DNA of 64,000 nucleotides from Tubulanus polymorphus (taxonomy: Eukaryota; Nemertea; Palaeonemertea; Tubulaniformes; Tubulanidae): NCBI RefSeq assembly GCF_964204645.1, contig NC_134034.1, forward strand, positions 6,941,414 to 7,005,413, in the 5' to 3' direction. Shown one piece after another: positions 1-64,000 of this stretch. The stretch's first letter is position 1, and every line of letters starts with the position of its first letter. The notes beneath the pieces are model-generated. The model searched no databases, was not told the DNA's origin, and worked only from the letters and a program-made list of their open reading frames with translations. Both the position numbers and the translations under genes were made by a program.

Positions 1-12
1 CTGCAGATGCTG

Positions 13-534
13 TCATCCTGATAGTATACCTTCTTGCATTTCAACTGGAATGACCACCTTGGAATAAATGTTGTACAGGTGGTCAGTTGCTTCAATTGTG
101 ATGCTGTTTGCAAGTGCTTCATGGAGTGTATTTACTGCAGCATTCTCACGTGGAGTTATCCTACTTGAAGATTCATGGTGTAAATTAACTGCATAATTTG
201 TCGAATGACATGCGATGCTGTCAGCTTCCTGGCTTAGATGAACGAGGTCTGGAAGAAAAACCTTTTTAGAGCATCTTCTCTTTAATTCCTCGTATTCCAC
301 CTAACACTTTCATCTTCCTATTTTCTTGCTCCAAAGCATGATCTACACCAAGGAGGCAGAATGGCGCATTAGATTTTTTACACAGAAATGTCCGCCCTGG
401 AAAAACTTCGATATCTCAGGATCTGTTATCTCTAGGCTTCTTATTTTAGCTATGTATCCTGGAACGTGCTGGGCATATTGTCTGTACTTCCCAAAGAAGT
501 AAATGCATAGCTGCTCCATTGCTATCAAATGCAT
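13..534 (-). pseudogene. Frameshifted fragment of a multicopy 'DHALEQENR' ORF
   Basis: Two minus-strand reading frames (343-534, then about 340-13) join through a frameshift near 343. The upstream part reads through a YIAKIRSLEITDPEISKFFQ-like stretch and FQGGHFCV. After the shift comes VDHALEQENRKMKVLGG, then a tail ending VVIPVEMQEGILSG. The order (aromatic-rich helix, 'GHFCV', 'DHALEQENR-MKV-GG', 'VV-P') is one I recognise from a large multicopy family of uncharacterised proteins in invertebrate genomes, probably carried by a mobile element. I cannot give that family a formal name. The fragment has no start codon in a good context and lacks the N-terminal part. Most likely it is a decayed copy inside an intron of the host gene. 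Confidence is moderate for the family resemblance and low for function. Confidence 0.45.
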
Positions 535-2700
535 ATCTTAATCCACGTTTATTCATTCCACTACAACTTCACACTAGAACTAAATAAATAACACGACATA
601 TAGATATAACGACTAAAAATAAATAACTCTATAATAAATTAATTATATATACTACTTATGGCTCACAAGCCTTCTATCAACACTATATTCCTGCACAGCC
701 TACTGCTATGTACAAAACTCACAAATCCCCCCATATCAAATCCTACCCAATACTTATATAACCAAACCCACCCATGCCCAATAAACACATACTGAAAACC
801 CAAAAACCATGACACAACTTATATACCACAGCACCACTGGAGAATACATACTAGAAAATGCATACAGAATAAAACCAATATCACTCACACATAAGTAAAT
901 CAATAAATAAATAAATTAATAAATAAAGCAAACACTGAAACCGTCACAGCACTTCTAGTTGGTTTTAGTGTCTTTTTTGTTACTTTATCAGTAAAACCAT
1001 TATTTGAAAAGATTTCGGAATACTGCTCTGTAAGGGAATTTATTGGGAGATGTGCATTTGGTCGAGACAACCGTAACTTCAGTCCATTATAGAATTCAAT
1101 ATTTGTTGCACTTCTGGGCCACAGTCTTAATCACTTTGATTCCTTTGCACATAAATGATACTGTAAGTGACAACCTGATGAAGTAAGAGACGGGAACTTG
1201 ATGTAAAGTTGAGTGTTCAAACTTCTTATCACAGCAGCCTGTATTTTGTCTACATTTTTTTCTTCATCCCAGGGATATGGTGTATAGCTTTTCACTAAAC
1301 GTGCCACAGAAAAAAAAGCGTCTGGTTCAAACAAGTTTTGCTGCGATCTAAGGGTATCACTTTGCTTAACGTCCTCTTTGGTTTGAAGTTGTAAAACAAC
1401 TTCTAACCATAGTTATCGTACCGACGAAAGAAGTTTGTCGAAAAATGGCATCGGAGAAAACAAAACATAAAGTCGTGATTCGGTCAAATAGTTCTGCAAT
1501 ACATCAGCCATATACATCGATGATACCTGTTAAAAGCTACCATTCTGTTAAATGTACAAAAGAAGTTTCTTAATTTCAATTGTTTCTTAAATTCCAAATT
1601 TTGTAATTTGAGTCCGATTTTAATCAAGTGCGTAGGGATACATTAGGAATAGCAAGTGATTGACAAGTAAGCTGCACCATGTTTAACAGCGTCGATTGTT
1701 GGTTGTGTCGTGGATTACTCATATCCGTATGAAGTATTAAGGTGAGTGTCAGTGATTGGTGTGTATAGTTTATTCCTCATGAATGCATGGAGGGCCTTTG
1801 AATTGTGTGAATAGACATTCATAGCATTGAGAATGACTGCTATGGTCTGCAGTACTGGTACACGCGCGCTGTTGCCGACATCGGCCTCCTCTTCGAAAAT
1901 TATGAAAAAAATATACCTCCAAAGAAATGTATTTAGCGTCGGATATTGTGTCGAGAATTTCAGATTGATAGATTTTCATATCTTCCAACCACACAGGGGC
2001 CGTATCTCATAGAATTGAAGTACCGTACAATGGTGCCGATCGGGTACTGTAAAAACGATAATCCATTTATCCTTTGTCTTTAATGTGTATAAATATTATT
2101 ATACATCATAGGCACAGAATTATTAGATTATCGATTTACATGTACCCACAACTGGAAAGCTCTGTGCAGCATGTATATATAAAACATTGTATTCATTGCC
2201 TATGCCTGTAGATGACAGCAGCCAATGAGTCATTGGAAAAACCCATTCCATGTATTGATCTACTGCTGCTCATAATAGTCCGTGGCTCCACTTCGCGAGA
2301 TACTGTAGCTCTTCATATGTGGTTGATAAATCAATTACCTAGAAAAACGTTTCTTTTTGGAAAATATTCTGGAAAGCAGGTCCATTTTTCCTGGGAAAAG
2401 AAGTATTCCTAAAATTGGTCGGGTCTGGTGTATGAACCAATTAAGTTTCGCGCCTCGCGCCTCAATTTGTCGATGACGTCGGATATGAACAATAACATTA
2501 CCACGTGCGCAATGCAAACAGACAAATGAGAAAAAAATATTTGAATACATACATGTATTTGATTAGGCGTAACAGAGATTCCTTTGACTTTTGATGAATT
2601 ATTTTAACTTAAGCCAGCTAGTGGGTGGAATAATTCAATAGTCTCCACATTTTATTCCACAAAGTCTCAAATAATTTCTGCCGACCTTTATTATTCTGCG
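535..2700. other. Intronic or intergenic DNA, no supported gene
   Basis: AT-rich low-complexity DNA occupies about 590-960, followed by ordinary unique-looking sequence. Short open frames (for example minus 1131-1334, 67 codons) have no recognisable motif and no splice context I can defend. A stretch at 2400-2550 is more GC-rich, but I see nothing coding in it. Confidence 0.4.
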
Positions 2701-2701
2701 C

Positions 2702-2899
2702 ATGATATTAGATTTTTCTTTATTTTTAGGATATGAAAAACAAAGAATCATTTGGCAGGTACATTTCATGACTGATCACACTCTCTGCGATAAGGTCACG
2801 GATGTCAACAAAAGGCTTCGAGAAGTTTGTGAATCTAATTTGTGTTTTAATTGTCTGGGCAAGCACCGGGCCATTTGGTGTCGTTCAAAAAAACGTTGA
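2702..2899 (+). pseudogene. BEL/Pao gag C-terminal fragment with zinc knuckle
   Basis: The frame ends with CFNCLGKHRAIWC, a zinc-knuckle-like motif in the Pao style. The spacing is C-x2-C-x3-H-x4-C, one residue shorter between the second Cys and the His than the usual C-x2-C-x4-H-x4-C. The knuckle may therefore already be damaged. The frame stops at 2899, and the linker to the protease is out of frame. Upstream gag is not recognisable. Confidence 0.7.
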
Positions 2900-2990
2900 A
2901 AAAAATGTTCGCAAAATCATCATACGTCTTTGTGTGGTGCCGTGTTCTCGAATCGTGTTAATCCTGTGAAGCGAATCATTCATTCATCAA

Positions 2991-3665
2991 TTGGAGTGCA
3001 CACGGTATCGACCTATGATCAACCTTCTTCAAACGTCGCGTCATCATCAAATCATGTTCCAGTATCCTCAGAGCTTTGCAAATGTTAGTCCGAAAATTTG
3101 CTTGAAAACCACGGTCGTCTCGTTGCAGTCAGAAAGCGTAAATTTGGACGCGAATTTATTATTTGATGACGGATCTCAAAGGACCTTCGTCACAGAGAAA
3201 TTGGTTAGAGAGTTGGGTGTACAACCAATTGGCAAAGAATTAATTAGTATTGGTAGTTTTGGTTCTAACGTGCCGAGTAATCAAGAAGTTGACGTAGTTA
3301 GCATTAAAGTTTTATGCAATGATAATTCAATAGAAATAATCGAAGCTTTAGTCATCCCCTTGATTACTTGACCCTTAGTTAATTTCCAATTAAATCTATG
3401 CAAAATTCCGGAATTCAATGGGTTAAGGTTGGCACGTTTTTGTACATCTAATAACTCAAAGTTTGAGATTGATATTCTAATCGGTAGTGATTACTATTAC
3501 AAATTCATTCAGTCCAATCTAATTAAATCTTCAGCTGGACCTGTAGCATTAGATTCCAGATTAGGGTACATTATATCTGGACCTGTATTTTATGAATTTA
3601 ATTCTAGTCGTTCTGAGACCAATCAGCTAATGAGCGTTGTTTTTGAACCTGAAGAGAATTATTGA
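2991..3665 (+). pseudogene. BEL/Pao aspartic protease region, two broken frames
   Basis: The first frame (2991-3371) contains LLFDDGSQRTFV, matching the LLDTGSQ active-site loop of Pao retropepsin-like proteases with the Thr of D-T-G replaced by Asp. After a stop at about 3371, a second frame (3429-3665) continues with an IDILIGSDYYY segment and a GPVA/LGYIISGP segment, both typical of the C-terminal half of this domain. The stop inside the domain and the altered loop show it is dead. Confidence 0.75.
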
Positions 3666-3668
3666 GTC

Positions 3669-4518
3669 TTGAAACTATTGGTATACAACCACCTACACTG
3701 CAAGAGAATTTTTTTTGAAAACTATTGTACCAATTATATTTCGAAGTCAGATAATATGTACATTGCCAGATTGCCCTGGAAAGAATCGCAAGGCAATTTA
3801 CCAAATAATTTTGGTCTAGTTAATTCCAGAACACTTTCATTAGCTCGTCGATTAGCTAAAACTCCAGATATGCTGGACAAATATCATGGCATAATTAAGT
3901 ATCAATTAGAGCGGGAATTTATAGAGAAAGTTGATTCTAATGACTGTGTATATTATGATAAGTTACATTATTTGCCTCATCATCCCGTTTTCAGACAATC
4001 CAGTACAACTCCTATACGAATTGTTTTTGACTGCAGTAGTCGTCAGACCAATAACACGTAGTCTTAATGATTGTCTAGAATCAGGTCCTTTATTGAATGA
4101 TATTTCTTCAATTCTAATACGCTTTAGATTGTCAATATACGGGATTGTTTCTGACATTGAAAAGGCTTTCCTTCATGTTGGCTTGCATAGTGCTGACAGA
4201 GACTTAACTCGATTTTTATGGTTGAGCGATCTAAATGATCCAGAAAGTGAATTTGAAACTTTCAGATTTAAGAGGGTATTATTTGGAGCCACTTGTTCCC
4301 CGTTTATCTTGAACAGTGTTATTATTTACCATTTACGGGCTAGTGGTGGATTATTTTCAAATAAAATTTTACGTGACATTTATGTCGATAACATAATAAC
4401 TAGTATTTCTAGCACTGTAGATGTAGTGAAATTTTATGATGAATGTAGATCTATGAAGTCATCGACAAGTTTCAATTTTCGGTCATGGGCTTTAAATTGT
4501 TCAGAATTGAATAGTTAA
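3669..4518 (+). pseudogene. BEL/Pao reverse transcriptase fragment
   Basis: The N-terminal part (3669-4061) carries the LPHHPVF and RIVFDCSS motifs of Pao reverse transcriptases. The frame then shifts by one and continues to 4518 with SDIEKAFLHVGL (palm aspartate block), FGATCSPF, and YVDN at the position of the YVDD catalytic box, so the second Asp is lost. The frameshift lies between about 4030 and 4060. The lost catalytic Asp and the frameshift show that the enzyme is inactive. Confidence 0.85.
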
Positions 4519-4568
4519 GCTTCAGAACATGGTATTTTGGATACCTCGGAAAATGTCAAATTTAAGGG

Positions 4569-5250
4569 ATGAATTGGAATCCGGTTTTGGATAAATTTTC
4601 GTTTCCGCATAGTGAATTGCCTTTTAAATCTCCTGTAACCAAAAAGAATATCTTACACTCGATAGCATCTATATTTGACCCATTTAGGTATTTGAATCCT
4701 GTGACTATACGTGCAAAGATTTTGTTACAGGACATCTGTAAGGCAGGACTTGATTGGGATTCTGAACTTCCATGTGAAATTGTTGAAAAATGAGGTTCTA
4801 TCCGTAAAGATTTAAACGCGTCTCTCAAGTTGGATTTCAATCGTTGATATTTTTGTGGTGATATTTTAGAGCCCGATCTTCATGTATTTGGGGATTCTAG
4901 CTCACATGCTTATGGTACAGTAGCTTTTTTGAAAGGTGATAAAGATTCGGCTTTCATTATGTCAAAGAATAAAGTTTCGCCCTTGAATGGTATGTCAATT
5001 CCAAAACTCGAATTAATGGCTGCGACAATAAGTCCAAGATTGTGCAACCATGTCAAAAAATCTTTGGAGCCTGTACTGAAATCACCATGAAAAGTATTTG
5101 TATGTTCTGATAGTCAAGTAGTTCTCAGCTGGATTCGAAACGAGAAAAACCAACCTACATTCTCTCAAAATCGAGTGAATGATATACGGAAAATTACTGA
5201 TATAAATGATTGGCATTATGTATCGAATGTCTGTTTCGAATCCAGCTGAT
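4569..5250 (+). pseudogene. BEL/Pao A17 region and RNase H fragment
   Basis: The frame at 4569-4793 contains KKNILHSIASIFDP followed by LNPVTIRAKILLQDI, the hallmark of the segment after Pao reverse transcriptase. After a stop and frame change, an RNase H-like stretch shows FGDSSSHAYGTVAF, PKLELMAAT and VCSDSQVVLSWIR, carrying the expected D-E-D acidic residues. An in-frame stop falls near 5089. Nothing resembling an integrase follows. Confidence 0.75.
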
Positions 5251-5280
5251 ATACTCACACGCGGTATAAGTGGCTACATT

Positions 5281-6224
5281 TGATTTATTTAATAAATCTT
5301 TTTCTCCTTTACTCGAGTTTTCCAGTGGTTATTACTTGGTTGACCTATTTTGCATCATCTCACCACCAATATAAGTCTTTAAACTGACTCCTGAAATGGA
5401 ATAATCTTAACTGAACCTTAATTGATTACAAAGAACTATTCACACATTGATGAGATGTGTTACTTGTTTGCCAATCTATGTAACTATTCCTTATAAGTTT
5501 TTTTTGAATAAATGAATTCTGGTTTTTAAATTCTTTTAATCTGTGAATAGTGGGATTTTATCTTATTATCCGTTCACAACGTTTGAGTGTGGTTATCGTT
5601 CTATTCCTAATAAGACTGTTTCTTCGAACCTCAGGACTCTCAAGTCCTCTTGTTAGAATGGTCAATGGTTTGTTTTTCTACCCTTCCTACCTAAACGGAT
5701 ACAGTCCAGATTTGACGATGCTACTGATTTATTGTAACATTCTTTTAGTTGTTGTAGTTGTTGTTGAGTAATTGGCCATTTTTCCAAAAAAACTATGTAA
5801 TTACAGGCAGGAAATTAAAATGAGGGGGAACCAATAAACTTTTGGGCATAGGTTCCCTGCTTTACAGGAACATCGCCTGCACCATCATCATCCATTTCGA
5901 AGGATTTCAGATGTCTGTGTTACTGGCATTATCTATTGCCCCTTATTGCTATGCATTGTAACATATCAAAATTGCAAGTGTGAAATGAATAAGAATAATG
6001 GCACCAGAATTATCAGGGGGCTCCAATCTATTTCATGTAACAAATGATCAGGGCTTGGTAAACAAGCGATAACTAAGATAATGGAAACAGGCACTGTTGC
6101 CATGGTAATTAATTGCTATTTGAACCTTTTTTGGGGTCAAATCCAGAGAACTTTATCTACACACACACACGTCAAATCAAAGAATATCAATCATTTAACG
6201 ATTGAATTAAAAATTAAAGAAAAT
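5281..6224. other. Non-coding DNA downstream of the BEL/Pao remnant
   Basis: Contains T-rich DNA, a GTT run near 5747-5766, a purine-rich run near 5810-5835 and a short AC run near 6160. No gene is supported. Part of this may be the decayed 3' end of the retrotransposon. Confidence 0.35.
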
Positions 6225-6231
6225 CATTCGT

Positions 6232-7435
6232 CCGTCCGTCCGTAGACGGAATCCAGTTATTTTGGGAAGTTTTGAAGACGCTTCAAGGTAATGTCTTGAT
6301 ATTTGGGTTACACATGTATCTACCCTAGACACATCTTCAGCCCAAAAACTGGCCCTGTCAGATTCAAGATGGCCGACTGGCAGCCATTGTTGTTCGCCAA
6401 AATCAGCACTTTTTACACATTTTTGACCTTTTTGAGGGAAATTTTGAAGACGCTTTGATCAATTACCTTGATCTTTCGGATATATGTGAATTCCCCCAGG
6501 GCCCATCGGCATAACAAAAATTGGGTCGATCGGATTCAAGATGGCCGTCCTTTGACCTTTTTAGTGCCCAAAAACGTTAATATTGGCCCAAATTCTGAAT
6601 CCTGTAGCTTCCTACTGGTTTATCATTTCTCATTGCAATTTGTGATGGGTATTCTTTGGAAAAGGATGTTTTATACCTGAGACAGGTATTTTTCATCAGC
6701 CAATTATGACGCAATTGGCGGCCATCTTGGTGTCAGCAGTACTCATTCGTAAGTGGGAAAAAGTTTTTCCACATTATATTGATACCTAAGCGTATTTTGT
6801 TACCACAATCATTTAGAAAGTTGCAGCTCATAACATGTTCTATGATTGTGGTGAGTTTCGAGGTCATTGGTTTTTGTATATGGCCACCAGGGGGGGTTGA
6901 ATAATGCAATATCTTAGTATTTCTATGTTATATTCGTATCAATGCATATTTTGTAACCACAATCAATCGCATAGTTGTAGCTCATGACATCATCTATGAT
7001 TGTGGCAAGTTTTAAGGCCATTAGTTATTCTATATGGTCACCAGGGGGCGTTGAATAGTAGAATAACCTAGTATTTCCTTATTATATTGGTACCTAGGCA
7101 GATTTTGTTACCATGATCAATTACAAAGTTATAGTTCGTGACATGTTCTATGATTGTGGTGAGTTTCAAGGTCATTGGGTTTTTGAATATGGTCACCAGG
7201 GGGCGTTGAATAGTAGAGTAACTTAGTATTTCCATATTTAAGTGGTAACGAGGCATATTTTGTTATCACAATCAATTACAAAATCGTCGCTGCTGACATG
7301 TTCTATGATTGTGGTGAGTTTCAAGGTCATTGGATTCTGTATATGGTCACCAGGGGGCGTTGAATATTGAAATTGTTGGATTGTTGAGCATTTGGAACCA
7401 CTTCCCAAGTGGGCATGGTGTCCCTGGATCCCTAG
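6232..7435 (+). mobile_element. Helentron-like repeat family A, copy 1
   Basis: A non-coding dispersed element. The 5' part runs from the GTCCGTCCGTCCGTAGACGG region through TTTTGAAGACGCTTCAAGG and several AAGATGGC words. The 3' half (about 6770-7360) is a tandem array of four modules of about 155 bp. Each contains 'TTTTGTTACCACAATCAAT', 'CATGTTCTATGATTGTGGTGAGTTTCAAGG' (in parts) and 'CACCAGGGGGCGTTGAATA'. The element ends after a small hairpin (CCACTT-CCC-AAGTGG) with GGTGTCCCTGGATCCCTAG and is followed by T. The CTAG terminus, subterminal hairpin and internal 150-bp-class tandem repeats are features of Helitron/Helentron-type non-autonomous elements. This copy lacks the extreme 5' end seen at 62.7 kb. 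Confidence 0.7.
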
Positions 7436-7968
7436 TTACTTATAGCACAATGACAATAACAAAAAAAAATTCCCCTATTTGACAGGTACTCCAACAAAAA
7501 CCATTGCTATGGCAACTAAGACAACAAAAGAAAAAAACGCAACATGATTTTTCTGACTCGTCATGGTATCTTGAATCTGAAACTGGTTGTTGCCAAGCTC
7601 TAACATAGATTTCCCACTCAAGTGAATTGCCTCCAGACTATTAGGGGGATACTGGAGTTGAGCACCTAGGACCTTTAATTTTTCCTTGTTGTTGCTTTAC
7701 TTTATGGATTTGTCAGTTGAGGTGGGAAATATAATGACATGGTAGTTGGCATCATGGTATCATGTCTTATGAATATTAGTTATCATTACAACATGAAATA
7801 GTACTATGAAACATTCATCTCTAGGCTTTCGGGGAACATAAGTTGGTTTAGAATTAAAGAATTAATAACCTACTATCCTCTGTGTAAAATGCTCTCAGCA
7901 AACTATAGAGTTGGGAAGCATTCTGGATTTTGAAAAAAATTGAAAATTATTCTTTTTTTCATCATCAG

Positions 7969-8109
7969 GTTTGTGTTTGGAGAGAACAGAAATCTGAACT
8001 AATGGAACTTGCAGCTGCAGTTGAAAGAAAGCGTAAAGAGAAAGAAGAACACAACTATTTAAAGGAACTAGAAGGACAACGAAGACGTAGGGTTATAGAA
8101 AAAATGAAG
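7969..8109 (+). CDS. Coiled-coil protein exon, CCDC148-like (fourth exon from the 3' end)
   Basis: This 141-bp exon (47 codons, phase 0 at both ends) lies between a TTTTTTTCATCATCAG acceptor and an AAG|GTAGGA donor. It encodes a highly charged helix (VCVWREQKSELMELAAAVE, then Lys/Glu/Arg-rich sequence ending RVIEKMK) with no helix breakers, so a coiled coil. It splices in frame to 29652-29770. Together the four exons give about 226 C-terminal residues: coiled coil, then a DPKRLMSDTE segment, then an Arg/Pro tail ending in an RRDMEST-type motif. That architecture resembles CCDC148, an uncharacterised coiled-coil protein. The assignment rests on recall of the C-terminal pattern, so another CCDC family remains possible. 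The protein's 5' exons lie outside the window. Confidence 0.75.
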
Positions 8110-9489
8110 GTAGGATGCTTGTGCACACTTTTCCAAACCATCTACATATTCTAGAAGTTTCATGAGTGAAGATCGCAGGCAATACTGGATCATAAAACCT
8201 TTCTGAACAGTTTAAAGCATTCATTCATACAGTCAAATCCGCTAAATCTTATTGATATTATCGGTTAGGTTAATCAGATACTGTTAATCTGTATTCCGTC
8301 ATAATTTTCTGGTCCAAATGTCACTTTCCTATGTATATTTCCTTTGAGTACTGTACCCTTTCCTATGGTCTTTGCAAATAATTTCTAAATTTGGATTGAT
8401 CGCCAATGGATCTATGCGACCTGGCTCTGTGGTATTGCATTCAGCCACTCGGGATTATTCGTTTCAATCTGAATTAATTCATAAGGGATTTAGGATGAAG
8501 GAGACTTTGCTGCTGTCTTTTTTTCTTTTTTTACCTTAGGTTAAGGATTGACCCTGTTATTTATTTGATTGTTAGACCCACCACCCCTGCCTGGAACAAA
8601 ATGCAGGATTTTTTCCAGGAGGGGGTTCATAAAAAATATTAATGTTAAACTGCCGACTAAAATCTCTAATGATAGCAGGGTCCTATAAGACATATTGTTT
8701 GGCCAAACATAAGATGATATGGTTCCGATAATGCGGTACTGTCCGCCCACTTTGTCTTAAGTACATTCTTTCAAGAAAACAATTACAAAAATTTTATGAT
8801 AGTTGACTGCTCGCGACCCCTGAAATCTGGATCTGCGCCTAAGGGGGTTTGATTTTGAAAATGGAAATCGAAGTACAGATATAAGTGTGGTATCTCAACT
8901 CAAGCACAAACACCAACGACTTCTTCAGAACAGATCACGTTTTATTTAAAAATGTGAACAGCGGCTGACAGCCATCTCTAATTACATCATCAATTACAAC
9001 CGATAGGGCGCACTGCCGTATATAACATTGTATTAACCCATTAATCTCAAATACACTACAATAAGGTAGTTGTTTGATCGGCGGGCGAGTTGATAGAATT
9101 TCTCGGGTAGATGTTGATGTAAAATTCATCTAAGTTGAAAGTCCCGCGTGTTGACTAGATGAAAGGAAATCATCCAAAGTGAAGTTATATGACATCAGCG
9201 GTGCAGCTTCGGTGAGGATGGGTCTCTCCGTCAACTGATGCAGTTGGCCCATCACATCTGGTGATGAGTTTGCTTAAAAGTGAAAGTTGTACATGGGGGC
9301 AGTTTTGTGTTTATGGTATACAGTGCATATACTTGCGCTCTCTTTACGGTGAGTCCTTTTGGTTTGGGGCTTCCCTATTTAATTTTACATTGTTTGGTAA
9401 GTTAATTCAGCTAATTCAAAACCAATATTAATCAAGAAACGAGCTGGACACCAATAGGCCACCACCAGGCCTCCTTCCGTCCGTGATTT

Positions 9490-9525
9490 TGATGATGATG
9501 ATGATGACGACGACGACGACGACGA
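9490..9525. repeat. GAT/GAC trinucleotide microsatellite
   Basis: About five GAT units pass directly into about six GAC units. Confidence 0.9.
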
Positions 9526-11074
9526 AATTTATCGTACTGTGAAGTTTCTCATTTTTAAACTGCGTCTTTCCTGGAAGAACTAACTGTAGACCGTGATAAT
9601 TGGAGTATTAGATATCTATTAAACTGAATATTTAATTTGGTTGTATTTTGAATGCAATAATGCTGCTCCCTGCTTAAGGCCAACATCGTGGTGGTTACGG
9701 ATGAGGTCATCTGTTCAGGGCCTGGGACAATCAAGTTCTGTTTTCGTCCTGTCGGGCAAAATCGGACATTGTTTGCTCAAGGGATAATCCTTGCAGGACT
9801 TATGAGGTTTGGTCGGAAGATCTTTGCATTCGGACTGACAAATCCCGGAACAGAAAGATCATTGGCAGAGATTCCTCAGTTTCGGCTGACGGGCTCACTG
9901 TAGAGCTATTGGCTCTATTAAGCGTATAAACGGAGCAGTCGCTGGCTGTACTAGCATGGTCAGCTTCCCAATTCTGTTCTGGAGTTACTACAGGTAAGCC
10001 TATTCCTGATTGCCTGTTAGGTCACTAGCCCACTCATTTATTCGGAATTTTGACACTGAATTCCTGGATGCTGGGGTAGGGTCTTATTTCAATGAGGATT
10101 TAGTCCCAGAGGTGGCAATTCCTTCTGGCTCGTAACACGGTTAGCCATGCCTTATCTCTGTGCCGTTCATTTTTATCTGATCCTGCGGGGAACATGCCAT
10201 TTTATGATCAGTGAGTTAGCAACTCGCGCTAAACCCTCGGTGGCTCATCTTGTCGGCAAGTTTCTTGTCCGCCGTTACAAGAGAATGGGCTCGATTAGAT
10301 ACGCAATTATGGGGGAAAATTCGCCGTTTTCATATCCTCCCTCCAACAGGGCATTAAATCTGGGAAATATTTTAGTTCGATGGATTGACCTATAGGGGCA
10401 TTTTGCTCGGCTTATTAGGCGACTCCATGTGCTGTGGATCATGTTCACTGGATACTGGATCATGTTCAGCCCGGATACTGGTTTAGCACTGTCGGGTAGT
10501 TCTCTGCCTTAGTCTGGTCTGGGGGCGACAACGTCAATCCTGGACGTATCGGCCCCACTCCGCGCAGTTTTTACGCGAAGCAGCAAACACAAACATGGCC
10601 ACTCTCTCAATTTTCAATGATAGAAATCGTGTGTGTTCAATTATTTCGGCTGTTAGAGTTTTAAGGCACAATATAAGTTGATGATGTGATATGGCGATGT
10701 TAATTAATGATAATTCCGCAGTGAAGCTAGTCACCAACGGTGCCGATTGAGTGTACAGCTGCCAAAAACACTGAAATGTGCGTAGTTGCATAACTATTTG
10801 CAGTGAATTGCAGACGAAACATGAAGCCTTAACGGCCGTTTAAAAAAGAATTATACCAATCGCAATTGTAAAATAAAAATGAGATAGAACCTAAGTTAAA
10901 ATTCTGGCCATTTCTAAAGTGTTATTACTAATTTTTAGTCAGTGCCAAACGTTTAGTTTTCCAACAACAATGAGGGGTGGTAGGTAGTCATGCAATTCAA
11001 GTCATCATTTATTACACGTTACTTCCGTGTTGTTGAAAATCTCGCGAGTCCTGGACCAAACCCAATTGAACAAT

Positions 11075-11111
11075 GTGATCTGTGTGCTGGCCACAAATGC
11101 ACACAGATCAC
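11075..11111. repeat. Perfect 13-bp hairpin
   Basis: GTGATCTGTGTGC at 11075-11087 is the exact reverse complement of 11099-11111, with an 11-nt loop. It is isolated in the host intron. No poly-T tail, promoter or other context assigns it a role. Confidence 0.8.
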
Positions 11112-12352
11112 ACTACACTACCCATTACACACTCCAGTACCCACAGCTTTCATATATCCATCCAAATATTAAGAGTGTCTTTCTTCCTGGATATCCTTAC
11201 AAGGGTAGGTTTGTTCCAGCATATAACAGTTTTGACAATTGAGCTATGCGAAACTCGCCCTTGTCCATGGTACCTCCGACCCAGAGTCAGTTTCCAGGAA
11301 AATAGAGGGAATGCAGTGTTCTCTGGGCCACCCTGCTAAAATTTAATGCCGCCCTGCTAAAAACTCAGAGCCCTACCTAATGTTTTTACTGCCCTGCTTA
11401 ATTTTTTTTCGGTTTCGTTGTGGTATGCGTAATTTACGGGAAGCTAAATCACGATGTGCCTACATTGTTGTGAAATCGGATGCGTAAAATGTTCAAGTAG
11501 TTGGAACGTAGCCAACGATAACGGCGGTGTGTAGAATGATTGGCAGCTCAGTGTTCGGAGCCTACTATCAGTATCTACAAGAGCGCGCGCTGCATATGGC
11601 AAGCGTCTCTGATCAATAAAGTTTGTTTAGCGTCTGTGGATCATCAATACATGTATGCGCAAATAAAGTTTTTTTTGTTGACTGCATCATTGATATTGTG
11701 TCATATATATCTAGTAGGATTTTCTTTGAGCTGAGTAAAGGTAACACATCAAAAAAGCAGCCAAAAAAGTGATATGTAGCGGTGATAGTTAACATCAACG
11801 TGAGTGTGACAGTGTATTCATATCCCTGGCCAAGTGCCAAGTACCTGGTTTCCTGGAAAACTACAACTAAGCCACGTGTTGAGGCATGTTCTTCTCACTA
11901 CACGCTGCGCTGCCTCGGCGCTGTTGCTTGTAAAATATCTTATCTTATATGTCCCATTTGATTTCATCAAAACCATTTGATTTCATCAAAATAGATTTTA
12001 CGCTTCAAAATCGTCTCGCTTTATTTTCTAAAAAAATTGCATGTAAGTGTTCATGCATTCATTCTCTCCAGGGCGTAGATCATTGTCAGTTTCTCTAAAA
12101 ATAGACAACCATCATAGTAACTGAGCCACTCGCCCAGTTTTCGTTGATAGATTTATTGTGATATTTGGCGTCCAGCATTAAAACCATCTGTGACTTCATG
12201 AATTCCAGTATGATTTTCTGTCTCAGACACTCTGAGTGGCGTTAAATTTTAAAATTTTCTTGAGGGAAGGCCCCCAATCAACGCGTCATCATTGAAGAAC
12301 AAGGATGGGTTTCGGGTCAGGCTGATCTTATTTTTGCCTCCCGCAGTCAATT

Positions 12353-12829
12353 ATGGGCACCAGTTCCAAAGCTAGTCTTACGTTGTTGAGAGCTCTGTTC
12401 TTCCCGTCTCTTCTGTTGGTGTGTTCCTGTATTTCCGTTGAATTGAGGAAGATTCAAGAGATCCAAACCAAGTCCACCATGTGTACTCCATGGAAGAAGT
12501 GCTCTGATCCGGCTCCGGCGACGCAAGGTTCGGCCCGGACTCTGGCAGAGCCAGCTCAAGCTTCGGATCAAGTGCCATCTGGTCATAACAGTTCCAGTGC
12601 GTATCAGGGCATGGGGAAGGCTCCAAAAAGGGCTCTTTCGGAAAAACTAAAAATGAATTCTCGGGACCAGTTGGATGTTGTCTGCAACAGGCAGCCACCC
12701 ACTGGTCCGACCTTTTCGCAGACATGTAGCCCTCCCGAGTCATCTCACGCAGCTCCCGTGTCAGTTTCTTATGGCGACCGAGCCAGCTACGACTATCCTG
12801 ACATATATACATATTTTACGACGAATTAA
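12353..12829 (+). CDS. Uncharacterised 158-codon ORF
   Basis: An ATG-initiated frame in a locally GC-richer stretch. The first 30 residues look like a signal peptide or membrane helix (LTLLRALFFPSLLLVCSCIS). The rest is polar, Ser/Pro/Gln-rich and without recognised domain. A 144-codon frame (12378-12812) overlaps on the opposite strand and also shows no domain. The opposite-strand sequence has an acidic, Pro/Ser-rich look, so either strand might be the coding strand of a decayed mobile element. I see no splice or promoter evidence and treat this as a weak candidate only. Confidence 0.2.
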   Translation: MGTSSKASLTLLRALFFPSLLLVCSCISVELRKIQEIQTKSTMCTPWKKCSDPAPATQGSARTLAEPAQASDQVPSGHNSSSAYQGMGKAPKRALSEKLKMNSRDQLDVVCNRQPPTGPTFSQTCSPPESSHAAPVSVSYGDRASYDYPDIYTYFTTN

Positions 12830-13250
12830 AAATTTAAGTAATAAATGTACGATTTAATTCTTCAATTTTAATGATACCATAAACTGTTATCATACTATGT
12901 AGTTGTGACTAAGAAACTAATTTCATCAATAAATGTTTACGGATTAATTCTTCGATCAATAAACTAGACTCCACTTGAGTCGGATCTCATCTTGGGACTG
13001 TAATAATATGACCGTCGAGTGATATCCGTGTTGGATGTTATGTATTTTATAAAAATTGTTCAAAAAAATTCCCAATCGAACGCAAAACTTAAACTATGCA
13101 CGACTAGAACGAAGACCTATGCACTTTCACAAAACTTTCTTCACACATGGAATTATTCATGTAACCACTTCGGGGAAGCTCCAGCTACGACTATCCTGAC
13201 AAATGTACGTATTTACGATGAATAAAACGAAGTTTTCATCTATATGGCAC

Positions 13251-13703
13251 ATAAACTGTCATCATACTACGTTGTCATGGCTGATACAATATTTGCACCA
13301 ATAAATAGTTACGATTTTATTCTTCTATCAATACTCTAGACTCCACTCGAGTCGGATTTCATCTTTGGACCGTAATAAAATTTTTCAACAAACATCTCGT
13401 GTCGAACGGTTATCCAGGTTGATCGTTTCCTGATCAAGCGAAGTCCGCAGTACACGTTTATGTGTCAAACGTTTATGTCGTTTATGTGTATAAACTGTCA
13501 TCATACTACGTTGTCTTGGCTAATACAATATTTGCACCAATAAATAGTTACGATTTTATTCTTCTATCAATACTCTAGACTCCACTCGAGTCGGATTTCA
13601 TCTTTGGACCGTAATAAAATTTTTCAACAAACATCTCGTGTCGAACGGTTATCCAGGTTGATCGTTTCCTGATCAAGCGAAGTCCGCAGTACACGTTTAT
13701 GTG
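13251..13703. repeat. Tandem duplication, 239-bp period
   Basis: The sequence from 13251 (ATAAACTGTCATCATACTAC) recurs at 13490 and stays nearly identical through GTCCGCAGTACACGTTTATGTG. I noticed only a few substitutions (for example CATGGCTG versus CTTGGCTA), which implies a recent duplication. Confidence 0.9.
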
Positions 13704-13740
13704 GCTAAGAAATTCCTCGCCATTAACAAAATTGAACTGG

Positions 13741-13834
13741 GTGCATAGGTCTTCGTTTTAGTAGTGCATAGTTTTAGTAATGCTCACACACGCAAAATCA
13801 AAACTATGCATGACTAAAACGAAGATCTATGCAC
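13741..13834. repeat. 35-bp inverted repeat with short spacer
   Basis: The left arm at 13741-13775 (GTGCATAGGTCTTCGTTTTA...) pairs with the right arm at 13800-13834 (...TAAAACGAAGATCTATGCAC) with about three mismatches and a 24-nt spacer. It could form a long hairpin or be a foldback terminus. Confidence 0.85.
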
Positions 13835-13900
13835 TTATACAAAACTTCCTTCAAACATGGAATAATTCATGTAACCACTTCTGGGAAGCTCCCATTTCCA

Positions 13901-15334
13901 ACAATAGGGTACCCGCATGAACAGCTATCCACCAGATGGCGTGACGAGCAGTAGATTATCTGTTGTCAAATCAGCTCATTTTCAATCAACTTTGAACTGG
14001 ATTTTTGTTACTCCCAAATTATCACAAATACAATGTCTATCATAAAATACTGTCACAAAAAGTCTGTCACAAATACTGTCATTCTTATACTGAAACTCTG
14101 ATATCGGTATAGTTTTCATTAATATTTGATTTGTTTTAGATTCAATTGATATGTAGAACAGTTCGAACGTGGACGAACATACGTATATATGCATAAACAT
14201 ATGAATTGAGGCACTTGGACTGAAAAATCTGTTCCATTCAATTTGAAAAAAGAAATGTACTGTTTGTCATAAATTGCGTTCAAATGTAGGAAAAACCACG
14301 ATCATCAATAGTTTTGTTTATATGTGATAGCCAAGGGCTTTCAAATTTATCCAATTGATACAAATTGAAAGATATTTATAAAGAATTGAATTAAGTATGC
14401 TTTCCTTTCCAGTTACCGGTTTGACCCAAAAATTAATCACCGTGCGTCTAACGTCTATAAACCTAGATGTGATAATACTTGTAAGTTGCGAGAATATTTT
14501 GTCACATTAAAATGCACAGAAGAAACAATGAGTATTTTCTAAAATCAATATTTTCATATCCCCAGATCTTACACCAGTACATGGCTATAGGAGCGACACA
14601 CATATCAAATAATTCAAACATAACATCAATGGGGAGTTTTGACGTCTGCCTTTTGAGTGATCGAAAACATAGCTCTTATTAATTTATCGTGAAGATACTG
14701 TTTTGCCTCAGCAAAGTTACGATTGCACCAAAATGTTACTCCAAGCTGTACATATTCTTCAACTACTTCTAAGTCTTCTCAAATCGCTAAACATTAATTT
14801 CTAAATCGGTGACGGTCAGTGCTTCTAAATTGTCAGTCAACTTTCGTAATCATAGCCATGATGTATATAATGGGGTACCCCCAACGCTACTGTGGCAATT
14901 GAGGATTCCATGTATGGCAGGCGAGGATCCGCTAGGTTTGCTAGTGGTTACTCGGTTACCACACTTCAATGTCTTCTACATTTCAATTTAATTTGAGTCC
15001 ACTTTTCTCATTTGTAAACCAAATTCTAATAAAACTATACCGTACACTTATTGGGTATAGCATAGATATTCTGTCAAAATGTAACAACAAATATACCCGT
15101 CAGACTTTCATTTTTTACCCGTAAAAACTAAACATCGAAATTTACTCGTCAACTCAACTTAAATACTCGTCGAAATGTCGTATTTGAAGTGTCAAATACG
15201 ATCTCACATATTCTGACAAAACGAAATCGCTATCGTTGATATTCTGTCAAAACTGAATGTTCATTTGACGCGTCAAAAACGGTATCGTAGAATTCTGTCA
15301 AAATTAAAACTTCATATTTGCCAATCGCCCATCA
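13901..15334. other. Intronic AT-rich DNA, no gene supported
   Basis: No recognisable coding sequence. From about 15060 the phrase 'ATTCTGTCAAAA' recurs several times, leading into the minisatellite at 15335. Confidence 0.4.
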
Positions 15335-15495
15335 AACACAAAGTATTTATCCGTCAAAAACATTGTATTTACCCATCAAAAACATTGTATTTACCCGCCA
15401 AAACCAATGATTTTACCTGTCAAACACATCGATTTTACCTGTCAAACACATTGTATTTACCCGTCAAAAATATCTTGTTTTTACCCATCAAATTA
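15335..15495. repeat. 23-24-bp minisatellite
   Basis: About six to seven units of the type ACATTGTATTTACCCGTCAAAA with point variation (ACCCATC, ACCCGCC, ACCTGTC). Confidence 0.85.
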
Positions 15496-15542
15496 TGCAT
15501 CAAGTTACATATTTGGAGGAATATCTGGACCTCAAATATCAA

Positions 15543-15670
15543 TTTTTGAAGACGCTTCAATGGATTGGCCTCATATTCTTTTTCGCCAAAATTAGCACTA
15601 TTCGCTGATTTTTTAGGGAAATTTTGAAGACTCCTCGACCTTTATCTTTTACATATATTTCAGTATAGAA
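15543..15670 (+). mobile_element. Helentron-like family A, left half of a copy split by KDZ element 1
   Basis: The sequence TTTTTGAAGACGCTTCAA, TTCGCCAAAATTAGCAC, then AGGGAAATTTTGAAGAC and an ATATATTTCAGTATAGA end matches the 5' third of family A in order. Similarity stops at 15670. The next family A sequence (GCCCATCAGCATGAG, then GATCGGACTCAAGATGGC) resumes at 23312. The two halves flank KDZ element 1, which shows that the KDZ element jumped into this copy. Confidence 0.75.
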
Positions 15671-15681
15671 TACATGCAATA

Positions 15682-15875
15682 TGAGCTTTTGCGCGAACTG
15701 TTACTCGCGCGAGCATTCTACGAATTCAGCGCTTTGCGCGAGGTGAAACTATCGACGGGAGCCGTTCGAGTACGCGAGCTTTAAATCACCACTCCGCCCC
15801 GTTCGAGTGCGCAAGCTTTAAACCACCACTCCGCCCCGTTCTAGTACGCAAGATTTTTTGAGAACATTTTCATAC
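15682..15875 (+). repeat. Left terminal region of KDZ element 1, GCGC-rich
   Basis: Contains TTTTGCGCGAA, the palindrome CTCGCGCGAG (15704-15713) and GCTTTGCGCGAG. Two to three imperfect copies follow of a unit of about 40 bp, CGTTCGAGTACGCGAGCTTT / CACCACTCCGCCC. One variant has GAGTGCGCAAGC. Its inverse counterpart is at 23080-23285. TGCGCA and GCGC words resemble half-sites of the NRF1 motif (TGCGCATGCGCA). This may matter because the element encodes an NRF1-like protein. Confidence 0.7.
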
Positions 15876-16658
15876 GCAAATACGATATTCAGATATTTTA
15901 TGAACATGTTTGATGAACATTTTACGCCTAAGTTGCACGGATTTAGGAAAACCCACAACCATGTATATTCATGATGAATCATCATAGGCCTATGACGGTA
16001 CTACAAGTAATGCTGAGATCGTCTCAATTGACTGACGGATTGACGGATTGCCATAAAAACAGCAATTTTTATTTCCCCATCTTACTTTTCTGCAAGAAGT
16101 CATAAAAATTATCTTCGTGCATATATATTTGAAATTTTGAATAATGCGTTATATAGAAAAATGGTTTTCATTTAAAAAATAAAAAATAAAAAACCACCGT
16201 CCTCGACATTTCCAACTAAGCCGCGAGTTTTCAGTATTTTTAACTTACACAGCTCGTAGAATCGTATATATGTTAATCGTGGAATCAAGATGCAAATTGT
16301 GGTGAATTTTAGTGGGAACTAGACGCCATGATGAATCATTTAACCCTCTAACTTGATTAGTCATTCTTGTATTTGGCTCGGCGAACTAATTTAACAAATT
16401 AATCCTAAACAAAAAGACATATTTTGCAAATGTAGTGGGAACTACTAATTTTTAATAGCCGCCGCCGCAAATTGTGACTGAATGATTATGCCCCTAAATG
16501 CGTAATTAGATTAAACCATACATTGTCATCTCTCCCTGATTTTCAATATAAATTCTTAAGCCTTGAATTATAAACCTTAATATACATTCAACCTTCCAAA
16601 CGAAAAGACTACATTTTATAGCTCCTTGAAATACATTCCAATACGTACACGTGTGATA

Positions 16659-18850
16659 ATGAATGCTGCGGCGCGTAAGGCATGGCAACAGGTCGAAAAA
16701 GCAGTTAAAAGATACGCAGAGGTTACCAAAAACGAAGTTGCAGCTTTGTGTTTTTTTGGAAACCAATCTCAAAAGATTGAGAGTGTTTTGACTGGGACTA
16801 GCGATTTAATGCAGGAATTAAACGAAAAAAGTGGCGAAATCTTGGAGAATATGAATAAAAGAAAAGGTGATGACCGTGATGGAGTGATATTGTCATGTGA
16901 AAAAATTTGCCTGCCGGATGTGAAGAAAATTTATGGAAGATCGTTATGCGATTTGAACAGCAATGAAGTTCGAGGATTTTGCGCTAATTTAGTATTCACG
17001 AGCAGAAAACTCTTAGGAAGGATAGCTAACAATCCGAAATGGGGTGACGAATCGCAACGTTTACCCTGGTGGCCTGAAACACTGGAATGGAAAAATCCCC
17101 GGTGTGATTTCAGACCAAAAAATCAGCGTGATATAACATTTGCAGAAGCTATACGCAAAGTTTGTGGAGCTGCTTATCAGTTCCATGAAGTATCTCAACT
17201 AACCGGTAAGAAGTTTTTTATGTAATAATATTTAATGACATTATTTTTTTCATGAGGCCTTTCATTTAGTTCGGACAATTAGAATACATATAATTAGTAT
17301 CTTCAAGAAGTGATATAAAAGCGGTGGATAAATTTAATTAATATCATAAACATATTTACCTGTGAACCTAATTTAGCAAACTAAGGGAGCAGTGAGATAT
17401 AACCATCGTAAATTTAACTATACGCATTTAATTTTAGACTGCCTTTTTCATGATCAAAAAAGTTGGTCTCAATATACATGTAACAATGTTGAAATATATG
17501 TCCACTTCTCAACAGGCAATGACATTACAGCAGAACTGACACCGCCTTTTTCATGATTAAAAAAGTTGGTCTCAATATACATGTAACAATGTTGAAATAT
17601 ATGTCCACTTCTCAACAGGCAATGACATTACAGCAGAACTGACACGGCTTTCAGAAAATTCGTCATTCGTTTCTGTATTACCAGCACCAGTTGAATTCGC
17701 AGATGTACCAGAGACTGAATTCGCAGATGTACCAGAGACAAGTAAGTAACACAGGAGACTTGTTTGACATTAGTTGGGCTATTTATTCTAATGTTTTGGA
17801 TGTTCAAATAATAACTAAAAATTCATTCGAGAAAATTATAATTTATTATTTACATTTGAATTCTATAATGATTTAAAAGGATGAGGAAAATACCCGTACA
17901 GAAAAAAACATAATTTTTACATTAGCAATTGCTGGACAAAACTTTATTGGTATATTTAACTAATAATGTAAATTATTTCTTTGTCTACGTTTTTCAGCCA
18001 AAAGCTCGTCATGTAACACAAGTGCTGTAAATCATCTGCCTCAATCATCATTTCAACTCAGCAAGTCCATGATTATAGAAACAATTGAAAATGGCAACAT
18101 AAGTGACATCTTGAAGCTGAACGTAACAGAAATATCAGGTAAATGAATACACTAATGCCTAATAACATTTTTCCAAACTGCAGCAAGATATTCTTTACAG
18201 TATATACAAATACATTTTTCTGAATTAACCTTCAAAAATCTAAAGTTCTGATCTATATACATGTCGATATTCTACTGATTATAAAAATGTATGAATTCTA
18301 TAATGAAAATAATGTAAATTATTTCTTTGTCTACGTATTTTATCCGAGAGCTCGTCATGTAACCCAAGTGCTGTCAATCATCTGCCTCCATCATTTCAAC
18401 TCGGCGAGTCCATGATTATGGAAACAATTGAAAATGGCAACATAAGTGACATCTTGAAGCTGAACGTAACAGAAATATCAGGTAAATAAATACATTAATG
18501 CCTAATAACATTTTTCTTCAAAAATCTAAAGTTCAGATCTATATACATGTCAATATTTTAAAAATTATAAAAATGTATGAAATAATAAAATTCAACTTAT
18601 GAATGAAATTATCAATTAAATAATTGTATGAGTTCATGAAATAATAATTTTCTAAATAGCCAGGATGAACGAATATGATGGACCTGAAATCCTAAGCCGC
18701 ACAACAGATGATGTTTATGAAGACAGTAGCTCGAAAGGTGATAAAGCCGTCAGCAAAACATCAATAACAACAGAAACTAAACGCCCTAACAGGAAGAGGA
18801 AACCAACAGAGAAAATGTCCGAGTACTTGAAGAAGCGCAAAGTTCTGTAA
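16659..18850 (+). CDS. NRF1/EWG-like accessory protein of KDZ element 1
   Basis: Four exons fit with canonical splice sites: 16659-17205, 17619-17741, 17998-18138 and 18660-18850. All introns are phase 1 and they give 333 residues without a stop. Residues 1-182 hold a domain with WGDES, PWWPETLEW and NPRCDFR, then an amphipathic stretch FAEAIRKVCGAAYQFH. This matches in order the WG-E-S...WWP-[DE]-[IV]-W-N-R-D-R...A-R...Y--H signature of the NRF1/Erect wing/P3A2 DNA-binding domain. The C terminus is basic (RPNRKRKP and LKKRKVL), a likely nuclear signal. An AATAAA lies at 18862. An alternative in-frame TTG start at 16626 exists, but the ATG at 16659 gives the homologous N terminus (compare element 2). 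The likely role is a DNA-binding partner of the transposase, possibly recognising the GCGC-rich ends. This is inferred. Confidence 0.75.
17441..17646. repeat. 103-bp tandem duplication over an intron/exon junction
   Basis: GCCTTTTTCATGATCAAAAA... through CAGAACTGACACC (17441-17543) is repeated at 17544-17646. Each copy includes the acceptor CTTCTCAACAG and the first 27 bases of exon 2 of the NRF1-like gene. Only the second copy continues into the rest of the exon, so two competing acceptors exist. Confidence 0.9.
17963..18620. repeat. Tandem duplication of exon 3 with flanking intron, period about 343 bp
   Basis: The segment beginning TAATGTAAATTATTTCTTTG is repeated from about 18308. It carries a second version of exon 3 (about 18349-18481) that keeps the donor (ATATCAG|GTAAAT). 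Its acceptor is changed from TTTTCAGCC to TATCCGAG, and the first exon bases are missing. The second exon copy is therefore probably skipped. Divergence is visible (for example TCGGCGAGTCC versus TCAGCAAGTCC). Confidence 0.85.
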
Positions 18851-18929
18851 ATACATGTATCAATAAAACAATTAAAATATTCATATTTCCTTGATGTAAT
18901 AGAATCAATATTTGAGGAAAGGTACTTTA
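18851..18929. promoter_or_regulatory. Shared tail-to-tail 3' region with poly(A) signal
   Basis: The plus-strand NRF1-like gene stops at 18850 and has AATAAA at 18862-18867. The minus-strand KDZ gene stops at 18930. Only 79 bp separate the stop codons, so their 3' UTRs should overlap. No canonical minus-strand AATAAA is seen in the gap. Confidence 0.6.
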
Positions 18930-21900
18930 TCACGACGATGCATTAATCTTCTGTTTCTTATCTTTATTCTTTATTGTTAAAAACAAAGCAATGTTACGAA
19001 CAAAATTTTCAGGTTTCATGTATGAAAGCTGAGCTTTTAACCTTACAATGCCAGTATTAGCTTGTTCATTGATTTGAGTATTAATGCTGTGCAGGTCAAC
19101 ATTGGACTTGTATGTATCTATCTTGTAACCTTCACAGCATCCAACATGATTCTTCCAATGCAAACGGTCAACACAGAACATAGTATGTAGAAAAAACTGT
19201 GGTTCCCTAAAAATCATGTAAAAAGAAAGTAAATACTTTAAGAAATAGAATTATTTCTAAATAAGGTCACGTGCAATGAGATATTTTACTATTGCGATTA
19301 CAATTATTTGTTTTAAAAAAACATACCGGTTCAAGCTATACTGATGTAGGCGACAGGCATTGTCATATACAATAACTTTCGGAGCTTTTGCAAATCTTGT
19401 TTTGAAGATGCTAAAAGGGTGCCTGGGAGATTCATGACTCTGCATAACCTAATTAATAAAAGTGGATAGTTTATTTCATACATGAGTGTAGTTAAAAATT
19501 ACACTGTCCAATTAAGTTAGGCATTAATAACTTTAAAACCCACTGTATACATAATTTAAGATGCAATAATAAAAATAAATTAAATAATAATTTGTTTTTA
19601 ATCTTAAATCTTGTATGTAGTAGGTTTGAAACTTATTATCTGTTCTCCACATTTGAGTGGTAATTCTACTATTAAGTTAAACACATACCTGGAAACCATA
19701 GTTAACACCATGCGAACAGAAAACTGTGAAGATGCCCGAAGTTAACACCCAGTGAGTTTTTGCATACTTGTTACAACTATCACCTCTTCTACATTTAACA
19801 CGGTCATTCTTTGCATCCATTTCGTAGTTTCCGTCTCTAAAATAATGAAGGGTCAAATAAATCAGGTATATTTAGAATACAATTTTACTTGTTGCATAAT
19901 TACAGATTCACTAATTATTACCTGTGTAGTTTTGGGAGACAGGGAAAAAAACTTAATGTATTGAACAGATCTTCATTTGTTGATTCCCGCAGCACATGCT
20001 TGGGATTATCAGATACCTGCAAGAAAAAGTAAAGTTCATGCTATCATTGAGTTAACTAGTTTTTCAATTTATAATTTTTAATTTATAATCACATAATGTA
20101 CCTGGAAGCAGACTTTGGCACGTTGAATAAGATCCTTCAGGAAACCAATACAATACTCATCTAATCTACCAGTAGATACTGATATTCTGAATGTAGTTGT
20201 GTATAATAGGTGCACATCTTATGAGCTCGCCTATTTCAGCATGGTTTTCGCTTTAAAAAAAATCAGTTTCAGCAGAAAGACATCTTTCGACTAGAGCAGC
20301 TGTCTGTATGAAGTTCGTTGACTGCACAACTGCACAAGCTGGTCCATTGCATGATAACGCTTTTAAAAGTTCTTGTTCCTCTGGGAGAGCATTATTGTCA
20401 CCATTCCTTTCAACAAGAAATTTCAGATTAGATAAGTGTGGAGTTTTCCCAAGAATATTAACCAACTCCTTCTTTTGGGTATCAGTATGCGGGACTGGAG
20501 TGTGTGGTGACTGCTTTGTTTTGTCACTCAAAATAGGTCCACCAGCATACTGGCACAACAAATTCCGACATTTAGCATTAGGCATGAACACTCTATCATC
20601 ATGTTTGCTCCCAGAAATCACAGGACTATCTGCAGATATTATAGGCTGAACATCTTGCAATGAATGGAGCAAATCCTTACGAAAACCGAGATCTACACCA
20701 TCGCATATTACCACGGTTGGGTAATCTTTACTAAGTGGACAACGAAACTCTGATGTCAAGTTGAAATCGAGAAGTCGCATGAATGCACTCCAACTCTTTT
20801 GCAATGTGTGCAGCGGTATTGCTGATGATCCGAGTAAAATATTTGCGGATCTTTCCATGCTTCTGGAATAAATACACAATCCGAATGAAAATGTCTGGTT
20901 ACTTTCTCCATTAGTTGTTGTATATTATTGAAAGTTACTAAATAAACAAACCCCAACTACCCTTGATATGATGACAGGGGATTTCTAGCCTCAGTCATGG
21001 CATGCAGATATTTGAACAACAGTCTGTAATCTACCAGTTGAAGTTATTAACATTCAACAGTAATTCCCTCTGTCCATCAAAGAAGAACTGACAATTACAA
21101 TCACCGATTGATGGTCGATAATACACTGCAAAATAAATATCATTACTTGAATATTAAAATAAATTTCATGCGATAAAGTTTAAAAATGTGTCAATACTTT
21201 AAATATATGTACATACAGGCTCGTACATACCATTAATTCTTTTCAAAACACCACCAAGCAATGCGAACTCCTGGCTGCCTGTTTCATTAAATACAGTGGC
21301 CTTTTTATCGAAACGCCAATTCATCAGAACAGGATCGCGACAATCCCACGAAAAATTATGAGTACATCTTGACTCTGCATCAAAAATAGGCACAAAATTC
21401 TCTGGGTATGGCATGCCATACATTCGGTTCTGTAAGACCATCTGCAGTTCAGTGGGTAGCGGATAAGAAATAAGATGACGTGACACTACCGACATGCTTG
21501 TGTGACTATGTGAAACATTTGATAACGGAGGCTGAGGTTGTATGCCCTTTTCATCACACCAGTCTTTATACATGTTAACATGAACACAATTTGAATTGTA
21601 TTTGCATGTTTCACAAATAAAATGCGCCATGCGACTGCTCCACTTAACAATGTTCACTGACTGTTGACAGGTAGCAGAAATTAATATAGGCGCTTGCGAC
21701 AGAATATGGATATCTGTACCATCAGCTGGCCACACACACATTTCTATATCCCTGTATAACATAGTTATGGCAAAGCAATGCTTGCAATAATTTGCTTGAC
21801 ACCGGACCTTAAACTGCGAGATTGCTTCCGTTAAATTTTTGTCCAATGACGATAATTGTTTCATGCGCCTGTATCCAACGGGACAGTTACAATTTAATAT

Positions 21901-22100
21901 CGAGCACTCTCCATCCGCCAAAAAGTATGGCAATTGGTTCTTTACAATGAAATGTTCGTTGCCATCTGCCAGTACAAAGACTCCAGGAAATAAATCCCAG
22001 TATTCTTTGTTCTTTCTTTAAGTCATCAAATATATCTTATTTTCATCCAACGGACATTCTATGTGTACGGTTGTGACACTTGGATTACTGAAATAAAAAA

Positions 22101-22158
<58 letters not shown>

Positions 22159-22674
22159 TACTAAATATTAAAAATAAATAAATAAAACATTTTTAAGTTT
22201 AAATTCAATCATCCTGGTTTCTACATGTTTTACTCAAAATCAAACATGAAAAATGAAAAAAGAAATACATGCGTGAAATTTATGTCATCACCGAGGTCAT
22301 TATTTCGGATAATCCCTTCGAGCTGAGCGAGCGAGCGCTCGAACTACGACGACAACGCCCCCAATCTGCCTCTTTCTGTTTATCATTTGATTTCTATAAG
22401 TCACAGAGGAAGGCTAAAACGATCCTATTCTGGATACAGTTAAATTTCTGGTAAGTTGATTCAATATAGCTACAAACCTGGTTTTATTTTGTTGCGAGCG
22501 CGATTTCAATGACATTGACAATGATTGGCTTTCTACTCCACCGGTCGTTGTCGTTGTTGTTGCATCATTGCCACCTTGCTGACGATTTTCAACAAATAAT
22601 CCTCTTCGACGACGTTTCTTGCACAGCTGCTTTTTCTCCTCTAATTTATTCATATAAATATCTAAAGTATGCAC
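18930..22674 (-). pseudogene. KDZ-superfamily transposase gene, element 1 (inactivated)
   Basis: Exons run right to left: 22674-22478, 22087-21231, 21125 to about 20949, about 20945-20102, 20016-19922, 19836-19689, 19448-19327 and 19206-18930. Canonical sites and matching phases fit most junctions. The N-terminal half is Cys-rich (NCNCPVGYR, CKHCF, CETCKYNSNC, CTHNFSWDCRDP, VYYRPSIGDCNC), a CxC-type cluster of the kind that precedes KDZ domains. The KDZ core follows: CDGVDLGFRKDLL, CNGPAC, LTSGIFTVFC, VYDNACRLHQY, FCVDRLHWKNH and INEQAN. The presumed catalytic acids sit in CDG, YDNAC and NEQAN. Lesions are a TAA in frame at 22018-22020, a frameshift near 21030 (after NVNNFNW), and a damaged junction near 20945. 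The last exon lacks the intron that element 2 has at NH-G|CC. The gene is inactive, but the C-terminal core is intact. Confidence 0.85.
22107..22155. repeat. AT dinucleotide microsatellite
   Basis: Roughly 24 AT units inside intron 1 of the KDZ gene, next to the acceptor of its second exon. Confidence 0.95.
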
Positions 22675-23079
22675 ACGGAGACGTGACGTTCACGCCGTTT
22701 TCTTAGCTTGTGATTGTTAAGAGTGCCATAAACTGGCACGGCAGGCTTGTGTTGCCCTGTTAGCGGACTAGGCCAAATGATAAACTATTGAAACGAAACA
22801 ACGGTATTGAAAATAATTAACATTTTATGACTAAACATTTACCATTTGACATTTTTGTAAACAGATAATTCGGAAAGTTACCGGTCCTATTAACATCTAT
22901 ATCCAGCTCTTATAACAGGTCAGTGAAAAAAAAACATCGTTGGTTTCGTTTTCAGATTTTACGCTCCGGTAAAACTTTAGATTTTTCGTATGCTATTGTA
23001 GACCCAGAAATGTCATATTTGATTCGGAGACACGGTCAAGTTTTTATCATGGATTAATTTCATCCTTTCAAGTTGCAAA

Positions 23080-23285
23080 CCACGCACGAACGCTCACTCA
23101 CTCGCGTACTCGCTAACCACACTCCGCGCGATCGAGTTCCGAGAAGCCTTCTCACTTCGCGCGCTCGAGCTTCGAGTAGGCCTTCTCACTTCACGCGCTC
23201 AAGCTTCGAGTAGGCCTTCTCACTTTGCGCGCTCGCGCAAAGCCGAATGCTCGCACGAGTAACTCTTCGAGCAAAACATCAAAAC
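23080..23285 (-). repeat. Right terminal region of KDZ element 1, GCGC-rich
   Basis: The inverse counterpart of 15682-15875. Three imperfect units of about 38 bp (GCGCTCGAGCTTCGAGTAGG / CCTTCTCACTTCGC) are followed by the exact palindrome TTTGCGCG-CT-CGCGCAAA (23224-23241). Then come ATGCTCGCACGAGTAAC and TTCGAGCAAAACAT, the inverse of the left end. The palindrome has two outward TGCGC half-sites, resembling a spaced NRF1 site. Confidence 0.7.
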
Positions 23286-23311
23286 GATACCCATTTTATA
23301 GCTCTATATTT

Positions 23312-23580
23312 GTATAGAGCCCATCAGCATGAGAAAAAAGTTTGGTTGATCGGACTCAAGATGGCTGCCCTCTGACCTTTTTTGGGCCCACAATGTCAGT
23401 TTTGGCCTGAATTCTTGGACCTGTTGCTTCCTAATGATTTGCCAAATTATTCCTAATGATTTTTCATTGAAATTTGTGATGGGCATTCTATGAAAAGAGG
23501 TCTTTAATACACCAAACAGGTATTTTCGATCAGCCAATTGGCATGCAATTGGCGGCCATCAAAGTGTCATCAGTACTCAT
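23312..23580 (+). mobile_element. Helentron-like family A, right half of the split copy
   Basis: It resumes family A at GCCCATCAGCATGAG, continues with GATCGGACTCAAGATGGC, GACCTTTTTTGGGCCCA and the CAATTGGCGGCCATC region, then decays after about 23580. It lacks the 155-bp modules and the 3' hairpin. Confidence 0.7.
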
Positions 23581-25319
23581 TTGTTGATTGAAAAGGGTTT
23601 GTCGAGGAAAATAGTATTTGTATGATTGTTGTAAGTTTCAAGGTCAGATTTCAGTAAGGTCAATGGGATCCTTAATGTTGCAAACCAATATCCTCTAATA
23701 TTACGTCCATCACGTCGCTTTAGAGGGGTCCGTAAAAGGGCGCTGTTTTAGCTTAAAAGTTAAGACTGGGTGCCTGTCAAATTCTGCATCCCCTGCATTC
23801 GTGGTCATAGGTTACAGTTGCTATGAAACAATTTCAGTGAGGTCCAAATATTTCTCCAAATATATCCCAGCGAGAAAACCTGGTTACTATTTATAGTAAA
23901 ATTGAAAAAATTCTGTTTTTTTTTAAATACCGCAATTCCGCAATATGACAGCACCGAACTTTTGGTGCGCTTTATGAATAGCAAACGTTTGGCAAACTAA
24001 TAGATTTGATTAAGAACAATGAAATTAGCTTTGTTAGATAGATTTTAAAACAATCCTTGGTGAAATAAGCAGTGTAAGTCGGATATAATTTAACAGTTTC
24101 CAGTCTCCTTTAATCCTCTCAGAAGTTGTTAAAGATTCCTAAATTCTCTCTGGTGTATAGCGTTGATGCTGTTATACACAACCCAAAAACATACGATGGA
24201 TAGCCAGCAGTAGAGGTGCGAATATGGTGAAGGAATGATGTTGGTTTATAGATTTTATATATAGGCTATAAGTACTGAGTTCGGCAAAGATGACTCTTGA
24301 TTGCGCTGCTGACTGGCGGCTGCAACCGCGATGCATAGGCTATATAGGTCAATGATCCAGTTATTTAATTTTACTGATTTAAGTAAGACAAATGAATTAT
24401 TTTTTTCTATAAGTCTGATCCCATGCTTTTACTAAAGCATCATTTGGAAAGTAAATCTCAAAAAGTAGGAATTAGAGAGCATTTAACCTAGAGGCTTTCA
24501 GTGATGTGAAGCTAGAAACAGGGATGATTGGAAAAGAATTGAAATGAATTTTGGGACGATTTTAGCATTGGTTGACGTCTGTTATGTCATGCAAATGCTA
24601 GTAAAATGGATCAAAAGTTGTGGTAAAAAAAAAGGCGCCGACTCTTCTCATTTTCATAGTCATTTCAAATTGTAACTCCATTCTCGTAAAACATTAGACA
24701 CAGCTGAGAATGACTCAAAATAATGTAACGGTTATTCCCTACAAAGATAGCGTCACCGGATTAATTGACCCAAAAAGTAAGGTTATTCTATTTCATTTTT
24801 TTCGTTAGTTATGTGGTAGACGAGCGGGGGTTAAGCAATCGTGTAGTGATATGTCCGCATCGACATTGGCAGTAAAGAATGGGGAATGGCCTCTTTTGAA
24901 TAGAAAAACATAAATTTATGTTACCCCGGTATATTAATATCATAGTCTTTAAATATCACTGTTATTCCTCCTATCAGAAACAATGAGATTAATTGGGATT
25001 AATTCTCAGCGGCAGAATACATATTTCTAGAGTGGAATGGTTGGCCTACTCATGTCTGAAACCCGTGTAGGTAAATTATGTGATCGCGCAGGAATGCCTT
25101 TACTGAAGTTGAAACAATTTCATGATGACACAAAACATCAAATGGTAAACAGTACTACCCAACCATGATTCGATATCACCAATAAAGATAGATTATTTAT
25201 TCAATTTTACCAGAGTTGTTTATTGGAGGAAAATATCATTGTTAACTACGCCACGAACAACCATGTTGTGTCATCAATCATTTGACTGACATTTTATTGT
25301 AAAATTCCATCGGTTCCGC
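23581..25319. other. Intronic DNA, no gene supported
   Basis: Mostly unrecognised sequence. A dispersed segment at 24555-24735 recurs inverted at 56370-56545. A phrase at 23870-23930 (GAGAAAACCTGGTTACTATT, TATAGTAAAATTGAAAAAATT) recurs in altered form at 28780-28845. Confidence 0.4.
24555..24735 (+). repeat. Dispersed repeat D, copy 1
   Basis: Contains AGCATTGGTTGACGTCT, AGTAAAATGGAT and AGTTGTGGTAAAAAA, then GGCGCCGACTC. Its inverse at 56370-56545 matches over at least 170 bp with scattered changes. Confidence 0.75.
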
Positions 25320-26205
25320 TATATTCTAAGATTTTCATTCTAAGAAGCTCTGCCTGTCTACTGCGCACTCACGAGGTGGTAGCAGCCCCGTATGCACTCA
25401 GCAGATAGATTCGCTTTGTAATGCGCGCCAGGAAAAATAACTGTTATCTTTTGCATGCGTTGAATACCACAAGACTGATTAAATTTACACGTTGTTGGTC
25501 TTAAATTGCAATATCGCGATATTTGTTTGACGCTACTGTAGTCTTTTGGAATTGAATCGAGCAGACTCGGTAGCTCAGTGAGATAATGCGCAATCCTGTT
25601 GCATCCACTATCAGTGCTGAGTCAAGTGGGTTCGAGTCATGCTGACTGCTTACAGTGTGTGGGCAACACTTCAAAGGCCGTCCCGTCGTGAGGTTAAGTG
25701 AAAAATCCAATAGGATTAAAAACCAAGGTCCGAACAATGTTAACAAACAAAAAGACAAACAAACAATCAACAGCCTGCCTCAGTGACACCAATGCCTGCA
25801 TCGCTCTCTGTGCGATGTTTTGATGCGTATGTTTTCCGGTTGATCTACCTATAATGCAGCAGAGTATTTTGCATTCAGAAAAATTGTTCTGTTTTTGTTT
25901 TCATTATTTAGCAATAGGGCCTAACAGTTCATGCAAGAAAAACCACAGTCAGTCGAGATTACCGTTACAGTTGTATGTTGAGTACGAATCTTGTGTGGGT
26001 TTTTGCATACAAATCTTGATTTAAATCTCTTGGCTGGGACATGATGGAAAACATCAGAATAAACTAGTTTCGTTTTTAACAGAATCGCATTAATGAGGTT
26101 TAACAATAAAAATAGTGTAGGCTAAATCGTTTGGCAGAAAAATTAAATTCATTCAATTCTTAAGTCTGTGGTCCTCCCAATCAACATCGTCATAGATCAC
26201 CGATC
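25320..26205 (+). mobile_element. Dispersed repeat C with tRNA-derived SINE head, copy 1
   Basis: Matches 42000-42765 over most of its length in the same order: ATTAAATTTACACGTTGTT, GGGCAACACTTCAAA, TTAAAAACCAAGG, AGCAATAGGGCCTAACAGTT, GGCTGGGACATGATGGAAAA and CTTAAGTCTGTGGTCCTCC. A tRNA-like segment sits inside at 25561-25650. No coding sequence is evident. Confidence 0.75.
25561..25650 (+). repeat. tRNA-related SINE head with A and B boxes
   Basis: TAGCTCAGTGAGATAATGC (25571-25589) fits a polymerase III A box and GGGTTCGAGTC (25628-25638) a B box, with about 40 bp between them. The acceptor stem does not pair properly, so this is a SINE rather than a tRNA gene. The second copy of the surrounding repeat (near 42190) lacks this segment. 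Confidence 0.65.
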
Positions 26206-29640
<3,435 letters not shown>

Positions 29641-29651
29641 CTCCATTTTAG

Positions 29652-29770
29652 ATCCGGCAATATCATTTAGAGAAAGAGCAGAAAGAAAGTCAAATGCAAG
29701 AAGACATGATAAAGCGAATGGAGACATTGAAAAAAGCTTTAGAAATGCAGGCAGCTTATGACCAAGAAAG
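29652..29770 (+). CDS. Coiled-coil protein exon, CCDC148-like (third from the 3' end)
   Basis: 119 bp, between a TTTTAG acceptor and AAAG|GTATAT donor, entered in phase 0 and left in phase 2. It reads IRQYHLEKEQKESQMQ, then EDMIKRMETLKKALEMQAAY, ending DQE-R across the junction. This is a continuous charged helix in register with the previous exon's coiled coil. The phase matches the next exon exactly. Confidence 0.8.
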
Positions 29771-30487
29771 GTATATTGAAAAGCATGCAAATTCTTGCTA
29801 AGTTGTTAATGGTTCAAATCTGTCCCTGCCAAGAGCAGTCTTGTCCGCCTTAAACTTTGGATACCAATCAAGAAACCTGTATACTGGTTTAGGCTAATTA
29901 GAATAATTAGTTCATTAAGAAATAGATTTCCTTCCGAAGCAACAATGGGTAATATGTCATTCTATTTAAACAGCAAATTAAATTAATTTTGTTACCGAAG
30001 TGCAGGCTATGGTGTTCACTGTTTATTCGTTGTGTAACCCGTCTGCCAGATAGAATCCACTTATCTTGAAATCTTTTCGAAATCAAATATATCCCCTTAG
30101 GCCTAGCATCAAAGGAAAATTTGGGTCACGGAAAACAAGATTCTGTTCTTTTTTCACCTTTTGTTAAAAAAGTCATCTTTGGGTTTTAGGCTTTTAGGCC
30201 AATAACATGGTTTTTCATATTTCATTGAATTTTTAGTTAAACATATCTAAAACTATTTTTTACATCTGGAGGGTATTTTGACGAAAATATCCATTGGTTG
30301 TATTTTATGTAGTCTCTATAATCGATAATCATCAGTATTTGATACTTGCCTGCATCTTCCTTATTTCGTTTTCCACATTAATCCAGGAAATTGAAATATA
30401 TATCATCCACAATTGGGTGAAGCTTGGTTTCAAGAATATGCGCCTTATTGAGATCGAAGTTAATATTTTTTCTTTCTCTGTACACAG

Positions 30488-30656
30488 AATTGTCTTCCGT
30501 GAGCATCAATATCATTTAAAGTTGCAAGCAAAGGAGCAAAAAGAGTTTACGAGGTTGCAACATGAAGCTGATAAACATTGTCGATTGGAAGCTATACGAG
30601 AATTAGTAAGAGTGGAAGCAGTTAAAGATCCCAAGAGATTAATGTCTGACACTGAG
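30488..30656 (+). CDS. Coiled-coil protein exon, CCDC148-like (second from the 3' end)
   Basis: 169 bp, after a TGTACACAG acceptor and before GAG|GTAAGG. The Arg codon is completed across the junction, and the exon ends in phase 0. It encodes FREHQYHLKLQAKEQKEF, a further charged helix, and VEAVKDPKRLMSDTE, which ends the coiled coil. Only a 717-bp intron separates it from the preceding exon, in contrast to the 21.5- and 25-kb introns on either side of the pair. Confidence 0.82.
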
Positions 30657-30726
30657 GTAAGGCCACAAAAAGTCCTCTTTCTCGGGTGAAGCAATCACCA
30701 AAATTGGTAGGTATGATAGGTTTTTT

Positions 30727-31135
30727 TAGGCCATCCGTAGGCTGAGCCTATAACTATGCAAATGGAGCAAAATTAAATGACACGGTTTCCAGAGCTGAGG
30801 CCCGCTGACTGTGCAACGGAGCATGTATTCATACAAATCATTCATTAAAGCATTATCCGTTATCCAAAACGTAGGGAGCTGAATCAAAAAAAGGGCCACG
30901 TAAAAATTTATATGAGCTCATTCGCGAAAATCTGAACGAAAAAATATCGGTTTTAAAAAGAAAATCAGAAAGCAAGGACTCCTTTATGATTGGCTAAGCC
31001 ACAGAAATCAGCAGGTGTTCACGTGAACCCGCGATATCATCTACTGTTATACTTTTATTTTAAGATATAAAACAGTTTTTTGAGATTGATTTCTATGAAA
31101 TCTTTAGTTGATTTGGTTTTTCATAGGAGTTTCTT
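30727..31135 (+). mobile_element. Dispersed repeat B, copy 1 (5' two-thirds)
   Basis: Starts GGCCATCCGTAGGCTGAGCC and continues with ATGCAAATGGAGC, AAATGACACGGTTTCC, CATACAAATCATTCATTA, GATTGGCTAAGCC and CAGCAGGTGTTCACGTGAA. The same order is seen at 35150 and 53978. It sits 70 bp downstream of a host exon. Confidence 0.8.
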
Positions 31136-31206
31136 CTTGATAGGACTTCTTTAGGGCATTCTATTAACCGACGGAGGGCGGCGACACTAGACTCGTAAAT
31201 GGCTCA

Positions 31207-31960
31207 GTGAACACAGTCGATTTGTCATTCAATTTGATTTCTCGACATCTTTCGTTGCATGGCGCTTCCCAGACAAAACCGAAACCTATCGATATAATGC
31301 CATTCTCAGGCGAATGTCTGGATCCCCCTGGCGAAGATGGTAGGGCCATCCTACATCAGAGTAAATTAGTGGATCAGGCCTCGAAGCATTATCAACATCA
31401 ACATTATTGGGCTCTGCGCAGGCCTTATCTACAGGCGGTATTTTCAACCCCTACTAGAGGAGGTTATAAGGAAGGCAAATTGTTTTCTGTCAACAACTCA
31501 AGAATTTCAGGTTATTGTAAGTCTTATTACGACTGGGGGCAGTTAAACGCATGCTTACTTGAAATCTGATACTGACGGGATGAAGTTTTTACATATTACT
31601 GGTCAGTCCGCCTCTCTTTCAAAACAGAACATGACTTCAATCGAAGACCTCATGAAGGCGGCTACACAGATTATTTTGTTCAACGACTGAGAACTTTGTG
31701 CGAACTGTTCAGTTCTGATTCTGAAAGGGACAAAATGGCCGATCATTTTACAGTGGTAGATTGGATGGTACAGTCTTTGAGCTGGGAAGTTCCACATGCA
31801 ACTGCAATGGGGATGAAACTTCAGGCTAATTTTACAATCCAAGGTCGCTATCGATGTCTTATGAGCAAAGCTGCACCATTTCCCCATTTCCAGAATCAAA
31901 TTGTTGTAAATTATTTTCATAATGTCGATCTCAGTGTCGACATCACAATTGATTAAAAAC
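31207..31960 (+). other. Unrecognised open frames
   Basis: A frame at 31207-31569 (120 codons) and another at 31696-31956 look more protein-like than the surrounding intron: HQHYWALRRPYLQAVF in the first, and MADHFTVVDWMVQSLSWEVP in the second. They are in different frames with stops between. I cannot assign a family; a fragment of a mobile-element ORF is the simplest guess. Confidence 0.25.
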
Positions 31961-32258
31961 AAAAAACAAAATATTTACAAGAATGAAGCTCTTTCAAGTC
32001 GGTCGGCCACATATATATTTTTGAAAAAAAATGTCATCCCAAATTATGAAATAGGGTCATTAAACAGTTTTATTTCATTTCGAAAAGAAATATTTGAAAT
32101 CACATAAAATTGGGTCGGTCGGGCCTGAGTTACCAGGTTTTCTCTTGGCGTGGCCTAAGTTTCTAATATTTACATCCCTTGGCAACGATAGTTTTTGTCA
32201 AGTAGACCTAGTTCCTGCTTTACTTTTCAGATGACTCTTTATCCAATAGAGTGAGAAG

Positions 32259-32660
32259 GTGGATGGGGCCAATTATATTATCCCTGCAACAAAGTGTAGG
32301 GGGTTATACCGAGTCAGGTCGTCTGGCGCATTCCGTGGACACAATCTTGTCCGGATATCTCCTTCTAAACTACTAGCTCTCTCTTCTTGTAACTTTACAC
32401 ATATGTTTGTCTGGATATGTTGTTGTGCATGTGCGTTTTTTATTTTGTAACTGGATCCAAGATGGCTGAATGGTGGCCATATTTCTTTTCTTTGACACTT
32501 ATACATGAAGATACAATGATGTCAGATAAATTTCTAAATGTAGCAGATTTTATGATAGAAATGTGTTACAGATATGTAGATGGTGGAATGCTTAGACCCT
32601 GTGCAAAATTTCCAGGTCGCATGATATAGCATGTGGCCACCAGGTGGTGCTCAATACATG
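32259..32660 (+). mobile_element. Dispersed repeat with AAGATGGC and CTCF-like site
   Basis: Reads TGTAGGGGGTTATACCGAGT, a GTCCGGATATCTCCTTCTAA phrase, GATCCAAGATGGCTGAATGG, and then TGGCCACCAGGTGGTGCTC at 32635. The layout (AGGGGGTTATACCG head, GGATCCAAGATGGC middle, CCACCAGGTGG tail) resembles a class of repeats common in marine invertebrate genomes. It parallels, without being identical to, family A. This is recognition by pattern only. Confidence 0.4.
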
Positions 32661-32684
32661 AAAAAGTGACTTAATCTAATGTTA

Positions 32685-32879
32685 TTAATGTCTTGTATCT
32701 TTTACTACAAATTTCGAATTTCGCATCTTTAAAATTTCATTCTTTCTATCTGAAATATAATTAAGATTATCTATTACTTCAATATATTTAATTTTAAAAT
32801 CATCATAAAAATGAAACAATTGTTTTAAACTATGAACTGAAAGTGAAACTAATCCTGAAATCATAATGAATAATTTCAT
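32685..32879 (-). CDS. AT-rich ORF fragment, unknown
   Basis: Sixty-four codons, strongly A/T-ending, rich in Asn/Lys/Ile/Phe (KQLFHFYDDFKIKYIEVIDN). It lies at the edge of the AT-rich island that includes the 151-bp satellite and the plus-strand frame at 34879. The protein-like residue mix hints at a real but decayed gene of foreign composition. No domain is recognised. Confidence 0.25.
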   Translation of the reverse strand: MKLFIMISGLVSLSVHSLKQLFHFYDDFKIKYIEVIDNLNYISDRKNEILKMRNSKFVVKDTRH

Positions 32880-32999
32880 TTTCTTTTCTTGACTTCTGAT
32901 TTAATAAATATAGTACATTTTGACTCATTTAATTAGAAAAAAATTTAATTGATTGATTCATTATTCAATCTGATTCAATAAGTTTCTTGTGATTGTTAC

Positions 33000-34340
33000 C
33001 GTTTTTATGATTATCTCCATTTCTAATATTAAATTTTTTCAATTTCCTTCTTATTTGAAAATTTTTAATATATATTCATATTAGATGATAATGCAGCTAA
33101 TACTAAACCTCCTGCAATTAAATAATGTTTCAAAGCACTACTTCCGGTTGAAATGAAATCAATCGTTTATCAAAGAAAAAATAATTGATTTTTTTTCAGT
33201 CATTTTAAAAATATTAAACTTTAAGATATTCAAATCATTTAAATAAATTCAATAATTATTTGATTAAAATCAATTATCGTTTTATTCATTTTAGACAATT
33301 TTAAATTTGAAAAATATTAAAAAACATTTAATTTAACCATTATTTATTCAATTATTTAAGAAATATTTAACTTCTAGATATTCAAATCATTTAACTAAAT
33401 TCAATAATTTTTTGATTTTGATAATTTATTTTTTCAATCATTTTAACCAATTTTGAATTTAAAAAATTTCTTGAGACATTTAATTTAACAATTATTTAAA
33501 AAATATAACTAAGATAATCAAATCATCTTACTAAATTCAATTATTATTTGATTCAAATCAATCATCGTTTCAATTATTTTAACCAATTTTAGATGAAAAG
33601 AAAAATTTAAAACATTTAATTTAACAATTATTTGTTCAATTATTTCAAAAATATTAAACTTTTACATATTCAAATAATCTAACTTAATTTAATAATTATC
33701 TGATTTGAGTAAATTATCGTTTCAATTATTTTTACCAATTTTGAATTTAAGAAATATTTAAAACATCTAATTTAACAATTATCTATTCAATTATCTTAAA
33801 AATATTAAATCTTAAAGATATCATTTCATTTAACTAGATTCAATAATTATTTGATTTAAATCAATTATCGTTTTAATTATTTTAACCAATTTTAAATTAG
33901 AAAAATATTTAAAACATTAAATTCACCAATTGTTTATTCAATTATGATAAAAATATTGAATTTTTAGATTGTAAAATCATTTCACTAAATTCAATAAGTA
34001 TTTGATTTTATTCGATTACCATTTCAATTATTTTAACCAATTTCAAATTAATGAATTATTTAGAACATTTAATCTAACAGTTATTTATTTACTATTTAAA
34101 ATATATTTAACTTTTTGATATTCAAATAATCTTTCTTAATTTAATAATTATCTGATTCAAATAAATTATCCTTTCAATTATTTTAACCAATTTTAAAATT
34201 AAAAAATATTTACAACATTTAGTTTGACAATTATTTATTAAATTATTTTAAAAATATTAAATCTTTAGATATTCAAATCATTGAAATATATTATATAATT
34301 ATTTGATCTAAAATTAAATCTTTAATGTTATTAACCATAT
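33000..34340. repeat. AT-rich satellite, 151-bp monomer, about 8-9 units
   Basis: The phrase CAAATCATTTAACTAAATTCAATAA recurs at about 33231, 33383, 33519, 33671, 33821, 33971, 34123 and 34274. Intervals are 150-152 bp except one of 136. Each unit also carries 'TTTGATT-AAATCAATTATCGTTTCAATTATTTTAACCAATTTT' in degenerate form. Monomers are clearly diverged, so the array is old. Confidence 0.88.
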
Positions 34341-34878
34341 GAAATTTTTTAGCTTTTAATTCATTAACCCTTTCGCTGCTGAGGCCTATTTTTGCCCTGT
34401 GCTGAGCCTTTTTGTCAAAATTTGAATTTTCCTTAAATTACTGCAATTGATCTATTTTTTCACATATAAAAAGCATAAAACTAATTGTGAATATATTATT
34501 TCATGAATTTTATATTAGGCATCCCATTGTGGCCATTTTAATACATATGGCTGACCATACTAAAACCAACATTTAAAAAACAAAATCACAAAATCAAAAA
34601 TAAATACCAATAAAATGATTATGGGGAGATGGCAGCACTGTATGGTAACGGGGGTGATATTATGGAACGAACACCAGAATAAAAAAAATTCAAATTTTTG
34701 GGTATTATTTCGATTTTCCCACTGGTACCCAGGAGCAATCCACAAGATTTTGACAATTTGCAAAACAATTTTTGATTTTTTTTTTGGATAGTGCTGACAA
34801 TTCAAAACAAAACGAGCGGCGTTGTGCTGCAGTCAATTTGAAAAGAAAATGATATTTATTTACTAATGTAAATTTACA

Positions 34879-35109
34879 ATGTTAACAGAATTAACAATTT
34901 ATAAGAAATATTTAATTACAAGTATTGAAAAAATTGCTAATAGATATGAAGATAGATTAGGAATTCATTTAGAATATGAAGGAATAAAAGGAAATAAATA
35001 TAAATTCAGAACGTATTTACCAGATAGATTTCATAGATTATCTAGTGAAGATATTGAAGAATTATGTTCTGGTGATCTCTATTTCATATATAAAGGTAAG
35101 AATGACTAA
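34879..35109 (+). CDS. AT-rich 76-codon ORF, unknown
   Basis: ATG-initiated frame reading TELTIYKKYLITSIEKIANR, then a LGIHLEYEGIKGNKYKFRTY stretch and a LSSEDIEELCSGDLYFIYKG C terminus. The residues look like a folded small domain, and the codons are overwhelmingly A/T-ending, unlike host exons. It is followed at once by dispersed repeat B. The composition matches the decayed minus-strand ORF at 39027-39400. It may come from an AT-rich mobile element or viral-type insertion; I recognise no family. Confidence 0.35.
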   Translation: MLTELTIYKKYLITSIEKIANRYEDRLGIHLEYEGIKGNKYKFRTYLPDRFHRLSSEDIEELCSGDLYFIYKGKND

Positions 35110-35149
35110 GGACACCGTGATATAGATTTCGAATAAAATAATATCAATT

Positions 35150-35480
35150 TTTAGGCCAGCCGTAGGCTGAGCCTATTACTATACAAATGGAGCGAATTTA
35201 AATGACATGGTTTCCACACAAAAGGCTCTTTTGCTTGCCAAGTGAGGGCATGTTCGAACAAATCACGTATTTAAGCGTAATCCATTCTCGGAATCGTAGC
35301 GAGCAGAATTTTGAAATAGGGTCTCATAAAAATGTTTTCTGCATTTTTCACGAAAGTTAAATCGGGAAAATTTCAATTTTTATCAGCCAATCAGGAAGTT
35401 GTGTCTTCCCTGTGATTGGTTTATCTGAAAATATCAGCAGCTGTTCACGTGAATTATCGCGATTTCATTACTGACGCTTT
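35150..35480 (+). mobile_element. Dispersed repeat B, copy 2
   Basis: Begins GGCCAGCCGTAGGCTGAGCC (from 35154) and continues TTACTATACAAATGGAGCG and AAATGACATGGTTTCC through the AGCAGCTGTTCACGTGAA region. Further repeat B sequence appears at 36175-36480 after an unrelated stretch. Confidence 0.75.
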
Positions 35481-35620
35481 TGCGCATGACGTCATGTATC
35501 AACACGCGACAATACTTCCGCGTTCGCTACGTGTTCGCTGATTGGCCCATTTACTGGGAAATTCCACAGAAGCCTAATGTGGTTTGTTACAAGCGCTGTG
35601 ATTGGCCCGACCCGATTCTG

Positions 35621-35665
35621 GCATGGCTGTAGCTTAGTGGGTTCGAATCCCTTGACGGGTGAAGA
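35621..35665 (+). repeat. Compact tRNA-like A box/B box pair
   Basis: GGCATGGCTGTAGCTTAGTG is followed directly by GGGTTCGAATCCC, so an A-box-like and a B-box-like word abut with almost no spacer. It is too short for a tRNA. It may be a deleted tRNA pseudogene or SINE head. Confidence 0.4.
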
Positions 35666-36174
35666 TGATGGATCCTATCAATATCTATTGAAACAAATAA
35701 GTTTCACGGTTGGGCAGCCGCGGATATCTACCGGAAGTGTTCCGGTTCGATATTTCGAGGTTTCTTTGAATTTTGGAGTGATATTGAAATCCGGTAAATA
35801 CGGCAGCGGTAGATTGTGAAAACCCATTGCATGATATTTGTATTACTTAATCAACGAAAAGCGTCGGGGCCGCGCCAGGAGTTTTCGTGATTCAAGTAGC
35901 GCAATAGCCTACTTCTTCGTGTTTTTCCACCTCAATTTTCACTCCGCCGATCTCTGACACGGCTCTGTCCCCGTCGGCGCTGTGATTGCACTTTCGTACC
36001 AACAAAATTTTTTATTTCTATATCAGGGAGGTCTGGAGAATAAAAAAGTCAAAATTTGAATATCACATAGGCCTGATTTCATCGAATAAGTCGACCATGG
36101 TCGTTACGTTTCCGTACTTATTACCACCTAAAACCGTCTGAACAATTTTGTCACAACCAACATTTCGTTTACAG

Positions 36175-36480
36175 AAATCAGGTGTTCACGTGAATCCGCG
36201 GTATCGTCTACTGTACTGTTTTACTTCCGGGTTTTATTTTAAGATTTAAAATTGTATTTCAAGATCGATTTCTATGAAGTCTTTAGTTGATTTGGTGTTT
36301 GGGAGGAATTTTTATTTGCTCTACAGAAAATTCATCCTTGACAATTGCGCAAGGTTCGCGAAAAAAAGGATTTACCAAATCGGGTGTATGACCTTGATAT
36401 GCTAATTAGCCATGTGCCCGAATTGCAAATTCAATCAAATTTTATTCTGCCAAAAAATGTTAAATACAATTCGCTTTCCG
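36175..36480 (+). mobile_element. Dispersed repeat B, downstream segment
   Basis: Reads CAGAAATCAGGTGTTCACGT, ACTTCCGGGTTTTATTTTAAG, AAGATCGATTTCTATGAAGT and GACCTTGATATGCTAATTAG, matching 54250-54520. Confidence 0.75.
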
Positions 36481-36574
36481 AGAGTTAATGGTATGCTGCA
36501 TGGAACAAAGTTGTTTTGAGATGGGTCTTGAAGCTATTGAGGTCGAGAGATAACCATCTAGATAGTTCGTGAGA

Positions 36575-37245
36575 GTTCCAAAGTTTTGAAGACGCTTCAA
36601 GGTAATGTCTTGATATTTGTTTTATACGTGTATCTACCCTAGACACATCTTCAGGCCAAAAACTGGCCCTGTCAGATTCAAGATGGCCGACTGGCAGCCA
36701 TTGTTGTTCGCCAAAATCAGCACTTTTTACACATTTTTGAAGTTTTCGAGGGAAATTTTGAAGACACTTCTATCAATAACCTTGATCATTCGTATATATT
36801 TGTATCCCCCGAGGGCCCATCGGCATGAGAAAAATTGAGTCGATCGGACTCAAGATTGCCGTACTGTGACCTTTTTTGTTCCCAAAAATGTCAATTTTGG
36901 CCTGAATTCTGAGTACTGTAGCTTTCTAATGGTGCGCCATGTTTCATTGCAATTTGTAATGGGTATTCTTTGGAAAGGGATCTTTTATATCGGAGAAGGT
37001 ATTTTTGACCAGGCAATTATGACGCACTTGGCAGCCATCTTGGGGTCATCAGTACGCATTCGTAGGTGGATAAAAAGTTTTTCCACATCATAATTGATAC
37101 TTAAGCATATTTTGCTACTATAATCAATTGGAAAGTTGTAGCTCATGACATGTTCTATGATCGAGGTGAGTTTCAAGCTCATTGGTTTTTTTTATGGCCA
37201 CCAGGGGGCGTTGAACAATACAATAACTTAGTATTTCTATATTAC
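36575..37245 (+). mobile_element. Helentron-like family A, copy 2 (5' part and first module)
   Basis: Matches copy 1 from TTTTGAAGACGCTTCAAGG through AAGATGGC phrases and the first 155-bp module, with TGGCCACCAGGGGGCGTTGAA at 37194. It breaks off at about 37245, where the tail of repeat B begins. Confidence 0.8.
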
Positions 37246-37304
37246 ATTCGTTCCTGCTGTCTGTGTTAACACACGATTTTACTATGTAAATGATATTGAG
37301 CAGG

Positions 37305-37402
37305 GAGTGTATATTGATAAATATAACCCACAGATTACATCATTTATAAAAAGCAAATCTGACAGGCTGGCCATTGTGCCCCTTGGGGCTCTTGTTAATG
37401 AT
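37305..37402 (+). mobile_element. Dispersed repeat B, 3' tail
   Basis: GGGAGTGTATATTGATAAAT through GACAGGCTGGCCATTGTGCC and CCTTGGGGCTCTTGTT matches 54765-54870. The CCCC-TT-GGGG mini-hairpin lies ten bases before the apparent end. Confidence 0.75.
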
Positions 37403-37618
37403 AGAAGTGTGAGTAAAGTGTTAGTAAAATAATTTAGATTATGATAAAGAGAAATAATTATGTATATTATTAATAAAATGTGAGTAAAGTGTTAGCAAAA
37501 TAATTTAGATTTACAACATTAAATATAATAAAATATTTATATATTTTGATTATAAAATTGTGGGTAAAGTGTGCAAAATAATTTAGATTTATAACATTAA
37601 ATGTTCATATCGATATAT
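37403..37618 (+). repeat. Left arm of an AT-rich inverted terminal repeat
   Basis: Three spaced units of GTGAGTAAAGTGTTAG / AAAATAATTTAGATT (at about 37410, 37481 and 37561) end with CATATCGATATA. The inverse order is found at 39429-39600. Confidence 0.75.
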
Positions 37619-37689
37619 GTTAGATATTTTAATTTAGATTAGAAAATTTTTAAGAAAATTTTTTTTTCTTTTAACTTTTGATATAAAAA

Positions 37690-38394
37690 TGAAAAAAAGA
37701 GCTTTTTAGTACGGATTAAGTGATTTACGGATAACAAATAATTCGTAATTTATATTGCACAATCCCTGTAATAGCTGGTTTAGTTATCTCTCAAACCGAG
37801 AATGACTGCAACAGTAGAATCACATTCTAACTATCCATGGGGGGAATTAAAAGTTCATAGTATTCGATGGTTCATTAGATCCATTTAATATATCATTTAT
37901 ACATGAAAAGAAAACACCCCCTGGTGTGATGAAACACAAACCAACTGGTTATAGTAAGGTAGGACTCAGTATTTGAGGCCATCGTGTGTCTAGAACAGAT
38001 AACTCACAGGCCATGTACTTGACTTTTGCTGATTGACAGATAATTGCATTTGTACTGAATATTTAGTGAAGCTTGAGACTATGACATTGATGGATTAACT
38101 TAATTGTTTTCTGGAGTTTCTCATATTTCCTACTGACCACATAAACCTCATTAGATTTACAGATTTCTATACTTTTTTTCACTTCAAGTGTATGTTCCCG
38201 TCAGCTGATACCGCTGATAGGGATTACGCGGGTTTGTTTAAGGAATAAGTGAAAATACGGATTATGGAGTACGAATTAGACACAAAATTTTAAAGAGAAT
38301 AACATAACTGAAAAACAGGAAAAAAATTTATTTATACGGAATAAGCACTTATACGGTTTAACGGAGACGGATTAACCAAGGTTGACTGTATATT
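37690..38394. mobile_element. Possible pogo/Tc1-mariner-type MITE remnant
   Basis: The right end, GGATTAACCAAGGTTGACTGTATA (38371-38394), resembles inverted termini of pogo-like elements flanked by TA. Repeated 'ACGGATTAAG / ACGGATAA' words occur near 37718-37735 and 38341-38375. A similar phrase, GATTAACCGAGGTTGATTGT, is at 48287. Part of the interior (37925-38060) matches 59800-59960. Limits are uncertain. Confidence 0.35.
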
Positions 38395-39024
38395 GGTAAC
38401 TAGGCATAGTTTGTTACCGCAATCAATTAAAAAATCCTAGCTGCTGACATTTTCTATGATTGTGGTGAGTTTCAAGGTCATTGGTTTTTTTACATGGCCA
38501 CCATGGGGCGTTAAACAATTCCATAACTTAGTATGTCCATATTATATTTGTACCTAGGCATATTTTGCTACCACTATCAATTGGAAAGTTCAGGCTCATG
38601 ACATGGTCTATAATTGTGGCGAGACTCAAGGTCATTGGTTTTTATATATGGCTACCAGGGGGCGTTGAACAATACAATAACATAAGTAGTCCCTTATCAT
38701 ATTGGCACCTAGGCATATTTTGTTACCCTGGTCAATTGAAAAGTTGTAGCTCATGACATGTACTACGATTATGGTTAGTTTCTAAGTAATTGGGCTTTGC
38801 ATATGGTCACCAGGGGGCGTTGTATAGTAGAATAACTTTTTATATTACAGTGATAACCGGCATATTTTGTTACCACGATCAATTTTAAAATTGTAGCCGC
38901 TGACATGTTCAATGATTTTGGTGAGTTTCAAGGTCATTGGATGGGGGCGTTGAATATTGAAATTGTTAGATGGTTGAGCCTTTGAAAACACTTCCAAGTG
39001 GGCATGGTGTCCCTGGACCCCTAG
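38394..39024 (+). mobile_element. Helentron-like family A, copy 3 (modules and 3' end)
   Basis: Four 155-bp modules with core sites near 38499 (one mismatch, CACCATGGGGCG), 38653 and 38808, then a truncated module. The end is CAAGTGGGCATGGTGTCCCT followed by GGACCCCTAG and T at 39025. Confidence 0.8.
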
Positions 39025-39026
39025 TT

Positions 39027-39400
39027 AAATTCTTAAGTTTATCTTATCATTATTACCTTTTGAAAGTATTAAATCACTATCTCTTTCATTAATAGGAATC
39101 TCAATAATATTTACTATTCTTTCATCTAAATTTCTTTTATAATTTAAAACTATTAAATATTTTAAGATTTTTGACACCATTATCGAAAGTATCTATTAGT
39201 TCAGTAATTTAATGTTTCATTTAAATATATTTGATTAATTACAGTAATATTATCAATTTTATATTGTCTTCCATACACTAAATTTGTTGCTGAGATATAA
39301 TTTTTAACATTAGATAGTGAAAATAAGTTATTAGTTTCTTTTATTTCAATTTTATATGCGGATTCTTCTTCTTTCAAAACTTTTATAAAAATGAATTTTC
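39027..39400 (-). pseudogene. AT-rich decayed ORF, unknown protein
   Basis: Reading right to left, an open stretch gives KFIFIKVLKEEESAYKIEI, then a SNVKNYISATNLVYGRQYK segment and ITVINQIYLNETLN. After one frame change comes ELIDTFDNGVKNLKIFNSFK, and after another a NLDERIVNIIEIPINERDS segment. The three pieces are all protein-like and share the same extreme A/T codon bias, so this is a genuine coding remnant of about 150 residues broken by two frameshifts. It has no start codon and no recognised domain. It lies just inside the right arm of the inverted repeat at 39429-39600. Confidence 0.45.
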
Positions 39401-39428
39401 TAGATTATTTATATTTAAAAATCTAACT

Positions 39429-39600
39429 TATATCGATATGAAAATTTGATGTTATAGATCTAAATTATTTTGCTAACACTCTACTCACACTTTTATAATT
39501 AATATATATAATTATTTCATTACATTTAATGTTATGAATCTACATTACTTTACTAACACTTTACTCACACTTTTATAACTAATATATATAATCATTTTTG
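39429..39600 (-). repeat. Right arm of the AT-rich inverted terminal repeat
   Basis: Inverse of 37403-37618: TATATCGATATG, then two units of TAAATTATTTTGCTAACACT / CTACTCACACTTTTATAA, spaced about 81 bp. Confidence 0.75.
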
Positions 39601-39873
39601 GTGAACCATAGGTTTGCCTATGCAAACGGTCTGATGAAGCAGTTTTCATTGAAAATGAATAGAGTACCGGTGTGTCAACAAGGCACAAACATTGGCTGTT
39701 GAACCAATTGTGTTGATTTTTGGTTTCATGCTTTGGCTTAATGAGTTCTCGAGCCCACAAAAATTTCATAGTGATCGAGTTATTTTTAGGAGACTTATTC
39801 TTGAAAAACACGCAAAAACCCTGCTTTTTGATGGGTTTCGTCGTCAGACGAACCCATCTATGGCATCGTCGTC

Positions 39874-39900
39874 ATGTCTGTCTGTCTGTCTGTCCGTCTG
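39874..39900. repeat. CTGT tetranucleotide microsatellite
   Basis: (TCTG)n follows GGGTTTCGTC-GTCA-GACGAACCC, a small near-palindrome at 39833-39855. The pair looks like the end of a dispersed repeat. Confidence 0.85.
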
Positions 39901-40909
39901 TGGATGTTTCTTTATGACACGATTTAAGCTGTTTGTGTGGACCGACAATTCTGTAATTTCACACAGGTATTCTCTACTTGATGTAGATGGTGCAGCGTGG
40001 TTTATATTTGATTCCGATGGTTATAAGTGCTCTAATTTGGTTAAAAGATAATTAACGTTACTCGCTAGTTCAAGCCGCTGTATAGCGCGTTGCTACGACG
40101 ACGCTCTATCAACATACTGGTACTCGCTGTGTAATACTGAACACGTATATACCTTTAGATATTGATCGTACTAGCACCAGTTTTAGATAGCGCGCGCGCT
40201 GATCGGTCTTAACACTTCTCGGAACTGCTGTGCTAAATTCTGAGAGGCCGAATCTATGCGCAATCATTTATTGGGCTCGTCACATTTGATAGTGAATGGA
40301 TAAATAACCGGTGTCAATGATGGTCGCTACTCCCCATCAGTATAACTCATCAGTATAAGATATAATTCTTTCGAGTTTTTTTTTTCAATCCCCGAAGTTG
40401 TTGACCTCGCCGTTTTATAAGCTTACCGATGATTCTTCTAGTATTTTCAAAGTCACAAGACATGACGAAGTCGCAAAGTTTTGTACAAATTTCACGAAAC
40501 AAACAATTTTTTAGGCGGCACCTGATCTATTGATTAATTACGATAAATAATGTTTATTTCATTAAAAACTAGTTTTATTCAAACACTACTTTCATCGCAC
40601 ATAGCGTGATCGGTAGGCCCTACTATTCTACGGTGGGCCATGGACTCTTTCATGTGGTAGGCCTATTACAAATGATACAATCCGCGTGTCCGTGAATAAG
40701 TGACACGTGGTGGGGCGGGTTGTGAGGAGCATCGAAACTAATCCATCACAAATAATAGATAGAAAACAATACCTTAAGAGGTTAACTTTAATTAACATCA
40801 TTACCAAATCAAAACCTGCACATCCTATCATAAATAGAAATTCTAAGAATTTATTTCAAAGAATAATAAATTACGTCTAAATATTGGGATTCGAACTCGT
40901 AGCATCGAT

Positions 40910-41809
40910 TCAGGTGCCTTTCCCAAAGCGTTGGTTGTTTTTTGTTTTAATTGCTGCGATAATACCAGGAGTTATCCATGGTTTATGGAATGAGGGATTA
41001 GTATGATTAACTGGTACCAGAGGGAAAACTTGATTGAAAACTAAAGAAACTTTTTCAATGAAAGTAGTGTAAGCAACTGAGGGATTATCAGATGAATACA
41101 CTTCACTCCAGTTAATATTCATTAGTAATCTGTTGAAATTAGAAATATTGCGCTGCGAGAAAATTCTAGTTTTAAAAGGTTGTCTGTCAGATAGAGGCTG
41201 ATCACCACTGCAGATAGTAAATATTGGGTAATGATCCGGAAGGTCGGTCATAAAAATCCCAGATTTGTGAACATGTCGCAAATCGTTACAAAAAATATTG
41301 TCAATTAAGGATGTCGAGTCACAAGTTACTCGAGTTGGCTTGTCAATCAAAGGTGAAAAAGAATGAGAAAATAAAGATTCGAGAAATATTTCAGTATGTT
41401 TGTGCGTATCATATTTCATGAGATCTATATTAAAGTCCCCCACAAGGTAGCAAAGTTTGTTCTCGCGAATAATTTCTGCCGTTAAAACTTCAAATTCATC
41501 TTGAAAAATTGGTAATTTTCCTCCTGGAGGTCTATATATTACTCCAATAATAATATTGGATTTTTTATCTAAAACAATTTCGATGAATAAAGATTCGAAA
41601 GTATGATTCCTAGTTGATAAGTCTGTCCGTACTTTGAAATTGAAATTTTCCTTTAGGAAGAGAGCTACGCCGCCACCAAGTTGACCATTGGCGCGGGATT
41701 TAAAAATACTCGTGTAACCGTTAATTCTATACAAATTGGATTTAGAATTATTGGAATTAGTCCAAGTCTCGGTCATGATATTTGAATGCCAAAATAAATG
41801 CCTGGTCAA
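40910..41809 (-). pseudogene. LINE endonuclease domain fragment (non-LTR retrotransposon)
   Basis: A 299-codon frame with the apurinic-endonuclease fold of LINE ORF2: MTETW, GGGVALFLKE, FIEIVLDKKSNIIIGVIYRP, YLVGDFNIDLMKYD, PTRVT---TSLIDNIFCND and the DHYPIFTI catalytic Asp-His motif. The order and spacing fit the CR1/L2-like clade of invertebrate LINEs. The frame ends before any reverse transcriptase, and the sequence beyond (40905-40860, minus) changes to an unrelated stretch with GAGTTCGAATCCC. It is therefore truncated at both ends. The catalytic residues GDFN and DH are present. Confidence 0.9.
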
Positions 41810-41999
41810 ATAAATTAATATTTGTGATTGTATGTCCGCGTATGTTCGGTTTCAAAGCTGAATCATATTTGACGTTTACACAGCATATTAGGTTCGAATC
41901 TGTCAATGCATTTATTCTATGTATCGATATTTCAATTTACTACAATTCCCATCATTCTGAATGGCTTTGCAGAAAACCCGTCATCGCTGCTTGGCAGCT

Positions 42000-42765
42000 A
42001 TATTCTATGATAAGTTTTCACTTTAAGATGCCCTGCCCGCCTCCTGCACACTCATGAGGCGATAGCAGCCCCTTACGCACTCGGCAGATAGACATGCTTT
42101 GTGATGCGCGCCGGGAAAAATAATTTGTTATTTTCAACACGTTGAACACGACAACAGTGATTAAATTTACACGTTGTTTGTCGTAAATTGCGAGTCGAGT
42201 CATGCTGACTCCTTACAGTGTGCGGGCAACACTTCAAAAGTCGTTCCGTCTTGAGTTAAATGAACAATCCAATAGGGTTAAAAACCAAGGTCTGAACGAC
42301 GTAAACAAACAAAAAGACAAAAAAGCTACAACGCCGACATTACTCTCTGTGCGAAGTTTTGATGCATACGTTTGTTTGATCCGGTCGATTATGCATCGAG
42401 AGTATTTTGCATTCAGAAAAATTGTTCTGTTTTTGTTTTCATTATTCAGCAATAGGGCCTAACAGTTCATGCAAGGAAAACCACAATCAGTCGAGATTAC
42501 CCTCACAGTTATACGTTAAATACGAATCTTGTGTAGGCGAAAGTGCCGAAATTGTATTAAATGGGTTTTTGTATACAAATCTTGATTGATATAAACCTCT
42601 TGGCTGGGACATGATGGAAAACATCAGAATAAAATAGTTTGTCTTTAACAAAAATGCATTAATGAGGTTTAACAATACAAATAGCGTTGGCTAAAGCGTT
42701 CGGCAGAAAAATGAAATTCATTCAATTCTTAAGTCTGTGGTCCTCCTAATCAACATCGCCATAGA
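42000..42765 (+). mobile_element. Dispersed repeat C, copy 2 (SINE head missing)
   Basis: Same order as 25320-26205, but the A box and most of the tRNA-like head, about 120 bp, are absent between TAAATTGCGA and GTCATGCTGACT. Extra bases (GGCGAAAGTGCCGAAATTGT) are present near 42537. Confidence 0.75.
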
Positions 42766-43008
42766 ACATTTTCCGATTTCTTCACATCACAGGATCACTG
42801 AGGCTACACTGTGGTGTTTTCATATATTTTGCGTATCTTATGTCATGTATGGATGTATTATTGCCATGATCAGTCACCGTGTAACCATATCAATGAAAAA
42901 GAAATCAATATTTTATTCCTATGTCTCTGTACAAGACGACAATTTAAGTCAGACAGTCACAGACACACAATGGATAGATTTTCTGAGGACAAAAATTCTT
43001 ACCTAAAA

Positions 43009-43203
43009 ATGAAACGAAAAGCCAATTTTACTTCGAGTGAGCGTGTTATTCTAACTGAAATGGTGAAGGCTAATGAAGATGTACTACTTTCAAAACTAAC
43101 AAACACTGTAATGAATATGAAGAAACAGAAAATCTGGGAGTCAATTGCCGCTCAAATGAATCGTCTAGGTATCTGCGAAAGGACTGTTAGTGATGTGAAA
43201 GAT
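43009..43203 (+). pseudogene. Myb/SANT-like domain of a PIF/Harbinger element
   Basis: MKRKANFTSSERVILTEMV, then VLLSKLTNTVMNMKKQKIWE, then IAAQMNRLGICERTVSDVKD. This is the trihelix Myb/SANT-like DNA-binding domain encoded by the second gene of Harbinger transposons. The frame continues to 43398 but loses similarity after the KD, so the C-terminal part is gone. A degraded Harbinger transposase lies on the other strand 700 bp away, which fits the usual two-gene layout. Confidence 0.7.
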
Positions 43204-43879
43204 ACGGCTCTAACCAAATCGGAATTTGTTGTTGTGGCTCATATTCCATGTCGGGTTTTCCAAATTCTATGGCTAGATTATGCAACACAAAGCATGCCGC
43301 AATTCGTGACCACAACATTCTGGTTTCAATTGCAGTTCACCATGAAGAACCTGAAAATTATGTATAGAAAAATTTGTATCCTATTTCTCTATAGTTGATT
43401 TGATTGTCTGATAGAGTCTGAATCAGTTAATCAACTGCAATCAATTGTTTATCCCAATGAAGTACGTATCCGTGTTTTTCAAGAATATAGAAAATCGCAA
43501 TTTAATCGATGCATCGTAAAAACCTAAAATAAATGTAGTTCTTGAATAGTGGAAGTTGAATTCTAGTCATAGTTGCTTCCCAGTTATTGGGTAATTTGAT
43601 AATTACCAAAAAACGTTTTTTTTTTATTTCCCAAAAGCCATTTCAATTTGTACTCTTGATGTATGCGCTCGGTTGTTACGCTCCTGTCCTAGATTACTTG
43701 ACCGCAAATATGGTGTCAATAGGTATGATGAGCAACCATAGCCACTATCACAATAAACATTGCTCAAACAGGAGCCTGTCCACTTCGCTACAACATTGAT
43801 AAATGTACCTATTTAAAAGAAAGTTGATTTACTGATAAACTCGATACTGACAGAATAAACCAACAAACAAGAAGCAAAA

Positions 43880-44310
43880 CTTACCTGTATGGTCACATAC
43901 TGCCTGGGTATTTATTGGATGAAATCCTTTTCTACTGACTTTTTATTCTTTATTTTTCATTCTTTACTTTTTATGCATTTTTATTCTCTTGTGGGCCCTT
44001 GATACGAATCTCAAGCAATCAATTGCAGCAATACAATTAGGAAAACCTCCAAAATCGTAGAAACCTTGGCGTTTTAGATTTTTATCCTGATCTGCGGTCA
44101 GCCAGACTATAAATTCGTTACTTTTCCTGGCAAGCACCTCTGATACTCTATGGACACATTTCCAAACAGTTGATTTAACGAGACCAAATGTATACCCAGT
44201 GCTTCCTAATAACTACCCGTTGCGTAATATAGGAGAGCAACCTCCACTTGTAACTCAGTAGAAAGTGCTTTGGAACGTTGTGTATCATACGTTCTATCTT
44301 CCCGAATTAA
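43880..44310 (-). pseudogene. PIF/Harbinger transposase fragment
   Basis: Minus-strand pieces read QVEVALLYYATGSY, then after a frame break GYTFGLVKSTVWKCVHRVSE, KRQGFYDFGGFPNCIAAIDC and KGFHPINTQAVCDHTGK. This is the conserved block before and after the first catalytic Asp (AID) of Harbinger transposases. The Gly-Thr-His after that Asp is replaced. Stops and an insertion (AAAG-rich, near 43930-43990) interrupt it. The remaining catalytic residues are missing. Confidence 0.75.
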
Positions 44311-44714
44311 ATCTGTTATTCGTGTGATATTTTTGGTTCGAAGAATGAGAACCTAAGCTATCGTCAAGTTGCAGTCATGAAGTCACGTGACAGGATCGGA
44401 AGATTTTTTTTTTTCAGATTGAGTGATATGCCTCAATGAAATAGGTCCACATACGTAATTCGCTTGTCTTAAGAATATTATAATTATCATGATAGATATA
44501 TTCAAATACTCTGAATAATATCATTTTCTAAAATCATGCGTAATGAATGCCAATTAAGCGGTTGGTTAAAACAAATCATTACATCTACTTGCGGATTGGA
44601 TATTTCAAATAAATCTCTAATTTCTTCTGTTAATTCATTTTCTACATGTCTTGAGCTATAAAATTCAGTGCTTTTTGTAAGTTGCTCACATGAGTTGCGC
44701 ATGAGCATTTCTAA

Positions 44715-44764
44715 GAATTGCTTTCTGCTCATGCTGAGCACTGTAAGCGGGCAGAAAGCAATTC
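44715..44764. repeat. 14-bp hairpin
   Basis: GAATTGCTTTCTGC (44715-44728) pairs exactly with 44751-44764 across a 22-nt loop. Confidence 0.8.
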
Positions 44765-45591
44765 GCAAGTTGCACGAAAAATATTTGTTGCATGCGGGAT
44801 TCGAACCTATTTTCGTAACCTGGTTGCAATAAATCTTTATTGAATTGAATTTGTCAGTCTGAATACCAGTCGTTGTTACGGTTCCGTACAACGTCTAACG
44901 CTAAAGTATCATATAGAGGTTAACTCCTGTTAATTGCAATGCAACAACTGATTTTAGTGTCAAATCAAACCTTTGTACTAAAATAAATAAATTAGTTACC
45001 TTGTTGACTTTGAAAACGTGTTTTATAATAAATTTTTTGATGATTTAAATCGTGAACCGGGGAATTTATTGATTTGATTTGAATTAAATTGATTGCCACT
45101 ATCGGGATTTCCAATACGGAATAAATTAATAAAATGTGAAAATTCAATATGTCTCTCTAAAATTACTCTAAATGTTATTTTTTGTTGATAAAACGCATAA
45201 ATTTTGGTCAATTTTAACCTTAATAATTTGAAACTAGAATAATATCTGCATTGGCATCAAGTTTAAGTTCGAATCCGTAATTTACACTCCCATCATGCAC
45301 CACGAAAAGCCGCCATATTTGTTATGTTGCTTCACTTCAAGTGTTTTTTGAAGCGTTTAGTCAAAAGTTTTGAGCTACTACGATCGTCAAAAGCTACTTA
45401 GGATTACAAATTTATGCACAAACAATAGCTAACTTCCATCTGATTACAGAACAGTCATTTTGTGGTAAGTTGATGGTGTTTTAAGGGGTGAAACAGACGC
45501 TCAAAGCCTCGTCCGTCAAATTGAGGGACGAAAATTAACCTTATATGAGAACTTTCGCCCTAGACGTTGTTTCAGGAACAACGGCTAGGTA

Positions 45592-46139
45592 CTAATGTCT
45601 ATTTATTAATGGATGAGACCTGTTTTTCTGGGATATTTTGCTTACTTTTTGGGGTACATACCTCATTTATGTCTTAACAGAATGCCAAAAGTCGTGGACA
45701 ACAACTGAATATCCGATATATTTCCAGTTCTGTACCAATTAGATGGATTGGCAAAAAGACTCCTAAAGTCCAGTTGAATGAGAGAGAAAATCCTCCATTT
45801 TGTGAAATTTCTTGAATTTTTACATTGTCACCATGCCTACAAAATGAAGTTATTTTTCTTGTGGGGTCTCAACAACTAAATCAGGGTGGCGTAGGCATGG
45901 TAACAATGTTCAAATCCAAGAAATTTCACAAAATGGAGGATTTTCTCTCTCATTCAACTGGACTTAATGAGTCTTTTTGCCAATCCATCTAATCGGTACA
46001 GAACTGGAATAATATCGGATATTCAGTTGTTGTCCGCGATTTTTGGCATTCTGTTAAGACATAAATGAGGTATGTACCCCAAATAGTAAGCAAAATATCC
46101 CAGAAAAACAGGTCTCATCCATTGATAAATAGACATTAG
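45592..46139. mobile_element. 548-bp foldback element (249-bp inverted arms)
   Basis: The left arm at 45592-45840 is nearly the exact reverse complement of the right arm at 45891-46139, with a 50-bp loop. Sampled along the arms I noticed only a few substitutions and one indel pair. There is no ORF. The outer bases are CTAATGTCTATTTA and inverse. No convincing target duplication is visible. It lies a few hundred bases outside KDZ element 2. Confidence 0.9.
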
Positions 46140-46479
46140 ACTATATCCGAGCAGAAGCTTCGAAGTCGTTGCACTACTACTCACGCAGAAAGGTTTTATC
46201 CATAGATAGATTTTCTTAGAATGCCTCGGCGATCATACAATATGATCGCTGGCACCGGAGTCGGAGATAGTGCCGGTAATCCAAAACCAAAAAATGTACA
46301 CCAGTCGCAGTTCTCCAAAAAAACAGTCGGCAACTACAACATCAACGAACGACAAACACACCGTCGTCATCAAGCAGCGACGTAATCATTGCGACATCTC
46401 TCCAGTAAGTTATTTTTCATCGCGAATCCTTGCACAGCACAGCATTTTATATATAGGCCTAATGCCGTAATGGCCTTAA

Positions 46480-46610
46480 TTACACTAGAAACTAGTTGCT
46501 GCTCATGTATACTTGCTCAAGTCAAGGCCATTTATGCACGCCGCTCATTTACCTGCTCAGGTATTTTAATTTTATGGGAGCTGCTCATGAAAGTTGCTCA
46601 GTGTCTACCC
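46480..46610. repeat. Left subterminal TTGCTCA repeats, element 2
   Basis: AGTTGCTGCTCATG, ACTTGCTCAAG, ACCTGCTCAGG and AAAGTTGCTCAGTG. The inverse words occur at 52430-52610. Confidence 0.55.
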
Positions 46611-46693
46611 TAAAGATAAAAAATACATCTTACTTGTCTATAATGAAAAAATTTCCATGAAAATAATATGTTGATATGTGATTAAATGAAAGG

Positions 46694-46822
46694 TTTCACA
46701 TCACATGGACCTGACAAAAAAAAATTGGACCCCAGTATCCTAGGTACTATACGTCTTTTTATATATAGTACCTAGGATACTGGGGTCAAAATTTTTTCAC
46801 GTCATGTCCCTGTGTTTCACAT
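46694..46822. repeat. Short hairpin element with 24-bp perfect stem
   Basis: 46728-46751 (GACCCCAGTATCCTAGGTAC...) is the exact inverse of 46764-46787, with a 12-nt loop. Outer flanks (TCACATGGACCTGAC / GTCATGTCCCTGTGTTTCAC) continue the pairing loosely. It is a MITE-sized insertion inside the first intron of the element 2 transposase gene. Confidence 0.75.
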
Positions 46823-46872
46823 CTATTGAAAAATGAATATATTTCTCATGTCCGTTCTCTATTTTCTTATAG

Positions 46873-48687
46873 GCATATTGACACCGTTCTTGCAGTTGAC
46901 TTGGAATTGGGTCTGCACGTGTATTATGTAGGTGAACTGAAGAAGACTCATCGCCATTGGAACGTAAACAGCCAAACGTATATTGTAGCCGATAGCAATG
47001 ATCAAGGAACTATTCTGAAAGATGTGCATGTTGTTTTGTATAGTTTACAGTTTTTCTGTGTTGGAGAGGGATTTAAAGTGTTAACATGTAGCTGTAAGAA
47101 TGCACTCCTCAGCAGAAATCAACTTCTTACTCAGCAAATATGGACACCTTAACCCGCTCAAAAATATAGTGTCCGCTTCAAATTCATTAAATTGTAAATC
47201 ATCCGAGACAAAATTCCTGCAAGCAATCAGTGCCAACGGTCCAGCATGTGCTCTTCTACAGACCAATGATTTGGATCGCGTCATAGATATGTTGGATCAC
47301 GCGCTGTCCGAGATAACTGAAACATTTGATATTAAGAATTCAGAGATACTTAATCAGCTACTGATAGATGCACCTATACTGATTGAGTTTATCAGTCAGA
47401 GTTTATCAGATGATAATCTGCATAATGACTACATTGATTTGATGAGAGAACTTCTGAAGAAAATACAAGCTTGTTTTAAGGTAATGAATTTTTAATGGAT
47501 GATAATTTCGAGAAAATGTGAGGAGTTTTTGTTACATCAAATACATATTTTAGATAATACCTGATGAGCTTATGGTCTGATTTACTTTTGATTGCAGTGC
47601 AACAAGGATCATATATACACACCAGCTCCATACGAAAATCTTTTCAAGAGTTTGTCACTAACCTAATTAATTGTCCGAGTTAACCTAAACACCACAGGTA
47701 ATGAATACTTTCTGTGATTAGGATGATTTATTGATTTAGTAATGGTATTATTAATGTAATTCAGTTCAACATGTTTTTCCATTTGTCAATGTGATATATA
47801 AGTGCAGATATGTTTATTCAGTGATGCAGCATATGTAATGGATGATAAGAAGGATAATGACATGTGCCGGGATGATGCCTGTAATAAGATGTCAAAACGC
47901 CACAGGGTTCTTACACCAGAGATTTTTACTGTGTTTTGTCCGCATGGAAGTTGCTATGGATTTCAGGTGAATATAGTCATTCAGTAGAATTATTTTTTTT
48001 AAAATCAATTACCTCTGTTAATTCGTTTGTACATTGTATTATAGGCCATGGAGTCTCATGAATCGCCACGATTTCCATTTTCAATATTTAAGACAAGATT
48101 CACCAGGCCACCGTCTATGATCGTGTATGATAATGCATGCAAGCTGCATCAATATGCTCTTAATAGGTAAGTATTTAGGCAATTGGCCCGTGCACTTATA
48201 TTTGACCATAGAAATATTAACCAAATTCATAGATAACGGATTACCTGTTATCAAGATACTAAAGAGCTCAGTCCCAAGTGGTAGTGATTAACCGAGGTTG
48301 ATTGTTATTGAAGTAAGTTCATTAATTATTCTAATTACAGAGAACCAGAATTTTTCAAGAACACTATATTTTGTGTGGACAGAATGCATTGGGTAAATCA
48401 TACAGGGTATGTATTATCTCGTGAATTATATCTTTCATCACCTCATCTACTTGTCATGTATATATGTATCTAATTTTTTTCCATTTTGTAGGTGTTGTGC
48501 TGGCTATAAACTAGACACTTACTGCAGCCATGTGGATCTTTCCAATATTAATTCACAAGTGAATGAACAAGCTAATTCAGGACTTATTCGCCTGAAAAGT
48601 CAACTTGCTTACATGAAGCCAGAAAACTTTTTTCGGCATGTAGTATTTCTGGTCCTTAAAAATCAGGATAAAAATGTAAAGTTGTAA
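46873..48687 (+). pseudogene. KDZ-superfamily transposase gene, element 2 (internally deleted)
   Basis: Exons: 46873 to about 47098, about 47099-47480 (fused to the previous by a deletion), 47598-47697, 47808-47966, 48045-48166, 48341-48406 and 48492-48687. The first segment (HWN--QTYIVADSN, VLTCSCKN) aligns with element 1 exon 2. Then the reading jumps, out of frame, to the region before ISANGPACAL. The whole Cys cluster and first half of the KDZ domain, over 1 kb in element 1, are missing. The remaining core is well kept: LTPEIFTVFCPHGSCYGF, MIVYDNACKLHQYALNR, FCVDRMHWVNH and VNEQAN. A TAA interrupts the short exon at 47664-47666. A possible first exon ending at 46404 is in phase, but would lie outside the putative left end. 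Confidence 0.82.
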
Positions 48688-49215
48688 AAAAAATTTGAAT
48701 CTGAAATATGTATTGTATCATAACACATTTACCAGATTTCAATATGCCTACCTGAATTGTCCTGTATTTTGCCACAAATTTCTTTTTGTAAATAATATAA
48801 TTAGTTAAACATGGAATATTTTTGTAAACTCGAAATCGAATAAGACATTAGCTCAAAAGGAAACATTTCTGACTTATTCTTAATCATTGTGGGATTAGGC
48901 CATACAAAGAAATACCTTTGTTTCTCATCAGCCCTTTTTGGAAAAGTGACGGGCCTTAATCCAAATTCAAATAGTGAAAAAAAAACGAAAACATTTCTGC
49001 ATGAGGGATGCGCATTTTAATTTTTTACTGACAAACTTTTTTTGACACGCTCAGAAAATGAAACTGATCAAGCACAAGCAATATTTTTTTATGAATTGTC
49101 GCTGCAACATGAATACCGTAGAGTGTTTCTTCAAGATTATGTCTCTATGTTATCACTTGATGCATATTTGTCCACGGTATATTTGTTCTGCAGTGTTATA
49201 TTCTACAATGATTAC

Positions 49216-50145
49216 ACCATGCAGGGTCCCTACAGGTCCTTGATTCCTTGAAAACTCCTCTAAACCAAAAATGTTTTTCAAGGTCCTTGAATATCATTTA
49301 ATTGGAGCAAAATGCCCTAAAGTCCTTGAGAACTCCTTGAATTTTGAGAAATTGGCAATGAGAAAATGTTTAGGTTACAAGTGTTTTCCAAGATTAGGCC
49401 TAGTTAGTAGTCATAGGCCCTATACACACAGTCTTTCACCAGCTAATTGTAGTATGATTAATACATAGTGTCTGCTATGCTTCTCATTGTATCTCTTGGA
49501 CATAAGAACTATGTTCAGAATTGTTCAGCATTATTTAATTAAGACTGCCTGGTTGGGAAATTAGTACTGATTAGCGGGTCGGTTATTTTAATCAATCAGT
49601 ATTTTCAAGGGTTTAAAGTGTTGCTTCACTATTAGTTGAGACAGTAATTATGTATCACTTGAATATATCAGGCTTTATTCGGTACACATCTACACTATCA
49701 TATTCTTCAAAATGCCGCGTGGAAACTGTATTTAATGATAACTGGCTTCAGGATCCAGACCTTAAGGATTGGCTTCTGAAAACATATGATAAACGTTTTG
49801 CAAAATGTTCAATCTGCGAATTTTAAGTTCATTTCTGTACATCTTTGTTTACGTTTGTAATTGAACAGAAGAGATACACTACACCTAAATCGGTACTGTT
49901 GGAACTAGGATTTTTTCACTCAATTAGACAGTTAGAAATCAAGCGTAGTAGGGTAAAAGATAAAAATTTGCTTATACAACCACCAAATTACCGGTTTATC
50001 AAGATAAGCAGTACCGTTTTAGGACCGTAATTTGGATATGAAAATGATGCAGACACTCGTTCAAATTTGAAATTTTATCCTTCAGAAGTCCTTGAATTCT
50101 AGAATGATTGATCTGTAGGGACCCTGCCATGGTGTGTGTTTATAT
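49216..50145. mobile_element. MITE-like insertion with CAGGGTCCCTACAG termini
   Basis: The left end ACACCATGCAGGGTCCCTAC (about 49213) continues into CAGGTCCTTGA; the right end is the inverse, GATCTGTAGGGACCCTGCCATGGTGT (in parts, about 50112-50140). Near the left end, CCTTGA/CTTGAAA words recur (AAGGTCCTTGAATATCATTT, AGTCCTTGAGAACTCCTTGA). The style recalls a widespread 'GGTTCCCACAGGTCCTTGAAA' DNA-element family in animals. It lies between the two KDZ-element genes and replaces the 3' end of the NRF1-like gene. Confidence 0.65.
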
Positions 50146-52028
50146 GCTGATAAGAAAAGAAAGCAAGCATTTGTAAGCAAGCAATAACTATATTGATCAA
50201 AAAGTTTCAAATACTCATATACATCGAATTTTGAATATTTACATGTCTGACAATTAAAATTTAACAATTCGTCGACATTTCCCTTCCATTTTCTTCCATT
50301 CCTCCATTCTTTTGGTAACCTTTCGGGCACGACTTTGGCAACATTCTGAGTGCTGTTGGACAAATCTCTAGTCACATCTGTTTGAAAAAGAAATGAAAAA
50401 TATGAGCAAACACATAAACTGCAAATTTCTTGTTTTCTTTCTGATTATCTCATCCCTCTTAAGGATATAATTTCAATTTACCTGCAGGAATACTGTCCGA
50501 ATGTGCATGGTTCTGAATATTGTCACAAATCATAGTAGTATTCGGAGTATGTAGCGAACCATCAGCTTGTTTCTCTTCACTATATCTATTTTCTATTTAA
50601 ATAACAGAATAATTACTGAATAGAACAATCATTCAAGGGAAGCTGTTTTGTGACGTTTTCATTATCAATTTAAAATCAAAATAAGACTTACCAGCACTTT
50701 CCGCCAGTAAGGATGAAAAATACAAGTCCATTAAATCACTTGCATTATTCACTGCCTCTATGATTTTAGAAACATCTGAAAATGGAAATAGGCACAAAAT
50801 TATCTACAAGCAAAAACCTACTGGCAAAAAATATCAAATATGAATCGGAAAAATAGAAACAATCTAAATTATTTTGAGAATGTAATATATACACAATAAT
50901 GGGTACATGAATTCACTAATAGCATCAATAATGCATATTACTTTTATACTTACTACCAATATCCAAGTTATCAATTTCAGTGGCTTCGGATGTCGAATTT
51001 AGAGGCAAAATATACGTCTCATTACTGGTGCTGGTTGGGAAGTCTTCAACTGAAGTATAAAAGTACAAAAAAGTATTAAACTATAATTGTAGAGGTTGTT
51101 ACGTAATAAACTATAGGTTGGCAAAACAGCCAGTTTCACTAAGTTACTGCAATATATGATTATCAAATAGATGTTATTTAATTTAAGCATATAATTTTTA
51201 TTACATACTTAACGGAGTAGCGGGGTCACTGGGGATTGCATATGTACTGTTAATATATGTATATGCAGCATCAACGGTTGTAGCAGAGGTGACATCATTG
51301 CTAAGACCATTCTCATCACCTGCATAAATAAGAAATGAAATAAGATTAAAATAATGTTTTGTGATGATGGTGGCCTGTCTGTTCAGGGAGGTTCCCTGTT
51401 TTTGTTGATGGTAATGGCCTGCAAGTTATCATAAATCATAAAATTTAATAGACTTACCAGTAAGACTCAATACATTATGATATCTATATGCCGCAGTGAT
51501 TATTCTGCGACACACATTTGCTGCTGATTCTCCCTCATTTTCTGATGCATCTCTTTTTTCACATCTCGGATTTAGCCACTCGCAATCCACTGGCCACCAT
51601 GGTGTTCTTTTACTCTCATTTCCCCATCGAGGCAATTTTTCAGCTTTTGGATTGTCCATCAATTTGGATATTAACACCACAGTTGGAATTATCACCAACA
51701 AATCTGTCAGTGGTAATCGGGACAGTGGTTTCCCATAGTCGATCATTATGTCAGGTAACTTGAACTCCACTACTGGAGCAGTTATACATTCCCCTGGAGG
51801 TATTACCGTCACTGAAGTTAATCCATTGGCAATAGACTTGGCAATAATGTCCTTGTTCTCCTCGAACGCTGCGCGCATTAATGGCGATCCAACAATTCCT
51901 AGTGTTTTTGTTTGGTTATTTTATCTGTGTAAAAAAAAAACAGCTCCAGCATCCATGGATGTGTCCTTCACATACGAATTTACACCTTTTACAATGCGGT
52001 TAACTGCACGGTGCGTAGCGGTATCCAT
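50082..52028 (-). pseudogene. NRF1/EWG-like accessory gene, element 2 (interrupted)
   Basis: Exons: 52028-51458, 51319-51209, 51049-50954, 50775-50692, 50592-50482 and 50377 to about 50150. Every intron is phase 1, as in element 1. Exon 1 encodes LPDIMIDYGKPLSRLPLTDL, then RWGNESKRTPWWPVDCEWLN, PRC, and an ANVCRRIITAAYRYHN helix. This is the same NRF1-type signature, with a closer fit to the family upstream of WWP than element 1. Lesions are a TAA at 51921-51923 (codon 36), next to a homopolymer run, and loss of the true C terminus to the MITE (the frame runs on to 50082 through its terminal repeat). Exon 4 (VSKIIEAVNNASDLMDLY) aligns with element 1 exon 3. The N-terminal stop is the only break in the domain. 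Confidence 0.75.
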
Positions 52029-52429
52029 CATTGATAATTAAATATATACGTGTCCACGACAAAATAAGTTTTCCGACTGATATACCTCACTGAAGCAAGG
52101 CTTTTATACATATTATCATCTGATTGTTTAAAGTAAACTGTATACTAGTCAGTATACTAGTGTGGAGGCAAATTAATGAAATTTATATTTTAGGGTGACA
52201 TCAGTCTTAGGGCAATTAGGGGAAATTTGATAGGGACTTATGGCTAATTAGGGAGTGAGCTTTAAGAGTAAGTAAGTAGGCTAAATTAGTCTAAAGCAAA
52301 TTAGAGACATCTATATTTTAGAGTAAAATTAGTCTATACAACGTTATAGAAAGTTGAATAGTTGGTGTAGTTAAGTTTAAGATTTGGTAGCTTGATAGGC
52401 CTATTTAATCATTTTTAGAATGTATGAGC

Positions 52430-52610
52430 AACTTGAAAAACTCTTTCAGTAGATGTGAGCAACTTTCAAAAACCCTACACTGGCTCACCTCAGTAAATGT
52501 GAGCAACTTTTAAAAACCCTACACTGGCTCACCTCAATAGATGAGAGCAACTTACAAAACCCAAAAAATGCTCACGAGCAACTGTATGAGCAAGTTACAA
52601 AAATAGGCAG
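52430..52610. repeat. Right subterminal TGAGCAACTT repeats, element 2
   Basis: TATGAGCAACTTGAAAAAC, GTGAGCAACTTTCAAAAACC, GTGAGCAACTTTTAAAAACC and GAGAGCAACTTACAAAACCC, with a shared spacer CTACACTGGCTCACCTCA and a period of about 60 bp. Confidence 0.8.
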
Positions 52611-52620
52611 TTTATACACC

Positions 52621-53970
52621 TGATGTCTTACATTAGAACGATTTGGTTTAGATTTGATGAATCCAATATTCATATTAAAACCTAATGATGGTGTTTGGTG
52701 TTCACTCTCTCCCATTTATAAGGGAAAAAAATCAAAAGTGGTGATGAGTCGCCCTCTTGCCCTCTGGATTGAAAACGTCATTTTCTAATTACTAGTGAAT
52801 TAAATGTTGAAAGGAGAATAGATTCAAGTAACGACATAACGGCTGGAAAACAATAGTGCAGTAAGCAAAGGCAAAGTAGGGGAAATATAGATTTAAGTAA
52901 TTTCAAGACAAAAGACACAAACAAAAGTGTTTAAAACGTGCGGACAAGTAAAGGGGTAATCAGATAAAAACCAAGAGAAGGAACATGAAAGGCGATAATC
53001 AGTGAGTGTGCGGATATTCAAATATATATACTTTTCTATTCGAGTTTCTCGTTTTGACTGAATTTATTGTGGGATTTCTGCCGTTATCATCTTACACAAT
53101 TTTTAAACGAATATTGTGTATCTTCTCGTCTCATCGTTTACCACGTTCAGTTAGGGCCTATAGCTAGTCTAAAGATTTACCAAGTGTAACAGGAAAACAA
53201 TATTCTATGAATTAATTAGATTCAGTCTTTCGGTGTTCGAGATAAAATGCAAAATAAGAATCTAAAGTAACAGGCCTGACCTCAAATTGCCCAACAGATA
53301 AATTTTCGAAAACGAAGCAATCCAATCGTGTTTGGTATCAAATAACTGTGATGGGGTGGGCTCTCATATAGTATTTAACTGACCAATGCATGACAACGGG
53401 CGGACGACTTCCTTCAAGATAAGGAAAAAGGTCCTGCATTACTAGACGGTTTCTCCAAAGCCAAATGATCCCTTTTCGGAGAAAATCTAGGGCGATTTCA
53501 TTGAAACAGCCATTTTTGCAAAAAGAAGGGAGGTTAAACTATGAAGCTTTATAATGAAAAAATATTTGAATCCTACCGTTAACACATGATCAAAATGAAT
53601 CACTTTCCTACATGGGTAGTTGTAAAAGCAACGAAAAATGCATCAAAATGTTGAAAATATAACTGTGTTTGTTTACTTCCGGGTTTCTCCACGTCTTGAA
53701 ATTGTAATAACCGCCAAAACACGCCACAGCTGACAACCGATCCGATCAGCCATTATTACGGTGAAGGAGACATATGTGGAGTCAAGTTTGTTAGGCCTAA
53801 TTAATGGACGGATTTAAAAGACACGAAGTATACACACGGTTCCTAAATCCGAAATTTCCTCATACTGATCCCGGATACAGATAATTAAAAATTGTCGACA
53901 TTTTTTGTCACATTTTTGAAATTTATGCACCCTTATTTTTATTTTCATGGAAATTTTCTTATAAAAAACC
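52621..53970. other. Intronic DNA, no gene supported
   Basis: No recognisable ORF or repeat apart from low-complexity A-rich runs. Confidence 0.35.
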
Positions 53971-53977
53971 CTGTTTT

Positions 53978-54870
53978 AGGCCAGTCTTGGCTGAGCCTAT
54001 TACTAAAAAAATGGAGCGAATTTAAATGACATGGTTTCCAGAATAAAGGCTCTTTTACTGTGCAACTGAGCATATATTCATACAAATCATTCATTAGAGC
54101 ATTATCCATTCTCCAAACTCTACGTAGCTGAATTTTGAAAGAGGGCCTCGTTAAAATTTATATGAGCTTTTTCGCGAATATCTGATCGCAAAAATATTGG
54201 TTTTTAAAAGCCAATCAGAAAGCAAAGACTCCTCTATGATTGGCTTAGCCGCAGAAATCAGCAGGTGTTCACGTGAACCTGCGGTATCGTCTACCGTTTT
54301 ACTTCCGGGTTTTATTTTCAGATCTAAAATTGTATTTCAAGATCGATTTCTGTGAAAGCTTTAATTAATTTGGTTTTTGGGAGGAATATTTTTATCAGCA
54401 CTACAGAAAATATCATTGACCATTGTGAAAAGTCCGGGAAAAATAGCTTTTTCTTAACCGGATAGATGACCTTGATATGCTAATTAGCCATTTGCTCGAA
54501 CTACAAATTCAATCAAATTTAATTCACTAAAAAAAATATCAAATCCAATTCAATTTTACTTTATTGAACAAATAAAAACATCAAATCCAATTCAATTTTG
54601 TTTTATCGAGCACATTTCAGAAAATTCAATTCTATTCCGCATTGAAATCAATGAGACCAAGGGAAAAGATATATCTGAGGTATTTGTTCCTGCCAGATCC
54701 AGTCGCTGCCTGTGCTACTTTTGTATTCTACGATTGTATTGTGTAAATTATTAGGTATTGAGTCTGAGCTGGGAGTGTATTTTGACAAATTTAACCCACA
54801 GAATGTATCATCATTTGCCGTTTTATGAAAAGCTGACAGGCTGGCCATAGTGCCCCTTGGGGCTCTTGTT
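53978..54870 (+). mobile_element. Dispersed repeat B, near full-length copy
   Basis: Runs from TTGGCTGAGCCTATTACTA through the CATTCATTAGAGCATTATCC, GTTCACGTGAACCTGCGG, TTACTTCCGGGTTTTATTTT and TTGATATGCTAATTAGCCAT segments to GGCTGGCCATAGTGCCCCTT / GGGGCTCTTGTT. About 0.9 kb, with no ORF. A 44-bp internal direct repeat of ACATCAAATCCAATTCAATTTT sits near 54533 and 54577. Three partial copies lie elsewhere in the window. Confidence 0.8.
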
Positions 54871-55109
54871 CAATTATCTCGGGGATTTCCACACGTGATT
54901 GGAATCAATTCTATAACCCTTTCCCGTGAAATTAAGAACGCGGGTGCATCCCATATGTTGAAGGAAGTGGTTCGCCCGGGTGCATGACAGTACTGACCAT
55001 AAAGTAAGTCATCTGTTTCGTAAATAACGAAGTTGTTTGGCGTTAGTTTCATTCATTTTTCAAGTTCCAAGTCAAAAGCGAAACCCATCATGGAAAGTTT
55101 CTTTCTGGT

Positions 55110-55200
55110 TGTAAATGGTCACCAGGGGGCGTTGAATATTTAAATTGTTAGATTGTTGAGCATTTGAAACCAAGTGGGCATGGTGTCCCTGGACCCCTAG
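55110..55200 (+). mobile_element. Helentron-like family A, 3' terminal fragment
   Basis: GGTCACCAGGGGGCGTTGAA at about 55120, then the AAATTGTTAGATTGTTGAGC phrase and GGTGTCCCTGGACCCCTAG. The next base is C rather than T, unlike the other copies. Confidence 0.8.
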
Positions 55201-55736
55201 CCTAGATTTTCATAGAATTTAGTGGCTGAGTTTTGGCGGGTATGATGTGCACCTCTATCGAACATTGAGGTCATCGGCCATCAAATATGGCTGCCAGGGT
55301 TGTCATTTTGAATTTTCTGGTTAGAACAATACAGCCTTTGTTTATTGCAGCGGTGAATCTGCATGTGTATTGCTCAATCATTAAGAAATTATGTGTGTTA
55401 ATATACAAGAGATCAAGGGCTACCTACAAAAAAAATCACAAATATGTCTTTCCACTCAAGCCAAAAGTCAATTTTCAGCCCTCCTCGGGCTGATATACCG
55501 GACTAACATGACCATATCAAATCATATTGTAGTCTTAACAATGCCATGGATAGTGATATAGAGAACGTATCCCGATTGTTTACTAGAAGTGCCCTTCGTT
55601 AAATGAAAGTTCACTAAAAATAGATTGCAATACAATTTTATCAGTTCAATTTGAACATGTGTTTGATTGAATTTTTGTGTATCCTATTGGTCTATTATAT
55701 TGTTTACCTATGTTAAAATTCTGTTTTCTTTTACAG

Positions 55737-55988
55737 GTTTGGAAAACTCACAAATATAAACCGGTTGATGGGGCGGATGAAGTTAAACCCATCTATCAAC
55801 TGAATACATTCAACGAAGCACAAATTACATCTGATAATCGCATCAAATTTGAAGAACGATTACGAGCTGCAGGTGTTCACAATTCCGATTACGCTAGAGA
55901 GATGCTATCAATGGTGAAGCCACCAACGCAACCACGACGGGACATGGAATCAACATTATTTAATCGAGACAGCAGTTTGAAGCTATAG
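55737..55988 (+). CDS. Last coding exon, coiled-coil protein, CCDC148-like
   Basis: 252 bp after a TTTTCTTTTACAG acceptor, phase 0, ending TAG. It encodes VWKTHKYKPVDGADEVKPIY, then NTFNEAQITSDNRIKFEERL, RAAGVHNSDYAREML, and KPPTQPRRDMESTLFNRD. The 'SD-R---E--LR-AG-H---YAR' plus 'PP--PR-DMEST-F' tail is what suggests CCDC148. The 5' splice partner is 30488-30656, across a 25-kb intron full of mobile elements. An AATAAA stands at 56690-56695, about 700 bp downstream, as a possible poly(A) signal. Confidence 0.85.
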   Translation, partial: VWKTHKYKPVDGADEVKPIYQLNTFNEAQITSDNRIKFEERLRAAGVHNSDYAREMLSMVKPPTQPRRDMESTLFNRDSSLKL

Positions 55989-56197
55989 TGCAACAATACA
56001 TTATGACAGAATTATCGTTTTTTAATTGTGATAATTCTTACCTTCGTGATTTGACTTAAATCTGGTGCTTTCATAATCATGTGGGTTTCTGTTGCTCTCC
56101 AGAGGTTTTAATGGTCTTTTTTCACAGAAAAGCTGATTGTTATTTTCTGGATTATCGTTTAATTGTTATTGATTATGACACTACGATTTATATATAC

Positions 56198-56211
56198 GGG
56201 GGGGGGGGGGG
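56198..56211. repeat. G14 homopolymer
   Basis: Fourteen consecutive G in the presumed 3' UTR of the coiled-coil gene, followed shortly by CCCC. Confidence 0.95.
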
Positions 56212-56369
56212 TACATTCCCCATTCTTTACTGCCAATGTCAATGCGGACGTATCACTACACGATTGCTTAAACCCCTCCCATCTACCACATAACTAACGA
56301 GAAAAAATGCGATAGAATAACTTTTTGGACCATTAAATCAGAAATCTGGCGACGCTATGTTGTATTGAT

Positions 56370-56545
56370 TAATTGAAATTATTAATTTGAGTCATTTTCA
56401 GCTGTTATATTTGACGTGAACGGAGTTACAATTTGAAGTAACTATGAAAATTAGAAGAGGACTCGGCGCTTTTTTTACTACAACTTTCAATCCATTTTAC
56501 TATCATTGGCATGATGTCATAGACGTCAACCAATGCTTAAATATG
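56370..56545 (-). repeat. Dispersed repeat D, copy 2 (inverted)
   Basis: The reverse complement matches 24555-24735: AGCATTGGTTGACGTCTATG, AGTAAAATGGATTGAAAGTT, GCGCCGAGTCC and TAACTCCGTT. Confidence 0.75.
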
Positions 56546-56774
56546 ATATTCTAAGGAATTCAAACATAAAATCAAAGTATTTTGAGATCAAAAACTAATG
56601 ATGCAACATTAACAGTTGCCACGGATAATTTGAAAATGATTTATGGTAGTAAATATGAAATTGTAGAGAAATCTATTAGATTTTGAACCAATAAATAATA
56701 ATGCACCATTGCAAAAAACAATGCAATTTAAGAATATTTAATATTCGAAATAACTAATAGTTATATCGAGTTCA

Positions 56775-57023
56775 ATGTCGCAGAGCAGAATTTTCCTTCG
56801 AGTGAGGTTTTATTCATATGACTTTATTTGCTTTCCGAACTGTGTAATTCGAAAACACGAATCAAGACGACAAGATTGCCAAACGTGTCACTCCACTATA
56901 TCCAGTAGCCGTGCTGCATTAACATGGCTAACCAGCATTGATCCCCGTTACAGTCAAACTGACGTACCGATCGATATCACCGATCTGGTCGAACCGACCT
57001 ATTATCTTAAGAGACGAAAATAG
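56775..57023 (+). CDS. Unrecognised 82-codon ORF, possibly an exon or retrocopy
   Basis: The C-terminal 50 residues look protein-like (QDCQTCHSTISSSRAALTWL, then VPIDITDLVEPTYYLKRRK). The CxxC hints at metal binding. The last codons and about 100 bp of downstream sequence recur at 57363-57470. No splice site is compelling, and I cannot assign a family. Confidence 0.3.
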   Translation: MSQSRIFLRVRFYSYDFICFPNCVIRKHESRRQDCQTCHSTISSSRAALTWLTSIDPRYSQTDVPIDITDLVEPTYYLKRRK

Positions 57024-57470
57024 ATAATACAATGTATTTTTTTCGACTTTATTTCACTACATGAAATTCACCCTACATGGCTGAATTTCCTAAATAGAAT
57101 GACCAAAGGAAAGAACACTCATATAGTCTCTTTAGATAAATTCATTTGATTCATTAATTTAATTTAATCCATTATCTTACGCAACAGACACGCAAGATCA
57201 ATCAATTTCCATACCCATAATATTCCACGTTAAAATACTCACCGACCAAATATCTACTCTAAAGAATGGTCCAGTTTCAGTCGTATTAATACTTTTACCA
57301 AAAGAGCACGGTCTAGCTACCTTAGTACTCAGAATACAATACATAAATAAGTGTAAATCGTACCTAAAGAGACGAAAATAGATAGAATACGATCTATTTT
57401 CAGCTTAATTTCATTACACGAAATTCACCCTACATGGCCGAATTTCCCTAAATAAAATGACCAAAGGATC
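57003..57470. repeat. Direct repeat of about 105 bp, 362-bp spacing
   Basis: TAAGAGACGAAAATAGATA, ATTTCACTACATGAAATTCA and CCCTACATGGCTGAATTTCC / AATGACCAAAGGA at 57008-57112 recur at 57365-57470 with few changes. Possibly the ends of a small insertion. Confidence 0.8.
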
Positions 57471-58200
57471 GGCTGACAGATTAGTACCTGAACTTGTCAC
57501 AGAGGCGCACCAATACAGCGAAACAGTTTTAACCAATTCAATCCAAATTCCATAGAGATTGAAAGCAAAAATAACTCTATTACATTAATTAAAGACATGG
57601 GTTATAAATAATCAAACATTTGTTTAGAATATGATACAGTAAGCATTGAAAATATTGCAAATACAATTCAAACGCGATGATTTTTGGGGTCATATTTGTC
57701 CTAGCAACTTTAAACACCTGAAAATTTTCAGTACAACAAAAAAATTTAAAAATTCTCTCAGAAAGCCCATAGGGACACATATGGGCATACTATGTTGACA
57801 TCTGGCGGCAGATTTGATAACCTTTAAGTTTTTACAATGAATACATAATGGCGGCCCCCATGGAAATGGAGAGTGCATGAATATGCGTGTAGTCATCCAG
57901 CCACAGATTATAGACCAGGTGACACTATTGTTGTTAGATGTTATCTATAGTACTGGTTGCACACGTAGGCCTTGTTCTTAGTGTGATAAATGATGAGGAT
58001 GGTTCCAGTCAGGTGTGTTATTCAGCGGGGTCACATACGTCCCTATGGTTCTTTATGTCTTATGCAAAATTGCATAATTAGTATTCAAAATACTATTTAC
58101 AGGGAAAAACTATGGCCTACTGTATATGTACTGTGTATGCATTACTGGATCAGAGATGTATTATATTTACCTAATTTTTCTTTCTTGTACATGTTTACAG

Positions 58201-58328
58201 AATGTGACCGGACAATGTCCACCTTCATCGAGATGTCCAATTACAAAAAGAGGATGTGCAATCTGATAAATATGCCTACTAGCGAATGCAGTTACAAGAA
58301 CACGAATGCCGTGCTTTGTATTGAGTAG
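58201..58328 (+). CDS. Cys-containing last exon of a second host gene
   Basis: After the acceptor CATGTTTACAG, the exon (entered with two bases completing a codon) reads CDRTMSTFIEMSNYKKRMCN, then LINMPTSECSYKNTNAVLCI and E-stop. Four cysteines in 43 residues suggest a disulfide-bonded extracellular tail. AATAAA at 58637-58642 gives a plausible 3' end. I do not recognise the family. No upstream exon is confidently visible; earlier exons may lie in 57.9-58.1 kb or further left. Confidence 0.4.
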
Positions 58329-58636
58329 ATAAAACGGACCAAAAATGTGACATGAATGCAAGGATGGACTTTGTTTCACGCAGACACGTTTCCGTCGCCA
58401 TGAGTACCGTTATAATTGAACTTTACAATGTCTAATTGGTATTAAGGGACTGTTAAGATGCTGAATGTGCCTATTTTGTGATATTACGAAATTTGGCAAC
58501 TCTACTATTTTTCCAATATTTATGACTGACACATACATTCCCCCAGGGACGTATGCGACCCATTTTCAAAATGTAGGTCAAAGTTCCCAAATTTCAAAAA
58601 TGAAACCTGGGTTGTACTTTGCTATGCTGTAGCTGC

Positions 58637-58642
58637 AATAAA
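58637..58642 (+). terminator. Candidate poly(A) signal AATAAA
   Basis: About 310 bp after the stop codon of the Cys-containing exon. Confidence 0.45.
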
Positions 58643-58661
58643 ATGCATTTTCATTATTTTT

Positions 58662-59060
58662 GTGTGGTTGCAATTGGTCTTGGGTTCTCTTGGGTTAAAA
58701 ACTTTTTTCATAGTAAACATCGGAGCACATCATCTGGAAAACATCGTAGGCTACAATAGGAATCATATCATGTGCAACATTGATTGTTCAAACCATGGAC
58801 GTATAAACCAGATCAAACAAGTAAAAACTTCATCTAGTTTATACATCCACGTTCATACTAACAATCACTCTGTAGATCTATTCGTAAATAAACACGCCAC
58901 TGTACGCCGCCTTTATTGCAAATATCGCCGTAAATCAGAGTCTGTTTCCATCGTATGGAAAATAACGTATGGTCAGCTATTTTCTATTGCGGTGGATCTT
59001 AATTCCTTCCGTTTTCCTACCGTTAATTCAATTCGTTTCGGTGTCGGTGCCATCAAATGA
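58662..59060 (+). other. 132-codon open frame of uncertain status
   Basis: Reads as moderately protein-like (NHSVDLFVNKHATVRRLYCK, then SVSIVWKITYGQLFSIAVDL). It has no recognised domain and begins just after a poly(A) signal. An antisense-coding or mobile-element origin is equally possible. Confidence 0.2.
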
Positions 59061-60739
59061 AATAGTTTTAATTACCGTGCGTATCTTACTGGAGGGCTAG
59101 GCTTGCAGCAAAGTGAGGTGGTCATATCGTAATGTTATTAAAGATCAAGTTACTCATCTTTTACGATGGCGGTAAATCGGGAAATATTGTAATACATTTG
59201 TATCAGTATGCGATGGGCGGTAAATCGAGGTTTTCCTGCACATTTTAGATACGAATGTTTAGTTTCCCATGAAATCCAGGCGGAAGGCGAGGTTGGCGAT
59301 GAATCGGGGGAAGGTTTGTAATTGGTACAAAAGATGTCACATTCCAATCGAATTTTCGTTGGGGGTAGGAACATTTAACATCATGTAAAAATTGTGCGTC
59401 AAATTTTTCTTTAAAAAACAACTTTTCAATCATTGATTCTGGATAAAATGACTTTGAAATCGCCTTCAAAGAGGCATTATATATAAAATCTAAAAAACCA
59501 AGTATTAACAAACAACTTTCCACACATGGTGTCTCATTTTTACTGAACGTATTTTGGATGTGTTTATAATCCATTTGTAGTTTGTAAACTAGGCCACTTC
59601 ACGCCTGCATGATATTCTCTGTAATTAGTAACAGTATACTATGCATAGTTTGTATCTTTTCATGTCATTTCTTCAAGAGAGGAGTCGAAATCGATCGAAA
59701 CGTTTGAACATGTAAATAAACTCATTATCCTCATGAAGATTGTGATAGTTGCGTTTTTATTATTATTTAACTGGATACTCTTCCGAAATTATAGAAACAA
59801 ATTGAATGGTCCAACTGGTTTCAGTAGAGTAGGGCTCTTTGAAGCCATCGTGTGTCTAGAACAGACATAACACACATAGCGTGTTTATACATTGGCCTAT
59901 GTACTTGTGGGCGATTCATCAAATGATTTTTGCTTATTAACAAATTGCAAAAATCTCTTTGAAAAATTTGGGGGCCCATTTTCGAGCCCGTGGAGCCCAA
60001 ACGGTTAATCGTAGACAGGGCGTGCCATTGACTTTTTTAGCCTCCAGGCTGTTATGAACAACTTTCATGCTCGGCCGAAGCTGAAAACTCAAAAGACAAA
60101 AATTTTTCTCACATAGTAATTTTTCGATGTCAGAATTTTCAAAAGTAAAACGCCCCCTGGTGGGTTAACGGGGTCCCCAATCAAAGATCCCTTCGACATA
60201 CCTCAAGGTACCTGTGATCCGTACAACTGACGAAAGTTTCAAGTAAATCCGTCAAGGAATATTGTAATGCTAACAGAATATAGCCATCCAGGCTCTCGCA
60301 TATAGATACCGTAGCTGCATTCATTAGCTCTCTATCCAGGGAAGTTACTGCAAGGATGCTATTGCTTGTATATGCGGCACAAAAATTCCTCAGTTGCGTT
60401 CACTCGAGACTGACCCCATTCAGTGCGCCACATATATATAAAGATACTAAAAAACTACAGATCTAGTACACCAGCTCTATCACTGCTTATAGGGACACTG
60501 ACACAAACAGACGCACTGACGCGCCGTGGGAATGACACGTAGGCAATACACATACGTAGATGGATACTGTTTGAATCGGGCTTAAATTTCGATGTTTAGA
60601 GGCTCAATTCTGATTAATATCACGTACAGTATTTGTCAATGCAGCGTAGTACTTGTGATACAGAATGGTTTCACCGACAGTAAAAGTAAGTTGCAGTTGT
60701 TTATATCCTTTCAGTAAGATCCAGTGTGAAAAAAATAGA
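59061..60739. other. Intergenic DNA, no gene supported
   Basis: Minus-strand frames at 59150-59574 have no recognised domain. 59800-59960 repeats part of 37925-38060 (GCCATCGTGTGTCTAGAACA shared). A lone CGCCCCCTGGTGG word lies at 60152. Confidence 0.35.
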
Positions 60740-60860
60740 ATAATAATAATAATAATAATCAGCAGGAATACAATAGGGTTTGCTGCGAAGGCAGCAGAAA
60801 CCCTAATAATAATAATAATAATAATAATGATAATAAATATAGCTGCAAAGCAGCGATAAC
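60740..60860. repeat. AAT microsatellites bracketing a GC-rich hairpin
   Basis: An (ATA)n run (60739-60760) is followed by GGGTTTGCTGC-GAAG-GCAGCAGAAACCC (60775-60804), a stem with a two-base bulge, then a second (AAT)n run. A smaller hairpin, GCTGC-AAA-GCAGC (60842-60854), follows. The arrangement resembles microsatellite-linked MITEs of animal genomes. Confidence 0.75.
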
Positions 60861-60897
60861 GGGTTTTCTGCACAGTCTTAGAATCCTGTTCAACGGT

Positions 60898-61170
60898 GGA
60901 TTTCGACAACGCATTTGATAAGGCTCAACATCAGCCATTACTAAACAGGCTATTAGGAAACAGTATCAATTATAGGTCGCCAAAATGGCTCAGCAGTTAT
61001 CTCTGAACGGAAACTTGTAACCGAAATCAACGGAACGCCTCATCTTGGAATGAGACGGTCTAACTAGTGGAGTCACGCAAGGTAGTATCCTAAGTCGTCT
61101 TCTGTTTAATGTCCTGACAAATGACATACACAGTAATCCAAAATATACCAGACCGAGTAAATTTCCAAAA
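60898..61170 (+). pseudogene. LINE reverse transcriptase fragment
   Basis: In pieces: DNAFDKAQHQPLLNRLL (equivalent of the F/Y--AFD---H--LL motif), then VTQGSILSRLLFNVLTNDI (equivalent of GVPQGS-LGPLLF-I--NDL). Stops separate the two. The fragment ends at the start of the minisatellite, before the catalytic Asp-Asp box. The relation to the LINE endonuclease at 40.9 kb is unknown. Confidence 0.65.
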
Positions 61171-61194
61171 CCACCTGAACACACTGTTCGACCA

Positions 61195-61455
61195 AAAAAC
61201 TTAATGTTCCGACAAAACCACGGGCGACAAAACCAAAATTATGAATTGTCGCGGGTGACAAAAACCAAAATATTGAATTGTCAAGGGCGACAAAACAAAA
61301 ATAATGAATTGTCGCGGGTCATAAAACCAAAATAATGAATTGTCGCGGGCGATAAAACCAAAATATTGAATTGTTGCGAACGACAAAAACAAAATATTGA
61401 ATTGTTGCGTGCGACAAAACCAAAATAATGAATTGTCGCGGGCGACAAAACCAAA
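61195..61455. repeat. 31-bp minisatellite, left part (about 8 units)
   Basis: Units of AATGAATTGTCGCGGGCG / ACAAAACCAAAAT. Interrupted at 61455/61456 by a Helentron-like element and resumed at 62708. Confidence 0.95.
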
Positions 61456-62707
61456 CTAGGGGTCCAGGGACACCATGCTCACTTGGGAAGTGGTTTCAAA
61501 TGCTCAACAATCTAACAATTTCAATACATAACGCCCTCTAGTGACCATATACAAAAACCAATGGCATTGAAACCCACCACAATCATAGAACATGTGAGCA
61601 GCTTTGATTTTGTAGTTGATTGTGATAACAAAATATGCCTCGTTACCAATTTAATATGGAAATACTAAGCCATTCTACTATTCAACGCCCCCTGGTGACT
61701 ATATGGAATAACTAATGTCCTTAAAAACTCACCACAATCATAGACGATGTAATGAACTACAACTTTGCAATGGATCATGGTAACAAACTATGCCTAGGTA
61801 CCAATCTAATAAGGAAAAACTAAGCTTTTCTACTATTCAACGCCCCCTGGTGACTATATGGAATAACTAATGTCCTTAAAAACTCACCAAAATCATAGGC
61901 GATGTCATGAACTACAACTTTGCAATTGATCATGGTAACAAAATATGCCTTGGTACAAATATAATATAGCAATACTAAGTTATTGTACTATTCAACGCCC
62001 CCTGATGGCCACATACAAAAACCAATGACCTTGAAACTCACCAAAATCATAGAACTCGTTATGGGCTACAACTTTCCAATTGAATATAGTAACACAATAT
62101 GCTCAGGTATCAATTTAATGTGGAAAAACCTTTTCCCACCTTCGAATGAGTACTGATGACACCAAGATGGCCGCCAATTGCCTCATAATTGGCTGATCAA
62201 AAATACCTGTCCCAGGTATAAAACACCCCTCTCTAAAGAATACCCATCAGCAATTGCAATGAGAAATGGCAAACCAGTAGGAACCTACATGACCTAGAAT
62301 TCTGGCCAAAATTTTTGGGCACTAAAAAGGTCATAGGACGGCCATCTTGAGTCGGATCGACCCAATTTTCATATGCTGATGGGCCTTTGGTAGATTCAAA
62401 TATAAACGAAAGATCAAGGTAATTGATCAAAGCGTCTTCAAAATTTCCCACGAAAACTTCGAAAATGTTTAAAAAGTGCTGATTTTGGCAAACAACAATG
62501 GCTACCAGTCGGCCATCTTGAATCTGACGGGGCCAGTTTTTGGGCTGACGATGTGTCTAGGGTAGACACATGTATAAACCAAATATCAAGACATTACCTT
62601 GAAGCGTCTTCAAAACTTCCCAAAATAACTGGATTCCGTCTATGGACGGCGACCGGACGAAAAGTGAACACAATAGCCCGCTGATACTAAAGTCCCAAGT
62701 GGACTGA
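61456..62707 (-). mobile_element. Helentron-like family A, full-length copy (1252 bp)
   Basis: Inserted in the 31-bp minisatellite, which gives exact limits. Read on the minus strand it begins TCAGTCCACTTGGGACTTTA and runs through the GTCCATAGACGGAATCCAG and TTTTGAAGACGCTTCAAGG segments and AAGATGGC words. It then has four 155-bp modules (core sites near 62000, 61845, 61690 and 61535) and ends CAAGTGAGCATGGTGTCCCT followed by GGACCCCTAG. The host bases on both sides are T (TTTT|TC...CTAG|TTTGG). The 5' CCACTTGGGA and 3' TCCCAAGTGA are near-inverted. TC start, CTAG end, T/T insertion, no target duplication and 150-bp-class internal tandem repeats are together typical of Helentron-associated non-autonomous elements. 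Confidence 0.8.
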
Positions 62708-64000
62708 AAAAGAATTGTCGCGGGCGATAAAACCAAACTAATGAATTGTCGCGGGTGATAAAACCAAAATATTGAATTGTCGCGGGCGACAAAACCAAAC
62801 TAATGAATTGTCGCGGGCGATAAAACCAAACTAATGAATTGTCGCGGGCGATAAAACAAAAATATTGAATTGTCGCGGGCAATAAAACCAAAATAAAGAA
62901 TTGTCTCGGGCGATAAAACCAAAATAATGAATTGTCTCGGGCAATAAAACCAAAATAATGAATTGTCGCAGGCGACAAAACCTAAGTAATGAATTGTCGC
63001 GGACGATAAAAACAAAATATTGAATTGTCGCGGGCGATAAAACCAAAATAATGAATTATCGCGGGCGATAAAACCAAAATAATGAATTGTCGCGGGCGAT
63101 AAAACCAAAATAATGAATTGTCGCGGACGACAAAACCAAAATATTGAATTGTCGCGGGCGACAAAACCAAAAAAAAAATTGTCGCGGGTGACAAAAACAA
63201 AGTATAAAACCAAAATAATGAATTGTGGCGGGCGTCAAAACCAAAAACAAGAATTGTCGCGGGCGACAAAACCAAAATAATGAATTGTCGCTGGACATAA
63301 AACCAAAGTAATGAATTGTCTTGGGCGATAAAACCAAAATATTGAATTGTCGCGGGCGACAAAACCAAACTAATGAATTGTCGAGGGCGACAAAACGAAA
63401 ATGGTGAATTGTCCAGGCGACAAAATCAAAATGGTGACTTGTCTCGGGCGACAAAACCAAAATAATGAATTGTCGCGGGCGATAAAACCAAAATAATGAA
63501 TTATCGCGGGCGATAAAATAAAAAAATATTGAATTGTCGCGGGTGATAAAACCAAAATAATGAATTGCCGCGGGCGACAAAACCAAAATATTGAATTGTC
63601 GCGGGCAACAAAACCAAAATATTGAATTGTCGCTGGACATAAAACCAAAGTAATGAATTGTCGTGGGCGATAAAACCAAAATATTGAATTGTCGCGGGCG
63701 ACAAAACCAAACTAATGAATTGTCGAGGGCGACAAAACCAAAAAAAGAATTGTCGGGCGACAAAACACAAATAATGAATTGTCGCGGGCGACAAAACCAA
63801 AATAATGAATTGTCACGGGCGATAAAACCGTAATAATGAATTGTCGCGGGCGATAAAACCAAAATAATGAATTTTCTCAGGCGACAAAACCAAAATAATG
63901 AATTGTCGCGGGCGATAAAACCAAAATATTGAATTGTCGCAGGCGATAAAACCAAAATATTGAATTGTCGCAGGCGATAAAACCAAACTAATGAATTGTC
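62708..64000. repeat. 31-bp minisatellite, right part (about 41 units, runs off the window)
   Basis: The same unit as 61195-61455, with variants (GATAAAA or GACAAAA, AATATTG or AATAATG, occasional CAAACTAATG). Units with GCGACAA form TTGTCGC-GG-GCGACAA, a 7-bp palindrome. Minus-strand frames stay open for up to 299 codons as an artefact of the repeat: 31 bp is not a multiple of three, so all frames read the same 31-residue cycle. Confidence 0.97.

Follow-up and report, generated by a model that had tools for sequence, protein, structure and literature searches.

The window, a 64,000-nucleotide stretch of Tubulanus polymorphus DNA, contains two transposons that each carry a predicted KDZ-type transposase gene and a second, NRF1-like gene. 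Element A occupies 15661-23304 (7644 bp), with borders set by a 7-bp target-site duplication (TSD) and by a further copy, E2 (C2:11.80 Mb), which is 93-99% identical to A in long aligned pieces and whose similarity covers A from 15663 to 23304. Element B occupies 44653-52622 (7970 bp) and has a decayed transposase gene. Its borders are based on the TSD and on sibling copies, with similarity to B ending at or no more than 4 bp from the borders in E14 (both ends) and E18 (one end). The TSDs are perfect 7-bp repeats enclosing both genes of each element: TATATTT at 15654-15660 and 23305-23311 for A, and ATGTCTT at 44646-44652 and 52623-52629 for B. They were read with the help of copy E2, the terminal inverted repeat (TIR) blocks alone being insufficient. 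The A TIR on the NRF1-like gene side (15661-15718, plus strand) starts CAGTATAGAAT and pairs with the reverse complement of 23245-23304, the TIR on the transposase side, which starts GAGCTATAAAAT on the minus strand; the best block of this pair is 87.5% identical over 32 bp. For B, the TIR on the transposase side (44653-44710, plus strand) starts GAGCTATAAAATTC and matches the other end at 84.6% over 39 bp, while the TIR on the NRF1-like gene side (52564-52622) starts CAGGTGTATAAACT on the minus strand. A start of B near 46.1 kb was dropped, as the inverted repeat pair 44672-44710/52603-52566 lies further out. Each element also contains subterminal tandem repeats: two 37-bp copies at 15762-15835 (plus strand) and four 34-bp copies at 23113-23247 in A, and three 44-bp copies at 52446-52577 in B, all of them containing GAGCA, the reverse complement of TGCTC.

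In A, the first of the NRF1-like coding exons (16659-17205, plus strand) is open; its translation runs to ...SQLTG, where a GT splice donor follows. Its counterpart in B (51458-52031, minus strand) has its splice donor at the same position and holds a single in-frame stop at 51921-51923. Both exons scored above the curated cut-off of PF10491 (23.5 bits), A with 46.6 bits (E 4.5e-12) and B with 44.6 bits (E 1.8e-11; match run on 51429-51911). The matches span model positions 54-206 and 72-208 of 213, reaching back into the region of the dimerisation domain, which in NRF1 has a MADS-like fold, and the exons are 30% identical to each other over 199 aa (E 6e-22). When a profile of A and B was compared with the PDB, the NRF1 chains 8k3d (4.3e-11) and 8k4l (1.9e-10) were the sole matches up to E 1, and across all PDB searches only NRF1 chains appeared below E 0.4. 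In the PDB comparisons the aligned region is the DNA-binding domain; for B it extends partly upstream. An earlier note, made from the sequence of the window, had proposed NRF1-family membership from a quoted motif, which we find as WGDESQRLPWWP..W-NPRC..YQFH in A and as WGNESKRTPWWP..W-NPRC..YRYH in B; the Pfam and PDB matches support the proposal. Thus, the second gene of A and B is predicted to encode a protein with an NRF1-family DNA-binding domain (PF10491). A search of NCBIfam with the NRF1-like exons gave no match, and an AlphaFold2 model from the two-row alignment (pLDDT 38.6) was too poor for fold comparison.

The later exons of both genes in A and B were predicted by eye from the sequence, without transcripts. 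In A, the remaining exons of the NRF1-like gene lie, judging by reading frame and splice sites, at 17516-18850 (plus strand) and end in a basic C-terminus, KRPNRKRKPTEKMSEYLKKRKVL, followed by a stop. These exons contain internal tandem duplications, and comparison with Pfam revealed no domain above chance and no activation domain. Reading frames with splice donors place further exons of the B gene at 50200-51340 (minus strand).

The multi-exon transposase gene of A (about 18933-22653, minus strand) is interrupted by an in-frame stop (22018-22020) and by frame breaks at several points. Its translation, with X at the frame breaks, matches PF18758 at 26.4 bits (E 6.7e-6), just under the curated cut-off of 26.6 bits; copy E2 of the same family scores above it (29.7 bits, E 6.6e-7). 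The multi-exon transposase gene of B (about 46221-48684, plus strand) lacks ~1.4 kb of its middle relative to sibling E14 and did not match PF18758 on its own. However, its C-terminus is 68% identical to that of A over 160 aa, and the two transposases match piecewise at 60-75% in four stretches of the C-terminus and at 34% in one stretch of the middle. We assign the predicted transposase of these elements to the KDZ superfamily. Both window copies are decayed. The convergent layout described in the earlier note is present in each, with the NRF1-like gene on the plus strand and the transposase on the minus strand in A, and the reverse in B.

We then considered the whole T. polymorphus genome (268 Mb, one genome), counting as neighbours genes within 10 kb. 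A KDZ transposase lies within this distance of 14 of the 21 NRF1-like exon matches, leaving seven matches and four KDZ loci without a partner. The view that these transposons stably carry the second gene stands after KDZ elements lacking it were looked for within this genome, since 14 of 18 KDZ loci are paired and all 14 pairs are tail-to-tail. Could host NRF1 paralogues simply lie beside KDZ insertions by chance? The seven NRF1-like matches with no KDZ gene nearby could be read in this way, but a single orientation out of four possible in 14/14 pairs argues against it, and TSDs enclose both genes in all six two-gene elements examined, with 7/7 bases in A, B, E3, E4 and E14 and 6/7 in E2. We regard a chance neighbourhood as extremely improbable. 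A perfect 7-bp TSD also flanks a 953-bp derivative of A that has no matches to the coding parts of A.

The paired genes are spread over several diverged families, which share 27-40% identity with A (8-row alignment) and one common splice donor, found at the same position in 13/13 NRF1-like copies checked. Pairing across several families supports the suggestion of the earlier note that the two genes have persisted together for a long time. Beyond this genome, a protein homologue search with the A exon and with a transposase exon found nothing, and a protein search with the 8-row alignment A3 returned one protein, very likely of the same genome. No relative was found in collections of viral contigs and genome contigs, and Rfam gave no match to 15000-53000 of the window.

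Host NRF1 is a separate gene at C3:7.49 Mb, 69% identical to human NRF1 over 65 residues. In a tree of the kind suggested in the earlier note, the transposon proteins stand apart from both the host and the human NRF1 across a long branch (100/99); the tree is unrooted, and its deeper forks are moderately supported. Given the separate host gene and the lack of a Pfam domain above chance in the C-terminal exons of A, we conclude that the transposon NRF1-like genes are not the host NRF1 orthologue. The existence of a separate host gene is also consistent with the NRF1-like gene being a functionless passenger captured from host NRF1, and passages of PMC12730594 describe host-gene capture by DNA transposons, such as TET/JBP in fungal KDZ elements. 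Stops in 7 of the 21 NRF1-like matches fit such a passenger as well. However, the other 14 matches are stop-free, although a useless passenger would decay, and the splice donor, the tail-to-tail order and the DNA-reading residues have been kept across families at 27-40% identity. Together with NRF1-like half-sites at the element ends, these features make a functionless passenger improbable.

In human NRF1 the TGCGC half-site is contacted by the base-reading residues R206, N242 and R244 (PMC10810270). Among the 17 of 21 NRF1-like copies taken into our alignment, the counterpart of N242 is kept in 16, and that of R206 in 15 of the 16 copies that reach the position. The sole exception is window B, which has leucine; its siblings L014 and L018 have arginine. 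At the R244 position, lysine is found in L007, L013, L015 and L020. Element A keeps equivalents of all three residues, and window B keeps N242 and R244. The transposon proteins share with the NRF1/Erect wing/P3A2 factors a homologous DNA-binding domain with equivalents of R206, W224, N242 and R244 (as R or K), and are 29-48% identical to human NRF1 over matched stretches. They differ in being encoded inside a transposon, in an end motif that is mostly TGCTC, and in a continuous first exon, where host NRF1 seems to be split by an intron.

Both TGCTC and TGCGC are abundant at the element ends. Across eight 200-bp ends, TGCTC occurs 41 times against a shuffle mean of 4.9 (0/2000 shuffles) and TGCGC 14 times against 6.7 (8/2000 shuffles). 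When only presence was scored, TGCTC was found in all eight ends in 6/2000 shuffles, TGCGC in at least six ends in 84/2000, and either motif in all eight in 93/2000. TGCTC is the sole 5-mer common to the first 100 bp of all eight ends tested, while TGCGC is missing from two of the eight. Relative to the flanks, enrichment of GCTCG exceeds that of TGCTC (37 to 22 times), but GCTCG is present in six ends; similarly, GGCCG and GCGCG are enriched above TGCTC relative to the element interior, in fewer ends. The interior of B contains five TGCTC in one 200-bp bin near 46.5 kb.

Palindromes of the NRF1 type were located as well. Element A has one on the NRF1-like gene side (15802-15813) and one on the transposase side (23228-23239), each with two mismatches to TGCGCNTGCGCA. 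The best of the whole window, TGCGCATGAGCA (one mismatch), lies inside the B TIR at 44696-44707, and TGCTCGTGAGCA lies at 52569-52580, inside the B TIR on the NRF1-like gene side. For A and B, TGCGC-N2-GCGCA was the sole palindromic half-site of 1024 (up to two mismatches) in all four 200-bp ends; in this count the ends deviated by as much as 21 bp from the exact borders established afterwards. Once other families were added, the N2-spaced palindrome weakened as a marker of all families (5/8 ends, tied third of 1024) while the half-site TGC[T/G]C held up. Because R244 of NRF1 expects G at the fourth base and the main motif is TGCTC, an altered contact must be assumed. The transposase itself is an alternative candidate binder of the end motifs.

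We think it probable that the NRF1-family protein binds the element ends as a dimer, drives both promoters and aids end recognition by the transposase. In this reading, a dimer would occupy the TGC[T/G]C half-sites that cluster at either end. The end-bound protein would activate both promoters of the element and would assist the transposase in recognising the ends. Since the genes are convergent, both promoters would lie beside the two ends, so that one factor could serve both genes and both transposition substrates. The half-site appears to have drifted from the TGCGC of NRF1 to mostly TGCTC, and element and host would then recognise different targets.

A narrower role, in which the protein is solely an anti-silencing or transcription factor that keeps the element expressed and is involved neither in cutting nor in the pairing of ends, is a credible possibility, if one we do not favor. 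It would resemble VANC of the Arabidopsis VANDAL elements, a plant system in which a sequence-specific protein (predicted in our case) is likewise encoded by the element and whose targets, in passages of PMC5735166, are often tandem repeats; here, 34-, 37- and 44-bp tandem repeats sit in the non-coding ends. Additionally, parts of PMC12420836 describe host NRF1 as methylation-sensitive and as transactivating unmethylated mouse retrotransposons, and TGCTC, unlike TGCGC, contains no CpG, although in 23 sites a following G (TGCTCG) creates one at the edge of the motif. However, the best NRF1-type palindromes of B are inside the TIRs, which also fits the role at the cut ends that we favor.

PIF/Harbinger elements belong to a different transposase superfamily and use a different DNA-binding fold from the KDZ/NRF1-type pair. 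As in our elements, a transposase is accompanied by a separate DNA-binding protein, there of the Myb/SANT type (e.g. Nuwa; described in part of PMC12730594). With the KDZ elements (Kyakuja, Dileera and Zisupton), A and B have in common a multi-exon transposase with PF18758. For Kyakuja, passages of PMC12730594 give 7-bp TSDs and CA..TG termini and report no TIRs, whereas our elements agree in the 7-bp TSD but have termini CAG[G]... and GAGC... and do have TIRs. The 8-bp TSDs given there for Zisupton and Dileera do not agree with the 7 bp found in A, B, E3, E4, E14 and L077, or with the 6/7 match in E2. Kyakuja is thus apparently closest by TSD, and we do not assign the elements to it. In contrast to the fungal KDZ elements with TET/JBP enzymes (as excerpted from PMC12730594), the partner here is an NRF1-type DNA-binding protein. 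Among the literature matches listed, no title or abstract described an NRF1-type gene in a transposon, and the founding KDZ/Zisupton papers may mention one. A paper devoted to metazoan factors derived from transposons uses none of the terms NRF1, KDZ, Zisupton, Kyakuja or nuclear respiratory.

NRF1 is a conserved animal master regulator of mitochondrial and developmental genes. The way in which it binds DNA has been presented as novel and as showing no evident evolutionary link to its structural neighbour SRF (PMC10810270). Speculatively, and we consider this rather unlikely, NRF1 could descend, through domestication, from a protein that bound the ends of an ancient KDZ transposon with two genes; TGCGC would then be a transposon-end fossil, and the living elements would still pair the protein with TGC[T/G]C ends. 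Descent in either direction, from transposon to factor or from factor to transposon, becomes directly testable by a rooted tree. The KDZ transposons, noted for fungal TET/JBP cargo, are joined by an animal counterpart in which the partner is a DNA-binding protein. While in mouse, according to parts of PMC12420836, host NRF1 switches on unmethylated retrotransposons, in Tubulanus the transposon carries its own version of NRF1. The transposon lineage thereby provides, within one genome, a natural mutational series of NRF1-domain proteins beside their presumed target sites.

The assembly that we examined spans 268 Mb in 77 contigs, with the window on contig C10. Two transposons of approximately 8 kb lie in the window, A (15661–23304) and B (44653–52622). 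A perfect target-site duplication (TSD) of 7 bp encloses each of them (A, TATATTT; B, ATGTCTT), and both end in terminal inverted repeats (TIRs) that are 87.5% identical over 32 bp in A and 84.6% over 39 bp in B. The borders of A were fixed independently by the copy E2 (C2:11.80 Mb), whose similarity covers 15663–23304 and whose long aligned pieces are 93–99% identical to A. E2 sits inside another repeat, a relative of which lies without the insertion near 54.76 kb in the window. An uninterrupted form of this interspersed repeat occupies 54296–54870 (also 36217–36456), and its relative at C2:11.80 Mb is the target of E2. For B, the similarity of its siblings E14 (both ends) and E18 (one end) stops at the borders or within 4 bp of them. 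An exact 7-bp TSD was found in six of the seven elements with both borders read (A, B, E3, E4, E14 and a 953-bp derivative); the seventh, E2, retains 6 of 7 bases. The derivative (C9:9.73 Mb; L077 1497–2449) has both A-type ends and the perfect TSD AAAAGTG, showed no match to the coding parts of A, and presumably moved in trans. The termini examined are similar, with a CAGGTATA-type terminus at the NRF1-like side and a GAGCTATAAAA-type terminus at the transposase side. Thus, TSDs, borders and alike termini indicate that both genes are parts of one mobile unit. On C5, two A-type NRF-side ends (L075 and L076; 10.575 and 10.581 Mb) lie in opposite orientation 5.3 kb apart.

The KDZ profile PF18758 matched the E2 transposase at 29.7 bits (E 6.6e-7; cut-off 26.6) and that of A at 26.4 bits (E 6.7e-6), slightly below the cut-off. 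The B transposase alone gave no match to PF18758; its last 160 residues are 68% identical to those of A. The A frame is interrupted at several places and B is without about 1.4 kb that E14 has; both copies in the window are probably dead. E2 does not have the in-frame stop of A, but about 0.2 kb of the A transposase is missing from it.

The earlier note had read a motif in the second protein as the mark of an NRF1 DNA-binding domain and proposed a profile comparison. The profile match was significant: exon 1 of the partner gene matched PF10491 in both elements (A, E 4.5e-12; B, E 1.8e-11), exceeding the curated cut-off by more than 20 bits each time. When an A+B profile was searched against the PDB up to E 1, the NRF1 chains 8k3d and 8k4l were the sole matches. 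In the NRF1 half-site TGCGC, according to PMC10810270, TG is read by R206 and CGC by N242 and R244. Our alignment with host and human NRF1 took in 17 of the 21 copies from transposons and omitted four short ones (L009, L017, L019 and L021). The R206 equivalent is arginine in 15 of the 16 copies reaching that position; it is leucine in window B and arginine in the B siblings L014 and L018. The N242 equivalent is asparagine in 16 of 17 aligned copies, the exception being L016, which is divergent at that point, and the R244 equivalent is arginine, or lysine in aligned copies L007, L013, L015 and L020. Together with the profile and PDB matches, this indicates that the motif reflects genuine NRF1 homology, DNA-reading residues included. 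The extent of the Pfam match suggests that a dimerisation region may also be present; an AlphaFold2 model of the partner was unusable (pLDDT 38.6). The splice donor falls at an identical position, right after ...L[T/A]G, in all 13 copies checked, and a T. polymorphus database protein contains the translation of the NRF1-like match at C1:16.09 Mb. The A gene carries two internal tandem duplications at 17438–18486 (100% over 33 aa and 83% over 59 aa), one of which seemingly copies a whole predicted exon.

Searching the whole genome with the A exon yielded at least 21 NRF1-like matches (14 of the 21 listed are stop-free), and the transposase exons yielded at least 18 KDZ loci, condensed from 28 matches plus one more found by a separate search; both counts are lower bounds. 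Pairs within 10 kb account for 14 of the 21 NRF1-like matches and 14 of the 18 KDZ loci listed, and every one of these pairs is tail-to-tail. A further pair with this arrangement has its genes 24 kb apart. Among the matches listed, seven NRF1-like (including the 24-kb case) and four KDZ loci are without a partner within 10 kb. At two of the four KDZ loci, a stretch of 9.9 kb was read, and tblastn with members of the eight-row alignment of NRF1-like exons returned no convincing partner in either (best E 0.007). Sorted by eye, the copies form about seven families; in the eight-row alignment five other families are 27–40% identical to A, and one other reaches up to 51% over shorter matches. No KDZ was detected alongside the NRF1-like copy L070 (C3:14.18 Mb), and an open frame beside it appears to resemble a hAT transposase C-terminus.

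The host has its own NRF1 gene, separate from those in the elements, at C3:7.49 Mb; no KDZ was found within 30 kb of it, and a 65-residue stretch of its protein shares 69% identity with human NRF1. Its reading frames indicate an intron at a point where the transposon exon is uninterrupted. The earlier note had suggested a tree to see whether the transposon proteins form a clade beside host NRF1. We built one from host NRF1, human NRF1 and 15 transposon copies, leaving out L016 and L020 as too short. The two NRF1 proteins group together (support 100/99), and the branch setting them off from the transposon proteins measures 1.36 changes per site. The placement of the NRF1 pair, beside the B/D families (86/87), comes from an unrooted tree with moderately supported deeper forks. 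Such a tree fits a single capture by a transposon and an NRF1 that is itself a domesticated transposon protein equally well. An ascidian paper (PMC8122590) tabulates 0–3 Nrf1_DNA-binding genes for each of nine species; a high copy number is therefore not the rule.

The NRF1 site TGCGCNTGCGCA, allowing up to two mismatches, occurs at five distinct places in the window, four of which fall one per element end in A and B; the best (one mismatch) is inside the TIR of B. We scanned all 1024 5-base half-sites as palindromes with a 2-base spacer, the ends being placed within 21 bp of the exact borders determined afterwards. TGCGC alone was present in all four ends at lengths of 150, 200 and 250 bp, was joined by one AT-rich half-site at 300 bp, and was found in three of four ends at 60 and 100 bp. 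It never reached more than two ends when the spacer was 0, 1, 3 or 4 bases. Dinucleotide shuffles of the ends placed the site in all four in 0/3000 cases, in both ends of B in 6/5000 and in both ends of A in 128/5000. The window-wide count is ordinary (8 vs 5.3 expected; 16/100 shuffles reach 8); what is unusual is location, not number.

With four more ends, from three other families, included in the count, the palindrome weakened, occurring in 5/8 ends (tied third of 1024), while the half-site held up. TGCTC, one base different from the NRF1 half-site, occurs 41 times in the eight ends vs a shuffle mean of 4.9 (0/2000 shuffles), and TGCGC 14 times vs 6.7 (8/2000); the eight ends are partly non-independent, as E3_N and E3_K are inverted repeats with nearly the same sequence. 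Shuffles gave TGCTC in all eight ends in 6/2000 cases, TGCGC in at least six in 84/2000, and either in all eight in 93/2000. TGCTC is the only 5-mer common to the first 100 bp of all eight ends, and a few GC-rich 5-mers (e.g. GCTCG) are enriched above it but in fewer ends. A further TGCTC cluster lies inside B near 46.5 kb.

B also contains a near-perfect foldback (45592–46139) whose two arms of 249 bp are 95% complementary and separated by 50 bp; it may be a nested MITE-like insertion. Left of B, an ORF with a Myb/SANT-like domain (42940–43395, plus strand; PF13873, E 5.5e-14) may belong to another two-gene transposon, and an endonuclease domain as in LINE-like retrotransposons lies at 40913–41851 (minus strand; PF03372, E 2.9e-8). 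Just left of A, the raw sequence holds short degenerate tandem repeats around ACCCGTCAAA (15060–15480).

Two-gene DNA transposons with a separate Myb/SANT DNA-binding protein (Harbinger/Nuwa) and cargo genes in fungal KDZ elements are both described in PMC12730594. Among the literature matches listed, a set lying outside the founding KDZ papers, none has an NRF1-type partner in a transposon. Kyakuja is nearest by TSD length (7 bp), but the elements described here have TIRs, and we therefore assign them to no named KDZ branch.

Conserved residues and clustered sites predict that TGC[T/G]C arrays at the element ends are likely bound by the partner protein. The same data would also fit an anti-silencing role resembling that of VANC (PMC5735166). 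With the two genes convergent, their promoter regions sit immediately inside opposite ends, and one end-binding factor could both turn on the two genes and mark both ends for the transposase.
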